64,000 bases of DNA, taken from positions 3,042,546-3,106,545 of the forward strand of contig NZ_CP032157.1 of the NCBI RefSeq assembly GCF_003555545.1. The letters are read 5' to 3'. A model generated the notes under the pieces. That model made no database searches, had not been told where the DNA came from, and worked only from the letters and a program-made list of their open reading frames with translations. This document shows, one piece after another, positions 1 to 64,000 of the stretch; the first letter of the stretch is position 1; every line of letters begins with the position of its first letter. This DNA is from Paraflavitalea soli (lineage in GTDB: Bacteria; Bacteroidota; Bacteroidia; Chitinophagales; Chitinophagaceae). The position numbers were made by a program, and so were the translations under genes.

Positions 1-150
1 GAAGTAGGTAGTATCCATTTTTGCAGTGGCTGGTAATACCTGTAAAGCGGTGGTATCGCTTTGGGGTTTCACAGCAGTGGTTTGTGCGCAGGCAGCCAGG
101 GATATGTAGAATATCCATATTAAGCTACCCTTTACAACAGCTTTGATCAT
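1..150 (-). CDS. Secreted lipoprotein, N-terminal fragment
   Basis: This minus-strand reading frame is open from an ATG at 150 to the window edge, so only 50 residues are visible. The N-terminus has a basic start, a hydrophobic stretch and a lipobox-like SLAAC followed by AQTT, which indicates a lipoprotein or at least a secreted protein. An in-frame ATG at 165 is an alternative start and would add five residues. The remaining visible sequence is Thr/Ser-rich and gives no family. The rest of the gene lies left of the window. Secretion is moderately sure; function is unknown. Confidence 0.5.
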   Translation of the reverse strand, partial: MIKAVVKGSLIWIFYISLAACAQTTAVKPQSDTTALQVLPATAKMDTTYF

Positions 151-319
151 ATGAAAGCGGGGCATTACCTATAGATTTTGGTTGTCTATCATTTTTTGAG
201 CGACTGTAAAGTAATCAAAAAATTACTCCCATCCATAAGCTATGCCGTGATAGCAAAAAGGAGGCCCATTGGTGAATATGCCTCTTTTGCCCTGTTCTTA
301 CCTGTATAACGCCCGTGTC

Positions 320-865
320 CTATCGCTTAATCTTGCACAACATATCTGAATGGATATTGAGACCGATATTAGTGAGGTTGTACAGGTGCTCACTGGCTAC
401 CAGCCAAACGATCTCGCACACTTCCCGTTCGGAATAATGGCGGGCCATACGGGCAAAGGTATCGGGGTTTACCTGTTTGTCTTTTGTGAGTTCTGTTACG
501 TAGTCGAGTGCTGCGCGTTCAGCTTCTGTAAAGAGCGGACTGGTGGCATATTCGGCCAGGGCATCAAACCGGGCCTCATTCATCGAAGCATTGATGGCAG
601 CCCAGCGGCTGGTATCCATACAAAACAGGCAGATATTGATGCGTGCAACCTGTTGCCGGATGAGGAAGACGGTCTCAGCAGGCAGTAGCAGCTTTTTGTC
701 GAGGCTGGACACTTTACCATAAAACATACCAAAAGCGGCGGGCAGGCGGGCGGAATGCACTTTGAGCGGAGCCAGCACTTTGCCAAACTGCTTGCGGGTG
801 AAATAATATGCCAGCTTCATTGTCAATCCCTTAGGTTTCTCGATGGGAGTAAGAAAGGTATCCAT
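320..865 (-). CDS. Carboxymuconolactone decarboxylase / AhpD-like family protein
   Basis: A 181-residue protein of the CMD/AhpD-like alpha-helical fold. The helix around residues 65-90 carries the family pattern, with Glu65 and a CxxC pair (Cys79 and Cys82, in ICLFC) followed by MDTSRW. In AhpD-type proteins this pair is a redox-active disulfide used against peroxides. The usual His after the second Cys is not in its standard place here, so peroxidase activity is uncertain. An internal Met16 (MKLAYYF) is a plausible alternative start. The gene stands alone, with about 150 bp of non-coding sequence on either side. The family call is fairly sure; the substrate is unknown. Confidence 0.7.
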   Translation of the reverse strand: MDTFLTPIEKPKGLTMKLAYYFTRKQFGKVLAPLKVHSARLPAAFGMFYGKVSSLDKKLLLPAETVFLIRQQVARINICLFCMDTSRWAAINASMNEARFDALAEYATSPLFTEAERAALDYVTELTKDKQVNPDTFARMARHYSEREVCEIVWLVASEHLYNLTNIGLNIHSDMLCKIKR

Positions 866-1042
866 TTTGTGTAGTTTTTAGTGTGTATGTTGAATTACAC
901 TCTAATAAGGACTGAGGTAAGAAGGATTGGACATGGTGGTAAACTTTTTTAGCCTATTCTGGTAAGCCGGGAGGTTGGGGAAAATAAAAATGCGAGGCAG
1001 GGAGCCTCGCATCAATCAATACTCTTATCGGAGAATGTCTTA

Positions 1043-1228
1043 TTACTTTTTAGGAAGTGTTTCCAGGAGTTCTTTCGCAGGGACTTCTCTTATTTCACCG
1101 TCCTTGTCCCTGATAACCAAAGATCCATTATTAGCGGCTCTTTTTTCAATTAGCTTTCGCATGGCTTCCCTCGCTCCCTCCAGAATCTTTTCTGACAGGT
1201 CAATATCATATGCAGAATTATCAATCAC
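1043..1228 (-). CDS. Small protein overlapping the zeta-like kinase gene
   Basis: A 61-residue charged protein that starts (GTG) inside the last codons of the preceding kinase gene, overlapping it by 8 bp, so the two are very probably translationally coupled. The N-terminal half looks like an amphipathic helix rich in Lys, Glu and Arg. The C-terminal half has a short beta-like segment (SLVIRDKDGEIREV). I recognise no family. Being a small charged protein encoded directly after a zeta-toxin-like kinase suggests it is that protein's partner or antitoxin, but this is inference from position. Classical epsilon antitoxins lie upstream of zeta and are longer. Confidence 0.55.
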   Translation of the reverse strand: MIDNSAYDIDLSEKILEGAREAMRKLIEKRAANNGSLVIRDKDGEIREVPAKELLETLPKK

Positions 1229-1799
1229 TTTGCTTGCTTTGTTGTAAAATAATCTCCCAAATATCCGCCTTTTTTATGACAGCATCAACACCAATGCCTC
1301 CTTTGGCAATCATTTCAGGATAGGTCGCATTGTTAAAAACCATCCAATTATTGCAAATATCAATATATAAATTCAGCAGATTGTAAATTCCCCGATAATA
1401 CCTTCGTTTGATAACTTCAATTGGAATATTATGCCCTCCTTCACTTACTCTTTCAGCAACTCTTTTTATAGCCAGCTTAGGATCGTCTAACCAAAAATAA
1501 ACCAACCTCACCTTATAGCCAGCCTCCTGCGCCCTCTTCACCAGCGACACATAACTCCTTGTAGCAAGTGTTGTTTCAAATGCGAAGTCAGCCTTTTCCT
1601 CCATCAATTGGTGAATTCTTTGAAGCATAATCCTGCCAGCTTCCAATGCCACACTTTCAGGATTAAAGGGAGATAATCCGGCTGCAATACTATCCGCATT
1701 GACAAATTCCCGGCAATGCAGGATCTCTGGTAATATGGTATAACTCGCAGTGGTCTTACCTGCACCATTGCAGCCAGCTATGATATATAAATTAGGCAT
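1221..1799 (-). CDS. Zeta-toxin-like P-loop kinase
   Basis: A 192-residue protein with a Walker A motif GCNGAGKTT at residues 9-17, an acidic segment FVNADSIAAGLSP (residues 33-45), and later FAFETTLATRS, the arrangement of zeta-toxin/AAA_33 kinases. Zeta toxins phosphorylate UDP-N-acetylglucosamine and so block peptidoglycan synthesis. Many chromosomal relatives have other or unknown substrates, and nothing here settles which. The length is close to single-domain members of the family. The gene is followed by an 8-bp-overlapping 61-residue ORF, suggesting a two-gene toxin-antitoxin-like unit. The kinase fold is sure; the toxin role is inferred. Confidence 0.75.
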   Translation of the reverse strand: MPNLYIIAGCNGAGKTTASYTILPEILHCREFVNADSIAAGLSPFNPESVALEAGRIMLQRIHQLMEEKADFAFETTLATRSYVSLVKRAQEAGYKVRLVYFWLDDPKLAIKRVAERVSEGGHNIPIEVIKRRYYRGIYNLLNLYIDICNNWMVFNNATYPEMIAKGGIGVDAVIKKADIWEIILQQSKQSD

Positions 1800-1880
1800 T
1801 CAATAAAACCAGTAATCTAAGCTATTAAGTAATGATACACAACCTGGCCAGAAATAGTTTCAGGAGAAAGGCTATTACCC

Positions 1881-2420
1881 CTAATTCGCAAATATCTGTG
1901 TAAAGTACAGGACGCTCTTCTCATCTCTTGCTACACCAATGCCGGTAAGCTTGTACTTGCCTTCAATGTTCTTTTTGTGGCCGGAGCTTTTGAGCCATCC
2001 ATTGACCACTTCTTCGGCTGACCTGCTGCCGTACGCAACATTTTCGGCGGTGGCGGTGACACCGGCTACTTTGGAAGTGATCACCTTGCTGCGGTAAGAA
2101 AAACCATCGTGGCCAAATGGAGACTGGTGGGAGGCCATGGCAATAGTATGCCGGCGGGCCTCAGCCTCGATCACGGGATTAGATGACAAGGCAGGCAATC
2201 CTTTCTTCTTCCGGTGCTGGTTGATCAATACCAATATCTGGTCTTCCAGCGCAGGCGCCACAGTAGCGGTAGATGCCTTGGGCAAAACTGGTCTGGAAGA
2301 CTTGGTGGTAGTAGTCGTTTTTGAAGCATCTGCAGCCGGCTTACTGCTGGAACAGGAAGAAAAAGCGATAATAAAAACGCTGATATACAATACAATTGTG
2401 TAAGAAATGCCCCTATGCAT
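1881..2420 (-). CDS. CAP-domain (SCP/YkwD-like) lipoprotein
   Basis: A 179-residue protein. Residues 1-23 form a signal peptide with a hydrophobic core and an FSSC lipobox, followed by a Ser/Thr/Ala-rich linker to about residue 55. Residues about 60-179 are a CAP domain, with ILVLINQHRKKKGL at its start, the conserved His in the GHDGF region, ENVAYG, the helix ending in GWLKSSGHKKNI, and the final strand VLYFTQIFA. Bacterial YkwD-type CAP proteins are secreted, and their biochemical role is poorly defined. It is predicted to be lipid-anchored on the outer face of the cell or in the periplasm. It has no operon partner. Confidence 0.8.
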   Translation of the reverse strand: MHRGISYTIVLYISVFIIAFSSCSSSKPAADASKTTTTTKSSRPVLPKASTATVAPALEDQILVLINQHRKKKGLPALSSNPVIEAEARRHTIAMASHQSPFGHDGFSYRSKVITSKVAGVTATAENVAYGSRSAEEVVNGWLKSSGHKKNIEGKYKLTGIGVARDEKSVLYFTQIFAN

Positions 2421-2532
2421 GAATTTATAAATTTAATATATCCCCTTACTAATTTTATACCAGCTTTGGTGAAAGGAAAGAGAAATACGAGTCGGGAACC
2501 CGGAGTTCAGAGTCGGGAGTTGGTGGGCAGGC

Positions 2533-2994
2533 TCACTTTTCCAGTTCCAGCTCCATCTTCACATCGGCAGTGGCAAAAGGTGAATGTTCCACTTTTACAT
2601 GGCGGAAACCATATTTCTCGTACAGGGAAATGGCGGTTTTAAGCTGACTATTGGAAAACAGGGAGAGTTTTTTGGCCTTCCACTCCCTTGCGGTCTCCAT
2701 GCAGCGGTCGATCAGCAGCCGGCTGATGCCCTTCCCCTGCCAGGCCGGTGTAACGGCCATCTTGGCAAACTCATATTCGCCCTCTCCTTCTTTCATCAAC
2801 GCAGCGGAGCCAACTACTTCATCGCCCGCCATTGCCAGGTAAATAATACCGCCCCGGTCAATGATGGTACCCCGTGGATCGTCCAATACCATCAGGTCAT
2901 GGGACTCGGTCAGGTTGTATTTATCCAGCCATTCGAGGTTAAGTGTTTTAAATTCAGGCGCATACTTGTCTTCGTATAACACAATAGAGATCAT
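2533..2994 (-). CDS. GNAT family N-acetyltransferase
   Basis: A 153-residue single-domain GNAT acetyltransferase. The acetyl-CoA binding region is clear: a strand YEFAKMAVTP followed by the Q/R-x-x-G-x-G/A pattern AWQGKGISRLL (about residues 88-98), then a helix and the C-terminal FSNSQLKTAISLYEKYGFRHV, the usual last motif of the fold. The acceptor substrate cannot be told from sequence. The gene is divergent from the AHSA1 gene at 3300, with a 305-bp gap between them. Confidence 0.85.
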   Translation of the reverse strand: MISIVLYEDKYAPEFKTLNLEWLDKYNLTESHDLMVLDDPRGTIIDRGGIIYLAMAGDEVVGSAALMKEGEGEYEFAKMAVTPAWQGKGISRLLIDRCMETAREWKAKKLSLFSNSQLKTAISLYEKYGFRHVKVEHSPFATADVKMELELEK

Positions 2995-3299
2995 ACAACC
3001 GTTTTTTAAGGTTTATTAATAAAATAAGTACATTGAAATAGCTGCCCAATGCAAAAGGTGCATTGTTTAAGGCATTGTGTTTTAGAAGGACCAGTGAGTA
3101 GACCGGCAAGATACAACAAATCCGGTAACCAGGAAAATACCCTGGCGCCACCAAGGTGGGCCGTTCTGCAGTGCTGCATATGCCAGGCGGCAGAGCGACT
3201 CACCTTAAAAAGGACGGCAAGCCTAACTTCATGACATTGCCCTGGTGCTGTATTTGCATCGGCAACCATACTACATTCATCATCCAGGAGGAAATCGTT
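2995..3299. other. 305-bp intergenic region between divergent genes
   Basis: This region separates the divergent GNAT and AHSA1 genes and should hold both promoters. I see only short potential hairpins, CCAGG/CCTGG around 3130-3147 and CCACC/GGTGG around 3149-3160. There is a weak -7-like TGTATTTG at about 3248, one mismatch from TAnnTTTG. No convincing gene or structured RNA is visible. Confidence 0.4.
3286..3291 (+). promoter_or_regulatory. Full AGGAGG ribosome-binding site
   Basis: A perfect AGGAGG lies eight bases before the ATG at 3300. Strong Shine-Dalgarno sites are uncommon in Bacteroidota, so it is notable, and it decides the start codon. The longer open frame beginning at 3156 lacks such a site, and its first 48 codons do not resemble the family. 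Confidence 0.7.
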
Positions 3300-3779
3300 A
3301 TGGCATTTGAATCTAATCAAAAAAGGACCGACCGGGGGACAAGGGTTATCAAGGCATCTCCCCACAGCATTTACCAGGCCATGCTGAACGCTGAATCAGT
3401 AGCAGCCTGGCGTCCGCCAACAGGCATGAAAGCCGAAATCTATGCTTTCGAACCCCGGGAAGGAGGTAAATACAAGATGGCCTTTATCTATGAGGACACA
3501 GCAATTGCGGGCAAAACCGCTGATAATGCTGATGTATTCGAAGGCAGGTTTGTGGAACTGGTGCCAGATAAACGTGTGGTGGAAGCGGTTGTATTTGAGT
3601 CTGATGATCCGGCCTTTGCCGGCACGATGACGATCGCTACCACGCTCACAGCAGTGGAAGGTGGTACGGAAGTAGCCATTGCCTGTACGGATGTACCTTA
3701 TGGTATAAAAGAGGAAGACCACCAGCAGGGGATCAGGTCTACGCTGGAAAATTTGGCGGCGTTTGTGGAGGGGGCGTGA
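3300..3779 (+). CDS. SRPBCC / AHSA1-like domain protein
   Basis: A 159-residue protein of the START-like SRPBCC superfamily, AHSA1 subgroup. It shows the typical order: an N-terminal strand and helix (TRVIKASPHSIYQAMLNAE), then AAWRPPTGM, the EPREGGKYKM hairpin, the GRFVELVPDKRVVE strand, and the long C-terminal helix ending in STLENLAAFVE. Members bind hydrophobic ligands in a deep cavity and are mostly of unknown physiological role. The name comes from Aha1, an Hsp90 co-chaperone, and does not imply that function here. The start at 3300 is chosen from the perfect ribosome-binding site. Confidence 0.8.
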   Translation: MAFESNQKRTDRGTRVIKASPHSIYQAMLNAESVAAWRPPTGMKAEIYAFEPREGGKYKMAFIYEDTAIAGKTADNADVFEGRFVELVPDKRVVEAVVFESDDPAFAGTMTIATTLTAVEGGTEVAIACTDVPYGIKEEDHQQGIRSTLENLAAFVEGA

Positions 3780-3781
3780 AT

Positions 3782-3809
3782 CGTGAATCGGCAGTCGGCA
3801 GTCGGCAAT
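3782..3809. repeat. Short tandem GCAGTCGG / GGCAAT words
   Basis: Near-tandem words of the type GAATCGGCAGTCGGCAGTCGGCAAT. The same words recur, more extended, at 20693-20734, also immediately after a stop codon of a plus-strand gene. Confidence 0.6.
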
Positions 3810-3817
3810 GAATACAC

Positions 3818-3834
3818 GTCCCGCAGAGCGGGAC
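3818..3834. repeat. Perfect inverted repeat GTCCCGC-AGA-GCGGGAC
   Basis: A 7-bp perfect stem with a 3-base loop, between two convergent genes (AHSA1 ends at 3779, fbp ends at 4000). The position fits a bidirectional terminator, but no T-run follows on either side, so a terminator role is only possible. Confidence 0.4.
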
Positions 3835-3840
3835 AAGTTA

Positions 3841-3993
3841 TGCTTCGATAGCAGATCTCTCACTCCGCTGCGCTGCGTTCGAGATGACAAGAAAGGGGAG
3901 GTCATTCGTTCGAGATGACAAGAAAGGAGAGGTACTTCGTTCGAGATGACAAGCAAGAGAGAGGCGCTGTGTTCGAGATGACAAGAAAGGGAG
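3841..3993. repeat. Dispersed intergenic repeat, copy 1, with three partial copies
   Basis: Positions 3841-3890 carry a ~50-bp unit starting TGCTTCGATAGCAGATCTCT and ending TTCGAGATGACAA. It is repeated almost exactly at 12031-12080 and with changes at 20754-20802. The end part (TTCGAGATGACAAGAAAGG) then repeats three more times up to 3993, separated by short GA-rich spacers, between two convergent genes. The unit has no coding signal of its own. Confidence 0.8.
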
Positions 3994-3999
3994 ATTGCT

Positions 4000-5007
4000 T
4001 TATAAGCAGGCTTCAAATTCTTCCATCATGCCTTTGCTGCCAATGAAAAGGGGCGAACGCTGGTGCAGTTCGGTAGGATCGACATCCAAAATACGCTGGC
4101 TGCCATTGGTAGCCTTACCACCCGCCACTTCTACTATAAACGCAAAGGGATTGCACTCATAAAGCAAACGCAGCTTACCCTTGGGCTTATCGATAGTGCC
4201 CGGATACATAAAGATGCCGCCCTTAATAAGGTTGCGGTGTACATCGGCTACCATACTGCCAATATAACGTTGTGTGTAAGGTCCGCCATTGTCCTTTGTC
4301 TTCTTCTGGCATTTGTCGATATACTTCTGTACACCGGGTGCGTACTGGAAGAAGTTGCCATGGTTGACAGAATATATTTTACCAAACCCGGGGCATTTGA
4401 TATTAGGATGGCTGAGGCAAAATTCACCAATGGAAGGATCGAGGGTAAAGCCATTTACGCCCCGGCGTGTACCATACACCAGCATGGTAGAAGAACCATA
4501 TACCATATAACCGGCAGCTACCTGCTTGTGGCCCGGCTGCAGAAAATCGGCTGCGATAACGGGTGTGCCGATCGGGCTGATGCGCCGGTACACGCTGAAA
4601 ATGGTACCGATGGACACATTTACATCTATATTACCACTGCCATCGAGGGGATCGAACAGGCAGATGTATTTGGAGTTACAGCTGATCTCATCATCAAAAG
4701 CCACAAAGTCATCCAGTTCTTCGCTGGCTATACCGGCACAACTCACCCCATGTTGCAACACGCCCATAAACTGGTTGTTGGCAAATATGTCCAGTTTCTT
4801 CACATCCTCTCCCTGCACGTTCACGGCGCCCGCATCGCCCAATATATCTACCAGCCCGGCTTTATTGACCTCCACATTCACCCTTTTGGCAGCCCGGCCC
4901 ATATCGCGCAGGAGGCCGCTCAGTTCACCGGTGGCATGGGGGAAATCCCTTAGCTGTTGAATGGTGAACTCATCCAGGGTCATTACTTGGCGGTTAATCG
5001 TACTCAT
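4000..5007 (-). CDS. fbp: Fructose-1,6-bisphosphatase, class I
   Basis: Hydrolyses fructose 1,6-bisphosphate to fructose 6-phosphate in gluconeogenesis, in the cytoplasm. The 335-residue protein has the class I features: the SEE acidic pair near residue 96, the metal-binding signature DPLDGSGN at about residues 119-126, the substrate-binding [12 protein letters not shown], and the late GGKATNG turn. The length is typical. The ATG at 5007 begins [14 protein letters not shown], the normal family start; the open frame reaches upstream to 5073, but that extension is not family-like. The start has no clear ribosome-binding site, usual for this phylum. It is divergent from aspartokinase. Confidence 0.95.
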
Positions 5008-5154
5008 GTGGGCTGTTTTTGCGTGTAATAGGTTAAGTGGTGCCAAAAGTAAGGCGAAAGGCCTGAAAGTCAAAGCGTGCCGGAATCCGCAAAGTCCCGC
5101 CGGGCCTGCAAAAACGGTATAGCTGAAGGAGAAACAGGTTATTTTTTTTTATTA

Positions 5155-5224
5155 TCCACCGGGCAGCAGGCTTCGGCAGCCTCCTATAAAGTATTCGGGC
5201 CCGTATGCACCTGAACCGGGTGGA
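5155..5224 (+). promoter_or_regulatory. Possible structured leader upstream of aspartokinase
   Basis: In the 308-bp gap before the aspartokinase gene, TCCACC (5155-5160) can pair perfectly with GGTGGA (5219-5224). This encloses a hairpin AGGCT-TCGGC-AGCCT (5168-5182) and a palindrome CGGGCCCG (5196-5203). A local alternative, CACC (5208-5211) with GGTG (5219-5222), would compete for the same bases. Competing helices are typical of attenuators or riboswitches, but I match no known class, and a one-mismatch -7 element (GACTTTTG) lies downstream at about 5265, so it may not even be transcribed with the gene. Confidence 0.25.
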
Positions 5225-5315
5225 AAGGCATCATACTATCATATTTTTAACGACTTTTGCCACCGTTGAAGGTTATTGGCCTGTCAACTTATCAACTTAC
5301 TAACTATCCACTTAC

Positions 5316-6587
5316 ATGAAGGTTTTTAAATTCGGGGGCGCCAGCGTGCAAAGCATTGAAAGGATCCAGCTGGTGGCAGATATACTGCGGAGTTATCCCA
5401 ATGAAAAGATACTGATCGTCATTTCAGCGATGGGCAAAACCACGAACGCGCTGGAAAAAGTAGCTGAAGCATTCTTTAATAATCATAAGGAGGAGGCGCT
5501 GCAGCTGTTTGAAGCTGTCAAACAAAATCATCTTACTACAGCCAAATACCTGCTGGTGACGCATTACAATGAAGCGCTGGAACGGTTGAGCCACTTCTTT
5601 ACGGAAGTGGAATGGCTGCTGCACGATAAACCGGTACGTGACTTTGACTACTACTATGACCAGATCGTATGCGCGGGAGAATTGTTATCGACGGGTATTG
5701 TAAGTGCCTATCTCAATGAAGTGGGCATCGACAATAGTTGGATCGATGTACGGGACATTGTGCGCACGGACAATAACTTCCGCGACGCCAATATCGATTG
5801 GACTTTTACTCAGCAAAAGGTCAACAGCGAGATACTGCCGCTGTTTGAGGACAGCAACCTGGTCATCACGCAGGGCTTTATCGGTGCTACGGACGATAAC
5901 GAAAGCACCACGCTGGGCCGGGAAGGCAGTGATTATACAGCGGCTGTATTTGCCAATATGCTGGATGCGGACAGTCAAACGATCTGGAAAGATGTGGAAG
6001 GGGTGATGAATGCGGACCCCAAAGCATTTCCCGATGCACAATTCATCAGCGACCTCAATTATACGGAAGTGATCGAGATGGCCTATTATGGCGCGCAGGT
6101 GATACATCCCAAAACGATCAAGCCATTGCAGAATAAAGGCATCCCTTTGCAGGTAAAATGTTTCCTGGATAAGACGCTGCCGGGCACTATCATCCACAAC
6201 AAACCGGTGAAGAACCTCCCTCCTATTATTGTGGTGAAACCACAGCAGGCATTGATACACCTGCACTCCAGGGACTTTTCTTTTGTAGGCGAAAAACCGG
6301 TGGCGGATCTGTATGAGCTGCTGGCGGAGATCCGGATCAAACCCAACCTGATGCAAACAGGGGCTGTTTCGATCCAGGTGTGCCTGGACGACCGGCCTGA
6401 GAAAATAGAAAAGCTGGCGCTGGCAGCTTCGGCCTTCTTTGAAGTGGAAGTAGAAAAAGGGCTTACGCTGCTTACGATCCGCCATTACAACGAGGCGATC
6501 CTGCAAAAAATGATTGCCGGCCACACGATAGAACTCCGGCAACAATCGCCCGAAACCGTACAGGTATTGATGTTACCTACCCGTTAA
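5316..6587 (+). CDS. Aspartokinase (monofunctional)
   Basis: Phosphorylates L-aspartate, the first step toward lysine, threonine and methionine. The 423-residue protein starts with the kinase motif KFGGASV (residues 5-11). It has the catalytic region TTLGREGSDYTAA and the VEGVMNADPK segment of the amino-acid-kinase fold (to about residue 290). The C-terminal part carries ACT-type regulatory sequence, so feedback control by an amino acid is expected. Unlike many Bacteroidota aspartokinases it is not fused to homoserine dehydrogenase. The MutS-like gene starts 9 bp after its stop, so the two are probably cotranscribed. The upstream gap has possible leader structure. Confidence 0.93.
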   Translation: MKVFKFGGASVQSIERIQLVADILRSYPNEKILIVISAMGKTTNALEKVAEAFFNNHKEEALQLFEAVKQNHLTTAKYLLVTHYNEALERLSHFFTEVEWLLHDKPVRDFDYYYDQIVCAGELLSTGIVSAYLNEVGIDNSWIDVRDIVRTDNNFRDANIDWTFTQQKVNSEILPLFEDSNLVITQGFIGATDDNESTTLGREGSDYTAAVFANMLDADSQTIWKDVEGVMNADPKAFPDAQFISDLNYTEVIEMAYYGAQVIHPKTIKPLQNKGIPLQVKCFLDKTLPGTIIHNKPVKNLPPIIVVKPQQALIHLHSRDFSFVGEKPVADLYELLAEIRIKPNLMQTGAVSIQVCLDDRPEKIEKLALAASAFFEVEVEKGLTLLTIRHYNEAILQKMIAGHTIELRQQSPETVQVLMLPTR

Positions 6588-6596
6588 AACCCTCGC

Positions 6597-8384
6597 ATGA
6601 TGCAAACACCCACGGCTTTTTACGAAGAGAAGATCAATCAATACAGCACGGAATTACAACAGGTACAAAAACGCAGCCTGCTGGTATCGGGCGCGCGCCT
6701 CGCCAGTTTCCTGGCGCTGGCCTGGAGCATCTGGCAATGGGTGAAGCAAGAAGACGATAGTATCTATAAAATTGCCACGGTTGGTTTCCTGGTACTCTTC
6801 ATTCTGTTCATCCGCATTGCGCTTAACCTGGGGGACCGGAAAAAGCTATTGGAGAAACTGCTATACGTGAACCGCAATGAGCTGGATATATTGCAATACA
6901 AACCCAACCGGTTTGACAACGGCCTGGCATTTACGAGCAACGACAATTACTCGGGGGACCTGGACATCTTTGGGGCCAACTCGGTCTATCACCTGCTGAA
7001 CAGGACCACCACGCATCATGGCACACAGGCGCTGGCGGGATTACTGCAACAATCTTTGCTGACAAAAGAAGCTATTGAGGAACAGCAAGCAGCGGTAAAA
7101 GGGCTTAGCACACAAAAAGAATTACGCCAACTGATAACGGCACATGGCCTGCTGCACGAAGAAAAAGCAGGGAACCTGCATGATGTGGCCGACTGGCTGC
7201 GGTGGCCTTCGATCATACAAGGCAAACGATGGCCCAATACATTACGGCTGCTGGTACCGGCCTTCAATATCGGAAGCATAGTATTCTGGGCATTCACGGG
7301 TAATTACCTGCCGCTGCTGGCCGGTTATTTTATTGGCTGGTGCATCGTGGGGGCCTTCGCCAAACAAATTACGCAGCAGCATATGCTGTTGGGCAAAAAA
7401 GAATCGATCCTTGGCCAGTATGCGAGGATCCTTCAATTGTTCAGTGGGGTGGATAAAAGCGGCTCCACTTTATTGCAACGTGAGCAAGCCACTGCCGGTG
7501 AAGCGCATCAGGCTATCAGGAAACTGTCCAAGCTTTCGGGCCTCTTTGACCAACGCATCAATTTGCTGGTGCTGATCTTCCTGAATGGTTTTTTCCTGTA
7601 CGACCTGCAATGTATGTGGGCGCTGGAAAACTGGAAAGCCAGGAATAAAGACCGCTTTGATAAATGGATAGCTTGTACGGGCGCTATTGAAATGCTGAAC
7701 GCACTGGCCACTTTTGCCTTTAATAATCCGGCCTATCATTGGCCGGCCGTGAACGACAACGGGGTATCCATTGCAGGAAAAGGGCTGGCACATCCCCTGA
7801 TCCCCGCCGCAGCATGTGTGGCCAATGATTTTACGCTGGGTGTGGAAGAACGCCTGGCGCTGGTCACCGGATCGAATATGAGTGGTAAAACCACTTTCTT
7901 AAGAACGGTAGGTGTGAACCTGCTGCTGGCGCAATGCGGCGCCCCGGTATGCGCTACAGCCTTTTCTTTTACGCCCATGAATATCTTATCCTCCATCAGG
8001 GTAAGTGACTCGCTGCAAGAGCATACCTCCTATTTTATGGCAGAACTGAAACGGCTGAAACAGATCATCCGTCATTTGCAGGAACACGCTACACCTGCGC
8101 TGGTACTGATCGACGAGATACTGCGGGGTACCAATTCAGAAGATAAAACACATGGCTCGGAGCAGTTCATCAAGAAACTGCTGCAATATAATTCTCTCAC
8201 GATGTTTGCCACGCACGACCTTTCGCTGAGTGTACTGGAACAGGAACTCCCCGGCCAGCTGAGCAATTATTGTTTTGAAAGTATTATCCGGGATGGGGAA
8301 CTGATCTTTGATTATACGCTGCAACGAGGGGTTGCGAAAAACAGGAATGCTTCTTTCCTGATGGGGAAAATGGAGATTATTTAG
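6597..8384 (+). CDS. Membrane-anchored MutS-family ATPase
   Basis: A 595-residue protein whose C-terminal ~180 residues are a MutS-type ABC ATPase: Walker A TGSNMSGKTT at about residues 425-434, the EHTSYFMAEL signature region, Walker B LVLIDEI at about 502-508 and the switch FATHD. The N-terminal half lacks the mismatch-recognition and connector domains. Instead it shows four hydrophobic stretches, two near residues 30-80 and two near 215-250 and 320-340, suggesting a membrane anchor. Such MutS-related membrane proteins are common in Bacteroidota and their function is not established; mismatch repair is not implied. It follows aspartokinase by 9 bp. Confidence 0.85.
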   Translation: MMQTPTAFYEEKINQYSTELQQVQKRSLLVSGARLASFLALAWSIWQWVKQEDDSIYKIATVGFLVLFILFIRIALNLGDRKKLLEKLLYVNRNELDILQYKPNRFDNGLAFTSNDNYSGDLDIFGANSVYHLLNRTTTHHGTQALAGLLQQSLLTKEAIEEQQAAVKGLSTQKELRQLITAHGLLHEEKAGNLHDVADWLRWPSIIQGKRWPNTLRLLVPAFNIGSIVFWAFTGNYLPLLAGYFIGWCIVGAFAKQITQQHMLLGKKESILGQYARILQLFSGVDKSGSTLLQREQATAGEAHQAIRKLSKLSGLFDQRINLLVLIFLNGFFLYDLQCMWALENWKARNKDRFDKWIACTGAIEMLNALATFAFNNPAYHWPAVNDNGVSIAGKGLAHPLIPAAACVANDFTLGVEERLALVTGSNMSGKTTFLRTVGVNLLLAQCGAPVCATAFSFTPMNILSSIRVSDSLQEHTSYFMAELKRLKQIIRHLQEHATPALVLIDEILRGTNSEDKTHGSEQFIKKLLQYNSLTMFATHDLSLSVLEQELPGQLSNYCFESIIRDGELIFDYTLQRGVAKNRNASFLMGKMEII

Positions 8385-8387
8385 GTA

Positions 8388-8475
8388 TTAGCTTTTAGGG
8401 GTTAGCAGTTAGCCTTTAGCTTCGATAGCGGATCTTTCCGGCTTTCTGACTTACGGACTTCCGGGCTTAATTCAC
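8388..8475. repeat. Word-like intergenic repeats (TTAGC and CGGACTTCC types)
   Basis: After the MutS-like stop codon, TTAGC words repeat (TATTAGCTTTTAGGGGTTAGCAGTTAGCCTTTAGC). They are followed by a truncated copy of the dispersed repeat (CTTCGATAGCGGATCT) and a stretch built from GACTTACGGACTTCCGGGCTT. The same GACTTCCGG words form the arms of the inverted repeat at 16731-16821. Confidence 0.55.
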
Positions 8476-8555
8476 ATACAAAACTCCGTAGTTCACATAC
8501 AAGTTCCCCTATCCGGCATTGGCCCATAGTACTTTAGCTGCCACAAGTTATTATT

Positions 8556-9713
8556 ATGAGAAAGATGATCATTGCAGGTCTGATGCTGATGCTTCAGGCG
8601 CCGGTGTATGCCCAGGTAGGCATTGGCACCACGACCCCCAACCCAAGTGCAGCGGTAGATATTTCGGCCATAGACAAGGGATTGCTGATCCCACAAATGA
8701 CAGCTGTACAACGTACAGCCATTGCCAATCCTGCAACAGGATTGCTGGTGATACAAACGGATGGGACACCTGGCTTCTATTATAATGCCGGCACACCGGC
8801 TGCACCCAACTGGCTCAACCTGAGCGCCTATAAGCTGCAGCAAAACATCAACACGAACGGAAAATACATTTCAGGCGATGGCAGCGATGCCGGTATCAAG
8901 GTGGCGGAAAATGGCTTTGTGGAGGCCAGCGGCCCTCTTACCGGCACCAACAGAGGTATATCACCATCACCTGGCGCTAAAATGATCTGGGCGCCTTATA
9001 AGGCTGCTTTCAGAGCAGGCTATTTCGCAAACAATGAGCTGCAGGAAACTAATATTGGTTCTTATTCTGTGGCCATGGGTTATAATACCCAGGCAGCAGG
9101 ATCGGGCTCCGTTGCTATAGGCACCAATGCCCGCGCCATAGCGCCCCTCACTATCGCCATGGGAATGAATGTAACGGCCAATGCCTTGAACTCGGTGGCC
9201 CTGGGTTCGAATGTATCAACCAATGGCATGGCAGGTTCTTTCATTTTGGGTGATAACCACACTACGGCCCCCACTGGCAACAGCATCAATAACCAGATGG
9301 TCATGCGGTTTGAAAATGGTTACCGCCTCCATGCAGGGGACCGGCCCCAGGCCGTTATAGACATTGATGCAGCCGGCAGAATGGGCATCGGAAAAGCCCC
9401 GACAGAAAAACTGGATGTAGCCGGTAATATCACGTACACCGGCACACTGGACATGGGTATTCAAATAGTGAGCAAGGACGTTTCTATTCCAGGTAACGGC
9501 AGAGGGGATTATAATTGTGGTTGCCCCACGGGCACAAAATTGATAGGGGGTGGAGGCGGTCACCGTGACTGGAACAGCGCAGTAAGTGACATTGAACTTG
9601 CCTACAGCGGTCCACATGCTGAGAACCTTAACTTCTGGCGCATCATGGCCCAGAATACATCGGGCAGCTCAAGGGCCTTGCGTATCTATGCCATCTGCGC
9701 CAAAGTTAAATAA
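8556..9713 (+). CDS. Secreted surface protein with YadA-head-like repeats
   Basis: A 385-residue exported protein with an N-terminal signal peptide (about residues 1-20, ending VYAQ), followed by the opening [18 protein letters not shown] found in many Bacteroidota surface and tail-fibre-like proteins. Residues about 170-240 contain repeats of the YadA/Hep_Hag head type ([29 protein letters not shown]), which fold as trimeric left-handed beta-rolls in adhesins. A second VGIG-like unit ([16 protein letters not shown]) follows, then a Cys/Gly-rich C-terminal domain that I do not recognise. There is no membrane-anchor domain, so it is not a classical trimeric autotransporter. It precedes a T9SS cargo gene. 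Confidence 0.7.
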
Positions 9714-9747
9714 TACAGACCCAACCATTCCCTTATCAATTAAGATC

Positions 9748-11289
9748 ATGAAACAAACTAACTTATTTACCGGTCTGCTCATCTTTTGCACCTGTTGTCT
9801 CCAGGCGCAGGATGCACTTTATATTAAGAACGGTACAGGTATTACTGTTCAAAATGGCGCTGTTATAACAGTGAAGGGCAATGTAACATTGGAAAATGGC
9901 AGTATGCTGAACAACCAGGGGATCATTTATGTGGGGGGCAGCGCATTATTGGGAGCCGGTCACTGGACGGATCTTTCTGCAACAGGCGGCACTTATGGCA
10001 CGGGCCGGTTTGTGTTTGATGGAACTATCAACCAGCAGATCAGTACACCCTATACTTTTTCGCGCCTCGACATCAATGGCAGCAGCCTTGAATTACACAG
10101 CAATATCAGTGCGCAGAAATGGTACCTGCAAAAAGGATATGTGACCACGGGTGCTTATGCAGCCATTGTGACGGATGCTTCTGCTACGGCCCTGGAAGCA
10201 GATGCAACCAATCCGGGCTTTACGCAAAGCTGGATCAATGGGGCGCTGCGCCGGTATATAACACCCGCATCTGTAAGCGGCTATCCCTTTCCCGTAGGTA
10301 ATACGGTACGTTCCAATCTGGCTGTATTGACCAACCTGAGCAGCAACCCGCTTACAGGGATCAGTTATATAGAGGCGCGCTTTGTACCCAAACCCGGCAC
10401 CGATGCAGGGCTGGTGGTGACAGAAGGCGGCGCCACCTATGTATCTGTTGCCCCCGAAGGAGTTTGGAACATCAGCGCCGATGCTTCCCCTACAGGCGGC
10501 CAGTATGATCTGCAACTTTACTTCAACGGATTTTCGGGACTGACGGATAATATGTTTGCCATTCTGCAACGCCCCGCGGGCAGTACGAATGGGGCTGACT
10601 GGATTCGCCCTACGGGCAGTACTATTCAGCCAACGGGCACTCCGGGCAGAACCGTGGCCAGTGGATATGCGATGCGTAGTAACGTTACTACTTTTGGACA
10701 ATTGGGCATTGGGCTCACGGCCACCTCCTTACCCGTAACCCTTGTTGATTTCAGGGCACAGCGGCTCCATGCAGGGCTCGTACAGTTGAACTGGGCAACA
10801 GCTACGGAGCAAAACAACCGGGGCTTTGATATAGAAAGAAGGTGGCAAACGGAGACGGCCTTCAAGGTCATTGGTTTTGTACCCTCGCTGGCCACAGGAG
10901 GCAACAGCAACCTGCTGCTGCGCTACCAATATGCTGATGCCAACGCATACAAGGGAGTTACCTATTACCGGTTGAACCAAATTGATCTCGATAACAGGAA
11001 CCATTATACACTTATCAAAGCGGTGAAAGGGACCGGCCAGGGGGGTGTTACGGTATTGATGTGGCCCAATCCCAACAAAGGGCAGTTCAGCATCCGGATA
11101 GATGGCAATACGAAACAACTACCAGCCACGATTACGGATATGAATGGCAGGATAATACAGCAGTTAACGATCAATGGAAATACACCGGTCAATATTTATG
11201 GACTGGTGGCAGGCACTTATGTGGTGAGCATCCCTGATGTCTTTGGCAGTGGGGAAGATTTCCGCGAGAAGGTGCTGGTGGTGCGGTAG
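9748..11289 (+). CDS. Secreted protein with a C-terminal T9SS sorting domain
   Basis: A 513-residue protein with a signal peptide ([21 protein letters not shown]), a beta-rich repetitive body, and a C-terminal ~80-residue type A sorting domain of the type IX secretion system. That domain shows the usual [12 protein letters not shown] start, a middle TDMNGRII and the final GTYVVSI...EKVLVVR. The cargo is predicted to be exported across the outer membrane and cleaved or anchored there. Residues about 330-430 resemble the linker often seen before this domain ([32 protein letters not shown]). The ATG at 9748 fits the signal peptide; the open frame extends upstream but overlaps the previous gene. 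The body has no recognised catalytic domain. Confidence 0.8.
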
Positions 11290-11323
11290 GAAGTTTTTCC
11301 ATACTTTTACGCAAAATGCCAGT

Positions 11324-11995
11324 ATGGATGTTAAAATAGATGCAAGCTGGAAGAAGGTTCTTAAAGATGAATTCAACAAAGAATACTTTAATCAGATCGT
11401 TGGTCACCTGCGCATTGAAAAAGCAGCGGGCCACACCATTTATCCTCCGGGCAGTCTTATTTTCAATGCCTTTAACCTCACGCCTTTTGAAAACGTGAAA
11501 GTGGTGTTGCTGGGACAGGATCCCTATCATGGAAAAGGACAGGCGCATGGTCTGTGCTTCTCTGTACAGGATGGCATTAAGCCCCCTCCTTCCCTCGTTA
11601 ATATCTACAAAGAAATCAACAAGGACATCGGTCTCCCCATTCCCACGCATGGTAACCTTACCAAATGGGCGGAACAAGGGGTACTGATGCTGAATGCTTC
11701 CCTTACTGTACGTGCCGGTGAACCCATGAGCCATGCCAAGATCGGCTGGGCCGAATTTACAGATTCGGTGATACGCAAGGTATCGGATCTGAAAAAAGGA
11801 GTGGTATTCCTGCTCTGGGGAAAATTTGCCCAGGCTAAGCAGGAGCTGATCGATGAAACGAAACACCAGGTGCTGAAAGCAGCGCACCCTTCCCCCTACT
11901 CTGCCGATGCCGGCTTTTTTGGCTGCCGCCATTTCTCCAAAACGAATGAATACCTGATGAAGGAAGGACTGGACCCTATCGACTGGTCGGTGTAG
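11324..11995 (+). CDS. ung: Uracil-DNA glycosylase, family 1
   Basis: Removes uracil from DNA in base-excision repair. The 223-residue protein has the family 1 water-activating motif GQDPYH at about residues 64-69, the uracil-pocket region LMLNASLTV, and the DNA-intercalation loop [18 protein letters not shown] at about residue 187. Length and motif order are normal. The start at 11324 ([13 protein letters not shown]) is chosen because the longer open frame overlaps the preceding T9SS cargo gene, which ends 34 bp upstream. The function is well supported. Confidence 0.95.
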
Positions 11996-12030
11996 AACAG
12001 CCAGCTGTGAGCCACGAGCTGCGAGTCCTT

Positions 12031-12080
12031 TGCTTCGATAGCAGATCTCTCACTCCGCTGCGCTTCGTTCGAGATGACAA
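12031..12080. repeat. Dispersed intergenic repeat, copy 2
   Basis: Nearly identical to copy 1 at 3841-3890: it starts TGCTTCGATAGCAGATCTCT and ends TTCGTTCGAGATGACAA, with one visible base difference in the GCGCT(T/G)CG part. It lies between ung and the PlsC-like gene, in the same orientation as copy 1. Confidence 0.8.
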
Positions 12081-12118
12081 GGATGGATGATGGGAGCTGT
12101 TTTCCGTATCTTGCGCCT

Positions 12119-12862
12119 ATGAAGTTCATCAAAGAGATACTGGGTCGCCTCTTTGCCGTGTGGGCAATCCTTATGTTTATCCTCACCCTCCTGGTGTTCA
12201 TGATCCCTTTCCTGTTGTTTACCTATTACCTGCCCGATCCCAAAAAGACATTCCGTTTTATTGCGCAATCGAGGGTATGGATGGGTGTTTACCTGCCGCT
12301 GATCGGCTGTCCCCTGCGGGTACGTGGCAAGGAAAATTTTGAGCCGGGGAAAAATTATGTGGTGGTATGCAACCACAATTCACTGATGGATGTGCCCATT
12401 TCCTCTCCCGCTATACCCGGTGGCAATAAGACCATTGCCAAAAGTGAGATGGCCAAACTACCTGTATTTGGTGTTATTTATAAGACAGGCAGTGTGCTGG
12501 TAGACCGGAAGAGTGATAAAAGCCGCAAGGATAGTTATACAACAATGAAGAAAGTGCTGGGCATGGGCTTACACATGTGTATCTATCCCGAAGGCACCCG
12601 CAATAAAACGGATCAACCCCTGAAACCATTTCACGATGGGGCTTTCCGGCTGGCCATCGATACGAATAAGGCGGTGGTTCCCGGCATTATCTTCAATACA
12701 CGCAAGGTATTACCGCCCAGCAAACCTTTTTTCCTGATGCCGCACCGCCTGGCCATACATTTCCTGGCACCCATTCCTGTAGAGCCCAATGATACAGTGG
12801 AGACCTTAAAAAACAGGGTGCATGGTGTAATGGCAGCCTACTATGAAGCAAACCGGCAATGA
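12119..12862 (+). CDS. 1-acyl-sn-glycerol-3-phosphate acyltransferase (PlsC-like)
   Basis: Transfers a fatty acyl group to the sn-2 position of lysophosphatidic acid in phospholipid synthesis, at the inner membrane. The 247-residue protein has an N-terminal hydrophobic segment (residues about 12-36). It has the catalytic NHxxxxD motif (NHNSLMD, about residue 85) and the substrate-binding EGTR (YPEGTRNK, about residue 158). Both are canonical. The chosen start, MKFIKEILGRL at 12119, lies just after the dispersed repeat. Specificity for this exact lysophospholipid is assumed from the family. Confidence 0.88.
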   Translation: MKFIKEILGRLFAVWAILMFILTLLVFMIPFLLFTYYLPDPKKTFRFIAQSRVWMGVYLPLIGCPLRVRGKENFEPGKNYVVVCNHNSLMDVPISSPAIPGGNKTIAKSEMAKLPVFGVIYKTGSVLVDRKSDKSRKDSYTTMKKVLGMGLHMCIYPEGTRNKTDQPLKPFHDGAFRLAIDTNKAVVPGIIFNTRKVLPPSKPFFLMPHRLAIHFLAPIPVEPNDTVETLKNRVHGVMAAYYEANRQ

Positions 12863-12866
12863 TTTC

Positions 12867-12983
12867 GGATGTAGGATGTAGAATTTAGGATTCTTCAGGT
12901 CTAACAACGCAATAAATTAAAAACAGTCAGCCGTTTCAAGGTGCGGAGCAATCCTACATTCTAAATCCTACATCCTACATTCC
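12867..12983. repeat. Long inverted repeat between convergent genes
   Basis: Arm 1 (12867-12892) is built from the words GGATGTAGGATGTAGAATTTAGGATT. Arm 2 (12950-12983) is nearly its reverse complement, AATCCTACATTCTAAATCC and then more of the same. The loop is about 57 bp. It sits between the stops of the convergent PlsC-like and lptD genes, where an RNA hairpin could end transcription from both sides. No T-run follows it. Confidence 0.65.
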
Positions 12984-12989
12984 ACATCT

Positions 12990-15716
12990 TTATTGCCCAT
13001 AGAAATACCGCGTTCTGTTGACCTTCAGGTCGCGAAGGATGCCTGATTTGGGATTGATGGTAAAATTGAAGGTGCGGATAGGTCCTACGGGGGTCACATT
13101 GATAGACAATTGCCAGCAGTGCATTTCGCGCGAAATAAACATGGTGAACATCTGTATCGCAGAAGTATTAAAATCGTAATAGGTATTCATGCCCATTTTC
13201 CATTTGGGGGTGAGGTTGAAATCCCCATTCAGGCTCATGTTGGAATTGGTCTTTGTTTCGAAACCGGAATAGTCGGCTTTGAAATTACGGCTGAAGCTGA
13301 AAGAATAAGAAATATTCAATGACCAGGGGATATTAAAATCAGCAAACTCAGCGGCGTGCTGTTGTGTATAATTCATCTGCTCCATTTGTTCTTCCGGGGT
13401 CATAGGAGGCAGGTTATTGTTATTGAACTGATCCTCTTTTTCCTTTGCTTTCTTGTCATCCTTCGGCTTGCTCTGGAAAGAGGTAGAAACAGCTATATTA
13501 CCATTGGTGATACGGCCCGGTGAGAACCGTCCTCCCTTCCAGGCATACTCATTGATACGGTATCCGCGATCATTGACCTTATAAGGATCGAGGTTGGCGC
13601 CGGCAGTGATATTGATCTTTTCAAACAAGGTGCTGCGGAAATAAAGGCTGATCGTAGACAGCTTGAAGGAGTCGGCCAGGAAGTTATAACCACCATTGAA
13701 ACCAAAACCATCGATGAGGCGTATCTTTTTAATACCCCCATCTGTGGTGTCTTTTTTAGACCGCACTTTTGCTTCTATATTATTATCCAGGCCAAAGCTG
13801 ATACCACCAAACTGGCCTTCGCCGAATGGACCGAAGATGGTACCATCATAATAAGAGAAACGATAGAAGTTTTTACCCGTAGAATCGACCTGCATTGTAT
13901 AATAATCCTTTGCGGCCATATCAGGCTTATAGCTGATGGAGAAAGTAGGCCTTATTACGTGTCGGATAGCGGTAATGGGACTGTTGGGTCCAAAATTCTC
14001 AAACTTTCCAAAGATGGCGGTACTCAATCCCAGACTGAAAGAGAGATCCCGGGCGGTATAAAACCCTTTCTGAATACTGGTATCCATGCGATTGGTGAGC
14101 TTATTCCAGTTGCGCCTAAATTTCCGGGAATACCATTTTTCCTGGTAACTGATGCCGGGCGATACCTGTAAAGGGCCTAACGAAGGCAGTGATAGCTGGA
14201 TAGGGATATTGTGTTGAGCGCCCCATTGCATGGTATCGATGAGCTTGCTCAGGCTAAAATCTTTTTCATAGATACTGATCTGGTTGGCCACATTGGTGTT
14301 CAATCCCACGCCTAGTTTTTCATACCATTTAGATTCACCAATCAATTCCTTTCGTGCGAAAGGGTAAAATGTATTAACTGTAAAAGCCACATTGGGCAGG
14401 TTCATGTTGATCAGCGCCGGTTCATTATTATTCTGGTTGTGGTTGGCACTGGCCGTCAGGTTGTACCGGGTACCCCAGGTCTTGGAATAAGTGATAGATG
14501 AGTTCAGGTTATTCTGCACATTGCGCATGGGGTTGTTGGTCACATACTGGTTGTACTTGGAAGAACCCGCATTTACGTTGGCCGAGAAGGTTTGCCCCGG
14601 CCTGGCCCGGCTGTCTACGGTATGGCTCCAGGAAATATTGAAGGTTTGGGCTGTCGTAAACTCCTGTTTGGCGTCATTGCTCAGGATACGGGTGCTTTGA
14701 TAAGCGAGGTTCATGGAACCATTGTACCGGTAGCGTTTGCGATAGGATGGTGTTACAAATGCCGCCCAACCACCATAAGAATAGATATTGGTGCGAAGGA
14801 TCACATCAAAATAATCGTTCAATACTTTATAATAACCCAGCCCTTCCAATCCCAATCCAAACTGGTCGCTGGCGGTAAATTGAGGGGGCAGCAAACCGGA
14901 ATGCCTTCCCTGTGAAAGGGGGAAAAATCCAAAAGGCAGGTATATGGGCACAGGAACGCCTTCAAATTCGGGGTGAATAGGCCCGGTTACGGCCAGTTTC
15001 TGACTCACCATCTTCATTTTGGGTGTACGGAAAGCAAAGTGTGGGGTATCGAGGTTACAGGTAGTAATAATACCCCGGGCAGCGAAATATTCAGTAGGTG
15101 ATATCTTTTTGATCTTTTCTCCCTGTACAAACATTTCACCCTGGGCAGTGATGGTACTCTGTGTGATGCCCTTTTGGGTCTTTGTATTGAAGCGCATGAG
15201 ATCAGCATCCATCTTCGTGTCGGCCTGGATCATCTTAGGTCTGCCGATGATATTGCCCGCTGAATCGCGGCGGAAGGTAGCGACCACCTCATTCTTCTGC
15301 TGGTCCATTTCAATACTGTCGGCGGTAAGGTCCATATCCTTATACTTCACATTGGCCTTACTATACAAGATGACCTTCTTACTAGGCACATCCATCACGA
15401 TGGAGTCGGAAGCAGCATAATGTACGGGAGCATCGAGCGAGTCTTTGGACATCTTTACATCAAAGGTGTCTGACTTTATAGCGGCGGAATCTTTTGATCT
15501 GATGGAAGCAGAATCCCTGACTGCAGGGATGGTATCTGTTTTGTTGGGAATAGTATCAGTCCTGGGTTTGGTGGTATCCTGGAAACCCGTTAATGAAATG
15601 CCAAATCCGGTAGCAGCAGAATAATTACCGTGCATATTCATCGTTAATAATAACAATGAGACGAGTAATATCGGCAACGAAAGTTGTTTTAGGCTATTTT
15701 TGCGTCCGTTAATCAT
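12990..15716 (-). CDS. lptD: LPS assembly outer-membrane protein LptD (OstA family)
   Basis: A 908-residue outer-membrane beta-barrel that inserts lipopolysaccharide into the outer leaflet. Residues 1-40 form a signal region. Residues about 80-230 are an OstA/LptA-like jellyroll (YSKANVKYKDMDLTADSIEMDQQ, then the AQGEMFVQGEKIKKISP part). The rest is an LptD barrel, with the conserved FGFFPLSQGRHSGLLPPQF segment and many alternating aromatic strands, ending at the C-terminus in RTRYFYGQ. The length is normal for Bacteroidota. It is divergent from the first amidase gene, with a TATTTTTG -7 element just upstream. An OstA-like partner lies at 19048. Confidence 0.9.
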   Translation of the reverse strand: MINGRKNSLKQLSLPILLVSLLLLTMNMHGNYSAATGFGISLTGFQDTTKPRTDTIPNKTDTIPAVRDSASIRSKDSAAIKSDTFDVKMSKDSLDAPVHYAASDSIVMDVPSKKVILYSKANVKYKDMDLTADSIEMDQQKNEVVATFRRDSAGNIIGRPKMIQADTKMDADLMRFNTKTQKGITQSTITAQGEMFVQGEKIKKISPTEYFAARGIITTCNLDTPHFAFRTPKMKMVSQKLAVTGPIHPEFEGVPVPIYLPFGFFPLSQGRHSGLLPPQFTASDQFGLGLEGLGYYKVLNDYFDVILRTNIYSYGGWAAFVTPSYRKRYRYNGSMNLAYQSTRILSNDAKQEFTTAQTFNISWSHTVDSRARPGQTFSANVNAGSSKYNQYVTNNPMRNVQNNLNSSITYSKTWGTRYNLTASANHNQNNNEPALINMNLPNVAFTVNTFYPFARKELIGESKWYEKLGVGLNTNVANQISIYEKDFSLSKLIDTMQWGAQHNIPIQLSLPSLGPLQVSPGISYQEKWYSRKFRRNWNKLTNRMDTSIQKGFYTARDLSFSLGLSTAIFGKFENFGPNSPITAIRHVIRPTFSISYKPDMAAKDYYTMQVDSTGKNFYRFSYYDGTIFGPFGEGQFGGISFGLDNNIEAKVRSKKDTTDGGIKKIRLIDGFGFNGGYNFLADSFKLSTISLYFRSTLFEKINITAGANLDPYKVNDRGYRINEYAWKGGRFSPGRITNGNIAVSTSFQSKPKDDKKAKEKEDQFNNNNLPPMTPEEQMEQMNYTQQHAAEFADFNIPWSLNISYSFSFSRNFKADYSGFETKTNSNMSLNGDFNLTPKWKMGMNTYYDFNTSAIQMFTMFISREMHCWQLSINVTPVGPIRTFNFTINPKSGILRDLKVNRTRYFYGQ

Positions 15717-15729
15717 ATGCAGTGGTGGG

Positions 15730-15737
15730 CAAAAATA
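15730..15737 (-). promoter_or_regulatory. Bacteroidota -7 element for lptD
   Basis: On the minus strand this reads TATTTTTG, a perfect match to the Bacteroidota -7 consensus TAnnTTTG. It is 13 bp before the lptD start codon, implying a very short 5' leader. No convincing -33 element was found. Confidence 0.4.
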
Positions 15738-15795
15738 GTTATTAATGCATTAAGATTATGTGAAGATTGGCTGGCCCATAAAATCATAACGAAAT

Positions 15796-16728
15796 ATGTT
15801 CAAAAGGTTTACAGGGATAGTGGTGTTGGCTGTTTCCCTCTCTATGCTGATCGCTTTCACCGTTAAGCAACCGGTACCACATAAACAAAAGCCTGCATTA
15901 GGTATCATTATTATTGATCCCGGGCATGGTGGCATGGACCCCGGCACCCTGGGCAGCTATTCGCGGGAATCGAGGGTGGCCCTGGCGATCTCCCTCAAAC
16001 TGGGTAAAGCCATTAAGGCTGCCTTTCCTGATACCAAGGTGCTGTATACCCGCACTACGGACATTTTGCCCGGACAAAGAACGCTAAAAGAGTCTTACTA
16101 TTATAGGTCTGATTTTGCCAATCAATCGAATGGCGATCTGTTCATCAGCATACATTGTAACGCCATCGGCAAAAAGCCGGGGGGCTGGTACGAGAAAAAG
16201 ATCGTTTCCTACAAAAATGTCACCACAGGCAAGGGTAAAAAGAAAAAGACGAAGCAGGTTCCGGTATACAAGTCCTACTACGTAAAAAATACGCATAAAG
16301 GTACTGAGACCTATATCTGGGCCGCGGACCGCGTAGGGTTTAAAGGAGAGGCTATTAATCAACGGCAGGAAGAGAGTGGAGAGAAAACAGATAGTTCTAT
16401 CACTTTCGATATGAGTTCACCGGAGTCCCGTATCAGGGCCCAGCTGTATGAAAAGAAATATTTTGCCAAAAGCCTGCTGCTGGCCAATCATGTGGAAGAA
16501 GCATTCGATAAAGGCGGGCGTATAAGTTATGGGGTTAAACAACGGAACCAGGAAGGCATCTGGGTGCTGCAGGCCACGGGAATGCCCAGTATACTGGTAG
16601 AAACGGGCTTTCTTTCCAATACGGAGGAAGAGAAATACCTGAACAGCGAAAAGGGGCAAAACGAAGTGGTAGCAGCGATCGTGGCTGGTCTCAAAAAGTA
16701 TAAAGCCTCGCTGGAAAACACGAAGTGA
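15796..16728 (+). CDS. N-acetylmuramoyl-L-alanine amidase (Amidase_3), first of a tandem pair
   Basis: Cleaves the bond between the glycan strand and the stem peptide of peptidoglycan. The 310-residue protein has a hydrophobic signal region (residues 5-22). The Amidase_3 zinc motifs follow: DPGHGGMDPG at about residues 38-47 (His ligand), a conserved Glu in the following segment, the second His in SIHCN at about 117, and the catalytic Glu in LVETGFLSN near 273. It carries a Lys-rich insertion around residues 125-170. The product is periplasmic. It is about half identical by eye to the next gene. A 15-bp-wide inverted repeat region separates the two. Confidence 0.92.
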   Translation: MFKRFTGIVVLAVSLSMLIAFTVKQPVPHKQKPALGIIIIDPGHGGMDPGTLGSYSRESRVALAISLKLGKAIKAAFPDTKVLYTRTTDILPGQRTLKESYYYRSDFANQSNGDLFISIHCNAIGKKPGGWYEKKIVSYKNVTTGKGKKKKTKQVPVYKSYYVKNTHKGTETYIWAADRVGFKGEAINQRQEESGEKTDSSITFDMSSPESRIRAQLYEKKYFAKSLLLANHVEEAFDKGGRISYGVKQRNQEGIWVLQATGMPSILVETGFLSNTEEEKYLNSEKGQNEVVAAIVAGLKKYKASLENTK

Positions 16729-16730
16729 GT

Positions 16731-16821
16731 CGGAAAGACGGGAAGTCCGAAAGTCCGAAAGTAATACAGTAGAGGCTATCCGTTTTTCTTCCGGTCTTCC
16801 GGACTTTTGGACTTCCGGTCC
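16731..16821. repeat. Long inverted repeat between the two amidase genes
   Basis: Arm 1 (16731-16762) is made of GGAAGTCCGAAAGTCCGAAAG-type words. Arm 2 (16789-16821) contains their near reverse complement, TTCCGGACTTTTGGACTTCC. The loop is about 26 bp. The architecture is the same as at 12867-12983 but the words differ. It follows immediately after the stop of amidase 1 and could act as a terminator or mRNA-end stabiliser. Confidence 0.6.
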
Positions 16822-16854
16822 TATTTTAACGTATTAATAAGCATCTTCATCCGT

Positions 16855-16862
16855 TATTTTTG
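16855..16862 (+). promoter_or_regulatory. Bacteroidota -7 element for the second amidase
   Basis: TATTTTTG matches the Bacteroidota -7 consensus TAnnTTTG, 50 bp before the start codon at 16913. It suggests the second amidase has its own promoter rather than relying on read-through from the first. Confidence 0.45.
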
Positions 16863-16912
16863 CATCTTGCCCTATATATCACCAGCTATCTTAAACAGAA
16901 CCGGATTATAAT

Positions 16913-17815
16913 ATGATTAAAAAGATCACCTGTTTTTTGCTGATTGCTACGGTTTTTACAGTATTGACGGCCTTTTATACTGAGCCTACCGGGGTAATGC
17001 AAAAGCCTGTGATTAAGACCATTATCATAGATGCCGGCCATGGCGGATCGGACAATGGAGCCCGGGGAGACTACTCCTTTGAAAAGGACATTTGCCTCGG
17101 CATAGCCCTTAAACTGGGTAAAAAACTGGAGCAGGAATTTCCCCAGATCAAAATACTGTACACACGTACGAAAGACGAATACCCCTCCATTAAGTCGAGG
17201 GCCGACTTTGCCAATGTGAATAAAGGTGATCTCTTTGTATCCATCCACGTAAACGCCGGCCCCAAAATAAAGCATTCCAATTTTGCGGGCTACCGCACAG
17301 AAACCTACTATACAGGCAAAGGCAAAAGCCGGAAGAAAAGGACCCGGAAGGTACCCAAATACACTATCTACTATACAGACAATCCTTCCAATGGGACTGA
17401 AACCTATATCTGGGCTGCTGACCGCGCCGATGCCAAAGGAGAATATGTATCAGAGCGTATGTCGGAAGAAGTGAATGACTCCACGGAATATGCGCCGGAT
17501 ATCAATGATCCTGAATTTAAGGCCAAATCGCTCTTGTGGACGAAACGCTATTTTGACAAAAGCCTGGCGCTGGCCACCATGGTGGAAGAAGAGTTTGTAA
17601 ATGGCGGGCGGGTAAGCCGGGGTGTAAAACAACGGAATGAGAAGGGCATCTGGGTGCTCCAGGCCACAGCGATGCCCAGTATACTGGTAGAAACGGGCTT
17701 TATTACCCACCGGCCTGATGAGGACTACCTCAATAGCGTCAAGGGGCAGGAAGAAGTGGCGGGCCATGTATTGGCAGCCATCAAACGCTACAAAGAAGGT
17801 TCGGAAGGCAAATAA
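16913..17815 (+). CDS. N-acetylmuramoyl-L-alanine amidase (Amidase_3), second of a tandem pair
   Basis: A paralogue of the preceding gene, 300 residues, with a signal region at residues 3-22 and the same Amidase_3 zinc motifs: DAGHGGSDNG, SIHVNAGP and LVETGFITH. It also has the same Lys/Arg-rich insertion (GKGKSRKKRTRK) and the shared TETYIWAADRA block. The pair arose by local duplication. The two differ most in the signal region and in the acidic segment around residues 180-200, so they may have diverged in localisation or timing. It is predicted to be periplasmic, acting in cell-wall remodelling or cell separation. Confidence 0.92.
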   Translation: MIKKITCFLLIATVFTVLTAFYTEPTGVMQKPVIKTIIIDAGHGGSDNGARGDYSFEKDICLGIALKLGKKLEQEFPQIKILYTRTKDEYPSIKSRADFANVNKGDLFVSIHVNAGPKIKHSNFAGYRTETYYTGKGKSRKKRTRKVPKYTIYYTDNPSNGTETYIWAADRADAKGEYVSERMSEEVNDSTEYAPDINDPEFKAKSLLWTKRYFDKSLALATMVEEEFVNGGRVSRGVKQRNEKGIWVLQATAMPSILVETGFITHRPDEDYLNSVKGQEEVAGHVLAAIKRYKEGSEGK

Positions 17816-17818
17816 GAA

Positions 17819-17950
17819 GACAGGAGACAGAATACAGCATACAGAAGCCTTTGTTTAGAAAGCAGAAGCCCTAAATTCATGGATCCTGCCTTATACCATG
17901 GCCTCCAAGGTTCAGATTCTGTATTCTGTCTCCTGTATTCTGTATTCTCC
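17819..17950. repeat. Long inverted repeat after the second amidase gene
   Basis: Arm 1 (17819-17848) has the words ACAGGAGACAGAATACAG. Arm 2 (17915-17950) carries the reverse complement, CTGTATTCTGTCTCCTGT, with more TGTATTC words. The loop is about 66 bp. It lies directly after a stop codon and before the MCE promoter. Confidence 0.65.
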
Positions 17951-17963
17951 CCTCGTAATTCCT

Positions 17964-17971
17964 TATTTTTG
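17964..17971 (+). promoter_or_regulatory. Bacteroidota -7 element for the MCE gene
   Basis: TATTTTTG, a perfect match to TAnnTTTG, sits 76 bp before the start codon at 18048 and just after the inverted repeat that follows the previous gene. Confidence 0.45.
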
Positions 17972-18047
17972 TTGATAATATACTTTTTGGGGGTGGTCTC
18001 AAACAGACTGCTGAAAAAAGTGTTATTTGCTCACAAAATAGCCTGTA

Positions 18048-19037
18048 ATGAAAATTTCGAATGAAACCAAGGTGGGATCGCTGACTGCTATCGCTATCGT
18101 AATCCTGATCCTGGGCTTTAATTTTTTGAAAGGAAAAAACCTCGCCGACCGGAGTGACAAGATATATGCAGAATTTCCCGCGGTAGATGGCCTGCAGGTT
18201 TCCAATCCCATTTTTATTAACGGGCTCCAGGTAGGAAAGGTGTACGGAATGGTAGAAAAAGACAAAAACCTGAGTGGGGTGGTCGTGACGATCAGCCTTA
18301 CCAAAGACATTAATATCCCCAAAAATTCTGTAGCCACGATCAGCAGCGAACTGCTGGGCACCACTTCTATCAAGATCAGGCTGGGCAGCGGCGGCGATTA
18401 TATACAAGATGGAGATACTTTGCAAACGGCCAAAACATTGGGCCTGGCTGATAAACTGCAAAGCAGCCTTGACCCTACGCTGGCCAGTGTGAATAAAACA
18501 CTGGGCTCGCTCGACGTGGTATTGCAAAACCTGAACAGTGTACTCGATCCCAATACTAAAAACAACCTGCAAAGTATTGTAGCCAACCTCACCTCTTCTT
18601 CCAGGTCACTGGAGAAATTACTGGATGCGCAAACGGGTATGCTGGCCAAAACACTGGCCAATACAGAATCGGTGACGGGCAACCTCGCCAAGAACAATGA
18701 TAAGATCAATGCTACTGTAGACAACCTCGAAAAAGCCACAGCCAAACTGGCCAATGTAAAATTGGATGAAGCGGTAGCCAGTTTACAAGGCACCCTCACC
18801 AAACTGGGGGCTGCTGTAGATAAGGTCAACAGCAACCAAAGCTCCATCGGTGCGCTGTTAAATGATCGCAAATTGTACGACCAGTTATTACAAACGAATC
18901 GCAGTTTGACTACCTTGCTCGACGACTTGCGGACTAACCCAAAACGTTATGTTAACATATCTGTTTTTGGAAGAAAAGATAAAAAAGGGCCGCTGATGTC
19001 GCCTATATATGATTCTACTTCTACGTCGAAACCCTGA
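18048..19037 (+). CDS. MCE/MlaD-family lipid-transport protein
   Basis: A 329-residue protein with an uncleaved N-terminal membrane anchor (residues about 10-28), followed by a single MCE domain (about residues 38-115) with the typical DGLQVSNPIFINGLQVGKV opening and VATISSELLGTTSIKI end. The C-terminal 200 residues are a long, low-complexity helical region rich in Leu, Asn and Ala. In MlaD-type proteins the MCE domain forms hexameric rings that carry phospholipids between membranes. The permease and ATPase subunits are not adjacent here. The OstA-like gene starts 10 bp downstream, so the two are cotranscribed. Confidence 0.85.
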   Translation: MKISNETKVGSLTAIAIVILILGFNFLKGKNLADRSDKIYAEFPAVDGLQVSNPIFINGLQVGKVYGMVEKDKNLSGVVVTISLTKDINIPKNSVATISSELLGTTSIKIRLGSGGDYIQDGDTLQTAKTLGLADKLQSSLDPTLASVNKTLGSLDVVLQNLNSVLDPNTKNNLQSIVANLTSSSRSLEKLLDAQTGMLAKTLANTESVTGNLAKNNDKINATVDNLEKATAKLANVKLDEAVASLQGTLTKLGAAVDKVNSNQSSIGALLNDRKLYDQLLQTNRSLTTLLDDLRTNPKRYVNISVFGRKDKKGPLMSPIYDSTSTSKP

Positions 19038-19047
19038 AGACAATAAG

Positions 19048-20688
19048 ATGCGAAGGTTTATCTGCCTGTTTGTATTTTTCGCACTGGCGTTTTCCAGTGT
19101 TTCTGCCCAGGTAACCAGTACCCCGCAGCCGGGCGCTGATACCATGAAGGTAGTGGAGCTGATCTATGCAGATCGCTTACGGACAGAGCAAAAAGACTCG
19201 GTTACGGAAGTACAGACGCTGGCGGGGAAGGTACACCTGAAGCAGGGCAAAACCCAATTTTACTGCGATAGCGCTGTCTATAATAAACACACCAAGATCG
19301 TGGAAGCTTTTGGCCATGTGCACATCAACGATGCCGACAGTGTACACACCTATGCGGATTACCTGCTCTACCACGTAGATACCAAACTGGCCACGCTCAC
19401 CAGGAATGCAAAGCTCACGGATGGCAAGACTACGCTATTGACGGATGAATTGCATTATGACGCCAACCAGAAAATCGGGGAATACTTCAACGGCGGGCGT
19501 GTACTCAACAACCAATCGGTATTAACCAGCAAGGAAGGCACCTATTACGGCGAACTGAAAGATATTTATTTCAAAAAAGATGTGGTACTTAAAGACCCCA
19601 AGTACTACCTCAAGTCGGACTCTCTTTTATACAATACCAGTACGGAAACAGCCACCTTCATTACGAAAACGTATATCGAAGACAGCGCCAAACGTAAGAT
19701 CACTACACGGGAAGGATATTATGACCTGAAGCACCGCAATGCCAGTTTTGGCAAGCGGCCCATTATAGAAGACACCAAGGCCAGAACAAAGACGATCGCA
19801 GATATTGTGGAAACGGATGATTCAACGGGTATCACTACGCTTATCGGCCAGGCAGTGCACATCGACAGTGCGCAAGGGGTATCCTTACTGGCAAACCTGA
19901 TCATCACGAACCGGAAAGAGGAAACGCTCTTTGCCACGCAGCATCCTCTCATGATCATCAAGCAGGACAATGATTCGATCTATGTAACAGCCGACACGCT
20001 GTTCTCCGGCAGACTCAGTAAGATGAAGGTACTCACCCAAAAAGATTCCCTGACGGGCAAAACGGATACGATCAAAGGAGCACTGACGATCAATACCAAA
20101 GACAGACCCCAAAATGACAGTGCCGACCGGTATTTCCAGGGCTATCACCATGTGCGTATTTATTCAGATTCGCTGCAGGCGGTAGCCGACAGCATGTTCT
20201 ATTCAGGTATTGACTCTGTTTTCCAGCTATTCACTGATCCGATAGCCTGGGCCAGCAACAGCCAGATAACAGGCGATACGATGTACCTGTATACCAAAAA
20301 TAAAAAGCCGCAACGACTCTATGTATTTGAGAATGGCTTTGCGGTCAATAAAGTAGGCAAGGATATGTACAACCAGTTAAGGGGAAACAGGATGAATGGT
20401 TACTTTATAGATGGCAATATTGATTATATGCGTTCCAAAGGCAATGCCGAAAGTGTGTTTTATGTGATGGACAGTGACAGCGCCCTGGTGGGCGTTAATA
20501 AAGCCGAAGGGGATATTATTGATCTGCGTTTTCTCAATAAAGAATTGAATAAGGTAGTGGTCATCAGTGATCCTAAAGCTACCATGTTCCCCGCCAAACA
20601 AGCTACAGAACAGGATAAGGTGCTGCGCAGCTTCCGCTGGCTGGAAGCCAGGAGGCCGAAGTCGAAGTTTGAGATGTTTGAGAATTAG
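19048..20688 (+). CDS. OstA/LptA-like periplasmic protein
   Basis: A 546-residue exported protein: signal peptide at residues 1-21 (ending SVSAQ), then several OstA-like jellyroll units. Tell-tale patterns are KVHLKQGKTQFYCDSAVYNKHTK, then VHINDADSVHTYADYLLYH, then LTDGKTTLLTDELHYD, repeated in variant form along the protein. LptA-type proteins bridge lipopolysaccharide across the periplasm. Long multi-unit versions are common in Bacteroidota and their exact role is inferred. The ATG at 19048 is chosen because it begins the signal peptide; the open frame extends 39 bp upstream into the MCE gene. It pairs functionally with lptD at 12990-15716. Confidence 0.82.
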   Translation: MRRFICLFVFFALAFSSVSAQVTSTPQPGADTMKVVELIYADRLRTEQKDSVTEVQTLAGKVHLKQGKTQFYCDSAVYNKHTKIVEAFGHVHINDADSVHTYADYLLYHVDTKLATLTRNAKLTDGKTTLLTDELHYDANQKIGEYFNGGRVLNNQSVLTSKEGTYYGELKDIYFKKDVVLKDPKYYLKSDSLLYNTSTETATFITKTYIEDSAKRKITTREGYYDLKHRNASFGKRPIIEDTKARTKTIADIVETDDSTGITTLIGQAVHIDSAQGVSLLANLIITNRKEETLFATQHPLMIIKQDNDSIYVTADTLFSGRLSKMKVLTQKDSLTGKTDTIKGALTINTKDRPQNDSADRYFQGYHHVRIYSDSLQAVADSMFYSGIDSVFQLFTDPIAWASNSQITGDTMYLYTKNKKPQRLYVFENGFAVNKVGKDMYNQLRGNRMNGYFIDGNIDYMRSKGNAESVFYVMDSDSALVGVNKAEGDIIDLRFLNKELNKVVVISDPKATMFPAKQATEQDKVLRSFRWLEARRPKSKFEMFEN

Positions 20689-20692
20689 CCCC

Positions 20693-20734
20693 GTGAATCG
20701 GCAGTCGGCAATCGGCAATCGGCAATCGGCAATC
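20693..20734. repeat. Tandem CGGCAAT heptamers
   Basis: Four or more direct copies of CGGCAAT follow GTGAATCGGCAGT, immediately after the OstA-like stop codon. The same words occur at 3782-3809. Confidence 0.75.
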
Positions 20735-20753
20735 TTTTGCGTCGATGGCCTTT

Positions 20754-20863
20754 TGCTTCGAAAGCAGATTTCTCACTCCGCTTCGCTTCGTTCGAAATGA
20801 CAGAAGGAAGGGTTTCGTTCGAAATAAACAAAAGGAAGGATTTCATTCGAAATGACAGAAGGA
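20754..20863. repeat. Dispersed intergenic repeat, copy 3, with partial copies
   Basis: A diverged copy of the unit at 3841 and 12031, starting TGCTTCGAAAGCAGATTTCT and ending TTCGAAATGACAGAAGG. Two shortened tails follow (TTCGAAATAAACAAAAGG and TTCGAAATGACAGAAGG). As in copy 1, the tail of the unit is the part that multiplies. Confidence 0.75.
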
Positions 20864-20946
20864 GTAGTTTCTTCACTCAACTTTAACAACACCCCTTTAA
20901 TACAGTGGCACTATTTTTCGTTCATAAGTAACAAACCAGACGGATC

Positions 20947-21408
20947 ATGAAACGTATCGCACTGCTCTTCACCATCACCTGTCTCTTTGTTTTCATTGGC
21001 CAGGAGTCCTCTGCACAGGATTACCGCCTTGGCCTGGGTCTACGACTCAGCAACTCCACGCCCACACTCAACAGTTCATTCAGTGGCAAATATTTCGTTA
21101 CCGATCGCAGTGCTGTAGAAGGACTGGTATCCTTTGGCAGCCGCTTTGGTATGGGCGCTTTGCTGGAGATCCACCAGCCATTTGCCTCGGCACCGGGCCT
21201 GCGCTGGTTCTATGGTGTAGGCGCTTATGTGGGCTGGGAGTATGGTGATACGTACCTGGGGCCTACGGGCGCACTGGGACTGGACTATAAGTTTTCCAAC
21301 GCGCCTATCAATTTGTCGCTCGACTGGAAACCGGAGCTCGACATTATGCCGGACATCAATTTTGTACCCGACGCCTTTGCACTTACGGTACGCTTCACTT
21401 TGAAATAA
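20947..21408 (+). CDS. Small outer-membrane beta-barrel protein
   Basis: A 153-residue protein with a signal peptide at residues 1-24 (ending SSAQD), followed by about eight alternating beta-strands with Gly and aromatic residues, ending with the aromatic strand ALTVRFTLK. That pattern fits a small eight-stranded outer-membrane barrel. No specific family is recognised. It is convergent with the biosynthetic cluster's last gene, with one base between the two stop codons. It probably does not belong to that cluster. Confidence 0.6.
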   Translation: MKRIALLFTITCLFVFIGQESSAQDYRLGLGLRLSNSTPTLNSSFSGKYFVTDRSAVEGLVSFGSRFGMGALLEIHQPFASAPGLRWFYGVGAYVGWEYGDTYLGPTGALGLDYKFSNAPINLSLDWKPELDIMPDINFVPDAFALTVRFTLK

Positions 21409-21409
21409 G

Positions 21410-22537
21410 TCAATTGGCAGGGGCTTCCCCATTTTTATCGATCAGGGTAATCTGATCAATAATCTTCTGCACGGTATTTCGCCAGGTGAATTGCTGCAAG
21501 GCAAAAGATTGCGCGCCGGCCCCCATGGCAGTAAGCCTGCCGGTATCGGACATCAAATTACTCAATACGCCTGCTAACCGTTCCGCATCGGGTGAATCGA
21601 TCCCTACACCAAACTTACCGTAATGGGATAGTTCAGGAAAGCTGTTGCGGTTCAAACCTACGATGGGCATTTTACACAACATGGCTTCTATATACACCAA
21701 TCCCCATGGCTCGTTGATAGCAGGCATCAGGAACAAGCTGTGGCTATTAAAAAGCTCCTGCAACTGGCCAATGGACAGAAAATCATAGGCAGTGATATTG
21801 GGATGACTGGCCATTTGCTGGTACTTCTTTTGCCCAACGATGGACAGGTGCATATCAGGATGTTCGCGGAGGGCCTTTTTAAATGCGTCCAGGACTATGA
21901 ATCCTCCTTTATCTTCAAACCTACCCTTGGCGGCAAATAATATCTTCTTCTGTCTGTAATCCTTCTGACCAAAAAAGGGTTTGATAACACCAGGCCCCGT
22001 ACCCACTACGGTAATTTTGGAAGGATTGACATGGTAATGATTGATCAGGTTCTCTTTAACATATTCGCTGATGGGGAAAATATGTGTAGCCTGTGCAAAC
22101 GAAAGCTGTTCCAGTTCTTCACACAGCTTTATGATCCGTTTGGAATACAAGTGCCTGAAGGTGGAATGTGTAGACCACAGATCCCAGGTAGAATCGCAAT
22201 AAATATAATGATACTGGCCTTTGGGGAGCTTTCTGAATGGCAGGTCGCCGGTGCCAAAATGCAATGTATGGTTTGAGACTGACCTGCGGGTATTTTTGAC
22301 AGATGTGGCAGCATTTATCTGCCTTACGGTCCTGCTTCTTCTCTCCCAGCCCGGCTTGACATTGTAATACAAAGCGCCGGTAAATTTCAGGAAACGGCTC
22401 AGCAGGGTATTCTCATCGGAAGAAAAAGCGGAGGCGAGGTTATCATTGGCCTCCAAAACCTTTAAAATGTTGTAGGGTGTACCTGACCACACTTTGGGAT
22501 TATGCGGATTACCAATACCACATATATTGATCTTCAT
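21410..22537 (-). CDS. Glycosyltransferase, family 4 type
   Basis: A 375-residue GT-B-fold glycosyltransferase. The C-terminal half has the GT4 donor-binding pattern: AAKGRFEDKGG, the HPNITAYDFLS turn, and the E-x7-E motif NEPWGLVYIEAM at about residues 290-302. It would transfer a sugar from a nucleotide-sugar donor. It lies 9 bp downstream of a UDP-galactopyranose-mutase-like gene at the end of the NRPS-PKS series, so it may glycosylate the peptide product; a role in surface polysaccharide is the alternative. There is no signal peptide, so it is cytoplasmic or loosely membrane-bound. Confidence 0.82.
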   Translation of the reverse strand: MKINICGIGNPHNPKVWSGTPYNILKVLEANDNLASAFSSDENTLLSRFLKFTGALYYNVKPGWERRSRTVRQINAATSVKNTRRSVSNHTLHFGTGDLPFRKLPKGQYHYIYCDSTWDLWSTHSTFRHLYSKRIIKLCEELEQLSFAQATHIFPISEYVKENLINHYHVNPSKITVVGTGPGVIKPFFGQKDYRQKKILFAAKGRFEDKGGFIVLDAFKKALREHPDMHLSIVGQKKYQQMASHPNITAYDFLSIGQLQELFNSHSLFLMPAINEPWGLVYIEAMLCKMPIVGLNRNSFPELSHYGKFGVGIDSPDAERLAGVLSNLMSDTGRLTAMGAGAQSFALQQFTWRNTVQKIIDQITLIDKNGEAPAN

Positions 22538-22546
22538 AATTAAGAT

Positions 22547-23806
22547 TTAGTTTACTTCTTTAACCAGTTCCATTTTTTGCTTCAGTTGGTTTACCAGGTC
22601 CATACTACGTTTTATACAAACATCCATATTGTAATATTGCCACTCACCAAATCTTCCCAATGTAGCCATGCCCGCTTGCTGCAGATAGGCTTGTATGCGT
22701 TGGGTAGCAGCAGCATAATTTTCATCAAATACTACATAAGCATGATCGGATACATGGTAGTCGAGCGGACGGATCAAAAAAGGATCCTGTTCGGCACTTT
22801 TCACCATGCGTTCCCGGGATATTTCGCCTACGGCTTCGATAATGGAGAAGTTCCTGGCGGGCGAAAAAAACGACCCGATATGGATATACCGATGAAACAG
22901 GCTGTCGGGGGAGGGAATATAAGTCCAGGTATTATTGGTGGGCATTGTTTCCCAAAGCATGGTGGTCACCTTATTATACCTGAGTTGGCCGGCCATCTCC
23001 AGGATGCCGGGCGGAGTACCTGTTATTAAGCCGGGTAAAATATCGAGCGGCAGTGTGCTCACGATCATATCATAGGTCCTGGAGCCATTAACTATCCATT
23101 GCCGACGGCTTTTATCATGGTGGATATGGTTTACGTTGAACCCGTACTCAATATTTAACCCATCGGCCAATGCATCAATAAATGTATTCTGGTCATTAGA
23201 GTTGGGATAATAAAAGCTGGCATGTGGCATCTGATCATTGGCCTGCCCGATCAATCCTTTGAAAAAGGATTGTTTATCAGGCAGGGGTAACTTCCCTTCC
23301 ACCCATGCCGGGCTCATTTCCCGGGGATGCCTGTTCCATATTTTGGTATTATAGGGTATGAAGTAGGCTTCGGCCAGGGTATGGCCAAACATCTTTCTGA
23401 ACCAGTCTTCGAGGGAAGCATAAGACCTGTCATCAACAGCGTTCAGAAAGTCCTTTGTGATGTTTAAAGCGAGATCGGGTGCAAATGCATGGATCTGCTT
23501 AACAGCAAATTCGATAGGATATAGCACTTCATGATCCAGCAGCTTTATTACAGCGCGCCTTTGCACGCTATGCCATTGGTCTTTACTGAGTACCTGCTCA
23601 AAGACAAACCGCAGGACTTCAGGATACTTTGAATTAAAACAATGCCCTCCTGTAGGATGCCAGGTAACACCCTCCACGGTCCTTGTTCTGGCGATGCCAC
23701 CATGAACCTGGTTTCTTTCCAGTATTTCAACGTCAAAATGACCTGCAGCCAGTTTAGCAAAGCTACAACCAGCAATACCTGCTCCTAAAACACCAATTCT
23801 CTTCAT
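22547..23806 (-). CDS. FAD-dependent oxidoreductase, UDP-galactopyranose mutase-like
   Basis: A 419-residue flavoprotein. The N-terminal dinucleotide-binding motif GVLGAGIAGCSFA (residues 5-17) is followed by an acidic strand end (EILERN) and the GG-containing segment HGGIARTR. TGGHCFNSKYPEV corresponds to the substrate-loop region of UDP-galactopyranose mutases, and YPIEFAVKQI to the motif that follows it. UDP-galactopyranose mutase makes UDP-galactofuranose. This protein is related but divergent, and a protoporphyrinogen-oxidase-like or other amine-oxidase-like role cannot be excluded. It is directly followed by a glycosyltransferase gene, which favours a sugar-related job. Confidence 0.6.
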   Translation of the reverse strand: MKRIGVLGAGIAGCSFAKLAAGHFDVEILERNQVHGGIARTRTVEGVTWHPTGGHCFNSKYPEVLRFVFEQVLSKDQWHSVQRRAVIKLLDHEVLYPIEFAVKQIHAFAPDLALNITKDFLNAVDDRSYASLEDWFRKMFGHTLAEAYFIPYNTKIWNRHPREMSPAWVEGKLPLPDKQSFFKGLIGQANDQMPHASFYYPNSNDQNTFIDALADGLNIEYGFNVNHIHHDKSRRQWIVNGSRTYDMIVSTLPLDILPGLITGTPPGILEMAGQLRYNKVTTMLWETMPTNNTWTYIPSPDSLFHRYIHIGSFFSPARNFSIIEAVGEISRERMVKSAEQDPFLIRPLDYHVSDHAYVVFDENYAAATQRIQAYLQQAGMATLGRFGEWQYYNMDVCIKRSMDLVNQLKQKMELVKEVN

Positions 23807-23827
23807 GGTATTTATTATGAAAGTCGG

Positions 23828-24529
23828 TTAGTGGGAAATAGACTTAGTCAATAAGCCTGGAAACAAAGAGCCAATACATTGCTGGAGGTTGATATACCTG
23901 GGTGCAGGCGGTGTGTCTGCCAGGCCGGTAAAGGCGACGGCTGTGGCATATGCTCTATCCATTTCTATGGATACAATGCTCCATTGTTCTCCTTCTACAG
24001 CTATTATATCATCCGTTACATCTATAGCAGCAAGCGGCAGGGATAGCCCCTTCCCTATTGCTTTCACGACAGCTTCTTTCCTTGCCCATAACCTGTAAAA
24101 CAAGGCGTCATCCTTAGCTTCCTGCAAAGCATTCCACTCCCGCCCGCTGAATACATTGGAATAATCGTCGATATACAGAGGCTTCATGATCTCGATATCA
24201 ACCCCTATTTTTCCGCTTTCGGTAAATGCCAACAAGGTATAATTGCCCGAATGGGTAATATTGAAGTCAACGGGGTAATTAAAATAAGGCCGGTTGAAGG
24301 AGGTGTATTGAAGATCGGCCAGGGAGAGATGCTGATCCAGGCCTGTTTCTTTCAGTGCCTTCAGCAATAATAGCTTGCCTGAAAAGGTAAGCAACCTGTC
24401 TTCATCGTACTTATACCTTACTATCCCTTCCCGCACACTTTCCGGAAAAAAGGGCAACACGCTGTGCATCCAGGGCACTGCATCCGGACTATTGACGGCT
24501 GCAGTATAATACAGTAATGGAGTCGCCAT
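23828..24529 (-). CDS. 4'-Phosphopantetheinyl transferase (Sfp type)
   Basis: Activates carrier proteins by moving phosphopantetheine from coenzyme A to the Ser of T and ACP domains. The 233-residue protein has the two-lobe Sfp length and the family motifs: FNITHSGNYTLLAF, the Mg-binding IGVDIE at about residues 112-117, and FYRLWARKEAVVKAIGKG at about residues 150-167. It is in the biosynthetic series and should activate the T/ACP domains of the assembly line. The ATG at 24529 is three bases after the stop of the preceding gene; a GTG at 24532 is also in frame. Confidence 0.93.
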   Translation of the reverse strand: MATPLLYYTAAVNSPDAVPWMHSVLPFFPESVREGIVRYKYDEDRLLTFSGKLLLLKALKETGLDQHLSLADLQYTSFNRPYFNYPVDFNITHSGNYTLLAFTESGKIGVDIEIMKPLYIDDYSNVFSGREWNALQEAKDDALFYRLWARKEAVVKAIGKGLSLPLAAIDVTDDIIAVEGEQWSIVSIEMDRAYATAVAFTGLADTPPAPRYINLQQCIGSLFPGLLTKSISH

Positions 24530-24532
24530 CAC

Positions 24533-26143
24533 TCAGGCGAATTTCCTTTTATCGTATAATATCTCCTTTTCTCCATACAATCGCTCTGCGATCATACCGC
24601 GCGAAGTGCACTCGGCTATCAGCTTATCGGATTGGATAATGGGATTGGATTCCTCTGTATATTTTATACTGCTGATAAATTCCAGCCAGGGCTCCTGCCC
24701 CATGGCATATACATAAATTTCACCCGGCTGGAACAGGTCGACCAACACGATGCCTTTGTTGTAATCAGACCCTGACAGTCTTCTGCTGCCATCCTGATCC
24801 CGGGGGATTTTCTTCGGCATCAGTGGCCCGTAGAGCCAGCTCAGGGGCGCTCCATCGCACTCCATGCCCAGGAACACCACATCCACATTGCCGATCTCCC
24901 TATGTATGTGTTTATACAAGGCAGGTTCAATAACTCTTGAATCGGCCATGAATAACAGGCTGAACTGGTCTACCCGTACATGGTAACAAAGTTTACACAG
25001 GATATTGAGATCGCTGTGCTCACCAGTAAAGGGAAGGCCAGTAATGGTAATATCTTCAAACTGGATGGTTTCCATTTCATCCAGTTCTATTACGTCGTTG
25101 AAACCAATATTGTTAAACATCAGTTTCAGGTTGGGGTCTTCCAGCCTTCCGCCACGGGTACGTGGTACAATAATATTTTTGACCTTATGCCTCAATGGCA
25201 ATAAGGTCTCAAACAGAATATGATCCTGGTGATTGTGGGTGATCATTACATAGTCGATGGTATCGGGCAGGTCGATATCGGAAAAGTGCTCCAGGTCGGA
25301 GTGATAGCCATAATAGCTGATCACGGGATCGAGCAGAATACTCAGGTTTTTGGTTTCTACCAGGATGCATGCATGGCCGAAATAACGCATGCGCACCTTA
25401 TCGCCGGTATATTTGCTATAGGCAGCCGGTGTCTCCTCTGTAAAAAGGGTTTCGAACAAGGGCTCCTGCTTCGGAGATATACCCAATAAGGATTTGATAT
25501 AACCAATCGGTTGTGGCGATCGTTTCATTTTGGCCAGTTCGTCTATACCTGGATGGCTAAATGGTATATCCAACCGTAGCACATCCGGCTCTGCCAGCCT
25601 GGGTGTACTGAGGCAAAAGGGACGATGGTCGTTATTGGTGATCCATAAAGCTATGCTTTGCGCCGACTGGTCATAATATTTGCTTTTGTACAGCAAGGAC
25701 TCAAAGAACCTGAAGGAAGGATTATTGTGAAGGTCATAATACAGTTCTACATACCCTTGTAAGGGCTCTGGCACTTTCTTATACAACTCTTCCATTGAAT
25801 AACCCTTTGCTTCGTTCTGCAACAGGGTGTCCAGCGCCCGGATGGCTTTGGTAAGCTCAAACATGGCGGCCCTTTCTGTATGGGTATTTTGCATCAAGGC
25901 GGTAACCTCTTCAATGCGGCCACCATTGAAATCCATAAAGGGGCCGCCTCTCATTTTTGCATTTAATACTGCCTGTGCATGGGCCTCGGGATTGGCCAGG
26001 TAAGACTCCATGATATCCATATGCCGCTTTACCACATTCATAGCTGCCGTTGCGGGCGATATCAGGTGTGGCCAGGCATACCAGGAATCTACCAGTGGCT
26101 CTATAACCACGTTGGGCTTGAGGTATACTACACGATTATCCAT
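24533..26143 (-). CDS. Metallo-beta-lactamase-fold protein, CmlA-like candidate hydroxylase
   Basis: A 536-residue protein with a ~245-residue N-terminal helical domain, followed by a metallo-beta-lactamase fold with the HxHxDH motif HNHQDH (residues 303-308), then GEHSD (Glu375) and ADS (Asp401). This size, the two-domain layout and Glu in place of the usual third His are features of CmlA, the diiron enzyme that beta-hydroxylates carrier-bound amino acids; as I recall CmlA numbering, the metal residues match with a constant offset of two. However, no His occurs after residue 414, where the last metal ligand is expected, so the second metal site may be altered. The call as a hydroxylase is inference; an uncharacterised hydrolase is the alternative. 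Confidence 0.6.
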   Translation of the reverse strand: MDNRVVYLKPNVVIEPLVDSWYAWPHLISPATAAMNVVKRHMDIMESYLANPEAHAQAVLNAKMRGGPFMDFNGGRIEEVTALMQNTHTERAAMFELTKAIRALDTLLQNEAKGYSMEELYKKVPEPLQGYVELYYDLHNNPSFRFFESLLYKSKYYDQSAQSIALWITNNDHRPFCLSTPRLAEPDVLRLDIPFSHPGIDELAKMKRSPQPIGYIKSLLGISPKQEPLFETLFTEETPAAYSKYTGDKVRMRYFGHACILVETKNLSILLDPVISYYGYHSDLEHFSDIDLPDTIDYVMITHNHQDHILFETLLPLRHKVKNIIVPRTRGGRLEDPNLKLMFNNIGFNDVIELDEMETIQFEDITITGLPFTGEHSDLNILCKLCYHVRVDQFSLLFMADSRVIEPALYKHIHREIGNVDVVFLGMECDGAPLSWLYGPLMPKKIPRDQDGSRRLSGSDYNKGIVLVDLFQPGEIYVYAMGQEPWLEFISSIKYTEESNPIIQSDKLIAECTSRGMIAERLYGEKEILYDKRKFA

Positions 26144-26159
26144 AATATTTTATTTATCA

Positions 26160-26603
26160 TCAAACTTCATAGGCAGTTTCGGGCATAGGTGTTTTCACCT
26201 TCTCTTTGCTTTGACTGTGTTTACGGCCGCGGCCATACTGTGCCATCCATTTGGTAAGATGAAAAGCAGCGCCTGTACATAAAAAAGCAGTCACGGTATT
26301 TACCACAACAGCCCCCAATATGATCAGGAACGGGGACAGAGAGAAGTTGATAGAAAAAGCCTTTAACTGCTCTTTATTCCAAATCACTACAGCAAACAGA
26401 CCGGCAATGATGATCTCGGCCAGCAATACTTTCACGAGGACGTAACGGTCTGCAGGCAACAAGACAGCCAGCCCTATACCAAGGATGGCATAGAATAAGA
26501 TACTAAGCCAACCGGTTAAGAAAAAATGGCTGGCCAGCAGCAGCAGGAAGGCTATAGCATACAGCGTATACCGCCTGTTTTGTATAGGTGTGTTGTTATT
26601 CAT
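26160..26603 (-). CDS. Small multi-spanning membrane protein of unknown function
   Basis: A 147-residue protein with about four to five hydrophobic segments (around residues 12-30, 33-48, 55-73 and 88-112) and a basic, Lys-rich C-terminal tail. I recognise no family. Its start overlaps the end of the acylase gene by 8 bp and its stop is 16 bp before the CmlA-like gene, so it belongs to the biosynthetic operon. A role in export, immunity or membrane anchoring of the pathway is possible but unsupported by sequence. Confidence 0.6.
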   Translation of the reverse strand: MNNNTPIQNRRYTLYAIAFLLLLASHFFLTGWLSILFYAILGIGLAVLLPADRYVLVKVLLAEIIIAGLFAVVIWNKEQLKAFSINFSLSPFLIILGAVVVNTVTAFLCTGAAFHLTKWMAQYGRGRKHSQSKEKVKTPMPETAYEV

Positions 26604-28941
26604 GAGAAAAAGCTATTTTTTGTTGTATGGAAGATAGTTTTGAAGGATCGCTTACAAACTGGGTTTCATGCAAGCGGTTTTCTTTCCAGGCCTGCAGTTG
26701 CTGAAAGTACCTGTTATCATTCATCCTTCCGGTCTGGCCGGTGGCATTTACCATCCAGGACCTGATAGCGCCTGCTTTTAATTCCACCACCGTCCGGATA
26801 ACAGGATGGGCTCCATAATTCACATTGATCGTATTATCATTGCCTCCAATGCCATTCACTGATTTCTCAAAGCCGGGCAAGAAGGTCAATTGGGGGATAT
26901 TAAAACTATAAGCCTGTGCGGGGGATTGTTGGTACTGCTTATTACCGGCATATATTGAATCTGCCGCTTTTACCAGTCTTTCAAAATAATACCGTGCATC
27001 CAGCCGGCCACCTGTGTAAGTAAGGGTATCGGTATGCAAGAGGAAATTAATGGTTTGATCAAAAGAGGGCTGGGCTTTTACGCCAAGTTGAACAGCCATT
27101 TCTTTTGCAATGGCGCGGGTGGCCTGCCTGAATGACCTGAAGAAAGTGCTTTCCTTGGTACCAGGTGTAATTTTGCCATCCCATTTCATCAGGAGGTCCC
27201 AATTGGCACCAAAGCTTTTTTCTTTCCCATACTTCACCAGCAGCTTTTTACAATCGGCTACTGATATATCCGAAACATCCAGCTGCATAGTGCGCATATC
27301 TTCCCAGGTCAACTGACTTCCTGTTGACAATAACTCGTCGATGCGCCTGGGCCGATACAGGTCGCTGAACCAGCGGGACGAAAAATAATATTGATCGGGG
27401 CCTGGTTCCTGGTTGGCAGAGAACAAATAATCCTTTGCGGGGTTGAATGCCTGCGGCAAGGAGTCGAACGGAACATAATCCCTTCCAGGTGATACTTTCC
27501 CATCCAACAAACCTCCCGCATAGTTAGCGGGTTTTATGGGCATTTTACCCGCGCAGATGATCCCTATATTTCCGTCCAGATCACCATATACAAAATTCTG
27601 GGCCGGATAGTCATACAATCGCAGCGCATCACGAAAGTCATTCCAACCTGCAGCCCTGATCAATTTCCAGAAGGCCTGCACAGCGCCACCCGATTGAAGG
27701 GGATGCCATTTAAGTCCATAGCCTATCCCTTCTTTTTCCTTGTACTGTCCGAAAACGGTGTACCGGGCAGTGGTTTTTACAGGGGCCTTATCTTTTACAT
27801 TGATCGTGAAATCTTTTGTAGTCATGGTCTGCCACTTCCCATCCAGCCAGTAATTGTTCTTATTGGCTGAATCAATTTTGAGCATATATTGTTCGGTAAC
27901 ATCCCATTCGCCGTTGGTAATGCCCCAGGCGATCTTTCCATTATGCCCTGTTACGATCACGGGCACACCGGGTATGGAATACCCATACACATGTACCTCT
28001 TTGCATACCAGCTGCATTTCATAAAATATATTGGGCGAAACAAGCATCAGGTGCAGATCATTTGACAACAGCACTACTTTGGAACGGGTGCGGGAGGTAC
28101 CAACCACCCAATTATTACTGCCCAGGCTTCTGTTTACCGGGGCGGATTGGTAATTATTGACCTGGGATGGTTGAAACAAACTAACCACGCCATTCGCCGG
28201 CAAGGGGGTACGTTTGCTTCCACCTGCTACTGGAATAATATAAGGGTATTCTACCGTTTGAGCAGGATACAAAGCCTTTCTTACGGAATCCGGTACCTTA
28301 TCCAATACTTCCTGCCTGTTTACATAATCATCATAATATGTGAGGTCGGAACTCATGTACCATTGAATAAGAAACACATACCAGGCTTTCCAGGTTCCTG
28401 GGGAATAATGCCATACGGTATACAAAGGATCACGCTCCGGAACCTTCTCTGCACTTATATAAGCATTAACGCCTTTTTCATAGGCATTGAGATAATTGTA
28501 CAAGTCGGGGTTGGTCAGCTTCAGGCTATCAAACAAGGCCATGGCGCGGGTCTCCATTTCGAAGGGCCGCCAATGCCTGTCCGATCTGACACCCGGCTCT
28601 CCCAGTATTTCAGCCAGCCGGCCCATCATAGAATAGGCCATCAGCTCCATCTGAAAATACCGGTCGCGTGCATGCATGTATCCAATAGCATAGGCCATCG
28701 CATTCATGTCTTTTCCAAAAATGTGGGGAATGCCCAATGTATCTATGCTCAGTTCCGCGCCTTCAAAAGAAGTTTTGATCGTTTGCGGGTGGTGCAGATC
28801 CAGTGGCTTTTTGCTCAATAAACCGGCATTGTAATTGGCTAAGTTCTGTAATGAATTGAGTCCGCTATAATGCAGGGACGTAAAATAGATCCAGGCCCCG
28901 GCCAATACGAAAAAGATGGCTGTGAAAATTATTCGTTTCAT
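26596..28941 (-). CDS. Penicillin-acylase-type Ntn hydrolase (PvdQ-like role proposed)
   Basis: A 781-residue protein with an N-terminal signal anchor (residues 4-22), so it acts in the periplasm. It is made as one chain that should cut itself before the nucleophile Ser at about residue 275 (in SLGSNNWVVG), giving alpha and beta subunits. The following segments, LLSNDLHL, GVPVIVTGHNGKIAWGITNG, and the late NVNYGAHPVIRTVVEL, are typical of the family. Family members remove acyl groups from amines: penicillin G acylase, acyl-homoserine-lactone acylase, and PvdQ, which trims the fatty acid from pyoverdine precursors. Location beside a PvdE-like exporter points to deacylation of an exported lipopeptide. 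Confidence 0.82.
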   Translation of the reverse strand: MKRIIFTAIFFVLAGAWIYFTSLHYSGLNSLQNLANYNAGLLSKKPLDLHHPQTIKTSFEGAELSIDTLGIPHIFGKDMNAMAYAIGYMHARDRYFQMELMAYSMMGRLAEILGEPGVRSDRHWRPFEMETRAMALFDSLKLTNPDLYNYLNAYEKGVNAYISAEKVPERDPLYTVWHYSPGTWKAWYVFLIQWYMSSDLTYYDDYVNRQEVLDKVPDSVRKALYPAQTVEYPYIIPVAGGSKRTPLPANGVVSLFQPSQVNNYQSAPVNRSLGSNNWVVGTSRTRSKVVLLSNDLHLMLVSPNIFYEMQLVCKEVHVYGYSIPGVPVIVTGHNGKIAWGITNGEWDVTEQYMLKIDSANKNNYWLDGKWQTMTTKDFTINVKDKAPVKTTARYTVFGQYKEKEGIGYGLKWHPLQSGGAVQAFWKLIRAAGWNDFRDALRLYDYPAQNFVYGDLDGNIGIICAGKMPIKPANYAGGLLDGKVSPGRDYVPFDSLPQAFNPAKDYLFSANQEPGPDQYYFSSRWFSDLYRPRRIDELLSTGSQLTWEDMRTMQLDVSDISVADCKKLLVKYGKEKSFGANWDLLMKWDGKITPGTKESTFFRSFRQATRAIAKEMAVQLGVKAQPSFDQTINFLLHTDTLTYTGGRLDARYYFERLVKAADSIYAGNKQYQQSPAQAYSFNIPQLTFLPGFEKSVNGIGGNDNTINVNYGAHPVIRTVVELKAGAIRSWMVNATGQTGRMNDNRYFQQLQAWKENRLHETQFVSDPSKLSSIQQKIAFSHE

Positions 28942-28966
28942 ATGATTGTATTTGATCAAAGGCAGT

Positions 28967-31900
28967 TTAATTCTCTTCCAGGCTCATCAGGCTATCCTGG
29001 TTCTTAGCAAAAGCGGTGCTTTTCTCATTGGCTATTGCTGTAAAAACAGCTATTTCGCCCAGTACAGGAAACATGGCCCTGAACATGGAATGGCCCGAAG
29101 CTGTTTGTTCGGTAAACTGTGGTTCGCTGGTATAGGGCCAGTCAATAATGAGGTGGTTAACGCCCTTCTTCAGCCGGGTGTCTGCGATCGAAAAAGAATA
29201 GCTGGTCCATTTATCGGCCATAGGGATCTCAGCAATCACGGTATTCTTGTTATTGAGGCAGATCCTGATCTTTTTGTTGGGATAATTCCTTTGAGGAGTG
29301 CGGTACACCATTGACAGGTCTATATGATCCCTGTCGGCCACAAATTGAAAACGTGTCTCTGTGGATCGTGCCTGCAGGAAAACAGCTCCCGGCTTCGGTA
29401 CGGGATTATGATAGAAAGTAGCGCTGTAAAACGATTCCAGGAGGTTCTTTTTTCCCTGGCTCACCCCGTGCTCACTGAGCCTGATCTCGTTAATGGTATT
29501 GGCCAACGGGCTATTGACTGATTGTATGATCTGGTCTACGAGGTCAATATCCATCAGTTTACGTCCCCTGGGATGGGCCAGGCCCAACCCGCCTTCATAC
29601 TGACGCATTTCCCCTTCGAGGATCAATTCTTCAAATGCGCTGCACAATAAGGTCAGTGCCTTCCTGGTAGAGAAATCGGCATACCTCACCATCAGTTCTT
29701 TTACATTGGGATCAAGTGTTACTGCCTTATTGCAATGGTATTGAATAATGTCGGGATGCTGCCCACTGTGCGCATTGTGAATGGCTGCACAAAAATGGGC
29801 GGTAGCCATTACCCCGGCGGTTGGCTGCAGACCGGAAGGAGGGACATTTTCAATGCGGAGCTTCAAGCCTTCCATCATTTCCGCCAGCGCCTGCGCTGCA
29901 TAGCGGGCAGCGATCTTAATACCCGTAACCGTAAGATGGCAATAGTCGAGATAAAGGTCACGATCTTCCAGCTTGCCTTGCTCTGTTTCAAAAATAACCG
30001 GCAGGTTGATGAGCTTTATACCATAATTGGCGGCCTCCACCACCAGTGTTTGCTGAATTACTCCATAACACCTGGGCTTGCTGTCTTCCCGGCTCATCAA
30101 CGCCGTATCGCGGGCTGCGCCAAAACTTGCACGGGCCTGCTCCAGCAAGCCTTTCCGGTCGTAACATTGTCCCAGCCATTCATGCCCCAGGGGGTTGGAG
30201 GGATCAAGGACTGTCATCTGAAGCGCCGCTGATTCCAGGGTTTGCAGGTCGCTATCCTGCAGGGCCTGTTCTCCCACTTCCTTCCAATGCAGCCATTGGC
30301 CAATACGGTCTCCGGGCAACCAGGGCAACATTTGCTCCACGGCATTACTGCGCCAATCTTTCAGGTTGAAACCCGGTATAAGAAACAATACCGGAATACT
30401 CTTTTTGATCAGCGATTCCCTGAGGGTATCCAAACATTCCAATACTCTTTCTTTCAGGCTCTCTTCCAGGAAAGAAAGTGTGCCGGTAAAGAACTCTTTC
30501 TTGTATATCTCATACACTTGCTTAAACATGGCATCTGCCGTAAGGGAAATATCTGTACGCCAGTTATTGCCTGCAAATACTACCACCGCATCGGGCTGTA
30601 AGACCGTACAGGCTTTGATCATATTGATCAATCCCGGCAGGTTCATACTCGTTCGCGCCAGGTCAATTACTTCCACGGGATGGATGCCACTTACTTTATT
30701 CATGGTAGCTTCCAGCTCCATGGCCACTGTATAATACGGATCATAAAAGTAACCACGCGCCACGGACTCTCCCAACAGCAGTATCCTCTTCTTTTTGCCT
30801 TTGGGTTTGATCTCGTGCACATTGGCCCACAAAGGCCATTCGGGTCTTCTTGCCATATCACGCGTATACACAAGTTTATCATTGGTAAGTGAAGGTTTCC
30901 ATATGCCTACAGGATTATTTTCCTGCTTTCGTGCCTGAGATCCGGTATCCTTAACATCAGGGGTATTTGTTTTCTCAATGGCCAATTGTTCCAACAAAGC
31001 AAGCTTTTGCTGTTGGTCAGTACTTTTTGACATCATGAGAGCAGCAAGGCTCCCGGCTACAGACTTTAATGAAGAAGAAGGTCTATGCGTCATGATAGAA
31101 TTTTTAACGGTAACTACCGCTGTGAAAGAACTTATTTCACCGTTGACAGGAAATACTGCCTCGAAAAAACCAGTAGCCGGAGCTCCGGCTACTTCCTTCA
31201 CAGGAGCATCGGGAGTGGGCCAGTTGATCAATAATTTGTTGACCCCTTCTGTCAACCAGTCTTCCTCAATGACGAAAACGCCTTTGGACCAGGTAGGTGA
31301 TGAAGGAAAATCTGCTACAGGTATTGGCCTGTTATTAATGGAGATGGTCAATTTTTTTTCGCCCTGTTTTGCAGCAGGCGTTCTATATACCCATTCAAAA
31401 CCAAGCGTTCCTTTTTGTGCGATGAAGCAGAAGGAGGAAGTAGCCTGGTACGACCGGAAATAAGCAGACTGAAGGCCAGGCAGGTGATCGCTGTAATAAG
31501 TATCGGTGTAAAAAGAGGTCAACAGGTTTTTCTTTTGCGGACCTACCACGTGGTCCTCCATCCTTATTTTCCTGATACTGTCGCCGATCGCTATATGGAT
31601 GGTATTGAGGGACTGTACGATGTAGTCTACGAGTTCAATATCCATCAACTTCTGGCCCCTGGGATGCACCAGTGAAAATATACTCCGGCTTTGCTGTGTT
31701 TCGCTTTCGGTGATCAACTCTTCAAAAGACTGGCAGAAGAGTGAGGAAGTGCTCCTGGTGGAGAAATCAGCAAAACGTGCCATCAGGTCTTTTACATTGG
31801 CCGACCAGGCAACTGCTTTATCGCAATGCCAGGCCAGTATATCGGCCGTTTGCCCATAGTGAGCGTTGTGGATGGCTGCGCAAGCATGCGCCACGGCCTG

Positions 31901-33179
31901 TACCGTGTTGTCGGGCCATATACCGGAATCGCCGATCAGGTCAACGTTGATGGTGGTACCTATTAGACGTTCGATCAATGCAGCCGCCGTGTAACGCATG
32001 GCCAGCTTAATACCTGTAACCGTGAGGTGGCAATAATCGAGGAACAGTCTTCTGTCGGGCAGGCCATCCAAATGGCTGCTAAAAACAGCCGGCAGGTTCA
32101 CCACACGGATACCATAACCGGGAGCTGTTGTTCTGATGGTATCCTGTATTACTTTAAAACAACGGGGTTTACTTACGATACCCCTGTTCATAAATGCTGT
32201 ATCGCGGGCCTGTTCATAGTATGTCCTTGCTTTATCCCATTCCTGTGCTTCACTGTAATGGACTCCCAATATTTCATACCCCAATGGGTTGGAAGGGTCA
32301 ATAATGATCATGCGTTCGGCAGCCAGCCGCACGGCTTCAGGTTCCCTGGTACTGCCCGTGTTCAGGGCTATATCCCGGGCTTCTTTCCATTGGGCTGCCT
32401 GATCGTCTTCCAGCCAGGGTACAACCTGTTCATGCGTGTTGCTTTTCCAATCGCGGAGGTTAAATTCCGGTACTACATAAATAACCGGAATGCCTGCCTG
32501 CACCAGGCTGGCCTGTATTTCCTCCAGGATGGCAGTCATGGTTTTCCGCAGTTCATTTTCACCGAATGCTTTAACACCTGCAAACCCCTCCTGCCTGTAT
32601 CGTTCATACATCTCCTGGTAGTGATCTTCTCCTCCCTGCATGGTAAATACCAGGTTATTGCCACCCAAAATCACTACGGCATCGGGCTGCAGTAGTTTAC
32701 ATGCTTTTATCAGTGCTGGCCATTCATGAATAAACATGCCGGTTTTGGCAAGATCGATCACTTCGGCATCCTCCATACCTGCCACCTGTAAAGTGCCTTC
32801 CAGTTCGCCGGCAACAGTATAACAAGGATCGTAGAATGCGCCCCTGGCAACCGATTCACCCAACAGCACGATCCGCTTCCTGGTACTCTTTGCAGGTATT
32901 TCCCGTACATCGGCCCAAAGCAACCATTCTGCTCTTTTACTTTGGTCGCGCACAAAGGACTGATTGTTCCTGGCAGATGGTATCCAAATACCCACCCGTG
33001 TGGACGGGTCGTCCTGCTGAGGCGCTTTAGACGGTTGCCCGTTCAGTATAGGCTGTTCCGGCAATAACATGGCCAGGAGCCGCTGTTTTTTTTTCCTCAT
33101 CAACGGATGAGGCAGTAAGGAGTGCAGCTAATTCTGCCGCTATGGGTTTTAACGATGCTAATGGTCTGTAGGTCATCAT
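28967..33179 (-). CDS. Tandem SGNH/GDSL-hydrolase-like protein, apparent frameshift near start
   Basis: Two homologous units of about 690-700 residues (33176-31094 and 31093-28967). Each has an SGNH-hydrolase core with the nucleophile motif LLGESVARG, an Asn block (GGNN or AGNN), and the catalytic DYCHLT pair, then a helical region and a C-terminal beta-rich domain. The open frame begins at a TTG at 33103, but 33179 is the likely true start: its ATG lies 11 bp after the carbamoyltransferase stop and encodes MTYRPLASLKPIAAELAALL, which mirrors the start of unit 2 (MTHRPSSSLKSVAGSLAALM). The frame breaks in a run of nine A's (33086-33094); eight would keep it open. The substrate is unknown, possibly an acyl or ester group on the peptide. 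Confidence 0.75.
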
Positions 33180-33190
33180 GTGTTTGAGCT

Positions 33191-34948
33191 TTAAACAAAT
33201 GTGTATACATCGTGTGTGATGCCTCCGGGCCTGGCAGATTGGCTGGTCAGTAACAGCTTCAAAATCTCCAGGTTATTTCCGTCACGGTCTATGATAAAGT
33301 CTTCCATCACGAGGCTGTCGATGTCGGTAGTAATGAAGCACCTTGTAGCGTCTTCGGGTGTGCATACAATAGGCTCACCTTTGATATTGAAAGAGGTATT
33401 GAGCAAGATGGGGCACCCGGTCAATTCATAGAAAGCCTTGATCAGATCGTAGAACCGTGGATTGGTTTCCCTGTGTACGGTTTGTACTCTTGCCGATCCG
33501 TCCACGTGGGTAATTGCAGGCAGATCAAATCCCGAAACTACCTGACAGGTTTCCAGCATAAAAGGTGAGGGATGATCAAGGTCGAAATGCTCTGCAGCTT
33601 TCGCATCCAATACGGCTGGCGCAAAGGGCCTGAATCCTTCTCTTTTCTTGACCATGGCATTGATCCTGTCGCGCATGGTCACATTTCTGGGATCGGCCAG
33701 GATAGACCTTGCTCCCAATGAACGCGGTCCAAATTCCATTCTGCCCTGGAACCAGCCGATTACTTTTCCCTGGGCCAGCCGCTCAGCTGTCAGCGCCAGC
33801 AAGGTGTCATAATCATCGCGACAATCCTTGTATTGAATGGATGTTGAGCGCAACAGCCTGTCAACACTTTTGGAAGAATAAGCAGGTCCCAGGTACACAT
33901 GCTGCAGTTTTTTCTCTGCCGGCCGCTCACCGGTTATTTCAATATGCGCCAGCGCTGCGGCGCCAATCGCTCCACCTGCATCATTGGCTGCAGGCTGAAC
34001 AAACAGGTTTTCAAAAGGTCCCTTACGCAATATTTGCCCGTTGGCTACACAATTGAGGGCTACTCCTCCTGCCATACAGAGGTTATTGGTATTGGTCTTC
34101 TTATGCAGGTAGTTTACTTTTTGCAGGAGTATTTCTTCCAGTGCCACCTGGATGCTTTTGGCCACATCTTTATGGAACTGGTCCATGGAGGAGTCTTCCC
34201 TGCGTACGGGTTGTCCAAAAAGAGCTGGCAGGAGTTCGGAATACATGGTCTTTCCCCTGATAAAATTGAAGTATTTCATATCCAGGGTATATTGCCCGTC
34301 GGCACCCTGCTGTACCAGTTCATAGATCTTGTCTACATACAAAGGTTTGCCATAAGGCGCCAGTCCCATCACTTTGTATTCTCCATCGTTCACACCAAAA
34401 CCCAGGTAACTGGTGATGGTGCTGTATAAAAGGCCCAGGGAGTCGGGAAAATGTACTTCCTCAAACAGGTCGATCGTATTGCCCTTGCCCATGCCGTAGG
34501 TGGTAGTGGCCCACTCACCCACCCCATCGACGGTGAGGATAGCAGACTCCTTGAATCCGGAGAAAAAGAAACTGCTGGCTGCATGGGAGCTATGATGATC
34601 ATAATATTTTATGGGACCTTCGTATCCCAGCACTTCGCGTATCTGATCTTCCACCATGGAAGGGTTGATCTGATGCAGCAGATCAGGGTGATTACCCAAT
34701 ACACCACTCCAGAACTGCCGGGCCAGTTTCTTTTCCGGATCTTCATAATAAGCAATGCAGTCTATATCGGCGATGGTGATATCGCCTTGTTCCAGGCAGT
34801 ACTTAAAAGCTTCTTTGGGCAGGGTCGGATCGGCTTTAATACGGGAGAAACGTTCTTCTTCGGCAGCCGCAGTTATTTTACCATCCTGCAGCAGGCAACA
34901 AGCGGAATCATGGAAAAATGCGGCAATACCAATGACATTAGTACTCAT
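33191..34948 (-). CDS. Carbamoyltransferase (NodU/TobZ family)
   Basis: Transfers a carbamoyl group from carbamoyl phosphate, through a carbamoyl-adenylate, to a hydroxyl of an acceptor. The 585-residue protein has the family's N-terminal kinase-like domain (GIAAFFHDSACCLLQDG, EEERFSR, YDHHSSHAASSFF) and the C-terminal YrdC-like part (WFQGRMEFGPRSLGARSIL, ILLNTSFNIKGEPIV). Both are complete. The ATG at 34948 (MSTNVIGIAAFF) is chosen over an upstream start at 35041 that would overlap the thioesterase gene. Likely acceptors are a Ser, beta-hydroxy-Asn or statine-type hydroxyl of the product, or an attached sugar; which one cannot be told. Confidence 0.93.
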   Translation of the reverse strand: MSTNVIGIAAFFHDSACCLLQDGKITAAAEEERFSRIKADPTLPKEAFKYCLEQGDITIADIDCIAYYEDPEKKLARQFWSGVLGNHPDLLHQINPSMVEDQIREVLGYEGPIKYYDHHSSHAASSFFFSGFKESAILTVDGVGEWATTTYGMGKGNTIDLFEEVHFPDSLGLLYSTITSYLGFGVNDGEYKVMGLAPYGKPLYVDKIYELVQQGADGQYTLDMKYFNFIRGKTMYSELLPALFGQPVRREDSSMDQFHKDVAKSIQVALEEILLQKVNYLHKKTNTNNLCMAGGVALNCVANGQILRKGPFENLFVQPAANDAGGAIGAAALAHIEITGERPAEKKLQHVYLGPAYSSKSVDRLLRSTSIQYKDCRDDYDTLLALTAERLAQGKVIGWFQGRMEFGPRSLGARSILADPRNVTMRDRINAMVKKREGFRPFAPAVLDAKAAEHFDLDHPSPFMLETCQVVSGFDLPAITHVDGSARVQTVHRETNPRFYDLIKAFYELTGCPILLNTSFNIKGEPIVCTPEDATRCFITTDIDSLVMEDFIIDRDGNNLEILKLLLTSQSARPGGITHDVYTFV

Positions 34949-34992
34949 TTCAAAAATTTGATAGTGATGAAGAATGAATTGTATAGACTGGA

Positions 34993-35694
34993 TTAAAGGG
35001 CTGATCGTACGGGTTTGTAGCAGGCCCTTATGATCTGGCAAAGTCTTTCGACTCCGGGATAGATAAAAAAATGACCGCCTTCGAGTATTTCAGCAGCAAA
35101 GGAGGAAAGTGTAAAGGCTTTCCAGTGACCGATGTTGCCTGCGCTCTCTTCCTGGCTTCCCATCATGGCCAGGATGGGTGTTTGTACCGGCCGGAAGGCA
35201 CTGTAATCGTAGGTCTCCACTACCTGGAAGTCGGCCTTCAAAATAGGCTCAAAGAAATCAAACAGTTCGGCATGACCGAGTATTTCATCGGGTATGCCTC
35301 CTATTATTTTAAGCTCTTCCATAAATTCCTGTCGGGGCATCAGGTGCCGTTTGCGGGTAATTATTTCTTTGGGGCCTGAAGTGCCGCTCACCACCAGGTG
35401 CAGGGGAGGCTTACCCAACCCTTCCAGCAATGCGGTGACCCTCAGGGCCAATATAGATCCCATGCTATGACCGAATAATAGAAAAGGCGCAGTATGCAGG
35501 CGCTTTAGTATCAGCTGGCAAATATCAGCCGCTGCCGCCTCCAGGTCATACAACAGGGCTTCATTGATGCGCTTGCCTCTACCAGGCAACTCTAGGGGGA
35601 TGAACTCAAAGTCGGGCCAGAAGCGCCGCATGAATTCAAAGGAGTAACCGTTGCCTCCTGCAAAGTGCAATAAGAAAAGCTGGGGTTTCATCAT
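34993..35694 (-). CDS. Type II thioesterase
   Basis: A 233-residue alpha/beta-hydrolase of the GrsT/SrfAD kind that frees assembly-line carrier domains from wrong or stalled acyl groups. It has the LFLLHFAGGNGYSF start, the nucleophile elbow FGHSMG at about residue 80 and the catalytic His in EGGHFFIYPG near the C-terminus. Its start codon overlaps the stop of the exporter gene (TGATG). It is not fused to an NRPS and is unlikely to be the chain-releasing enzyme. Confidence 0.92.
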   Translation of the reverse strand: MMKPQLFLLHFAGGNGYSFEFMRRFWPDFEFIPLELPGRGKRINEALLYDLEAAAADICQLILKRLHTAPFLLFGHSMGSILALRVTALLEGLGKPPLHLVVSGTSGPKEIITRKRHLMPRQEFMEELKIIGGIPDEILGHAELFDFFEPILKADFQVVETYDYSAFRPVQTPILAMMGSQEESAGNIGHWKAFTLSSFAAEILEGGHFFIYPGVERLCQIIRACYKPVRSAL

Positions 35695-37337
35695 CAGGAT
35701 AGTATATAAACGGGTTTTTCCTGGCCAGCGATCACCGTATGCAAACTGCCGGTATCCATTTTGTATAATTTGTCTGCTGCTGCATAATAAGTATCATCAT
35801 GGGTGATAGCGATCATCGAAAATCCTTCCTGCCTTATATAGGGGATGATCTCTGTGTAGAACTTTCGTTTGAACGGAGGGTCCTGGTCGGCTGCAAATTC
35901 GTCCAGCACCAGGATGGGCTTCTTTTCCAGCATGGCTGCAATAAGGGCAAGGCGTTTTCTTTGGCCAGCCGACAGGTGCACTGTAGAGAACTTATCTTTT
36001 TGTACGGATACTTTTCTTTCCAACTCGAATACCCTGATGTATTCCTGTGCTTTCTCCACATCAACTACAGGAATCCCGTAAAACTCATCAAACAAATGGT
36101 AGTCATTAAATACAGGAGCAAACAATCGTTGGTAATCAATCCACCGGTCCTTTTCCACCCGGTCGCCGTTTACGTATACGATGCCTTCATCGGCCCGGAA
36201 CAAACCAACCAGGATATTGAGGAAGGTGGTTTTGCCACTACCGTTGCCGCCACTGATGAATGCCACCTCACCGCGTGACAGGGACAGGCCAACAGGCCCA
36301 ATGGCAAAAGGCCTGTCGCCTTCCTCCTCTTCCTGCCGGTACTGATAGCAAATATTCTCCAGCCTCAGTTCCTCAAAAAAAGGATAAGGCCGGCCCTGGG
36401 CGTTGTCCGAATCAACAACATCCATCTGCGCTTCGATAACATTTATTCTTTTGAGCGAGGCATTGGCCTGCGTGATAGAAGGGATCATAAGCACCAATGT
36501 CTCAATGGGGCCAAAAACATAGAGGATCAGAAAAATGAAGTTCACCACTACCCTGTCCTGTATATTAAATACATTTCCCAGGAAAAGCAGCAACAGGCCT
36601 ATAAATACATAGAATGACATGATACCGATGATCCGGTTATTCAGAAAAGTTACATGTGCCTTCCGGTAAAGGGCAGAAGCGCTGAGGATCGATCTCTTCA
36701 CGTGCCTGTCTGCTATATCAAAGCCTTTTTGTTTTTCCAGGGTTATTTCTTTGAACCCGGAAAGTATCTCATTCAAGTACTTGATAAAAGTATCCTGGAA
36801 GGTCATGGCTTTAATAAACAGCTTTCTTGCCCGGCCTACGTAGAAGAAATAAATGGCCAGGGTGACTATCAATAAGACAAGCATACAAAGCAATAGTTGC
36901 CAGGCGATAATGCCCATATAGATAAAACAAATAAGTGCAATAGCACTATTGGTCAATATATCTACAATGGTCACAGAAGCGCCTACGATAATATCCGTAT
37001 CCCTGGTGAGGGCTGTAAATATCTTTTCTTTGCTTTTCCATACATTCTGAAATGGAGACCTCAATACCATTTCCAGGACATTCATTCTCGTTTTAATAAG
37101 CAGGTTTTGGGTAAACCCGATAATGGCAATGGACACCAGCCACCTGCTTACCACAAAAAGCACCAGCGCCCCCAGAAAATAGATAAAATAGCTGCTGGCA
37201 GCCACTTTTGTACCGGTGAAATATTTATTAATGATCTGGTTGATCATATAGATGACCCCCATGCTTCCCACAGCTGCCAGCATACTTAAAAAGCTAAACA
37301 GCACGTAGTTCCGAAGATGGCCCTTGCGAATATTCAT
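35694..37337 (-). CDS. Cyclic-peptide-type ABC exporter (PvdE/SyrD-like)
   Basis: A 547-residue half transporter: six transmembrane helices in residues 1-300, then an ATPase domain with Walker A GGNGSGKTT, the signature LSAGQRKRLA, and Walker B ILVLDEFAADQDPPFKRKFY. The DE-x-AADQDP-x-F-R/K-x-x-FY pattern is characteristic of the PvdE/SyrD/YojI group, which exports peptides into the periplasm. The ATG at 37337 overlaps the NRPS stop codon by one base (TAATG), so the two are translationally coupled. It should move the peptide or its precursor out of the cytoplasm, upstream of the periplasmic acylase step. Confidence 0.92.
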   Translation of the reverse strand: MNIRKGHLRNYVLFSFLSMLAAVGSMGVIYMINQIINKYFTGTKVAASSYFIYFLGALVLFVVSRWLVSIAIIGFTQNLLIKTRMNVLEMVLRSPFQNVWKSKEKIFTALTRDTDIIVGASVTIVDILTNSAIALICFIYMGIIAWQLLLCMLVLLIVTLAIYFFYVGRARKLFIKAMTFQDTFIKYLNEILSGFKEITLEKQKGFDIADRHVKRSILSASALYRKAHVTFLNNRIIGIMSFYVFIGLLLLFLGNVFNIQDRVVVNFIFLILYVFGPIETLVLMIPSITQANASLKRINVIEAQMDVVDSDNAQGRPYPFFEELRLENICYQYRQEEEEGDRPFAIGPVGLSLSRGEVAFISGGNGSGKTTFLNILVGLFRADEGIVYVNGDRVEKDRWIDYQRLFAPVFNDYHLFDEFYGIPVVDVEKAQEYIRVFELERKVSVQKDKFSTVHLSAGQRKRLALIAAMLEKKPILVLDEFAADQDPPFKRKFYTEIIPYIRQEGFSMIAITHDDTYYAAADKLYKMDTGSLHTVIAGQEKPVYILS

Positions 37338-40300
37338 TATAATAAGTTTTTGTGATGATGTATAGCTGACATGGTAACGGGCCCACCCGGTGTATTGACA
37401 ATGCACCTGATAATGTGTTCCATTTTTTCTGTATAGTAATTGGTGGCTGCCTGTGCAGGAGCACACCATCCTTTCCATTCCATATGGATGCCATCCTGGT
37501 ATTCGCTACACTGGGCACCCCAATAGTATCTTCTTTCGCCAGTTCCGGCCTTCGTTTTCTTTATACTGGTGCCGGTTCCGGCAGGCATTCCCTGCCCCGA
37601 CCTATCGGTGTAGTTAAACTCAGCATGGAGACAGGCATAAATGCTTTTTCCCGATTGGCGCCTGAATGAACTGTCAATTATTGCGAGCGGAATTTCCTGG
37701 TGTTGTCTTCCTTCAAGATATGCCTGCTGTGTATGACGTATTGCTTCTGCAAAACTGCTGTTGCTGTCGTGGGTAAATACCAGGGGTAATGTATTCACAA
37801 ACTGGCCGATCGCTTCGCCTATAGCAAAACCCGGCAACGCTACGTCGCGGCCATTGACCACCACCCCCAACAGCAGCGCTTCCTGGCCGGGCCTTTCGCT
37901 GTGGTTGAATAACCTGAAAGCGGTCAAAAGAAAGCTACTCAGCAATATTTTTTGTTTTTTACAGTAGTCCAGTACCTGTTTGTACAGCGGACCACTGATC
38001 ACCCATGAAGCTGTTATAAACTCCTGCAGCGCAGCAGACTGTTCAATTGCGTTTTGATGATTGTTTTGGGCTGCTATATGTCTGAGCTGCGATTCCCAAT
38101 AAGTGAGCTTTTCCCTGGCTTCTCCCAACTGCAGGTAATCTTCCTGTACCTGTACATAATGCAGGTAATCGCTACGATGTTCAGAAGCAATATTATTCCC
38201 GGCATACCTGTTGAGCAGGTATTTTTTCAAGAGTGCATTAGAGTACCCGTCTGTTACAATGTGGTGAATGATGAGTAATACGTGCGCCCGGCCTTCTTTA
38301 TGAAAGACACCGCATCTGATCACCTCCCCCTTATCAAGATCAAAGGGCTTGTTGATCATTGTTGTTCCGAGCGCTACTATGGCAGGGTCCTCCATACCCA
38401 GGGCTCCGCCTGTTATGATCTGCAAGGTATCCGGCCATTGACCTGGCGGCAGTACCTGCTGCAGCCAACCATTTTCTGCTTGGTAAATGCGCATCCTGAG
38501 CACGGGGATATCTGCAATCAGTTGTTTATAGGCCGCCGTAAAACGCTCCTGGTCGAAATGATCGATCTCAAAAGCAATAACATCCTGGGCATGGGCCACC
38601 GATCCATCCCTGGCATAGGATTGCTGATTATATGACAAAGGATATGCCTGCACCTTCCTGCCCGGTTGCCTTTCGCACAGGTCTTTGATCATCCCTTCCA
38701 GCCATTGCTGATAGGTTGATGCCAGCCTTTCCATTGTACCGGAACGGAATTGTTGTTTACTATACTGAATATTGAACCTGAGCGATCCGTTAACGATCAG
38801 GCCACTGATAGCCAGTATGCTATCCCTGCGATTACCTGTATCGACCTCACTACCTTTGTATTCGTTCACATAACTGAATACCTCTTCCCCGGTATCGCCG
38901 GATACCCCAGACCCAAAATCACCCAGGTAATTAAACATGATCGAAGGATCGGGCATCAAACGTAATTCCTCCACAGCCGGTTCCCTCAGGTGCCGCAATA
39001 TGCCAAAGCCGATGCCCTTGTTGGGTATCCCGCGCAAACACTTTTTTACTTTCAACAGGGTTTTCACCCAATCATTCCCTTCTTCACTTTCCAGTAATAC
39101 AGGGTACACCGTAGTAAACCAACCTACGGTACGCCCGATGCTCAACGACTTCACCACCTCTTCCCGGCCATGTCCTTCCAGTGCGATCATTACCTTATCA
39201 AGAGCAAATACTTCGCGTACGGCAAGTAGCAAGCCCGTCAACAGGATGTCGTTTATTTCTGTTTGATAAATGGTATTTACCCTGGTCAGTAATAACCCGG
39301 TTAGTTCCTTATCCAGTGAAAGCTCCATAGCCACCGCATCGCTGATAAGATTGGCGCCATCCGAAAAGTCGGGCTGAACATCCCTGACCGGCTGCCTGGC
39401 GATACCTGTCCAATAGGAAAGTTCTTTTGACAACAGATCGCCCGCAGCATACTGACGCAGTTGTAAGGCCCATTGGCGGAAGGAATCAGATTTGGCCGGC
39501 AATTGCACGGGGGCTCCTTTCTCCAGCTGGCTATACAAAGTGGAAAGGTCTTCCAATAGGATACGCCAGCTTACACCATCCACTACCAGGTGGTGTACTA
39601 CCAGTAAAAACCGATCTCCGTCGGGTGCATGGAATATAGCGGCCTTGAGTAAAGGACCTTGCTGCAGATCAATGGATGCCTGCAGCCTTTCACACGCCTG
39701 CCCCATTGCTATTAATGGCGTACCCTCAGCAATAAGGTCGTGCTCTTCCAGGTAATACAAGTTATCCTCTACGGGTCGGTTGTATTGGATCCAATGCCCG
39801 TTCTCCTGCTGGTACCGCATGCGCAAAGCGTCGTGGTGTCTGGTGAGTTCCTGCAGGCATTTGTCCACTACCGCTTTTGCCATCCTGCTTTTACTATACA
39901 ACAGCACCGATTGGTTATAATGATGCTTGTTTTGGTTCGCTTTATTAAAGAACCGGGCCTGCACAGGAGTAAGCGGTACATCACCTTGCTCGCTGCCTAC
40001 TCCCGCAACCTGTGTTGCGCCCATTTGTAATTTGGTAGCTAATATTTCAATGACAGGAAACTCCAGGATATCCGTCACCTTTACCTGGATGCCTTGTTGC
40101 TTTAACCGGCTGGCCAGCATAATAGCTTTGATGGAATCACCACCGGCCTCAAAGAAACTTCCTTTAATACCGCCCGGTACTTCCCGTTTCAATACTTTTT
40201 CACAGCATTCCAGCAAAAGCTTTTCCTGTGTATTGGACGGAGCAGTATATACCACAGCATCGTCCATATCCTCTATTGAAGAGGGGTCGGGCAATGCTTT

Positions 40301-43300
40301 CTTATTTACCTTACCACCATCTGTGAGCGGCAGTTGTTCCATCCTTATGAAGTAGGATGGCATCATATAATCCGGCAGGTACTTCATTAATTGCTGTCGT
40401 ATGGAAGCCGTGTCGGTATTTTGTGCGCTGGTAAACCAGGCCATTATACAGGCCCGCCCCAGGTGATCATTTCTAACGCCAGCCACCACCGTATCTACAT
40501 CACTTAGTTGTAGCAAGGCATGTTCTATTTCGCCCAGTTCGATCCGGTATCCCCGCACTTTTACCTGTGCATCGGCCCTGCCCCTGTATTCTATGGTACC
40601 ATCCGGCAACCACCGCCCAAGGTCTCCAGTGTGGTAAAGGCGGCTATATATATCGCCCTCATCCCGGTTGACAAACGGGTTCCTGATGAATCTTTCGGCT
40701 GTTCTTACTTTGTCGCCATAATACCCGTTGGCCAGACCAATGCCAGCGATCATGATCTCTCCCGTCACATTTACCGGTAGTAAGTTGCCGCCCGGATTCG
40801 TAATGTATATCCGGGTATTGGAGATGGGCCGTCCGATAGGGATCTTAGTATAATCATGATCCGTCAATGCGTGGTACACGCAGCCAATACTGGCTTCTGT
40901 AGGGCCGTACAGGTTGGTGAGCCGGATACCGGGAAATGCTTTCCTGAAGTAGTTGGCGGAAGAAACATGTATCTCTTCTCCCCCGATCACTATTTCGCGT
41001 AATGAACCAATATCATATTGCGTATTATTTTCCCGCATCTCGCTGACAAACTCGTTAAACAAAGAGGGAATGAAATCAGTCATGCTCACCTGATGATCAC
41101 GTACCAATTCTGTAAAATATTCCAGGCCAAAGGCCTGCTTTTCAGAAGGGATAATACATTTTCCACCATTGATCAATGGCCAGAATAGTTGCCACACGGA
41201 GCTATCGAATATATGACGTGTAGTTCTTAATACAGACCTGGCCGCCTGCGCTCCAAAATAGTCATTCATCCATAAGAACCGGTTCAGGATACCCTTGTGG
41301 GGCACTACTACGCCCTTGGGCATGCCGGTGGAGCCTGAAGTATAAAACATGTAAATAGGCGCTGCTACGTGTGCACGCGCAACAAATAACCTGTCGTCGG
41401 TCAGCGCTTCGTGATCCACTACCAGGAAGTTGTTTGCCGGCGACAATTCGCTTCTGCGTAATCCCTCTTCATTCAACAGCACTACCGGCGACGCTATTTC
41501 GGACAACAACAATTGCAGCCTGCGTACCGGCCAGTTAATGCTGAGCGGTACAACCGCCGCACCGGTTTTTAATACAGCCAGAAATGCAACGGCAAAATCA
41601 ATGCCCCTCGACATCAGCAACGGTACAAAACATCCTTCCGCCACCCCGGCTTCATCCAACTTATAAGCAAGGCTATCGGACCTTTTTTCCAATTCTCCAT
41701 AATTGATGCTTATACCTTCAAACCATATCGCTTCTTCCCCAGGCGTTTTCGTAGCCTGTTCTGTAAACAGGTCTACAATGGTCTTGCTGAGATCGTATTG
41801 CCTGGCAGTCTGGTTAAATCTTTCCAGCAATTGTTGTTTTTCCTCACCCGTGAGGTAATCAACTTGGCTGATGGGTATTGATGGATGACTGACCACCGAG
41901 CGTACAAAATTCCGATAGTGCAATAATAATTGGGTGATCAGTTCTCTATCATATATATCGCGGTTAAAATTGATCTTGATGTGTACACTGTCAGCATGCT
42001 CCTGGAAATCAACCATCAGATCAAACTTGGCGGACTCTTCTCCCTCGTCGGTCACCTGGTTACCGGGCATCCTATGTGTACTGTCTGTCTGGTTCTGGGA
42101 TACCACCATAATATCAAACAGCACCGACCGGCTTGGGTCTCTTTTCACCTCCAGTTCGCGTACCAACCGGTCAAACGGATAACTCTGGTGATCATAAGCC
42201 GACACCATCATAGCGCGTACACGCTGCAACAGTTCATTAAAAGAATCATTCCCCTTGAATTGTGTACGTAAAGCAAGGGTATTGAGGTAAAAGCCGATCT
42301 GGTGTTCCAGGTCAGCATGTTCTCTTCCCGACACCGGTGTACCCACAATAATATCATCCTGCCCCGTGTAATTATACAACAAGGCTTTCAGCACGGTGAG
42401 CAATCCCATAAAGAGGGTGCCTTGTTGCCGGCGGCAAAGCGCCCGGAGTCCATCGGTCGATGCCCTGTCAAGCAGGATCGACAGGCTATACCCATTGTAG
42501 GAGAAGACTGCAGGACGGGGTCTGGAAGCAGGCAGTTCAAATACGGGCAATTCCCCGCTGAACTGTTGCAGCCACCAGGTTTGGTGCTGTTTATAATTGT
42601 CACCTGCCAGCATGCCCTGTTGCCATACAGCATAATCCTTGTATTGGATATGTAAGGGAGCAAGTTCCTGTTGTACTTCATTGATGAAGCTGCTATAATA
42701 ATGCAACAGCTCTCTTTCCAGCACCTCAATAGAAGCCGCATCGCTGATAATATGGTGCTTTATGTAATAAAACATATACCGGTGATCTCCGATATGCAGC
42801 AGACCGACTTTCAGCAAGGGGCCTTTTTCAAGATCAAATATCTGTGCTGCCTCCCTGTCAATATGTGCTTTGATCAGCTCATAGGGACGACCGGAAAAAT
42901 CTTCTTCATACAGGTCAACATGGAAATCCTGCATGGGGATCACTACCTGTCTTACTGCTCCTTCATTGTTTTGCCGGAAAACAGTACGTAGTATCTCATG
43001 CCGTTCAACAACCTGTTGGATCGCATATAAAAGCCCCGGCTGTACCTTTGGCCCTTTAAGCAACAACTGACTCCTGGTATTATAAGACCGGGAACTTTCT
43101 TCTTTCTGACTAAGCACCCAAAGGCGCAGCTGGCCGTCAGATACGGGATAGTCATCTGCTTCTGCTGCCTTACTCACCGGTGCATAGCTTATACGCACCT
43201 GACTATTGATGAGGGCCGCATGGGCAGCGATGGTCGTATGCTCAAACAACTGCTGCATGGAGACCTTTACCTGGAACAGGCGGTGATAGGCATTCATGAG

Positions 43301-46300
43301 ACGTATGACCCGTAAGCTATGTCCTCCATGAGCAAAGAAATTCTCCGTGACACCGATGGGCATTGGGCTGTTGAGCACTTCCTGCCATATCTCCCCTATT
43401 CTTGCTTCTATTATATTACGTGGCAACTGGCTACCCATCTCTCCGGCTGTGTGTGTAAAGTCGGGTACGGGCAAAGCCTTCTTATTTACTTTTCCATTGG
43501 GCGACAGGGGAATTTCGTCGACCTGAATAATGAAAGCAGGCACCAGATAATCTGGCAACAGATCACCCAGTTGCTGCCTCAACACCGTATTATCCTGTGG
43601 CTGGGGACTTGTTATATAAGCGATGATATAGAGATTGGATCCTTCCTGGAGGGATACAGCCACCGCCGCATCAATGCCCGGTACGCGCAGCAATGCGAAT
43701 TCAATTTCACCCAACTCTATCCGATAGCCTCTTATTTTAAGCTGATCGTCCTTACGGCCCAGGTATTCGATATTGCCCTCTTCCGTCCATCGTACAAGGT
43801 CCCCTGTGCAATATATCCGGCCGCTTTGCAGGAAGGGATCGTGGATGAACTTCTCCCTGGTGAGCCCGGCGTTATTCAGGTAGCCTCTTGCTACACCCTT
43901 TCCACCAATGTACAATTCGCCCACCACGCCCACGGGGCATGGCTGAAGCCGGTGATCCAGTACATATAAGCAGGTGTTGGAATAAGGTACACCCAACGGT
44001 ACTTTATAATAAGGATAATGCAGGTCTACCTTGTGCATGATCACACCAATCGTCACCTCGGTAGGTCCATAATGATTATAGACATCGCCCTGGTAATTCA
44101 TTTGTTGCAACTGGTCTACAACAGTTGGCGGAAGTACTTCTCCACCAAAGATCAGGCACTTGAGGGGCACTATATTGTTGTTCCCATAGGCAGCCCATAA
44201 AGAAGGGAATATTTTCAGGCATTCGATCTGGTATTGACTAAAATAATCACCCAATGCTATTCCATCAAACAGCAAAGCATCACTGATCACATGGACTGCA
44301 CCTCCTGTCAACAGACCAATGAACAGTATAGATTGATTGGAATCCGAAGCCAGGTTAACCGGCAAAGCAAAAGACCGGCAGGCGGCAACACTGGAGCTGT
44401 TCATCATGCCGTACAGGTGATTGACAAACGACCTGTTTTCTATCATTACCCCTTTGGGCCGGCCGGTAGATCCGGAAGTATAAATAATATACAATAATTG
44501 TTCGGGCAATATCCTTTCAGTCACCGCGGTTGAAGGCATGGCATCGATAAACCCTTTGTCCAGAGCCCAATCAAACCACAGGGCCTCATTATCCGGGGTC
44601 TTTGCGTGCTGCATTTCATCACCCGCAATGATCATTTTACAGGCAGTATCTTCCAGCATATACAGTATCCTGTCGGCTGGCAAAGAAGGGTTTACCGGTA
44701 CAAAAGCAGCCCCGGATTTCATAATGCCCAATATACTGACAACCAGTTCCAGTGATTTTTCAGTGGATACCACTACCTTATCTTCTTTACCGATGCCTTT
44801 ACTGCGGATATAGTGTGCCAGTTGGTTACTCAACTCATCCAGCTCCTGGTAAGTAAGGTGGGCATCGTTGAATACGACGGCTGTATGCGAAGGCGTTTTA
44901 GCCGCCTGTATGCTAAAGAGGCTGATAACGGAAGTTTGTTCCGGAAAATCAACGCGGCTGTTATTGGCTCCTGCCAACAAATTTTGTTTTTCAGCTGCCG
45001 GCAGATAATCCAGCAGCCCGATCTCTTTTTCAGGCTGCGCTGTTGCAGCCGCCAATAATTGTTTAAAATGAAGCATCAACCGCTCCATGCCTTCCTTGCT
45101 GTAAATATCACTATTGAAACTCAACTCCATCCTCAAGCTGCTGCCTATCTCATAGAACAATACCGTAAGGTCATATTTGGCTGCCACAGGTCCATCGTCT
45201 ACTATGGCCGTTTCATCAACTTCAGCATCCGTCCCTTCCTGCGCCGTGGTCGCCTGGTAATTTTGCAATAAGACCAGCACATCAAATAAAGGCGACCTGC
45301 TGCCCCCCTGCGTTATCTGCACTTCTTCTATTAGACGATCAAAGGGATAGGCCTGGTATTCATAAGCCAGCAAGGTGCTGTTCCGTATTTTCACCAGCAA
45401 CTCTTCAAAACTATCCCTATCGCTAAGGGAAGTACGTAAGGCCAGGGTATTCAGGTAGAAGCCGATCTGGTTTTCCAGCTCTGCATCTTTTCTGCCGGCA
45501 ACTGAGGTGCCTATGATGATATCCGATTGATGGGTGTACCGGTGGAATAAGGTTTTTAACACGCTTACGAGGCCCATAAACAGAGTGGCCTGCTGCCGGC
45601 GGCACAAGTCACGAAGTTTTGTTGTGTGCGCTGCACTGATCACTGAAGAAAAACGCCGTCCGTTATACGTGATCCTGGCCGGTCGGGGAAAAGCGGCAGG
45701 CAGCTCCAGCACAGGTAATTCTCCTTCGAATTGTGATAGCCAGAATTTCCTGTGCTCCCTGAACCCCTCGCCCTCTAATTCCCGGGCCTGCCAGGAAGCA
45801 AAGTCTTTGTATTGTATGCGCAAAGGAGGTAAACGATGGGCCACGCCATTCATTAACCCATTATAATACCCTGCAATCTCTTTATACATTAATTCCATCG
45901 ACCAGCCATCGCTGATAATATGGTGCATGCAATAATTAAACAGGTAATTACCGGGTGATAATTTAACGAGTGCTGCATGCAGTAGCGGGCCATGGGCCAG
46001 ATCAAAAGCAAATCCCTCCTGCTGCCAATACATATCTTTCTGCGCTTGATCAGCGTGCTCCAGGTCTGCATACTCCATCCGGAAGTTCAATTCAGCCGTC
46101 GACAGGATCACCTGCCGCAATTCGCCGGTCTCGTTTTCCCTGAACACCGTGCGCAATATTTCATGCCGTTCGATCACCATTTGAATGGCTTGTTCCAGCA
46201 GTTGGGGGTCTTGTTCACCAACCAGTGGTAGCTGGCCAATCATTTTGTAAGCCTGCGATACCTCAGCCCGCTGGCTCAGTACCCAAAGTCTCCATTGTCC

Positions 46301-49300
46301 GGCAGATACCGGGTAATCATTTGCTTCCGCAGCCCGTTCAATAGGAATGTAGGGTGCGGCTTGCCTGCCCTTTATCAGGGCAGCCTGTGCAGCTATGGTT
46401 GTATGCTGAAACAATTCCAGCATCGATAGCTTTACATCCAATATTTTATGGTAGCTGTTCAGGAGTTGCATTACGCGCAGGCTATGCCCCCCATGCAGGA
46501 AAAAATCGTCGTTCACGCTCAATGGAACATCGCGCAATAACACCTCCTGCCAGATGGCAGCTATTGAAAGTTCAAGTGGACTGCCTGGCGCCAGGTAGGC
46601 GGCGGGCATAGCTGCCGTAACTGAAAGTTGTAATGCCTTTTTATCTACTTTACCATTTAATGTTAAAGGCAAACGGGTGGGTTGCAAAATACTGGCAGGC
46701 ACCATGTATTCCGGTAACCTGCTCCTCAGTTGTTGTTGCAGCAGGGCCATATCCTGTTCCTGTTCACTGGTAATGTAGGCTGCCAGGAATTTGTTGCCAG
46801 CATGATCATCCTGCGCAATCACCACCGCCGAATCAATACCGCTCAACTGCAGCAAAGCCTGTTCGATCTCTCCCAATTCTATCCGGTATCCCCTGATCTT
46901 TACCTGGTCGTCTTTGCGGTTGATGTAGTCAAGGGCACCATCCGGCAGCCACCTGGCCATATCACCGGTTTTATATAACCGTTCATTTTGTGTAAAGGGA
47001 TTATCGATAAATCGCTCTGCAGTAAGTGCTTCTTTATTCCAATATCCCCGTGCCAATTGCACTCCGCCCAGGTACAGTTCTCCGGACACACCGGGCGGCA
47101 CCAGGTTTCCCTGCTCATCCAGGATAAAAGCAGTAGTGCCGGGTATCGGCCTGCCAATGGTTATCCGTTCCTCTTCGCTTCGGATAGCCGCTACAATACA
47201 ACCCACGGTTGATTCGGTAGGGCCATATTCATTATAAATAACCAGGTCTTTATTAAGTGCAAGCAATGCCTGTACCTGTTTGGTGCGTAAGGCTTCACCT
47301 CCTATAATTACTTTCCGGATCGTGCAAGCGTGGGGGTCTATGAATTCGAGCAGGCTACTATGCGCGGGCGTCATTTTAATTACATCGAGCCCCTGATCGC
47401 CCTGCAGGTAGGCTGCAAATATTTCATCCACCATCATCGAAGCGGGAAATATCACCAGCCTGGTACCCCGTATGAGTGTACCAAACAAACTGGTTACCGT
47501 AAGATCAAAGGAAAGAGAACTGTATAAGCCCATGTTGCCCCCATCTGGATCCGACAGGTATTCCTGTTTTACCCAATGGAGGTAATTACTTAATGCTGCG
47601 TGCTCTATCACCACCCCTTTCGGATGCCCCGTTGAGCCCGATGTATACATGATATACGCCACACTGTTCGGACCAGGCTTGGCAGGCAGCCGCTCCGCTG
47701 AATAGTGGTTGATAGCTTCCCAATGATCCTCTATGACCAATACAGCAGGCTTTTCGCCTGTTGTAAACAGGGTTTGATATTTTCTATTGGCAATGATGAG
47801 GCCCGCTGCACTATCCCGGACCATATACCGGATACGTTCTTCCGGATAAGCCGGATCAATGGGCACATAAGCATATCCTGCTTTTAACAGCCCCAGGATG
47901 GTCACCATCATTTCTATAGACCGGTCAAGGCATAGAGGAATGACCGATCCCTTTTCTATGCCCCGGTCTATAAGATAATTCGCCATCCTGTTGCTCAGCT
48001 CATCCAGCTGCCTGAATGAAACTGCTTGTTCCTCATAAATGAGGGCTATATGATCAGGCACAGCATCCACCTGCTCCTCAAACAGCTCTGTTACCGTTTT
48101 GACCGGCATTTGAAATGCTGTATTAATACCGGATGCCTGCAGCAACCAATCTTTTTCAGTGGCTGTCAGATAATCTATCCGGTTAATAGCTGCCTGGGGC
48201 TGTTGTACCAACAGCTTCAATAAGCTAATATAATGTTGCATGAACCTGGCAGCCGTGTCTTTTTCATATATGTCACTATTATAAAAAAGCCGCATGCACA
48301 GGCCATTGTTCACTTCAAAGAAATCAATGTTCAGGTCGAGCTTTACGCTTACCGGTCCTTCATCGATAATCCCTTCCTGGTTGCCGAAGAAATTGTCTTC
48401 TGTATCCTGGTGCCGCTGGTTTTGCAATACCATCATCACATCCAATAGTACTGAACGCCCGGGTATCCGTTTCAATTCCAGTTCACCCACCAGGTGATCA
48501 AACGGATAGGCCTGGTGTTCATAAGCTGCCAGGGTTTCCCGCCGTACCTGCTGCAACAAGGTCTTGAAACTATCACGCCCGCTAAAACGGGACCGTAGCG
48601 CCAGCACGTTAAGGTAAAAGCCGATCTGATGTTCCAGTTCCCCCTGTTGCCTCCCTGCGATCGGGCTGCCGATAATAATATCTTCCTGCCCCGTATAGCG
48701 ATAGAACAACACATTCAATGTACTCAACAAACCCATGAATAAAGTAGCCTGGTTGTCGGCACAAAACTGCCTGAGCGGCTCCAGGATGGCAGGTCCGATC
48801 ACGGTGGCCAGGGCATGTCCGTTAGCCGTCAATACCAATGGCCTTGGTTTGTCTTCGGGCAGGGCCAGCAAGGGCAGTTCTCCTCCCAGTTGTTGCAGCC
48901 AGTATGCTTTGTGCCCCTGTAAGCTACCCGACCTCACTTCCTGCTGTTGCCATACCGCGTAGTCCTTATATTGAATACTCAATGGGGGTAGTTCAGGTTC
49001 GCGGTTGTTCAATAAGGCATTGTAAAAAACAAATACTTCTTTCGACAACAATTCCATCGACCATCCATCACTGATGATGTGGTGCATGTTATAATAGAAA
49101 AGGTATTGCGTTGCGCTGAGTCGAAAAAGCATTCCCCGCAGCAGCGGCCCTGCACTCAGGTCAAAAGGCAGTTGCTTATCTCTTTCAATATATTTATTGG
49201 CTTCCGCCCTGGGTTGTGCAATCTCTTTCAGGTCGATATAGAGAATGTCACCATCTATGGCATCGCGTTCCAGTACCCACTGCCTTACCTCCCCTGCTTC

Positions 49301-49714
49301 ATCCTTTTTAAATACGGTACGCAGTATCTCATGTCTTTGTATAACTGCGGCAACCGCCTGGCGGTATTTTTCAATATCGATGGTTTGAGGGAAGGACAAG
49401 GTCAATATAACAGGGATATTGTAAGCTACCGACTGGCTATCCAGCTCATGCACCATCCAAAGCCGCAGCTGCGAGGAAGAAAGCGGATAAGAGGCAGCTG
49501 TGGCAACCGGCCGTATCTCTCCAGGCATCGCACGCTGGCCTTTCCCACCTTGCAGGTACACCAGCAGATCCTGCTTCCTGATCTTTATTTGTTCAATAAT
49601 AGCATCCGTAAGTACACCTTTCGGCGCTTCTATGGAAAGCGCCCCATCATGATCTACATCCAGGATAATATTCGATTTCCTGAGTGCAGACAAAAACTGA
49701 TCCTGGTCTAACAT
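37337..49714 (-). CDS. NRPS, three modules plus E and terminal C domain
   Basis: A 4125-residue synthetase. Order with approximate residues: TubC-like docking domain 1-50; C1 (HHIISDG at 215), A1, T1 (GGHS at 1076); C2 (HHIISDG at 1266), A2, T2 (GGHS at 2131); C3 (HHIISDA at 2321), A3, T3 (GGDS at 3191); E (HHLVVDG at 3375); final C (HHIVTDG at 3818). Read by alignment to GrsA, A1's specificity residues are DLTKIGEVGK (Asn-type), A2's DSSKIGHIGK (unusual, its second half like Asp) and A3's DSWDVGLIGK (an acidic pocket residue, perhaps a basic side chain). T3 followed by E implies a D-residue. There is no thioesterase domain. The start at 49714 is chosen because a longer frame overlaps the hydroxylase gene. 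Confidence 0.92.
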   Translation of the reverse strand: MLDQDQFLSALRKSNIILDVDHDGALSIEAPKGVLTDAIIEQIKIRKQDLLVYLQGGKGQRAMPGEIRPVATAASYPLSSSQLRLWMVHELDSQSVAYNIPVILTLSFPQTIDIEKYRQAVAAVIQRHEILRTVFKKDEAGEVRQWVLERDAIDGDILYIDLKEIAQPRAEANKYIERDKQLPFDLSAGPLLRGMLFRLSATQYLFYYNMHHIISDGWSMELLSKEVFVFYNALLNNREPELPPLSIQYKDYAVWQQQEVRSGSLQGHKAYWLQQLGGELPLLALPEDKPRPLVLTANGHALATVIGPAILEPLRQFCADNQATLFMGLLSTLNVLFYRYTGQEDIIIGSPIAGRQQGELEHQIGFYLNVLALRSRFSGRDSFKTLLQQVRRETLAAYEHQAYPFDHLVGELELKRIPGRSVLLDVMMVLQNQRHQDTEDNFFGNQEGIIDEGPVSVKLDLNIDFFEVNNGLCMRLFYNSDIYEKDTAARFMQHYISLLKLLVQQPQAAINRIDYLTATEKDWLLQASGINTAFQMPVKTVTELFEEQVDAVPDHIALIYEEQAVSFRQLDELSNRMANYLIDRGIEKGSVIPLCLDRSIEMMVTILGLLKAGYAYVPIDPAYPEERIRYMVRDSAAGLIIANRKYQTLFTTGEKPAVLVIEDHWEAINHYSAERLPAKPGPNSVAYIMYTSGSTGHPKGVVIEHAALSNYLHWVKQEYLSDPDGGNMGLYSSLSFDLTVTSLFGTLIRGTRLVIFPASMMVDEIFAAYLQGDQGLDVIKMTPAHSSLLEFIDPHACTIRKVIIGGEALRTKQVQALLALNKDLVIYNEYGPTESTVGCIVAAIRSEEERITIGRPIPGTTAFILDEQGNLVPPGVSGELYLGGVQLARGYWNKEALTAERFIDNPFTQNERLYKTGDMARWLPDGALDYINRKDDQVKIRGYRIELGEIEQALLQLSGIDSAVVIAQDDHAGNKFLAAYITSEQEQDMALLQQQLRSRLPEYMVPASILQPTRLPLTLNGKVDKKALQLSVTAAMPAAYLAPGSPLELSIAAIWQEVLLRDVPLSVNDDFFLHGGHSLRVMQLLNSYHKILDVKLSMLELFQHTTIAAQAALIKGRQAAPYIPIERAAEANDYPVSAGQWRLWVLSQRAEVSQAYKMIGQLPLVGEQDPQLLEQAIQMVIERHEILRTVFRENETGELRQVILSTAELNFRMEYADLEHADQAQKDMYWQQEGFAFDLAHGPLLHAALVKLSPGNYLFNYCMHHIISDGWSMELMYKEIAGYYNGLMNGVAHRLPPLRIQYKDFASWQARELEGEGFREHRKFWLSQFEGELPVLELPAAFPRPARITYNGRRFSSVISAAHTTKLRDLCRRQQATLFMGLVSVLKTLFHRYTHQSDIIIGTSVAGRKDAELENQIGFYLNTLALRTSLSDRDSFEELLVKIRNSTLLAYEYQAYPFDRLIEEVQITQGGSRSPLFDVLVLLQNYQATTAQEGTDAEVDETAIVDDGPVAAKYDLTVLFYEIGSSLRMELSFNSDIYSKEGMERLMLHFKQLLAAATAQPEKEIGLLDYLPAAEKQNLLAGANNSRVDFPEQTSVISLFSIQAAKTPSHTAVVFNDAHLTYQELDELSNQLAHYIRSKGIGKEDKVVVSTEKSLELVVSILGIMKSGAAFVPVNPSLPADRILYMLEDTACKMIIAGDEMQHAKTPDNEALWFDWALDKGFIDAMPSTAVTERILPEQLLYIIYTSGSTGRPKGVMIENRSFVNHLYGMMNSSSVAACRSFALPVNLASDSNQSILFIGLLTGGAVHVISDALLFDGIALGDYFSQYQIECLKIFPSLWAAYGNNNIVPLKCLIFGGEVLPPTVVDQLQQMNYQGDVYNHYGPTEVTIGVIMHKVDLHYPYYKVPLGVPYSNTCLYVLDHRLQPCPVGVVGELYIGGKGVARGYLNNAGLTREKFIHDPFLQSGRIYCTGDLVRWTEEGNIEYLGRKDDQLKIRGYRIELGEIEFALLRVPGIDAAVAVSLQEGSNLYIIAYITSPQPQDNTVLRQQLGDLLPDYLVPAFIIQVDEIPLSPNGKVNKKALPVPDFTHTAGEMGSQLPRNIIEARIGEIWQEVLNSPMPIGVTENFFAHGGHSLRVIRLMNAYHRLFQVKVSMQQLFEHTTIAAHAALINSQVRISYAPVSKAAEADDYPVSDGQLRLWVLSQKEESSRSYNTRSQLLLKGPKVQPGLLYAIQQVVERHEILRTVFRQNNEGAVRQVVIPMQDFHVDLYEEDFSGRPYELIKAHIDREAAQIFDLEKGPLLKVGLLHIGDHRYMFYYIKHHIISDAASIEVLERELLHYYSSFINEVQQELAPLHIQYKDYAVWQQGMLAGDNYKQHQTWWLQQFSGELPVFELPASRPRPAVFSYNGYSLSILLDRASTDGLRALCRRQQGTLFMGLLTVLKALLYNYTGQDDIIVGTPVSGREHADLEHQIGFYLNTLALRTQFKGNDSFNELLQRVRAMMVSAYDHQSYPFDRLVRELEVKRDPSRSVLFDIMVVSQNQTDSTHRMPGNQVTDEGEESAKFDLMVDFQEHADSVHIKINFNRDIYDRELITQLLLHYRNFVRSVVSHPSIPISQVDYLTGEEKQQLLERFNQTARQYDLSKTIVDLFTEQATKTPGEEAIWFEGISINYGELEKRSDSLAYKLDEAGVAEGCFVPLLMSRGIDFAVAFLAVLKTGAAVVPLSINWPVRRLQLLLSEIASPVVLLNEEGLRRSELSPANNFLVVDHEALTDDRLFVARAHVAAPIYMFYTSGSTGMPKGVVVPHKGILNRFLWMNDYFGAQAARSVLRTTRHIFDSSVWQLFWPLINGGKCIIPSEKQAFGLEYFTELVRDHQVSMTDFIPSLFNEFVSEMRENNTQYDIGSLREIVIGGEEIHVSSANYFRKAFPGIRLTNLYGPTEASIGCVYHALTDHDYTKIPIGRPISNTRIYITNPGGNLLPVNVTGEIMIAGIGLANGYYGDKVRTAERFIRNPFVNRDEGDIYSRLYHTGDLGRWLPDGTIEYRGRADAQVKVRGYRIELGEIEHALLQLSDVDTVVAGVRNDHLGRACIMAWFTSAQNTDTASIRQQLMKYLPDYMMPSYFIRMEQLPLTDGGKVNKKALPDPSSIEDMDDAVVYTAPSNTQEKLLLECCEKVLKREVPGGIKGSFFEAGGDSIKAIMLASRLKQQGIQVKVTDILEFPVIEILATKLQMGATQVAGVGSEQGDVPLTPVQARFFNKANQNKHHYNQSVLLYSKSRMAKAVVDKCLQELTRHHDALRMRYQQENGHWIQYNRPVEDNLYYLEEHDLIAEGTPLIAMGQACERLQASIDLQQGPLLKAAIFHAPDGDRFLLVVHHLVVDGVSWRILLEDLSTLYSQLEKGAPVQLPAKSDSFRQWALQLRQYAAGDLLSKELSYWTGIARQPVRDVQPDFSDGANLISDAVAMELSLDKELTGLLLTRVNTIYQTEINDILLTGLLLAVREVFALDKVMIALEGHGREEVVKSLSIGRTVGWFTTVYPVLLESEEGNDWVKTLLKVKKCLRGIPNKGIGFGILRHLREPAVEELRLMPDPSIMFNYLGDFGSGVSGDTGEEVFSYVNEYKGSEVDTGNRRDSILAISGLIVNGSLRFNIQYSKQQFRSGTMERLASTYQQWLEGMIKDLCERQPGRKVQAYPLSYNQQSYARDGSVAHAQDVIAFEIDHFDQERFTAAYKQLIADIPVLRMRIYQAENGWLQQVLPPGQWPDTLQIITGGALGMEDPAIVALGTTMINKPFDLDKGEVIRCGVFHKEGRAHVLLIIHHIVTDGYSNALLKKYLLNRYAGNNIASEHRSDYLHYVQVQEDYLQLGEAREKLTYWESQLRHIAAQNNHQNAIEQSAALQEFITASWVISGPLYKQVLDYCKKQKILLSSFLLTAFRLFNHSERPGQEALLLGVVVNGRDVALPGFAIGEAIGQFVNTLPLVFTHDSNSSFAEAIRHTQQAYLEGRQHQEIPLAIIDSSFRRQSGKSIYACLHAEFNYTDRSGQGMPAGTGTSIKKTKAGTGERRYYWGAQCSEYQDGIHMEWKGWCAPAQAATNYYTEKMEHIIRCIVNTPGGPVTMSAIHHHKNLL

Positions 49715-49742
49715 AAGCAGAAGTTGAAATAGCTGACAAGGT

Positions 49743-50804
49743 TTACAGGCCGGTCTTAAAGGCATCATCGGCATCGCTGGCTGCTTCAATTATAGCAGTA
49801 GCAATGGTCCTGTCGCCCTTATAAGGGCTGCGGCCATGCGCAGCCAGCATATTGTCGAGGAATATGATATCGCCATTTTGATAAGGGAATACCACCAGGT
49901 TTTGATCATAAGCGGCTTTGATCGCTGAATATGCGTCAAAGGATATTTCGCTCCCATCTCCGAAAAAGGTATTGGAGGTCAGGTATTCATCAGGCAGTTC
50001 ATCTTCCGGGTCCATATCCAGCTCTTCATACCGGGAATATTTGTTGAAGAAGAAAGCATGGTTGAACCAGGTCTCAACACCCGACTGCGGATGTTTATAG
50101 ACCGCGGGCTTCACCCACTCGATCACCAAATGGTCATTGCTGCGGAAGGTATAGTCCACATTGATCTTTTTACAGGTTTCTTCTACCACCGCCCTGTCTA
50201 CTGTTTGAAATACTTCCTGCCAGGGCATTCCCAGGTCAGGCAACAGGTTGCGCCTGTATTTTACCCCCTTCGTCCTAAACTCCTGTACCAGTTCCGGCGG
50301 AATGGCCTGCAGCACCTTGCGGGAGTCAGCAATAGGCGTTTCCCCGCCTTCTTCCGCTTGCTGGATACAACAAAAAACGATCTTCCTGCCCCATACCCTG
50401 CTGTATGAAGATTCGTTGTGCATATTGATCTTACGGTCACTGGGGTAAATGGTTGACCTGTAAATATTCGCAATCGATTTATCCAGTTCTGTGCGGGGCG
50501 AGGAACGGAACATATACGGTAGTGGTGCTGTATCAAAGCAATTCATAAACTGGTTGAAGGCGTCCACGGTATCTATGCCAAATCCCCTGAACAAAATACC
50601 TCCGTGCTTCACCAGCGCTTTTTCAAAAGCCGGCTTATGCGCCTTGATCCATTCAACAAGCCGAACGCCATTGTGGGCAGGCTCAATGACCAATGGTAAT
50701 AGCTGCGGGTCTTCTTCGTGCAGCGGCCTTGCCTGTACAGCATGGTCGGCTACATTAAAAAAAGTATCTGTCGAATAACTAACAGGTTGGATATCCGGTT
50801 GCAT
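49743..50804 (-). CDS. TauD/TfdA Fe(II)/2-oxoglutarate hydroxylase, SyrP/AsnO-like
   Basis: A 353-residue non-heme iron oxygenase of the clavaminate-synthase-like group. It shows GGILFRGFGI in the N-terminal half, the HxE metal motif MHNESSY at about residue 128 with the following GGETPIADSR, and the distal His and 2-oxoglutarate Arg in AAHGRSPYKGDR near residue 330. HxE rather than HxD is usual for relatives acting on amino acids, such as SyrP (carrier-bound Asp) and AsnO (free Asn). It sits between two NRPS genes whose neighbouring modules are predicted to load Asn, so beta-hydroxylation of Asn is the likeliest job. It is 28 bp upstream of the next NRPS. Confidence 0.83.
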   Translation of the reverse strand: MQPDIQPVSYSTDTFFNVADHAVQARPLHEEDPQLLPLVIEPAHNGVRLVEWIKAHKPAFEKALVKHGGILFRGFGIDTVDAFNQFMNCFDTAPLPYMFRSSPRTELDKSIANIYRSTIYPSDRKINMHNESSYSRVWGRKIVFCCIQQAEEGGETPIADSRKVLQAIPPELVQEFRTKGVKYRRNLLPDLGMPWQEVFQTVDRAVVEETCKKINVDYTFRSNDHLVIEWVKPAVYKHPQSGVETWFNHAFFFNKYSRYEELDMDPEDELPDEYLTSNTFFGDGSEISFDAYSAIKAAYDQNLVVFPYQNGDIIFLDNMLAAHGRSPYKGDRTIATAIIEAASDADDAFKTGL

Positions 50805-50825
50805 ATGGCAGGTTATTAATGATTA

Positions 50826-53800
50826 TTAAAGTTTGATCCTTTCGTTGGTGGTTTGTGTGTCGGCTTTTCTTTCGGCCTTAAACCAGGTTACATTCATGAT
50901 CTCACTGGCCAGGTGTTCGATCGTAGGCTTTTCAAACATTTTCTGAATGCTGATCACCACACCAAATTCTTTTGATATGCGCGACAATATTTTGATGGCT
51001 TTGATACTATGGCCGCCCAGTTCAAAGAAATTATCCCTGGTGCCGATCTCCTGGCCCTTCAGGCCCAATAGCTCCTGCCAGATGGCTACCAGCCGTTTCT
51101 CCACATCATTCATGGGCTGCACGGGTTGCTCATCAGTTACAGGCACTGCCTCATCCGTAGGCGCGGGCAGTTTCTTTTTATCTACTTTGCCATTGACGGT
51201 AAGCGGAATACTATCCAGCTGCATAAAGCGGCCGGGTACCATATAAGCAGGCAGTTTGTGCGACAGGTATTCCCTGACCTGGGTCATATTGAGTTTTTCC
51301 GCAGCTACCAGGTAAGCGATCAATTCTTTTTCGCCATCTGCAGCGGTATGCACCAGTATGGCTGTATTCAACACATCCTGGTAGCTGGCCAGCACCTGTT
51401 CTATTTCGCCAGGCTCCACCCGGTATCCACGTATCTTCACCTGATCATCCATACGTCCATGGTATGCCATATTCCCATCCGGCAACCAGCTTACGACATC
51501 GCCCGTCCTGTATAATTGCTCTCCGGGCCAATAAGGATCTTCCATAAACTTCCTGGCCGTAAGCAATTCATTGTGCAGGTATCCTTTCGAAACACTGGCT
51601 CCTCCAATACACAACTCGCCCTTGATGCCGGCCGGCAATAACCCAACCTGCTGATCCACCACATACAGGCGCGTATTGGTTATGGCTTTGCCAATAGGGA
51701 TGGCCTCGCCCGGGGGATAGTCCATAGCCCCTGCGGCGGCAGGTATTGTAGCCACGACTGTGCCTACTGTCGTTTCTGTAGGTCCATATTCATTGTATAT
51801 TTCAATGGAAGGGTTGATCGATTTCAATAGCGCAATATGCGTGGCCGTCAATTCTTCTCCACCTGCAATGAGTTGATCAATGGCCGTATGAAAGCCTGTT
51901 ACATTGTGCAATAAGAAAATATGAGCAGGTGTACATTTCAGGAAATTGATCTTCCGGTTGCCATAAAAAATATCTGTCAGTATATCCAGTACATTCATGG
52001 CCTGAGGATAGATGACCAGTTCGCCGCCACACAACAGCGGCCCGAATAAACTCGTTACCGTCAGGTCGAATGAAAGCGACGTAAAGAGAGGAGCCAGGTA
52101 TCTTTTGTCTGGCCGGTTAAAATACTTCTCCTGGCTGAAAGAAAGGTAATTGTACAGATTGCCGTGGTTGATCATCACCCCTTTGGGATTACCGGTAGAC
52201 CCGGAAGTATAGATCACATAGGCAAGATCATGTACCGTCACCTCCCTGGCAACCACTGTATCTTCCGGATAAGCGGACAAAGCCTGCCTGATGTCCTGTA
52301 GTTTGCCGCTATCAATGATCATCCGGCAACGGCTATCACGGGCAATAAAGTCGATACGGCTTTCAGGATAGGCAGGATCAATAGGTACATAAGCCGCCCC
52401 CGCTTTTAAGATGCCCAGTATAAGAACAACCGCCCATTCACTCCGGTCAATCAAGATGCCTACCAGGTCACCAGGTTGCACGTTATACACAGTGGCCAGA
52501 CAATGGGCCACTTTATTGGACAGGTTGTCCAATGTTCCATAACTGAGCTGTGTAGCACCATAACTTACCGCAATGGCTGCGGTATGCGCTGCCGTCACCT
52601 GTTTAAGATCGGTCAGGATCGTTTGCCGGGGATAACTTACCACTTTGTCATTATACACTTCCAGCAAGGTTTTATATTCCTCGTCTGACAGGTAATCTAT
52701 CTTGCTCACAGGCAGATCGGGCCGGGCAACAAAATTCCTGATCGCATTTTCAAAATGGTTCTTTATCTGTACTATCGAGCCCTTTTCCAGTACCGAAGGA
52801 TCATAGATAAATGATATTTTCATACCTGATGCCTCCGGCAATACCTGCAGGGTAAAAGCGTAGTTGGATTCAATGATCACTTTAGAAGACAAAGACCTTA
52901 TTTCACCCGACTGGGTCTCATGCACCCCTTTCTTAATAATGTCTTCCACGGGAAAATTCTCAAACACCACAATATGATCGAATAAATGACCGCCTGCCCG
53001 CACCTGCGATTGTATGTCGGGCAATGGTGCATAATGATGCGGCATGGTTCCAATGGCCTGCTGCTGCATGGCCTGCAAAAGGTCTTTCACGCTTTCTGTA
53101 CCTGTATATTGCAGGCGAACGGGTACTGTATTGATAAACAAGCCGATCATCTGGTCAATGCCTTCCAGTTCACCGGGCCGGCCCGAAACCACTGTTCCGA
53201 ATACTACGTCCCTGGTATTATTGTACCGGCTAAGCAAATAGCCCCATACCGATTGAATAAAAGTATTTTCTGTTACCTGCAGTCCATTGCACAAGGTCCG
53301 CATAGCAATCACCTCCTCCGGAGAAAGTGTGAACTGTACTTCTTCCACCGTGGCAGTGCTTTTCTTAGCCAGCGTTTTCTTAAAGGGCACTTCCGCCAGG
53401 CCATCATAGCCCGCCAGGTAATTACCCCAGTAGGATAAGGTACTCTCCCGGGGTTGGCCTGCCAGCCAGTTTATATAATTTACATAAGGAAACACTTTGC
53501 CCAACCGGGGTTCTTCTCCACGTAGCAGGCTTTTATAAATAATAAAGAATTCCTTGATCAGGATACCACTGCACCAACCGTCCATTAATATGTGGTGAAA
53601 GCTCCATACAAATTCATAAGCATTATCCGGCGCCATCACTACCGTAAGCCGCATTTGTGATGCTTTGGCGAGGTCAAACCCTCTTTTTCTGTCCTGCGTT
53701 TTGTAGTCGGCTATAAATTCTTCTTTGTCTGCATGCACCGGTACTTCCAGGTAATGAAAGTCAGGCTCTGCAACCTTTCTCACCGCCTGTAGATGACGGT

Positions 53801-56800
53801 TCTCATACTCATGGTGAAAGGAGGTACGCAATACATCATGCCGCCTCATTAAATATTCATAACTCTTTTTGATCAGCAGTATATCGATCTGTCCTGACAG
53901 GCGGAAAGACATTTGGTTTACATAGGCCGTAGAATCCGACTCCTTTTGCCAATGGTAATAAATACCTTCCTGCAAGGGCGACAATTCATATACATCTTCT
54001 ACGTCCTTATGCGCATTGAGCAATATCAGGTCCTCCATCTTCAGGTCCTTGAAGGAGAGATCGCCCGGCGTTAAATAGCGATCAGGTGTATGACGGAGCA
54101 GGTCAATTAACTTTTTAAGTTGCTGCTCGTAGCTGGCTGCAAAACCCTCCACCGTTTCCCGCTTGTATTGCTCCCGGCTATACCGGATGCCCAATTGTAA
54201 ACTGCCCTGGATCACCGCAGCATTTACTGTCATATGGCTTTCCTGCTCATACCCTCCATCCACGTCATGCCCCTTTCCTTCTTTGGCATAACTAAATAGT
54301 TCCGCTCCTGTAGCATTGCTGACGCCTGCCCCCAGATCGCCCAGATAATTAAACAGTACATCAAACCTTTGTTCCTCCTGTTGCAAAGCAGCGGGTTTCT
54401 CTGCAAGCAAATACCGCGCTATTCCATAACCAATGCCCTTGTTGGGCACCTTACGCAGCTGGTCTTTTACCAGTACCAGGCCATTCACAATATCTTTAGC
54501 ACTGTGAATATCCAGCAGCACGGGATACAGAGTGGTAAACCATCCCACCGTGCGGCTTATATCTACCTCTTTTATTATTTCTTCACGCCCGTGGCCCTCC
54601 AGCCCCACCAATAGGTGCGGCTTCTCAAAACTGGCGTTCACGGCCATCGCCAATGCTGTTAGTAAAATATCATCTACCCTGGTATTATACACCTGGTTGA
54701 TCTCTGTAAGCAATGATGTTGTCAATGTTTCATTCAACCGTACAGTGATCGAACTGCTGTCTTTCGACAAATTGCTGCCCTCCGGCCAATCAGCCCGTAG
54801 CCCATCAGTCCTATACTCAGCCACCGCCGACCAATAAGGCAACTCCTGTGTAATAGCTTCACTTTCGCTGTATAGTTTCAGTTGTTTGGCCCATTGCTGG
54901 AAAGAAACAGTTTTCGCAGGCAACTGTATGGTATCCCCTTTGCTCAATTGTTCATACAGCACAGGCAGGTCTTCCAGCAGGATACGCCAACTTACACCAT
55001 CTACCACCAGGTGGTGAATGATCAATAGCAGACGGTCGCCATCCGGCAAACGGAAGATCGCCGCTTTCAGTAATGGTCCGGTCAGCAGGTTGATCGATGC
55101 CTGCAGTTGTTCACTGAGCGAAGCCATGGCAGCTATCGGATCAGCAACGGAGACGAGATCGTGGACCTCCATAGTGACTGAATTCCGTTCAACTCCTTTT
55201 ATAGATTGCTTCCATCTTTGTTGGTCCTGTACAAAAACACTGCGCAATACATCATGGTGCTTCACCAGTTCCAGTAAACTTTGTTGCACTATACCTGCAT
55301 CGATGCGCAGTTTACTATGCAGTAATACAGATTGGTTGAAATGATGTTTATTGACAAAGGACTTTGATAGCAACCATTGCTGTATGGGTGTCAGGGTACT
55401 ATCTCCTTCTATGATTGCCTGTGCCGGTTGTTCCTGGCCGGAACGCTGCACCCATTTGGCCATATCTTCCAGCACAGGATACTTCAATATATCGCGGGTG
55501 GATACTTTATATCCATGTTGCTTCAGCTTGCCCGCCAGCAGGATCGCTTTGATGGAATCGCCGCCCGATTCAAAAAAACTGTCTTTTACACCGCCTGGCA
55601 GTGTACGTTTAAGCACCAGTTGATACACTTCGAGCAACACGCGCTCCGTATCATTAGCCGGCGCTGCATAGGACACGGCAGCAGGCACACCTGTAATGGC
55701 CGGAGCTGGCAACAACTTACGGTTGATCTTGCCATTGGGCAATACCGGCAAACTGTCCATGGCTACAAAATAAGCAGGCACCATATAGGAGGGTAACTTA
55801 GACAGCAGGTAATCCCGTATGACCGCTATACCTTCGCCTCCTTGCGGCACCAGGTAGGCCACCAGGCATTTTCCCTGGCTACCGTCATTTTGCGGTACTA
55901 CAACGGCTTGTTTTACCAAACCGCTCAATAACATCACCTGCTCTATTTCACCCGGCTCGATCCTGTAGCCCCGTATCTTTACCTGGTTATCGAGCCTGCC
56001 AATATATTCTATATTTCCGCTACTATCCCACCTGGTCAGATCACCTGTACGGTATAACTTACCCTCTTTTTTGACAGGATCATCCACAAACCGCGAAGCC
56101 GTCAATAAGGGATTATTCAAATACCCCCTGGCCACCTGGATGCCACCTATATATAATTCACCCGGTACACCTGTGCCCACCAGCCTCATATGATCATCCA
56201 ATACATACAGCGAAGTATTGGCTACCGGCTTTCCAATAAACACCTTATCAATACGGGCGTCGGTATCAAAATAAGTTACGTCAATAGCTGCCTCCGTAGG
56301 TCCATATAAATTACACAGCGGCGCCTGCATTTTGCTATACCACTTTTGAACCGATGCCAGGGAAAGGGCTTCTCCGCTGGCGATCACTCTTTTTAAAGAG
56401 GATAAGAACCGGATATTATACGCCCGGTCAAAGAGGTCATGCATAAAGGCATCCAGCATAGGAGGCACAAAATGCAGACAGGTAACACCATGCCGGAATA
56501 TCAGGTCGGCAATACTGCCCGGATCACTCACCACCTCTTTATTACAAAGCACCATTTTGCATCCCAGGCATAGTGGCATAAATAATTCCCATACCGATAC
56601 ATCAAAAGTGAAGGATGTCTTTTGCAGAATGACATCCGTATGGTCAAATGCATAATGCTCCCACATCCAGCGCAGGCGGTTGACCACGCCGGCATGTTCC
56701 ATCATCACTCCCTTGGGCCTGCCGGTTGAACCTGAAGTATAGATCACATAGGCAAGATCATTGGCCTGCACAGCTGCGGTCCCATCAACAGGTACCGCTA

Positions 56801-58790
56801 TTAAATGATCAGCATCGCTCAGCAGTACGACCTGTACACCCGTACCGCTATCTTGTATGCGCCCCTGGTGATCGGCTGTTGTAATCACCACCTGGCAGGC
56901 TGTATCTTTTAAAATATAAGCAATATGGTCGGAGGGGTAAGCCGGATCTACAGGCACATAGGCGCATCCGGATTTCAGGACGCCAAGCAATGCTACGATC
57001 ATGTCGACCGACCGGTCAATACAAACAGGCACCGGCGAACCGCCGGGAATAGACAGTAAACGCAGGTACGCTGCCAATTGATCGCTTCGCTTGTCCAACT
57101 CTTCATAGGTCAGCTCCGTATTTTCAAAAACCAGGGCAATTTCATGCCTCCTTTTCAATACCTGCTCTTTAAACAGGTCAACCAGCGTATGGCCCACGGG
57201 ATACGCTTTCGTCACTGTGCCCCATTGCAGCAGCTCAGTCTTTTCAGCTTCCGGCAAATAATCCAATGCATACAGCGGTAATACCGGGTCCGAAACCGCT
57301 GCTAGCAACAACTGACGGTAATGGGTTATTAACCTTTGTATGTCTTCAATTGTATAGATGGATGTATTGAAATCAATATCCATGCGCAAGCCATCGGCCT
57401 GCTCGGTAAAAACGACCTGCAGATCAAACTTAACAGCGCAGGCTCCTTTATCAACTATTTCCGGTGTAAGGATGTGACCGGGCTCCTGCATTGACGGCGT
57501 GCTTTTGCCCTGCTGACTTTGCAACACCATCATCACATCAAACAATACCGACCGGCTGTTATCACGTTTTAAGCCAAGATCGGTCACCAGCCTGTCAAAT
57601 GGATAGGCCTGGTGTTCATAAGCGCCCAACGTTGTTGTACGAATGCCTTGCAATAATTCTGTGAAACTATGCTTACCATTGAAACGGGTGCGTAAGGGTA
57701 AGGTATTGAGGTAAAAACCGATCTGGTTTTCCAGATCAGCATGTTCACGTCCGGCAACCGGTGTTCCTATAATAATATCTTCCTGGCTGGTATACCGGTA
57801 AAATAAAGTATTGAGCACGCCCAATAGTCCCATAAACAAGGTGGCTTGCTGCCCATGGCATACAGTACGGAGCTGTTCTGTAAGATCTTTATTGATAACG
57901 GCTGATAACTGGTGTCCATCAAACGACAACAACGCCGGACGTTGATGACTGGCAGGCAGGTCCAGTACAGGCAGTTCTCCTTCCAGCTGCGACAGCCAAT
58001 AAGCCTGATGGCCTTTTAGTTTACCGGTCCGTAAAGCTGCCTGCTGCCAGGCAGCATAGTCTTTGTATTGTAAGGCCAGGGCTGGCAATGCACCTGCATT
58101 CCCCTGCACCTGCGCATGGTAGTAATGTAATACCTCATTGCCCAGTATTTCCATGGATACACCATCACTGATGATATGGTGTACATTGTAAAAGAAAATA
58201 TAATCTTCAGGACCCGTGCGGATCAGGTCAGCCAAAAACAAGGGGCCTTTTTCAAGATCAAATACTGTTGCAGACCGGCTGCTTATATAAACATCAATAT
58301 CCGCAGGTGAAGCATCTGTCAACTCCTGGTATCCTACTGTAAAGGTGAAGCTGGCTGAAGGGATCACTACCTGCCGCAATTCTCCGCCTTCCGTTTCTTT
58401 GAATACTGTCCGCAATATTTCATGCCGGTCAACCACTTTCCGTATCGCAGCTTCAAAAACAGCGGGGGTATAACTTCCTTTCAGCACTACCCGGTTGGGC
58501 ATATTGTAAGCGCGTGAAGCTTCTTCCAGCTGGCTTACGATCCATAACCTGCGTTGTCCGTCTGACACCGCATAGTCAGCGGCCTCCTTAACTGCCGGTA
58601 TATGGAGATAAGCACGCTGTCCGCCATATTGATTTAAGTAATGGATAAGCGCTGCTTTATGCAGGCTGATCTCCTGGATGATCTCGTCGGGGATTGAAGC
58701 CCCTGTATCCGTAAAACTCACTTGCAGGTCCGTACCGGCTACTACCAGCGATATATTTTTTTCAGCAAGCCTGTTTATTAACTCAAGCAT
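50826..58790 (-). CDS. NRPS, two modules with epimerisation domain
   Basis: A 2654-residue synthetase. Order with approximate residues: TubC-like docking domain 1-60; C1 (HHIISDG, 203), A1, T1 (GGDS, 1077), E (HHLVVDG, 1260, with EGHGRE and VGWFTT); C2 (HHILMDG, 1733), A2, T2 (GGHS, 2593). By alignment to GrsA, A1's specificity residues are DVWHISLIDK, one residue from the classic Ser code, so Ser is strongly predicted and the E domain makes it D-Ser. A2's residues are DLTKIGEVGK, an Asn-type code. C2 fits a D-upstream, L-downstream condensation domain. No release domain is present, so the chain passes on to the next NRPS. It follows the PKS stop by 10 bp. Confidence 0.94.
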   Translation of the reverse strand: MLELINRLAEKNISLVVAGTDLQVSFTDTGASIPDEIIQEISLHKAALIHYLNQYGGQRAYLHIPAVKEAADYAVSDGQRRLWIVSQLEEASRAYNMPNRVVLKGSYTPAVFEAAIRKVVDRHEILRTVFKETEGGELRQVVIPSASFTFTVGYQELTDASPADIDVYISSRSATVFDLEKGPLFLADLIRTGPEDYIFFYNVHHIISDGVSMEILGNEVLHYYHAQVQGNAGALPALALQYKDYAAWQQAALRTGKLKGHQAYWLSQLEGELPVLDLPASHQRPALLSFDGHQLSAVINKDLTEQLRTVCHGQQATLFMGLLGVLNTLFYRYTSQEDIIIGTPVAGREHADLENQIGFYLNTLPLRTRFNGKHSFTELLQGIRTTTLGAYEHQAYPFDRLVTDLGLKRDNSRSVLFDVMMVLQSQQGKSTPSMQEPGHILTPEIVDKGACAVKFDLQVVFTEQADGLRMDIDFNTSIYTIEDIQRLITHYRQLLLAAVSDPVLPLYALDYLPEAEKTELLQWGTVTKAYPVGHTLVDLFKEQVLKRRHEIALVFENTELTYEELDKRSDQLAAYLRLLSIPGGSPVPVCIDRSVDMIVALLGVLKSGCAYVPVDPAYPSDHIAYILKDTACQVVITTADHQGRIQDSGTGVQVVLLSDADHLIAVPVDGTAAVQANDLAYVIYTSGSTGRPKGVMMEHAGVVNRLRWMWEHYAFDHTDVILQKTSFTFDVSVWELFMPLCLGCKMVLCNKEVVSDPGSIADLIFRHGVTCLHFVPPMLDAFMHDLFDRAYNIRFLSSLKRVIASGEALSLASVQKWYSKMQAPLCNLYGPTEAAIDVTYFDTDARIDKVFIGKPVANTSLYVLDDHMRLVGTGVPGELYIGGIQVARGYLNNPLLTASRFVDDPVKKEGKLYRTGDLTRWDSSGNIEYIGRLDNQVKIRGYRIEPGEIEQVMLLSGLVKQAVVVPQNDGSQGKCLVAYLVPQGGEGIAVIRDYLLSKLPSYMVPAYFVAMDSLPVLPNGKINRKLLPAPAITGVPAAVSYAAPANDTERVLLEVYQLVLKRTLPGGVKDSFFESGGDSIKAILLAGKLKQHGYKVSTRDILKYPVLEDMAKWVQRSGQEQPAQAIIEGDSTLTPIQQWLLSKSFVNKHHFNQSVLLHSKLRIDAGIVQQSLLELVKHHDVLRSVFVQDQQRWKQSIKGVERNSVTMEVHDLVSVADPIAAMASLSEQLQASINLLTGPLLKAAIFRLPDGDRLLLIIHHLVVDGVSWRILLEDLPVLYEQLSKGDTIQLPAKTVSFQQWAKQLKLYSESEAITQELPYWSAVAEYRTDGLRADWPEGSNLSKDSSSITVRLNETLTTSLLTEINQVYNTRVDDILLTALAMAVNASFEKPHLLVGLEGHGREEIIKEVDISRTVGWFTTLYPVLLDIHSAKDIVNGLVLVKDQLRKVPNKGIGYGIARYLLAEKPAALQQEEQRFDVLFNYLGDLGAGVSNATGAELFSYAKEGKGHDVDGGYEQESHMTVNAAVIQGSLQLGIRYSREQYKRETVEGFAASYEQQLKKLIDLLRHTPDRYLTPGDLSFKDLKMEDLILLNAHKDVEDVYELSPLQEGIYYHWQKESDSTAYVNQMSFRLSGQIDILLIKKSYEYLMRRHDVLRTSFHHEYENRHLQAVRKVAEPDFHYLEVPVHADKEEFIADYKTQDRKRGFDLAKASQMRLTVVMAPDNAYEFVWSFHHILMDGWCSGILIKEFFIIYKSLLRGEEPRLGKVFPYVNYINWLAGQPRESTLSYWGNYLAGYDGLAEVPFKKTLAKKSTATVEEVQFTLSPEEVIAMRTLCNGLQVTENTFIQSVWGYLLSRYNNTRDVVFGTVVSGRPGELEGIDQMIGLFINTVPVRLQYTGTESVKDLLQAMQQQAIGTMPHHYAPLPDIQSQVRAGGHLFDHIVVFENFPVEDIIKKGVHETQSGEIRSLSSKVIIESNYAFTLQVLPEASGMKISFIYDPSVLEKGSIVQIKNHFENAIRNFVARPDLPVSKIDYLSDEEYKTLLEVYNDKVVSYPRQTILTDLKQVTAAHTAAIAVSYGATQLSYGTLDNLSNKVAHCLATVYNVQPGDLVGILIDRSEWAVVLILGILKAGAAYVPIDPAYPESRIDFIARDSRCRMIIDSGKLQDIRQALSAYPEDTVVAREVTVHDLAYVIYTSGSTGNPKGVMINHGNLYNYLSFSQEKYFNRPDKRYLAPLFTSLSFDLTVTSLFGPLLCGGELVIYPQAMNVLDILTDIFYGNRKINFLKCTPAHIFLLHNVTGFHTAIDQLIAGGEELTATHIALLKSINPSIEIYNEYGPTETTVGTVVATIPAAAGAMDYPPGEAIPIGKAITNTRLYVVDQQVGLLPAGIKGELCIGGASVSKGYLHNELLTARKFMEDPYWPGEQLYRTGDVVSWLPDGNMAYHGRMDDQVKIRGYRVEPGEIEQVLASYQDVLNTAILVHTAADGEKELIAYLVAAEKLNMTQVREYLSHKLPAYMVPGRFMQLDSIPLTVNGKVDKKKLPAPTDEAVPVTDEQPVQPMNDVEKRLVAIWQELLGLKGQEIGTRDNFFELGGHSIKAIKILSRISKEFGVVISIQKMFEKPTIEHLASEIMNVTWFKAERKADTQTTNERIKL

Positions 58791-58800
58791 ATAGGATCGT

Positions 58801-61800
58801 TTATATGGTAATCACTTTCAGTTCTTTGTCGGCGGTATGCACCGTATTGATCTTCTTAAGGCTTTCGATCAGCTGGATCTCTGCAGCATATGATTGCACC
58901 GTAAGATTTTTGAAGAAAAAGTCGATGGGCAGCTCAATGCCAAATTCCTTATGGATCTTGCGCGATAAGGTCATTGCTTTCAGGGAATCACCGCCCAGGT
59001 CCAGGAAATTGTCCAGCACACCGATCTCGCGGATATTCAGCACCTCGGACCACAATCCCACCAGCTTTCTTTCCACTACTGTGGCAGCAGGCAGATAGTC
59101 CACTGTCAAAGCTGGTCGCCCGGTATCAAATACCTCCGCATCTTTTACCACCGCAGGCATCTGCCGGTTTTTCCCCATATATTTTTCGAGACGGTATTCA
59201 AGATCATAAACCGAAACAGCCAGACGGCCCTGGCCAAGGGTTTGCAATGACCGCTCAAATACTTCGCACAGCTCAACCGGGTTGATCCCTTTGTCCCCAT
59301 GCGCCCCACCCAATGCCAGTCCATCCAGGTTCACACTCAACCAATTTCCCTGCTGCTCATTTTGCAGGTCGATAAAATGGTCCATAAAGCAGTTGGCAGA
59401 TGCGTAGGCATTGTAGCCAAGTCCCCCCACTGCTACAGAGAGGCTGGAAGTGGCCCAGAAAAAGTCGGGCGCTTTATCTCTGAATATCTTTTGTAAATGC
59501 ATCGTGCCTGTCACCTTCGCAGCAAAGAGCCGGTGCACCTGTGCGGTGTCTGTGGATTCGATCAGCGAGAAGTATTCGCGGGCCGTATCACCCGCCGCAT
59601 GTATAACTCCATTGATGGGACCTGCGGTTGCTTCTGCCTGCCGGATCACCGTTTCCAATAACGGTTGGTCTGTAATATCAGCTGCATAATAAGCTACGCT
59701 TCCGGGTAGTGACTGCAATTCCTCTAGGTCCTGTAGTTTCCGGGTCAATGCGGAATCGCTTCCTGCCACCGGGTCGAAAGATCCTTTCAGGGAGAGCTCA
59801 CTACGGCCAATCAGTACTACATGGGCTTCATATTGTGTCAATAAATGCCTGGCAAGGCATATACCTACTTGTCCCAATCCGCCTGTTATAAGATACGTAC
59901 CTTTCTTTTTGATCACCTTCGTGCCATTCCTTTGAAGAGGCATAGGTTGATAACTATTTACCCATCGTCTTTTATTCCTGAGTGCTACCGTAATATCCTG
60001 TTCATTACAGCATAGTTCCTTATAGATAAGCGGTACGGCCTTTACGCCGTCCTCCGGTGATATATCGATATGACTACAGAAAAAGTAAGGATTCTCCTGC
60101 GACCAAACCCTTAGCAGACCAATGGCCGTTGAGGCACCTACCTCCCTGTTGCCGGCGGCATTACCAATAGCATACATATCAGTGGTAATGAAATAAAGGG
60201 CAGCCTGTGTAGAGGTACCATGAATACTTAATCCTTTGTATAAATGCAGCAAATTGAAGTAATCTGTCCAGGCATCCGGACTACTCCAGGTATAGATGAT
60301 CTGATCCATCACGAAGCCCTGCTGAAGCAGCCAGTTTCCCAACTGCTCATAATCCTCCCTGGCCTCGTGGTTGATCATGCAAATACCAGGCTCCTGTGTT
60401 TCAAAATGACGGCCTTTTCTTACCTCCATCACGGCATGGCCCTTTTCTATCAGCAGCCGTTTTAGCGCCATACTACCCTCACTTTCATCCGTCAACAACA
60501 AGTAATTTTTGATTGCCTCCTTTTTAGCTTGATTGTCCAGCAATGGACTTTCTTTCCAGGAGGGTATATAAAACCAACTGGCTATATCTTTTTGTTTTGT
60601 ACCCTGTGCCATTACCGGCCTGGCATTATTATGCGCTAATGGATTGACCGCAACCGGGAAATGGTATTGATCAAACTGGTAGCCCGGCAAAGAGACGACC
60701 TGCCTGTTTTCTTTTTGATCGGCAGCATCCCAGTTCACAGCAACACCCTGCATCCATAACTGGCCCATTTTCTCCAGGAAAAAATAGTCGTCGGCAATCC
60801 TTTCGGGTGAACGCCTCACCAAATTGAAGGGTGCATACTGATGGCCACCGGCTTTACTGATCTGCCTGCAAAATCCGGCCAACGTATTACCAGGCCCTAC
60901 TTCAATACAAACAAGGTTGCCCATGGCCAATATCCCTTGCAGTCCTTCACTGAACCGGACCGTTTCCCTGATATGCCTGCCCCAGTAGGCAGGTTCCAAT
61001 ACTTCTTCACCAGCCATATTGCCCGACACATTGGATACAAAGGGGATTTGTGGTGCAGAGAGTCGCATTGTCGTCACCGTCTTTGTAAATTCATCTACTG
61101 CCGGGTCCATCATTGCTGAATGAAAAGCATGAGATGTTCTGAGCCTGGCAACAGGGATCTCCGCCGCCGCCAGTGTATCCGATAGTGCTTGTATAGCTTC
61201 ATAACTGCCCGCCACTACACAGGAATCAGGCGTATTAATGGCAGCCACGGCTATATCCTCCTGCAGGTAGTTAGTGATCGAAGCTACCGGGCATCCAATG
61301 GCCAGCATAGCTCCGCCGGCTTGCGCACCCATCAAACGCGCCCTCGCCACTACCAGGCGGATGCCCTCTTCAAAAGAAAACATACCACTGATGCACGCAG
61401 CCGTCAACTCTCCAATACTGTGGCCGATCATGAGATCCGGCTGTATGCCCCAATGGGCCAGCAATTTGGCCAGCGCATATTCAAAGATGAATAGCGCAGG
61501 CTGCGTATAGATCGTATGATTGATCGTATCATTTTCTTCTCCAAACAGGATTGGGAAGAAGTCTTCACCCGTCAGCTTTTTCAATTGGCTGAACCCTTCC
61601 TCCATCGCCACTTTAAAAACGGGAAACTGATCATACAACCCCTTCCCCATGCCCCGGTACTGGGCCCCCTGGCCCGTGAACATAAAAATGATAACGGGTT
61701 TAGCGCCGTTGTCTACCAGCGCCCCATCGTTTTTTTGAATACTATTAATGGTAAGCGTATCCTTGTCATACAGGAAGCAATGCCTGTATTTAAAATGTTT

Positions 61801-63249
61801 TCGCCGCTGCTGCAACGTAAAAGCTGCATCGGCTATATTGCTTTCGTAGCGTGGCCACTGCGCTGCTAACTGAGCCACTTGTTTTTCCAGCGACGACAAG
61901 GTCCTGGCAGAACAGGGTAACAAAAAATGCCGCTGTTCTTTCTTTGCAGATCTGCCTTCCGGTGCTTCTTCCAACACCGCATGTACATTCGTCCCTCCTA
62001 TTCCAAAAGAACTTACCCCTGCCCGCAAAGGCATGCCTGCTTGTCCCTTCCAGGAACGCAGGGTATTGTTTACATAAAATGGTCCGTTGTTGAAATTGAT
62101 GTCCGGATTGGCCTCCGTAAAATGCAGACTTGGCGGTATCTCTTTATGCCATAGCGACAAGGCTGTTTTAATAAGTCCTGCAATACCAGCCACCGTATCC
62201 AGATGGCCTATGTTTGATTTTACGGACCCTATAGCGCAATACTTTTCCGTTTGATTGCCAAAAGCATGGTTCAATGCTTCTATTTCGGCAGGATCACCCA
62301 GTTTGGTAGCTGTTCCATGCGCTTCTATATAGGAGACCGTACCGGGATCGATACCCGCCAGTTTATGCGCCAGCATGATACAGGCAGCCTGTCCCTGTAT
62401 GCCCGGCGCTGTATAACCCACTTTGCGACTGCCATCATTATTAACAGCCGAAGACTTGATCACCGCATAGATTCGGTCCTGGTCTTTCAAGGCTTCCTCC
62501 AGCCGCTTCAATACCACTATACCCACACCCTCTCCTGCCATCGTACCCGAGGCATCTTTATCAAAGGTCTTGCAATGCCCATCGCGTGAGGCGATCATTC
62601 CTTCATAGTACTTATAGCCCGGCTCTGTAAGCGTTGAGATACGCACCGCGCCGGCAATGGCCATATTGCATTCATTCATCAGTAGGTTACGGCAGGCAAT
62701 ATGGATCGCTGCCAGTGAGGTAGAACAAGCCGTGTCGATAAAATAAGCCGGACCTCTCAGGTTTAGTTTATAAGCCAGTAAGCTGGCTACATAGTGTCTT
62801 GAAGAGATCTTATCCGCCATAAAAGGCGCCACATCACTTTCCGCCGCTTTTACAATACTGTGTGCGATCCAGTTGAGGTTATCCGACGCTCCTGCAAACA
62901 CCCCTATCTTCCCCTCGTAACCAAAGGGATCATATCCTGCATCTTCCAGCGCCAGCCAGGCGTTTTCATGAAAAAGCCTGATCTGCGGGTCCATCAGCGC
63001 CCCTTCTTCGCGCGAGTACCCGAAAAAAGGTGCATCAAAAGAATCCTTCCCGTCAATAACAGAACGGATCTTAATATAGGCCGGATCATCCATGGCTTGT
63101 TGATCAAGGCCCGATTGCAAAATTTCTTCTGCAGTGAGGAAATGGACAAGCTCCTTCCCCTGCCGCAGGTTATCCCAAAACGCGGCCAGGTTGCCGGATT
63201 TAGAAAACCTGCAAGACATTCCAATAATGGCAATATCCTTCTTGCTCAT
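58801..63249 (-). CDS. Type I polyketide synthase module, KS-AT-KR-ACP
   Basis: A 1482-residue single module. KS: active-site Cys in DTACSTS (about residue 172), His in EAHGT and NIGH. AT: GHSIGE nucleophile (about 610) and HAFH, which in known ATs marks malonyl-CoA. KR: GGLGQVG (about 1123) and the S-Y-N residues in SSLSVA and GYNAYAS; the LDD signature of B-type KRs is absent. ACP: GGDSLKA (about 1419). There is no DH, ER or methyltransferase. It should add two carbons to the upstream aminoacyl chain and reduce the ketone, giving a beta-hydroxy-gamma-amino acid. The ATG at 63249 (MSKKDIAIIGMSCRF) is chosen because it gives the standard KS start. Confidence 0.94.
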   Translation of the reverse strand: MSKKDIAIIGMSCRFSKSGNLAAFWDNLRQGKELVHFLTAEEILQSGLDQQAMDDPAYIKIRSVIDGKDSFDAPFFGYSREEGALMDPQIRLFHENAWLALEDAGYDPFGYEGKIGVFAGASDNLNWIAHSIVKAAESDVAPFMADKISSRHYVASLLAYKLNLRGPAYFIDTACSTSLAAIHIACRNLLMNECNMAIAGAVRISTLTEPGYKYYEGMIASRDGHCKTFDKDASGTMAGEGVGIVVLKRLEEALKDQDRIYAVIKSSAVNNDGSRKVGYTAPGIQGQAACIMLAHKLAGIDPGTVSYIEAHGTATKLGDPAEIEALNHAFGNQTEKYCAIGSVKSNIGHLDTVAGIAGLIKTALSLWHKEIPPSLHFTEANPDINFNNGPFYVNNTLRSWKGQAGMPLRAGVSSFGIGGTNVHAVLEEAPEGRSAKKEQRHFLLPCSARTLSSLEKQVAQLAAQWPRYESNIADAAFTLQQRRKHFKYRHCFLYDKDTLTINSIQKNDGALVDNGAKPVIIFMFTGQGAQYRGMGKGLYDQFPVFKVAMEEGFSQLKKLTGEDFFPILFGEENDTINHTIYTQPALFIFEYALAKLLAHWGIQPDLMIGHSIGELTAACISGMFSFEEGIRLVVARARLMGAQAGGAMLAIGCPVASITNYLQEDIAVAAINTPDSCVVAGSYEAIQALSDTLAAAEIPVARLRTSHAFHSAMMDPAVDEFTKTVTTMRLSAPQIPFVSNVSGNMAGEEVLEPAYWGRHIRETVRFSEGLQGILAMGNLVCIEVGPGNTLAGFCRQISKAGGHQYAPFNLVRRSPERIADDYFFLEKMGQLWMQGVAVNWDAADQKENRQVVSLPGYQFDQYHFPVAVNPLAHNNARPVMAQGTKQKDIASWFYIPSWKESPLLDNQAKKEAIKNYLLLTDESEGSMALKRLLIEKGHAVMEVRKGRHFETQEPGICMINHEAREDYEQLGNWLLQQGFVMDQIIYTWSSPDAWTDYFNLLHLYKGLSIHGTSTQAALYFITTDMYAIGNAAGNREVGASTAIGLLRVWSQENPYFFCSHIDISPEDGVKAVPLIYKELCCNEQDITVALRNKRRWVNSYQPMPLQRNGTKVIKKKGTYLITGGLGQVGICLARHLLTQYEAHVVLIGRSELSLKGSFDPVAGSDSALTRKLQDLEELQSLPGSVAYYAADITDQPLLETVIRQAEATAGPINGVIHAAGDTAREYFSLIESTDTAQVHRLFAAKVTGTMHLQKIFRDKAPDFFWATSSLSVAVGGLGYNAYASANCFMDHFIDLQNEQQGNWLSVNLDGLALGGAHGDKGINPVELCEVFERSLQTLGQGRLAVSVYDLEYRLEKYMGKNRQMPAVVKDAEVFDTGRPALTVDYLPAATVVERKLVGLWSEVLNIREIGVLDNFLDLGGDSLKAMTLSRKIHKEFGIELPIDFFFKNLTVQSYAAEIQLIESLKKINTVHTADKELKVITI

Positions 63250-63265
63250 AAGGTGACCATGAAAA

Positions 63266-64000
63266 TTATTCTTCAAATAGCGTAAGTGCATCGTCCAGCT
63301 GTTGCCCGGCCTCTTCTTCCACCTGCGCAAAGGGTGAAACATAGACTGGTTCTGTAAAACCATGCCGGGCCAGCTCTTTTACGTTTGCGTATTCAAATAA
63401 GGTGACCACTTTCAGGTTCTGCTGAAGCCGCTCATTGATCAGACCGGCCATTTTTACCAACAGCAGCGAATTGGCGCCAAGGTCAAAGAAGTTATCCTCT
63501 GTACCAATATCCGTGGCATTCCTGCCAAGTACAGAAGCGATGATCTCGATCAGTCTTACTTCCGTATCAGTAACCGGCGCAGTATATTTTACAGCGGCAA
63601 CCGGCAATACACCGGGCAATTTGCCCATATCGATCTTGCCGTTCTTATTAAGGGGAAATTGTTCGATCAATACCAACTGGGCAGGTATCATATACCCGGG
63701 CAGGTATCTTCGTAGGTGTACCTTTATGTCTTCAACCGACAGATCCTTATTGCCTGTGAGGTAAGCGACCAGTTCTTTATTGCCTGGCACCGGTTCGTAC
63801 ACCACCACCTTAGCCCCCTCTACCCCTGCCCACTGCAACAAGGCATTTTCTACCTCGCCCGCTTCAATACGGTAGCCGCGTATCTTGATCTGGTCATCTA
63901 TACGACCCAGGTATTCAATAGCGCCATCGGGCAGCCACCTGCCCAGGTCGCCCGACTTATACAAACGCGTGCTTTGCCCGATCTGATGGTCAATGAATTT
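63266..64000 (-). CDS. NRPS, C-terminal fragment (A-T), 5' end outside window
   Basis: This frame is open to the window edge, so only the last ~244 residues are visible. They contain the end of an adenylation domain (RLYKSGDLGRWLPDG, then RIDDQIKIRGYRIEAGEVE) and a carrier domain with the serine motif LGANSLLL near the C-terminus, followed by a short acidic tail. The residue normally Gly before the Asn/His/Asp of the carrier motif is Ala here (GANS rather than GGxS). The gene ends 16 bp before the PKS start, so it hands its aminoacyl chain to the PKS. The substrate-binding part of the A domain is outside the window. Confidence 0.88.
   Translation of the reverse strand, partial: KFIDHQIGQSTRLYKSGDLGRWLPDGAIEYLGRIDDQIKIRGYRIEAGEVENALLQWAGVEGAKVVVYEPVPGNKELVAYLTGNKDLSVEDIKVHLRRYLPGYMIPAQLVLIEQFPLNKNGKIDMGKLPGVLPVAAVKYTAPVTDTEVRLIEIIASVLGRNATDIGTEDNFFDLGANSLLLVKMAGLINERLQQNLKVVTLFEYANVKELARHGFTEPVYVSPFAQVEEEAGQQLDDALTLFEE

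Follow-up and report, generated by a model that had tools for sequence, protein, structure and literature searches.

A 65.5-kb hybrid NRPS-PKS operon with a recurrent carbamoyltransferase and SGNH-TPR gene pair and a predicted modified decapeptide product

Several described systems share parts of the locus examined here. According to PMC8067088, PMC8064604 and PMC4010436, the 4-formylaminooxyvinylglycine (gvg) clusters of Pseudomonas WH6 and Pantoea BRT175 and the gvg-like clusters, including alm of aldgamycin, have as their core a NodU-type carbamoyltransferase (GvgF) and an SGNH/esterase-type GvgA, and PMC8067088 reports that both gvgF and the SGNH-type gvgA are needed for culture activity. 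A pairing of like description occurs in our operon. In Pantoea, however, the SGNH gene pnp1B measures just 972 nt and is accompanied by another gene of 2.1 kb (haem-oxygenase-like; gvgC in WH6), whereas the window encodes a tandem SGNH-TPR protein of 1378 aa and is without a haem-oxygenase-like gene. As in pyoverdine maturation (PvdE, PvdQ), a TIGR01194 exporter and an Ntn acylase lie in one cluster, but the window acylase is nearer to D-succinylase and penicillin G acylase than to PvdQ and no fluorophore genes were seen. Chitinopeptin clusters of Chitinophaga eiseniae, C. flava and relatives are likewise Chitinophagaceae NRPS clusters with a beta-hydroxylated product, for which the authors proposed a CmlA-like mechanism; according to PMC9248904 these peptides bind iron, contain beta-hydroxyaspartate, are produced without repression by iron and have 14-16 residues against the 10 modules of our operon, and words in 'carbam' or 'glycosyl' are absent from the main text.

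Within the genus, an NRPS-PKS cluster of genome G214 shares UpxY (49%), the response regulator (56%), the type II thioesterase (47%), CmlA (67%), the exporter (37%), the PKS (41%), MacB (33%) and the phosphopantetheinyl transferase (35%), but over the 80 kb compared (E 1e-5) it has no match to the carbamoyltransferase, SGNH-TPR, acylase, TauD, GT51 or UGM-like genes. The CmlA gene of this different cluster is the only close CmlA relative in the four other genomes of the genus.

In the window, that is the whole stretch of 64,000 nucleotides analysed, a block of minus-strand genes runs from 21410 to 64000 and off the right edge, as the preliminary description had it. The block holds 15 genes (14 whole and one cut by the window edge) and not the 16 given there, and with the longest ORF starts the intergenic gaps range from -142 to 87 bp instead of about -8 to 44 bp. 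The long overlaps result from start-codon choices, and the true start of the carbamoyltransferase is probably at ~34948. A plus-strand ORF ends at 21408, convergent on the last gene of the operon.

21410..22537, minus strand: GT4-family glycosyltransferase, at the operon's end (PF00534, 71.5 bits)
22547..23806, minus strand: UGM-like FAD oxidoreductase (PF13450/PF01593)
23828..24532, minus strand: 4'-phosphopantetheinyl transferase (PF01648, 55 bits)
24533..26143, minus strand: CmlA-type diiron beta-hydroxylase (PF18456 CmlA_N, 312 bits; HNHQDH motif at residue 303)
26160..26603, minus strand: small membrane protein of unnamed family, 147 aa (hydrophobic stretches by eye)
26596..28959, minus strand: Ntn-hydrolase acylase, penicillin amidase family (PF01804, 460 bits; N-terminal membrane anchor by eye)
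28967..33103, minus strand: tandem SGNH-TPR protein, 1378 aa, by sequence comparison (unit 1, 30911-33103; unit 2, 28967-30910)
33191..35041, minus strand: NodU/TobZ-type O-carbamoyltransferase of the SGNH-paired clade (PF02543, 258 bits; PF16861, 240 bits; DHHSSHA motif)
34993..35694, minus strand: type II thioesterase (PF00975, 123 bits)
35694..37478, minus strand: cyclic-peptide ABC exporter, PvdE/SyrD type (TIGR01194, 332.9 bits against a cut-off of 286.2)
37337..49789, minus strand: NRPS3, TubC dock, C-A-T, C-A-T, C-A-T-E, terminal C (5 condensation, 3 A and 3 T domains, TubC_N)
49743..50804, minus strand: TauD/VioC-type Fe(II)/2-oxoglutarate oxygenase (PF02668, 135 bits; H129-x-E131)
50826..58790, minus strand: NRPS2, C-A-T-E, C-A-T (domain matches and motifs)
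58801..63363, minus strand: PKS module KS-AT-KR-ACP with malonyl-type AT (domain matches; HAFH and GHSIG motifs; KR with Ser/Tyr/Asn)
63266..64000, minus strand: NRPS1, C-terminal part; the gene runs to 80482 (5738 aa whole, 5 A domains, one E)

The whole operon reaches ~86927, past the right edge, and comprises 19 genes over 65.5 kb; beyond the edge lie the remainder of NRPS1 and genes for a GT1 enzyme, a GT51 transglycosylase, a MacB/FtsX permease and a UpxY-family NusG paralogue. C, A and T domains and a KS-AT-ACP module are found on co-directional genes, and domains and gene order support the earlier proposal of a hybrid NRPS-PKS cluster whose tailoring genes form an unusual set, here read as one operon. 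The family and domain matches also confirm its NRPS/PKS/NRPS core, two candidate hydroxylases, NodU-type carbamoyltransferase, tandem SGNH protein, PvdE-like exporter, UGM-like flavoprotein and (GT4) glycosyltransferase. As a unit the operon found no match among the sequences searched, and the 147-aa membrane protein had none in Pfam or NCBIfam.

The operon would be opened by the UpxY-type antiterminator, which scores above the curated cut-off of NF033644 (106.8 vs 100 bits) and is encoded 68 bp before the MacB gene. A LuxR-type response regulator lies beyond UpxY at a distance of 280 bp, with a terminator-like hairpin, read from the sequence by eye, in the gap. NRPS1 is preceded by a gap of 234 bp that may hold a second promoter; a Bacteroidota-type promoter pattern (TTTG, 16-24 bases, TAnnTT[TC]G) gave 0 matches on the minus strand from 20,000 to 89,500.

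The assembly line has 10 NRPS modules plus a single KS-AT(malonyl)-KR-ACP module, the HAFH, GHSIG and Ser/Tyr/Asn motifs being those which we take to denote a malonyl-type AT and a KR. Working in the order NRPS1 - PKS - NRPS2 - NRPS3, it would build a decapeptide backbone with one malonate unit inserted. The chain would be N-acylated from module 1 on, given that this first module of NRPS1 starts with a C domain and that the operon showed no loading ligase. According to the domains present, the residues of modules 3, 6 and 10 would be converted to the D form by E domains, and a hydroxyl-bearing two-carbon extension would follow module 5. Eight of the ten adenylation codes could be assigned by rules that we assume to apply, with Asp-like codes presumably at modules 3 and 9. 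No thioesterase domain was found in NRPS2 or NRPS3, and release of the chain would probably fall to the C domain that ends NRPS3 and not to a thioesterase.

The CmlA-type enzyme, whose nearest solved chains are 8a90 and CmlA 4jo0, and the TauD-type enzyme would beta-hydroxylate residues of the peptide. Sugars may be added by GT1 and GT4 together with the UGM-like enzyme; no sugar-nucleotide synthase is found in the operon. Against the PDB the UGM-like protein shows weak matches to UDP-galactopyranose mutases (best E 5e-15), and it scores 44.8 bits where TIGR00031 demands 303.75. As a marker of the cluster this gene was discarded: at E 1e-30 it has matches in 8 of the 294 family genomes, the lone close one (60%, G153) belongs to a Wzx/Wzz/MBOAT polysaccharide locus, and the four other genomes of the genus show no match at that threshold.

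An acylated precursor would cross the inner membrane through the exporter and, as pyoverdine does when it matures, lose its acyl chain in the periplasm to the membrane-anchored Ntn acylase. The periplasmic acylase of the preliminary description stands as regards the penicillin-amidase family, the membrane anchor seen by eye and the intact SNNW nucleophile (G280-S281-N-N-W, residue 281 aligning with the first residue of the beta chains of penicillin acylases), but its likeness to PvdQ is weak (66.3 bits for NF051460, whose cut-off is 950), and among solved structures D-succinylase and penicillin G acylases come closest. Because NF051460 is so far below its cut-off, the pyoverdine analogy is confined to exporter plus acylase. 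The acylase as a query for named relatives gave four pattern stretches, none a relative.

The carbamoyltransferase has both Carbam_trans domains (N and C) and the HHxxHA motif, and would carbamoylate a hydroxyl, either on a residue or on a sugar; on or with the group so added the SGNH-TPR protein would act. The two halves of the latter are 44% identical and both carry the SGNH catalytic residues; the superfamily blocks (Ser, Gly-x-Asn, Asp-x-x-His) are invariant across 22 aligned rows. Unit 2 was predicted at a pLDDT of 86.3, and GDSL esterases are among the fold neighbours of the protein. PF13472 stays below its cut-off (23.5 vs 32.9 bits), and the family has no above-cut-off match in Pfam or NCBIfam. 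No description of it was found in the accessible parts of the literature on carbamoyltransferases, gvg/vinylglycine, aldgamycin and Chitinophaga peptides, and searches for a Chitinophaga lipopeptide with carbamoyl and for a carbamoyltransferase with a heme-oxygenase-like gene in biosynthesis found nothing.

A carbamoyltransferase gene lies upstream on the same strand in 26 of 27 named loci with an SGNH-TPR gene (within 285 bp in 24, at ~1.3 kb in 2); in the remaining locus 1.4 kb separate the start of the SGNH-TPR gene from the end of the contig. As a control, 294 Chitinophagaceae genomes supplied 30 carbamoyltransferase loci, with an adjacent SGNH gene in 3/3 cases at an identity of at least 58% and in 0/27 others. 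In the tree the paired carbamoyltransferases (n=28) form one clade (support 100/100) spanning five phyla. The limits of the pair family are blurred, since a partial short SGNH match (E 2e-11, G315) adjoins a 46% carbamoyltransferase. Of 321 Gammaproteobacteria sampled, the only one with a member is the Lysobacter seed itself. A penicillin-amidase gene directly precedes the pair in L033, with a weak match at the same place in L035. The pair appears, judging by sequence, to be a new and poorly known part that recurs in clusters of five phyla.

Oxygenase-type neighbours of the pair are haem-oxygenase-like in L052 and luciferase-like in L045 and L057; constant company of an N-oxygenase was rejected as a rule, since none was seen among the genes of the window operon.

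The GT51 enzyme, with motifs intact, hints at peptidoglycan polymerisation as the target of the product. Long relatives (26-38% identity among the matches listed) occur in many other Bacteroidota genomes, one over residues 46-611 and further ones covering the final half to two thirds, and GT51 is the sole gene common to the four neighbourhoods compared (L095-L098), so that it was dropped as a cluster marker and the self-resistance reading, lowered by these relatives in unlike neighbourhoods, is weak. In the four other genomes of the genus, matches are restricted to the GT51 domain. L096 also holds weak matches (23-24%) to the exporter and permease of the window.

We favour, with a probability of roughly 0.55, the reading in which one operon makes an N-acylated, D-residue-bearing, beta-hydroxylated, carbamoylated and glycosylated decapeptide with a malonate unit, exported and then deacylated, and likely an antibiotic. 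The compound is probably a ten-amino-acid peptide with sugar and carbamate to which no known compound was matched, and antibiotic is its most likely role. A siderophore, pyoverdine-like or of hydroxyaspartate type, is unlikely: the two Asp-like modules with the CmlA and TauD hydroxylases could provide bidentate iron ligands, and exporter and acylase a pyoverdine-style maturation, but no TonB receptor or iron regulator is among the annotated operon genes, the TonB/SusC gene at 89238-92420 being divergent and after a DeoR regulator, and to our knowledge a carbamoyltransferase, two glycosyltransferases and a GT51 are not usual siderophore genes. The chitinopeptins cut both ways, since they bind iron and contain beta-hydroxyaspartate while their production is not iron-repressed (PMC9248904). 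The NRPS-PKS-NRPS order with a carbamoyltransferase and glycosyltransferases resembles bleomycin, a kinship that we consider very improbable and rejected: the 14 condensation-type motifs are all HHxxxD[GA] and agree with the domain counts, and neither a cyclisation or oxidase domain nor a Cys-like code was seen (NRPS1 by motif only, the others also by Pfam), so no bithiazole is expected.

For the gene pair, it is doubtful that it serves self-protection instead of tailoring the peptide, in which case the product would be masked by carbamoylation in the cell and unmasked by the SGNH esterase. The invariant catalytic residues and the GDSL neighbours would suit an esterase, but the SGNH proteins of the window and G209 have no signal peptide by eye and so both enzymes would share one compartment, the TPR and beta-sandwich parts suggest docking, and gvgA and gvgF are both required for culture activity in the gvg cluster (PMC8067088). 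That the cluster is silent or decayed and without product is quite improbable, as the large ORFs are open and all catalytic motifs checked are intact. Returning to the antibiotic reading, a bolder version, which we hold only tentatively and think unlikely as a whole, would make the pair a two-enzyme machine for undescribed carbamate chemistry (in which the O-carbamoyl group would be moved, cyclised or changed in some other way instead of staying as it is), horizontally spread over five phyla, sometimes near asparagine-synthase-like or oxygenase genes, and here with the SGNH part doubled and fused, in an antibiotic that would hit peptidoglycan glycosyltransferases and be tolerated via the cluster GT51.

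As an orphan of 65 kb, the operon offers a concrete starting point for the isolation of a new peptide from a Gram-negative bacterium and gives, with GT51, a testable hint at the target of that product. The carbamoyltransferase-SGNH-TPR pair offers a searchable marker; solving its reaction would explain a gene pair whose clusters span five phyla and may be relevant to the FVG pathway, itself unsolved.

The source genome of Paraflavitalea soli consists of one contig of 8.44 Mb, in which the window (G+C 48%) spans G000:C1:3042546-3106545, and the sequence to its right was also read in order to follow the operon past the edge. With window numbering continued rightward, the minus-strand NRPS-PKS operon extends from 21410 to ~86927 (65.5 kb, 19 genes) and begins as follows:

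87208-87876, LuxR-type response regulator, ahead of the operon
86418-86927, minus strand, UpxY-family NusG paralogue (score above cut-off), first operon gene
83980-86349, minus strand, MacB/FtsX permease, second operon gene
81984-83888, minus strand, GT51 transglycosylase, third operon gene
80717-81964, minus strand, GT1, fourth operon gene
63266-80482, minus strand, NRPS1, fifth operon gene

NRPS1 is followed by the PKS, NRPS2, TauD, NRPS3, exporter, TEII, carbamoyltransferase and tandem SGNH genes, and then by those for an acylase, a 147-aa membrane protein, CmlA, a PPTase, a UGM-like protein and a GT4. The widest gap within the operon, 234 bp, lies between GT1 and NRPS1, while the 280 bp between the response regulator and the operon contain a terminator-like hairpin in the sequence as read by eye. 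According to the LoaP/UpxY idea, NusG-like antiterminators go with long operons, and a 65-kb operon that opens with such a protein fits this. The preliminary description of a hybrid NRPS-PKS cluster with an unusual tailoring set holds: the operon is real, intact-looking and orphan; its class is ordinary, its complement of tailoring genes unusual.

Immediately to the left of the operon, window 12990-20688 carries LptD-like, MlaD, OstA/LptD_N-type and two N-acetylmuramoyl-alanine amidase genes, which are envelope housekeeping genes past the convergent border 21408/21410. On the right, at 88413-92420 (L002:10959-14966), a divergent DeoR regulator and a TonB/SusC-type receptor probably form an unrelated uptake locus. 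The same genome has another very large NRPS region beyond the window (G000:C1:1764802-1836221), with 16 further adenylation-domain matches. The genus was sampled with five genomes, and a congeneric genome (G214:C15:2315988-2374261, L025-L028) holds a different NRPS-PKS cluster with a response regulator, TEII, an exporter, a 67% CmlA and a UpxY 49% identical to that of the operon; the carbamoyltransferase-SGNH pair was sought in this cluster and gave no match.

The assembly line contains ten adenylation domains (5+2+3 in NRPS1, NRPS2 and NRPS3) and one malonyl-type PKS module with a KR, placed between modules M5 and M6. Condensation-type motifs number six in NRPS1, three in NRPS2 and five in NRPS3, which ends in a condensation domain instead of a TE, and epimerisation domains, assigned by position and motif, follow modules 3, 6 and 10. 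Specificity codes were extracted by hand with position rules and the final K assumed by convention; for M3 and M9, which have an irregular FDxS motif, positions 235-239 were set by eye. Using general code-to-residue associations rather than a predictor tool, we take M1 (DTESIGTVCK) to be Lys-like, M3 (DASKLGHIGK) and M9 (DSSKIGHIGK) Asp-like, M4 (DAYVVAAVCK) aromatic-like, M5, M7 and M8 (all DLTKIGEVGK) Asn and M6 (DVWFISLIDK) Ser-like. The codes of M2 (DALFLGQVMK) and M10 (DSWDVGLIGK), also by-hand readings, were given no amino acid.

The operon GT51 carries the motifs TEDPNFFVHKG, GGSTITMQLA, RKIEE and KKRILEIYLN and is distinct from the three other GT51 matches of the source genome. One possible reading is a resistant duplicate; but long GT51 relatives are common in other Bacteroidota, and we consider self-resistance through this enzyme rather unlikely. 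In the 11 other Chitinophagaceae genomes of the sample that yielded those relatives, the best GT51 match reaches only E 4e-24.

The tandem character of the SGNH protein (28967-33103), also proposed previously, was borne out, as one ORF encodes two units 44% identical to each other. The AlphaFold2 model of SGNH-TPR (21 alignment rows; pLDDT 86.3, pTM 0.88) matched GDSL/SGNH esterases (1yzf, 4rw0), TPR proteins (AspH, OGT) and beta-sandwich domains (BcsB, CBM35 mannanase) in Foldseek, each over part of the model, with low TM-scores against the whole model (0.10-0.24 among the 50 matches listed). The predicted architecture may be read as a catalytic domain of SGNH type joined to helices resembling TPRs and to a beta-sandwich at the C-terminus. 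The carbamoyltransferase (33191-35041) carries the expected motif, and its nearest solved relatives are novobiocin carbamoyltransferase, GdmN and TobZ. By published descriptions rather than sequences, the gvg clusters for 4-formylaminooxyvinylglycine and gvg-like clusters likewise combine an SGNH-type gene with a NodU-type carbamoyltransferase. The genes gvgA, gvgB, gvgC and gvgF form the core of gvg cluster variants (PMC8064604), gvgA (lipase/esterase), gvgC (haem-oxygenase-like) and gvgF (carbamoyltransferase) are all required (PMC8067088), and pnp1B is listed as SGNH (PMC4010436).

A profile of both window units and the protein of G209, which like G603 belongs to the source genome's family, Chitinophagaceae, was run on genome contigs and returned 27 named SGNH-TPR loci in Bacteroidota, Pseudomonadota, Bacillota, Actinomycetota and Acidobacteriota; these include near copies (L039/L042/L047, L036/L037, L033/L035), leaving fewer than 27 independent cases. 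A carbamoyltransferase 50-73% identical to that of the window lies upstream on the same strand in 26 of them. Its stop precedes the start of SGNH homology by at most 285 bp in 24/27 loci (at most 108 bp in 23) and by ~1.3 kb in L048 and L049; in L053, the sole exception, the SGNH gene starts 1.37 kb from the contig end. Motif conservation among the 27 loci arises partly by selection through the search pattern LLGESVARG; GES[VA]ARG is kept in second copies found by adjacency alone (L033, L035, L043, L050) and in L057, a Streptomyces plasmid locus that also has the pair. The pair is rare. Full-length SGNH-TPR was found in 2/395 Bacteroidota genomes, a sample in which profile search placed the pair in G411; nine more had short partial matches, one of which (G315) adjoins a 46% identical carbamoyltransferase. 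Strong matches occurred in 2/244 Chitinophagaceae genomes, with a third at E 6e-4, and in 1/321 Gammaproteobacteria, the seed itself.

As a control, 30 carbamoyltransferase loci were taken as the best of more matches in 133/294 Chitinophagaceae genomes. SGNH-TPR lay within the 1.5-kb flank in all three loci at 58-100% identity (window included) and in 0/27 of the others (41-49%), four of whose flanks stopped early where the contig ended. A tree built from 56 carbamoyltransferases, with three long branches flagged, puts the 28 paired ones on one side of a single branch (support 100/100), and the paired/unpaired trait changes once versus a mean of 19 in shuffles; the unpaired side is narrowly sampled, being 27 from Chitinophagaceae and the second carbamoyltransferase of L032.

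Neighbours were surveyed in 27 loci (flanks of at most 10 kb, E 1e-5). NRPS matches occur near the pair in 16/27, CmlA relatives in 5/27 (L030, L036, L037, L038, L046) and TauD relatives in 2/27 (L045, L046), and a second carbamoyltransferase lies nearby in L030, L032 and L041. In a scan of chosen neighbours, rather than a census, an asparagine-synthase-like gene immediately adjoins the pair in L039, L041 and L057 (asnB in L057). Among the loci with two SGNH-TPR units, these are fused in the window only and are separate genes in L033, L035, L043 and L050. Two Burkholderiales loci (L052:1309-13128 and L048) hold the pair with ATP-grasp-like genes, a PLP decarboxylase and an amidohydrolase-like gene, L052 additionally having a haem-oxygenase-like gene, and no NRPS match was found in these flanks; they are compact clusters with no product assigned. 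In Chitinophaga sp. YR627 (L037:12592-13989), a MACPF/perforin-domain protein is encoded directly downstream of the pair. The carbamoyltransferase/SGNH-TPR pair is the part of the operon worth following.
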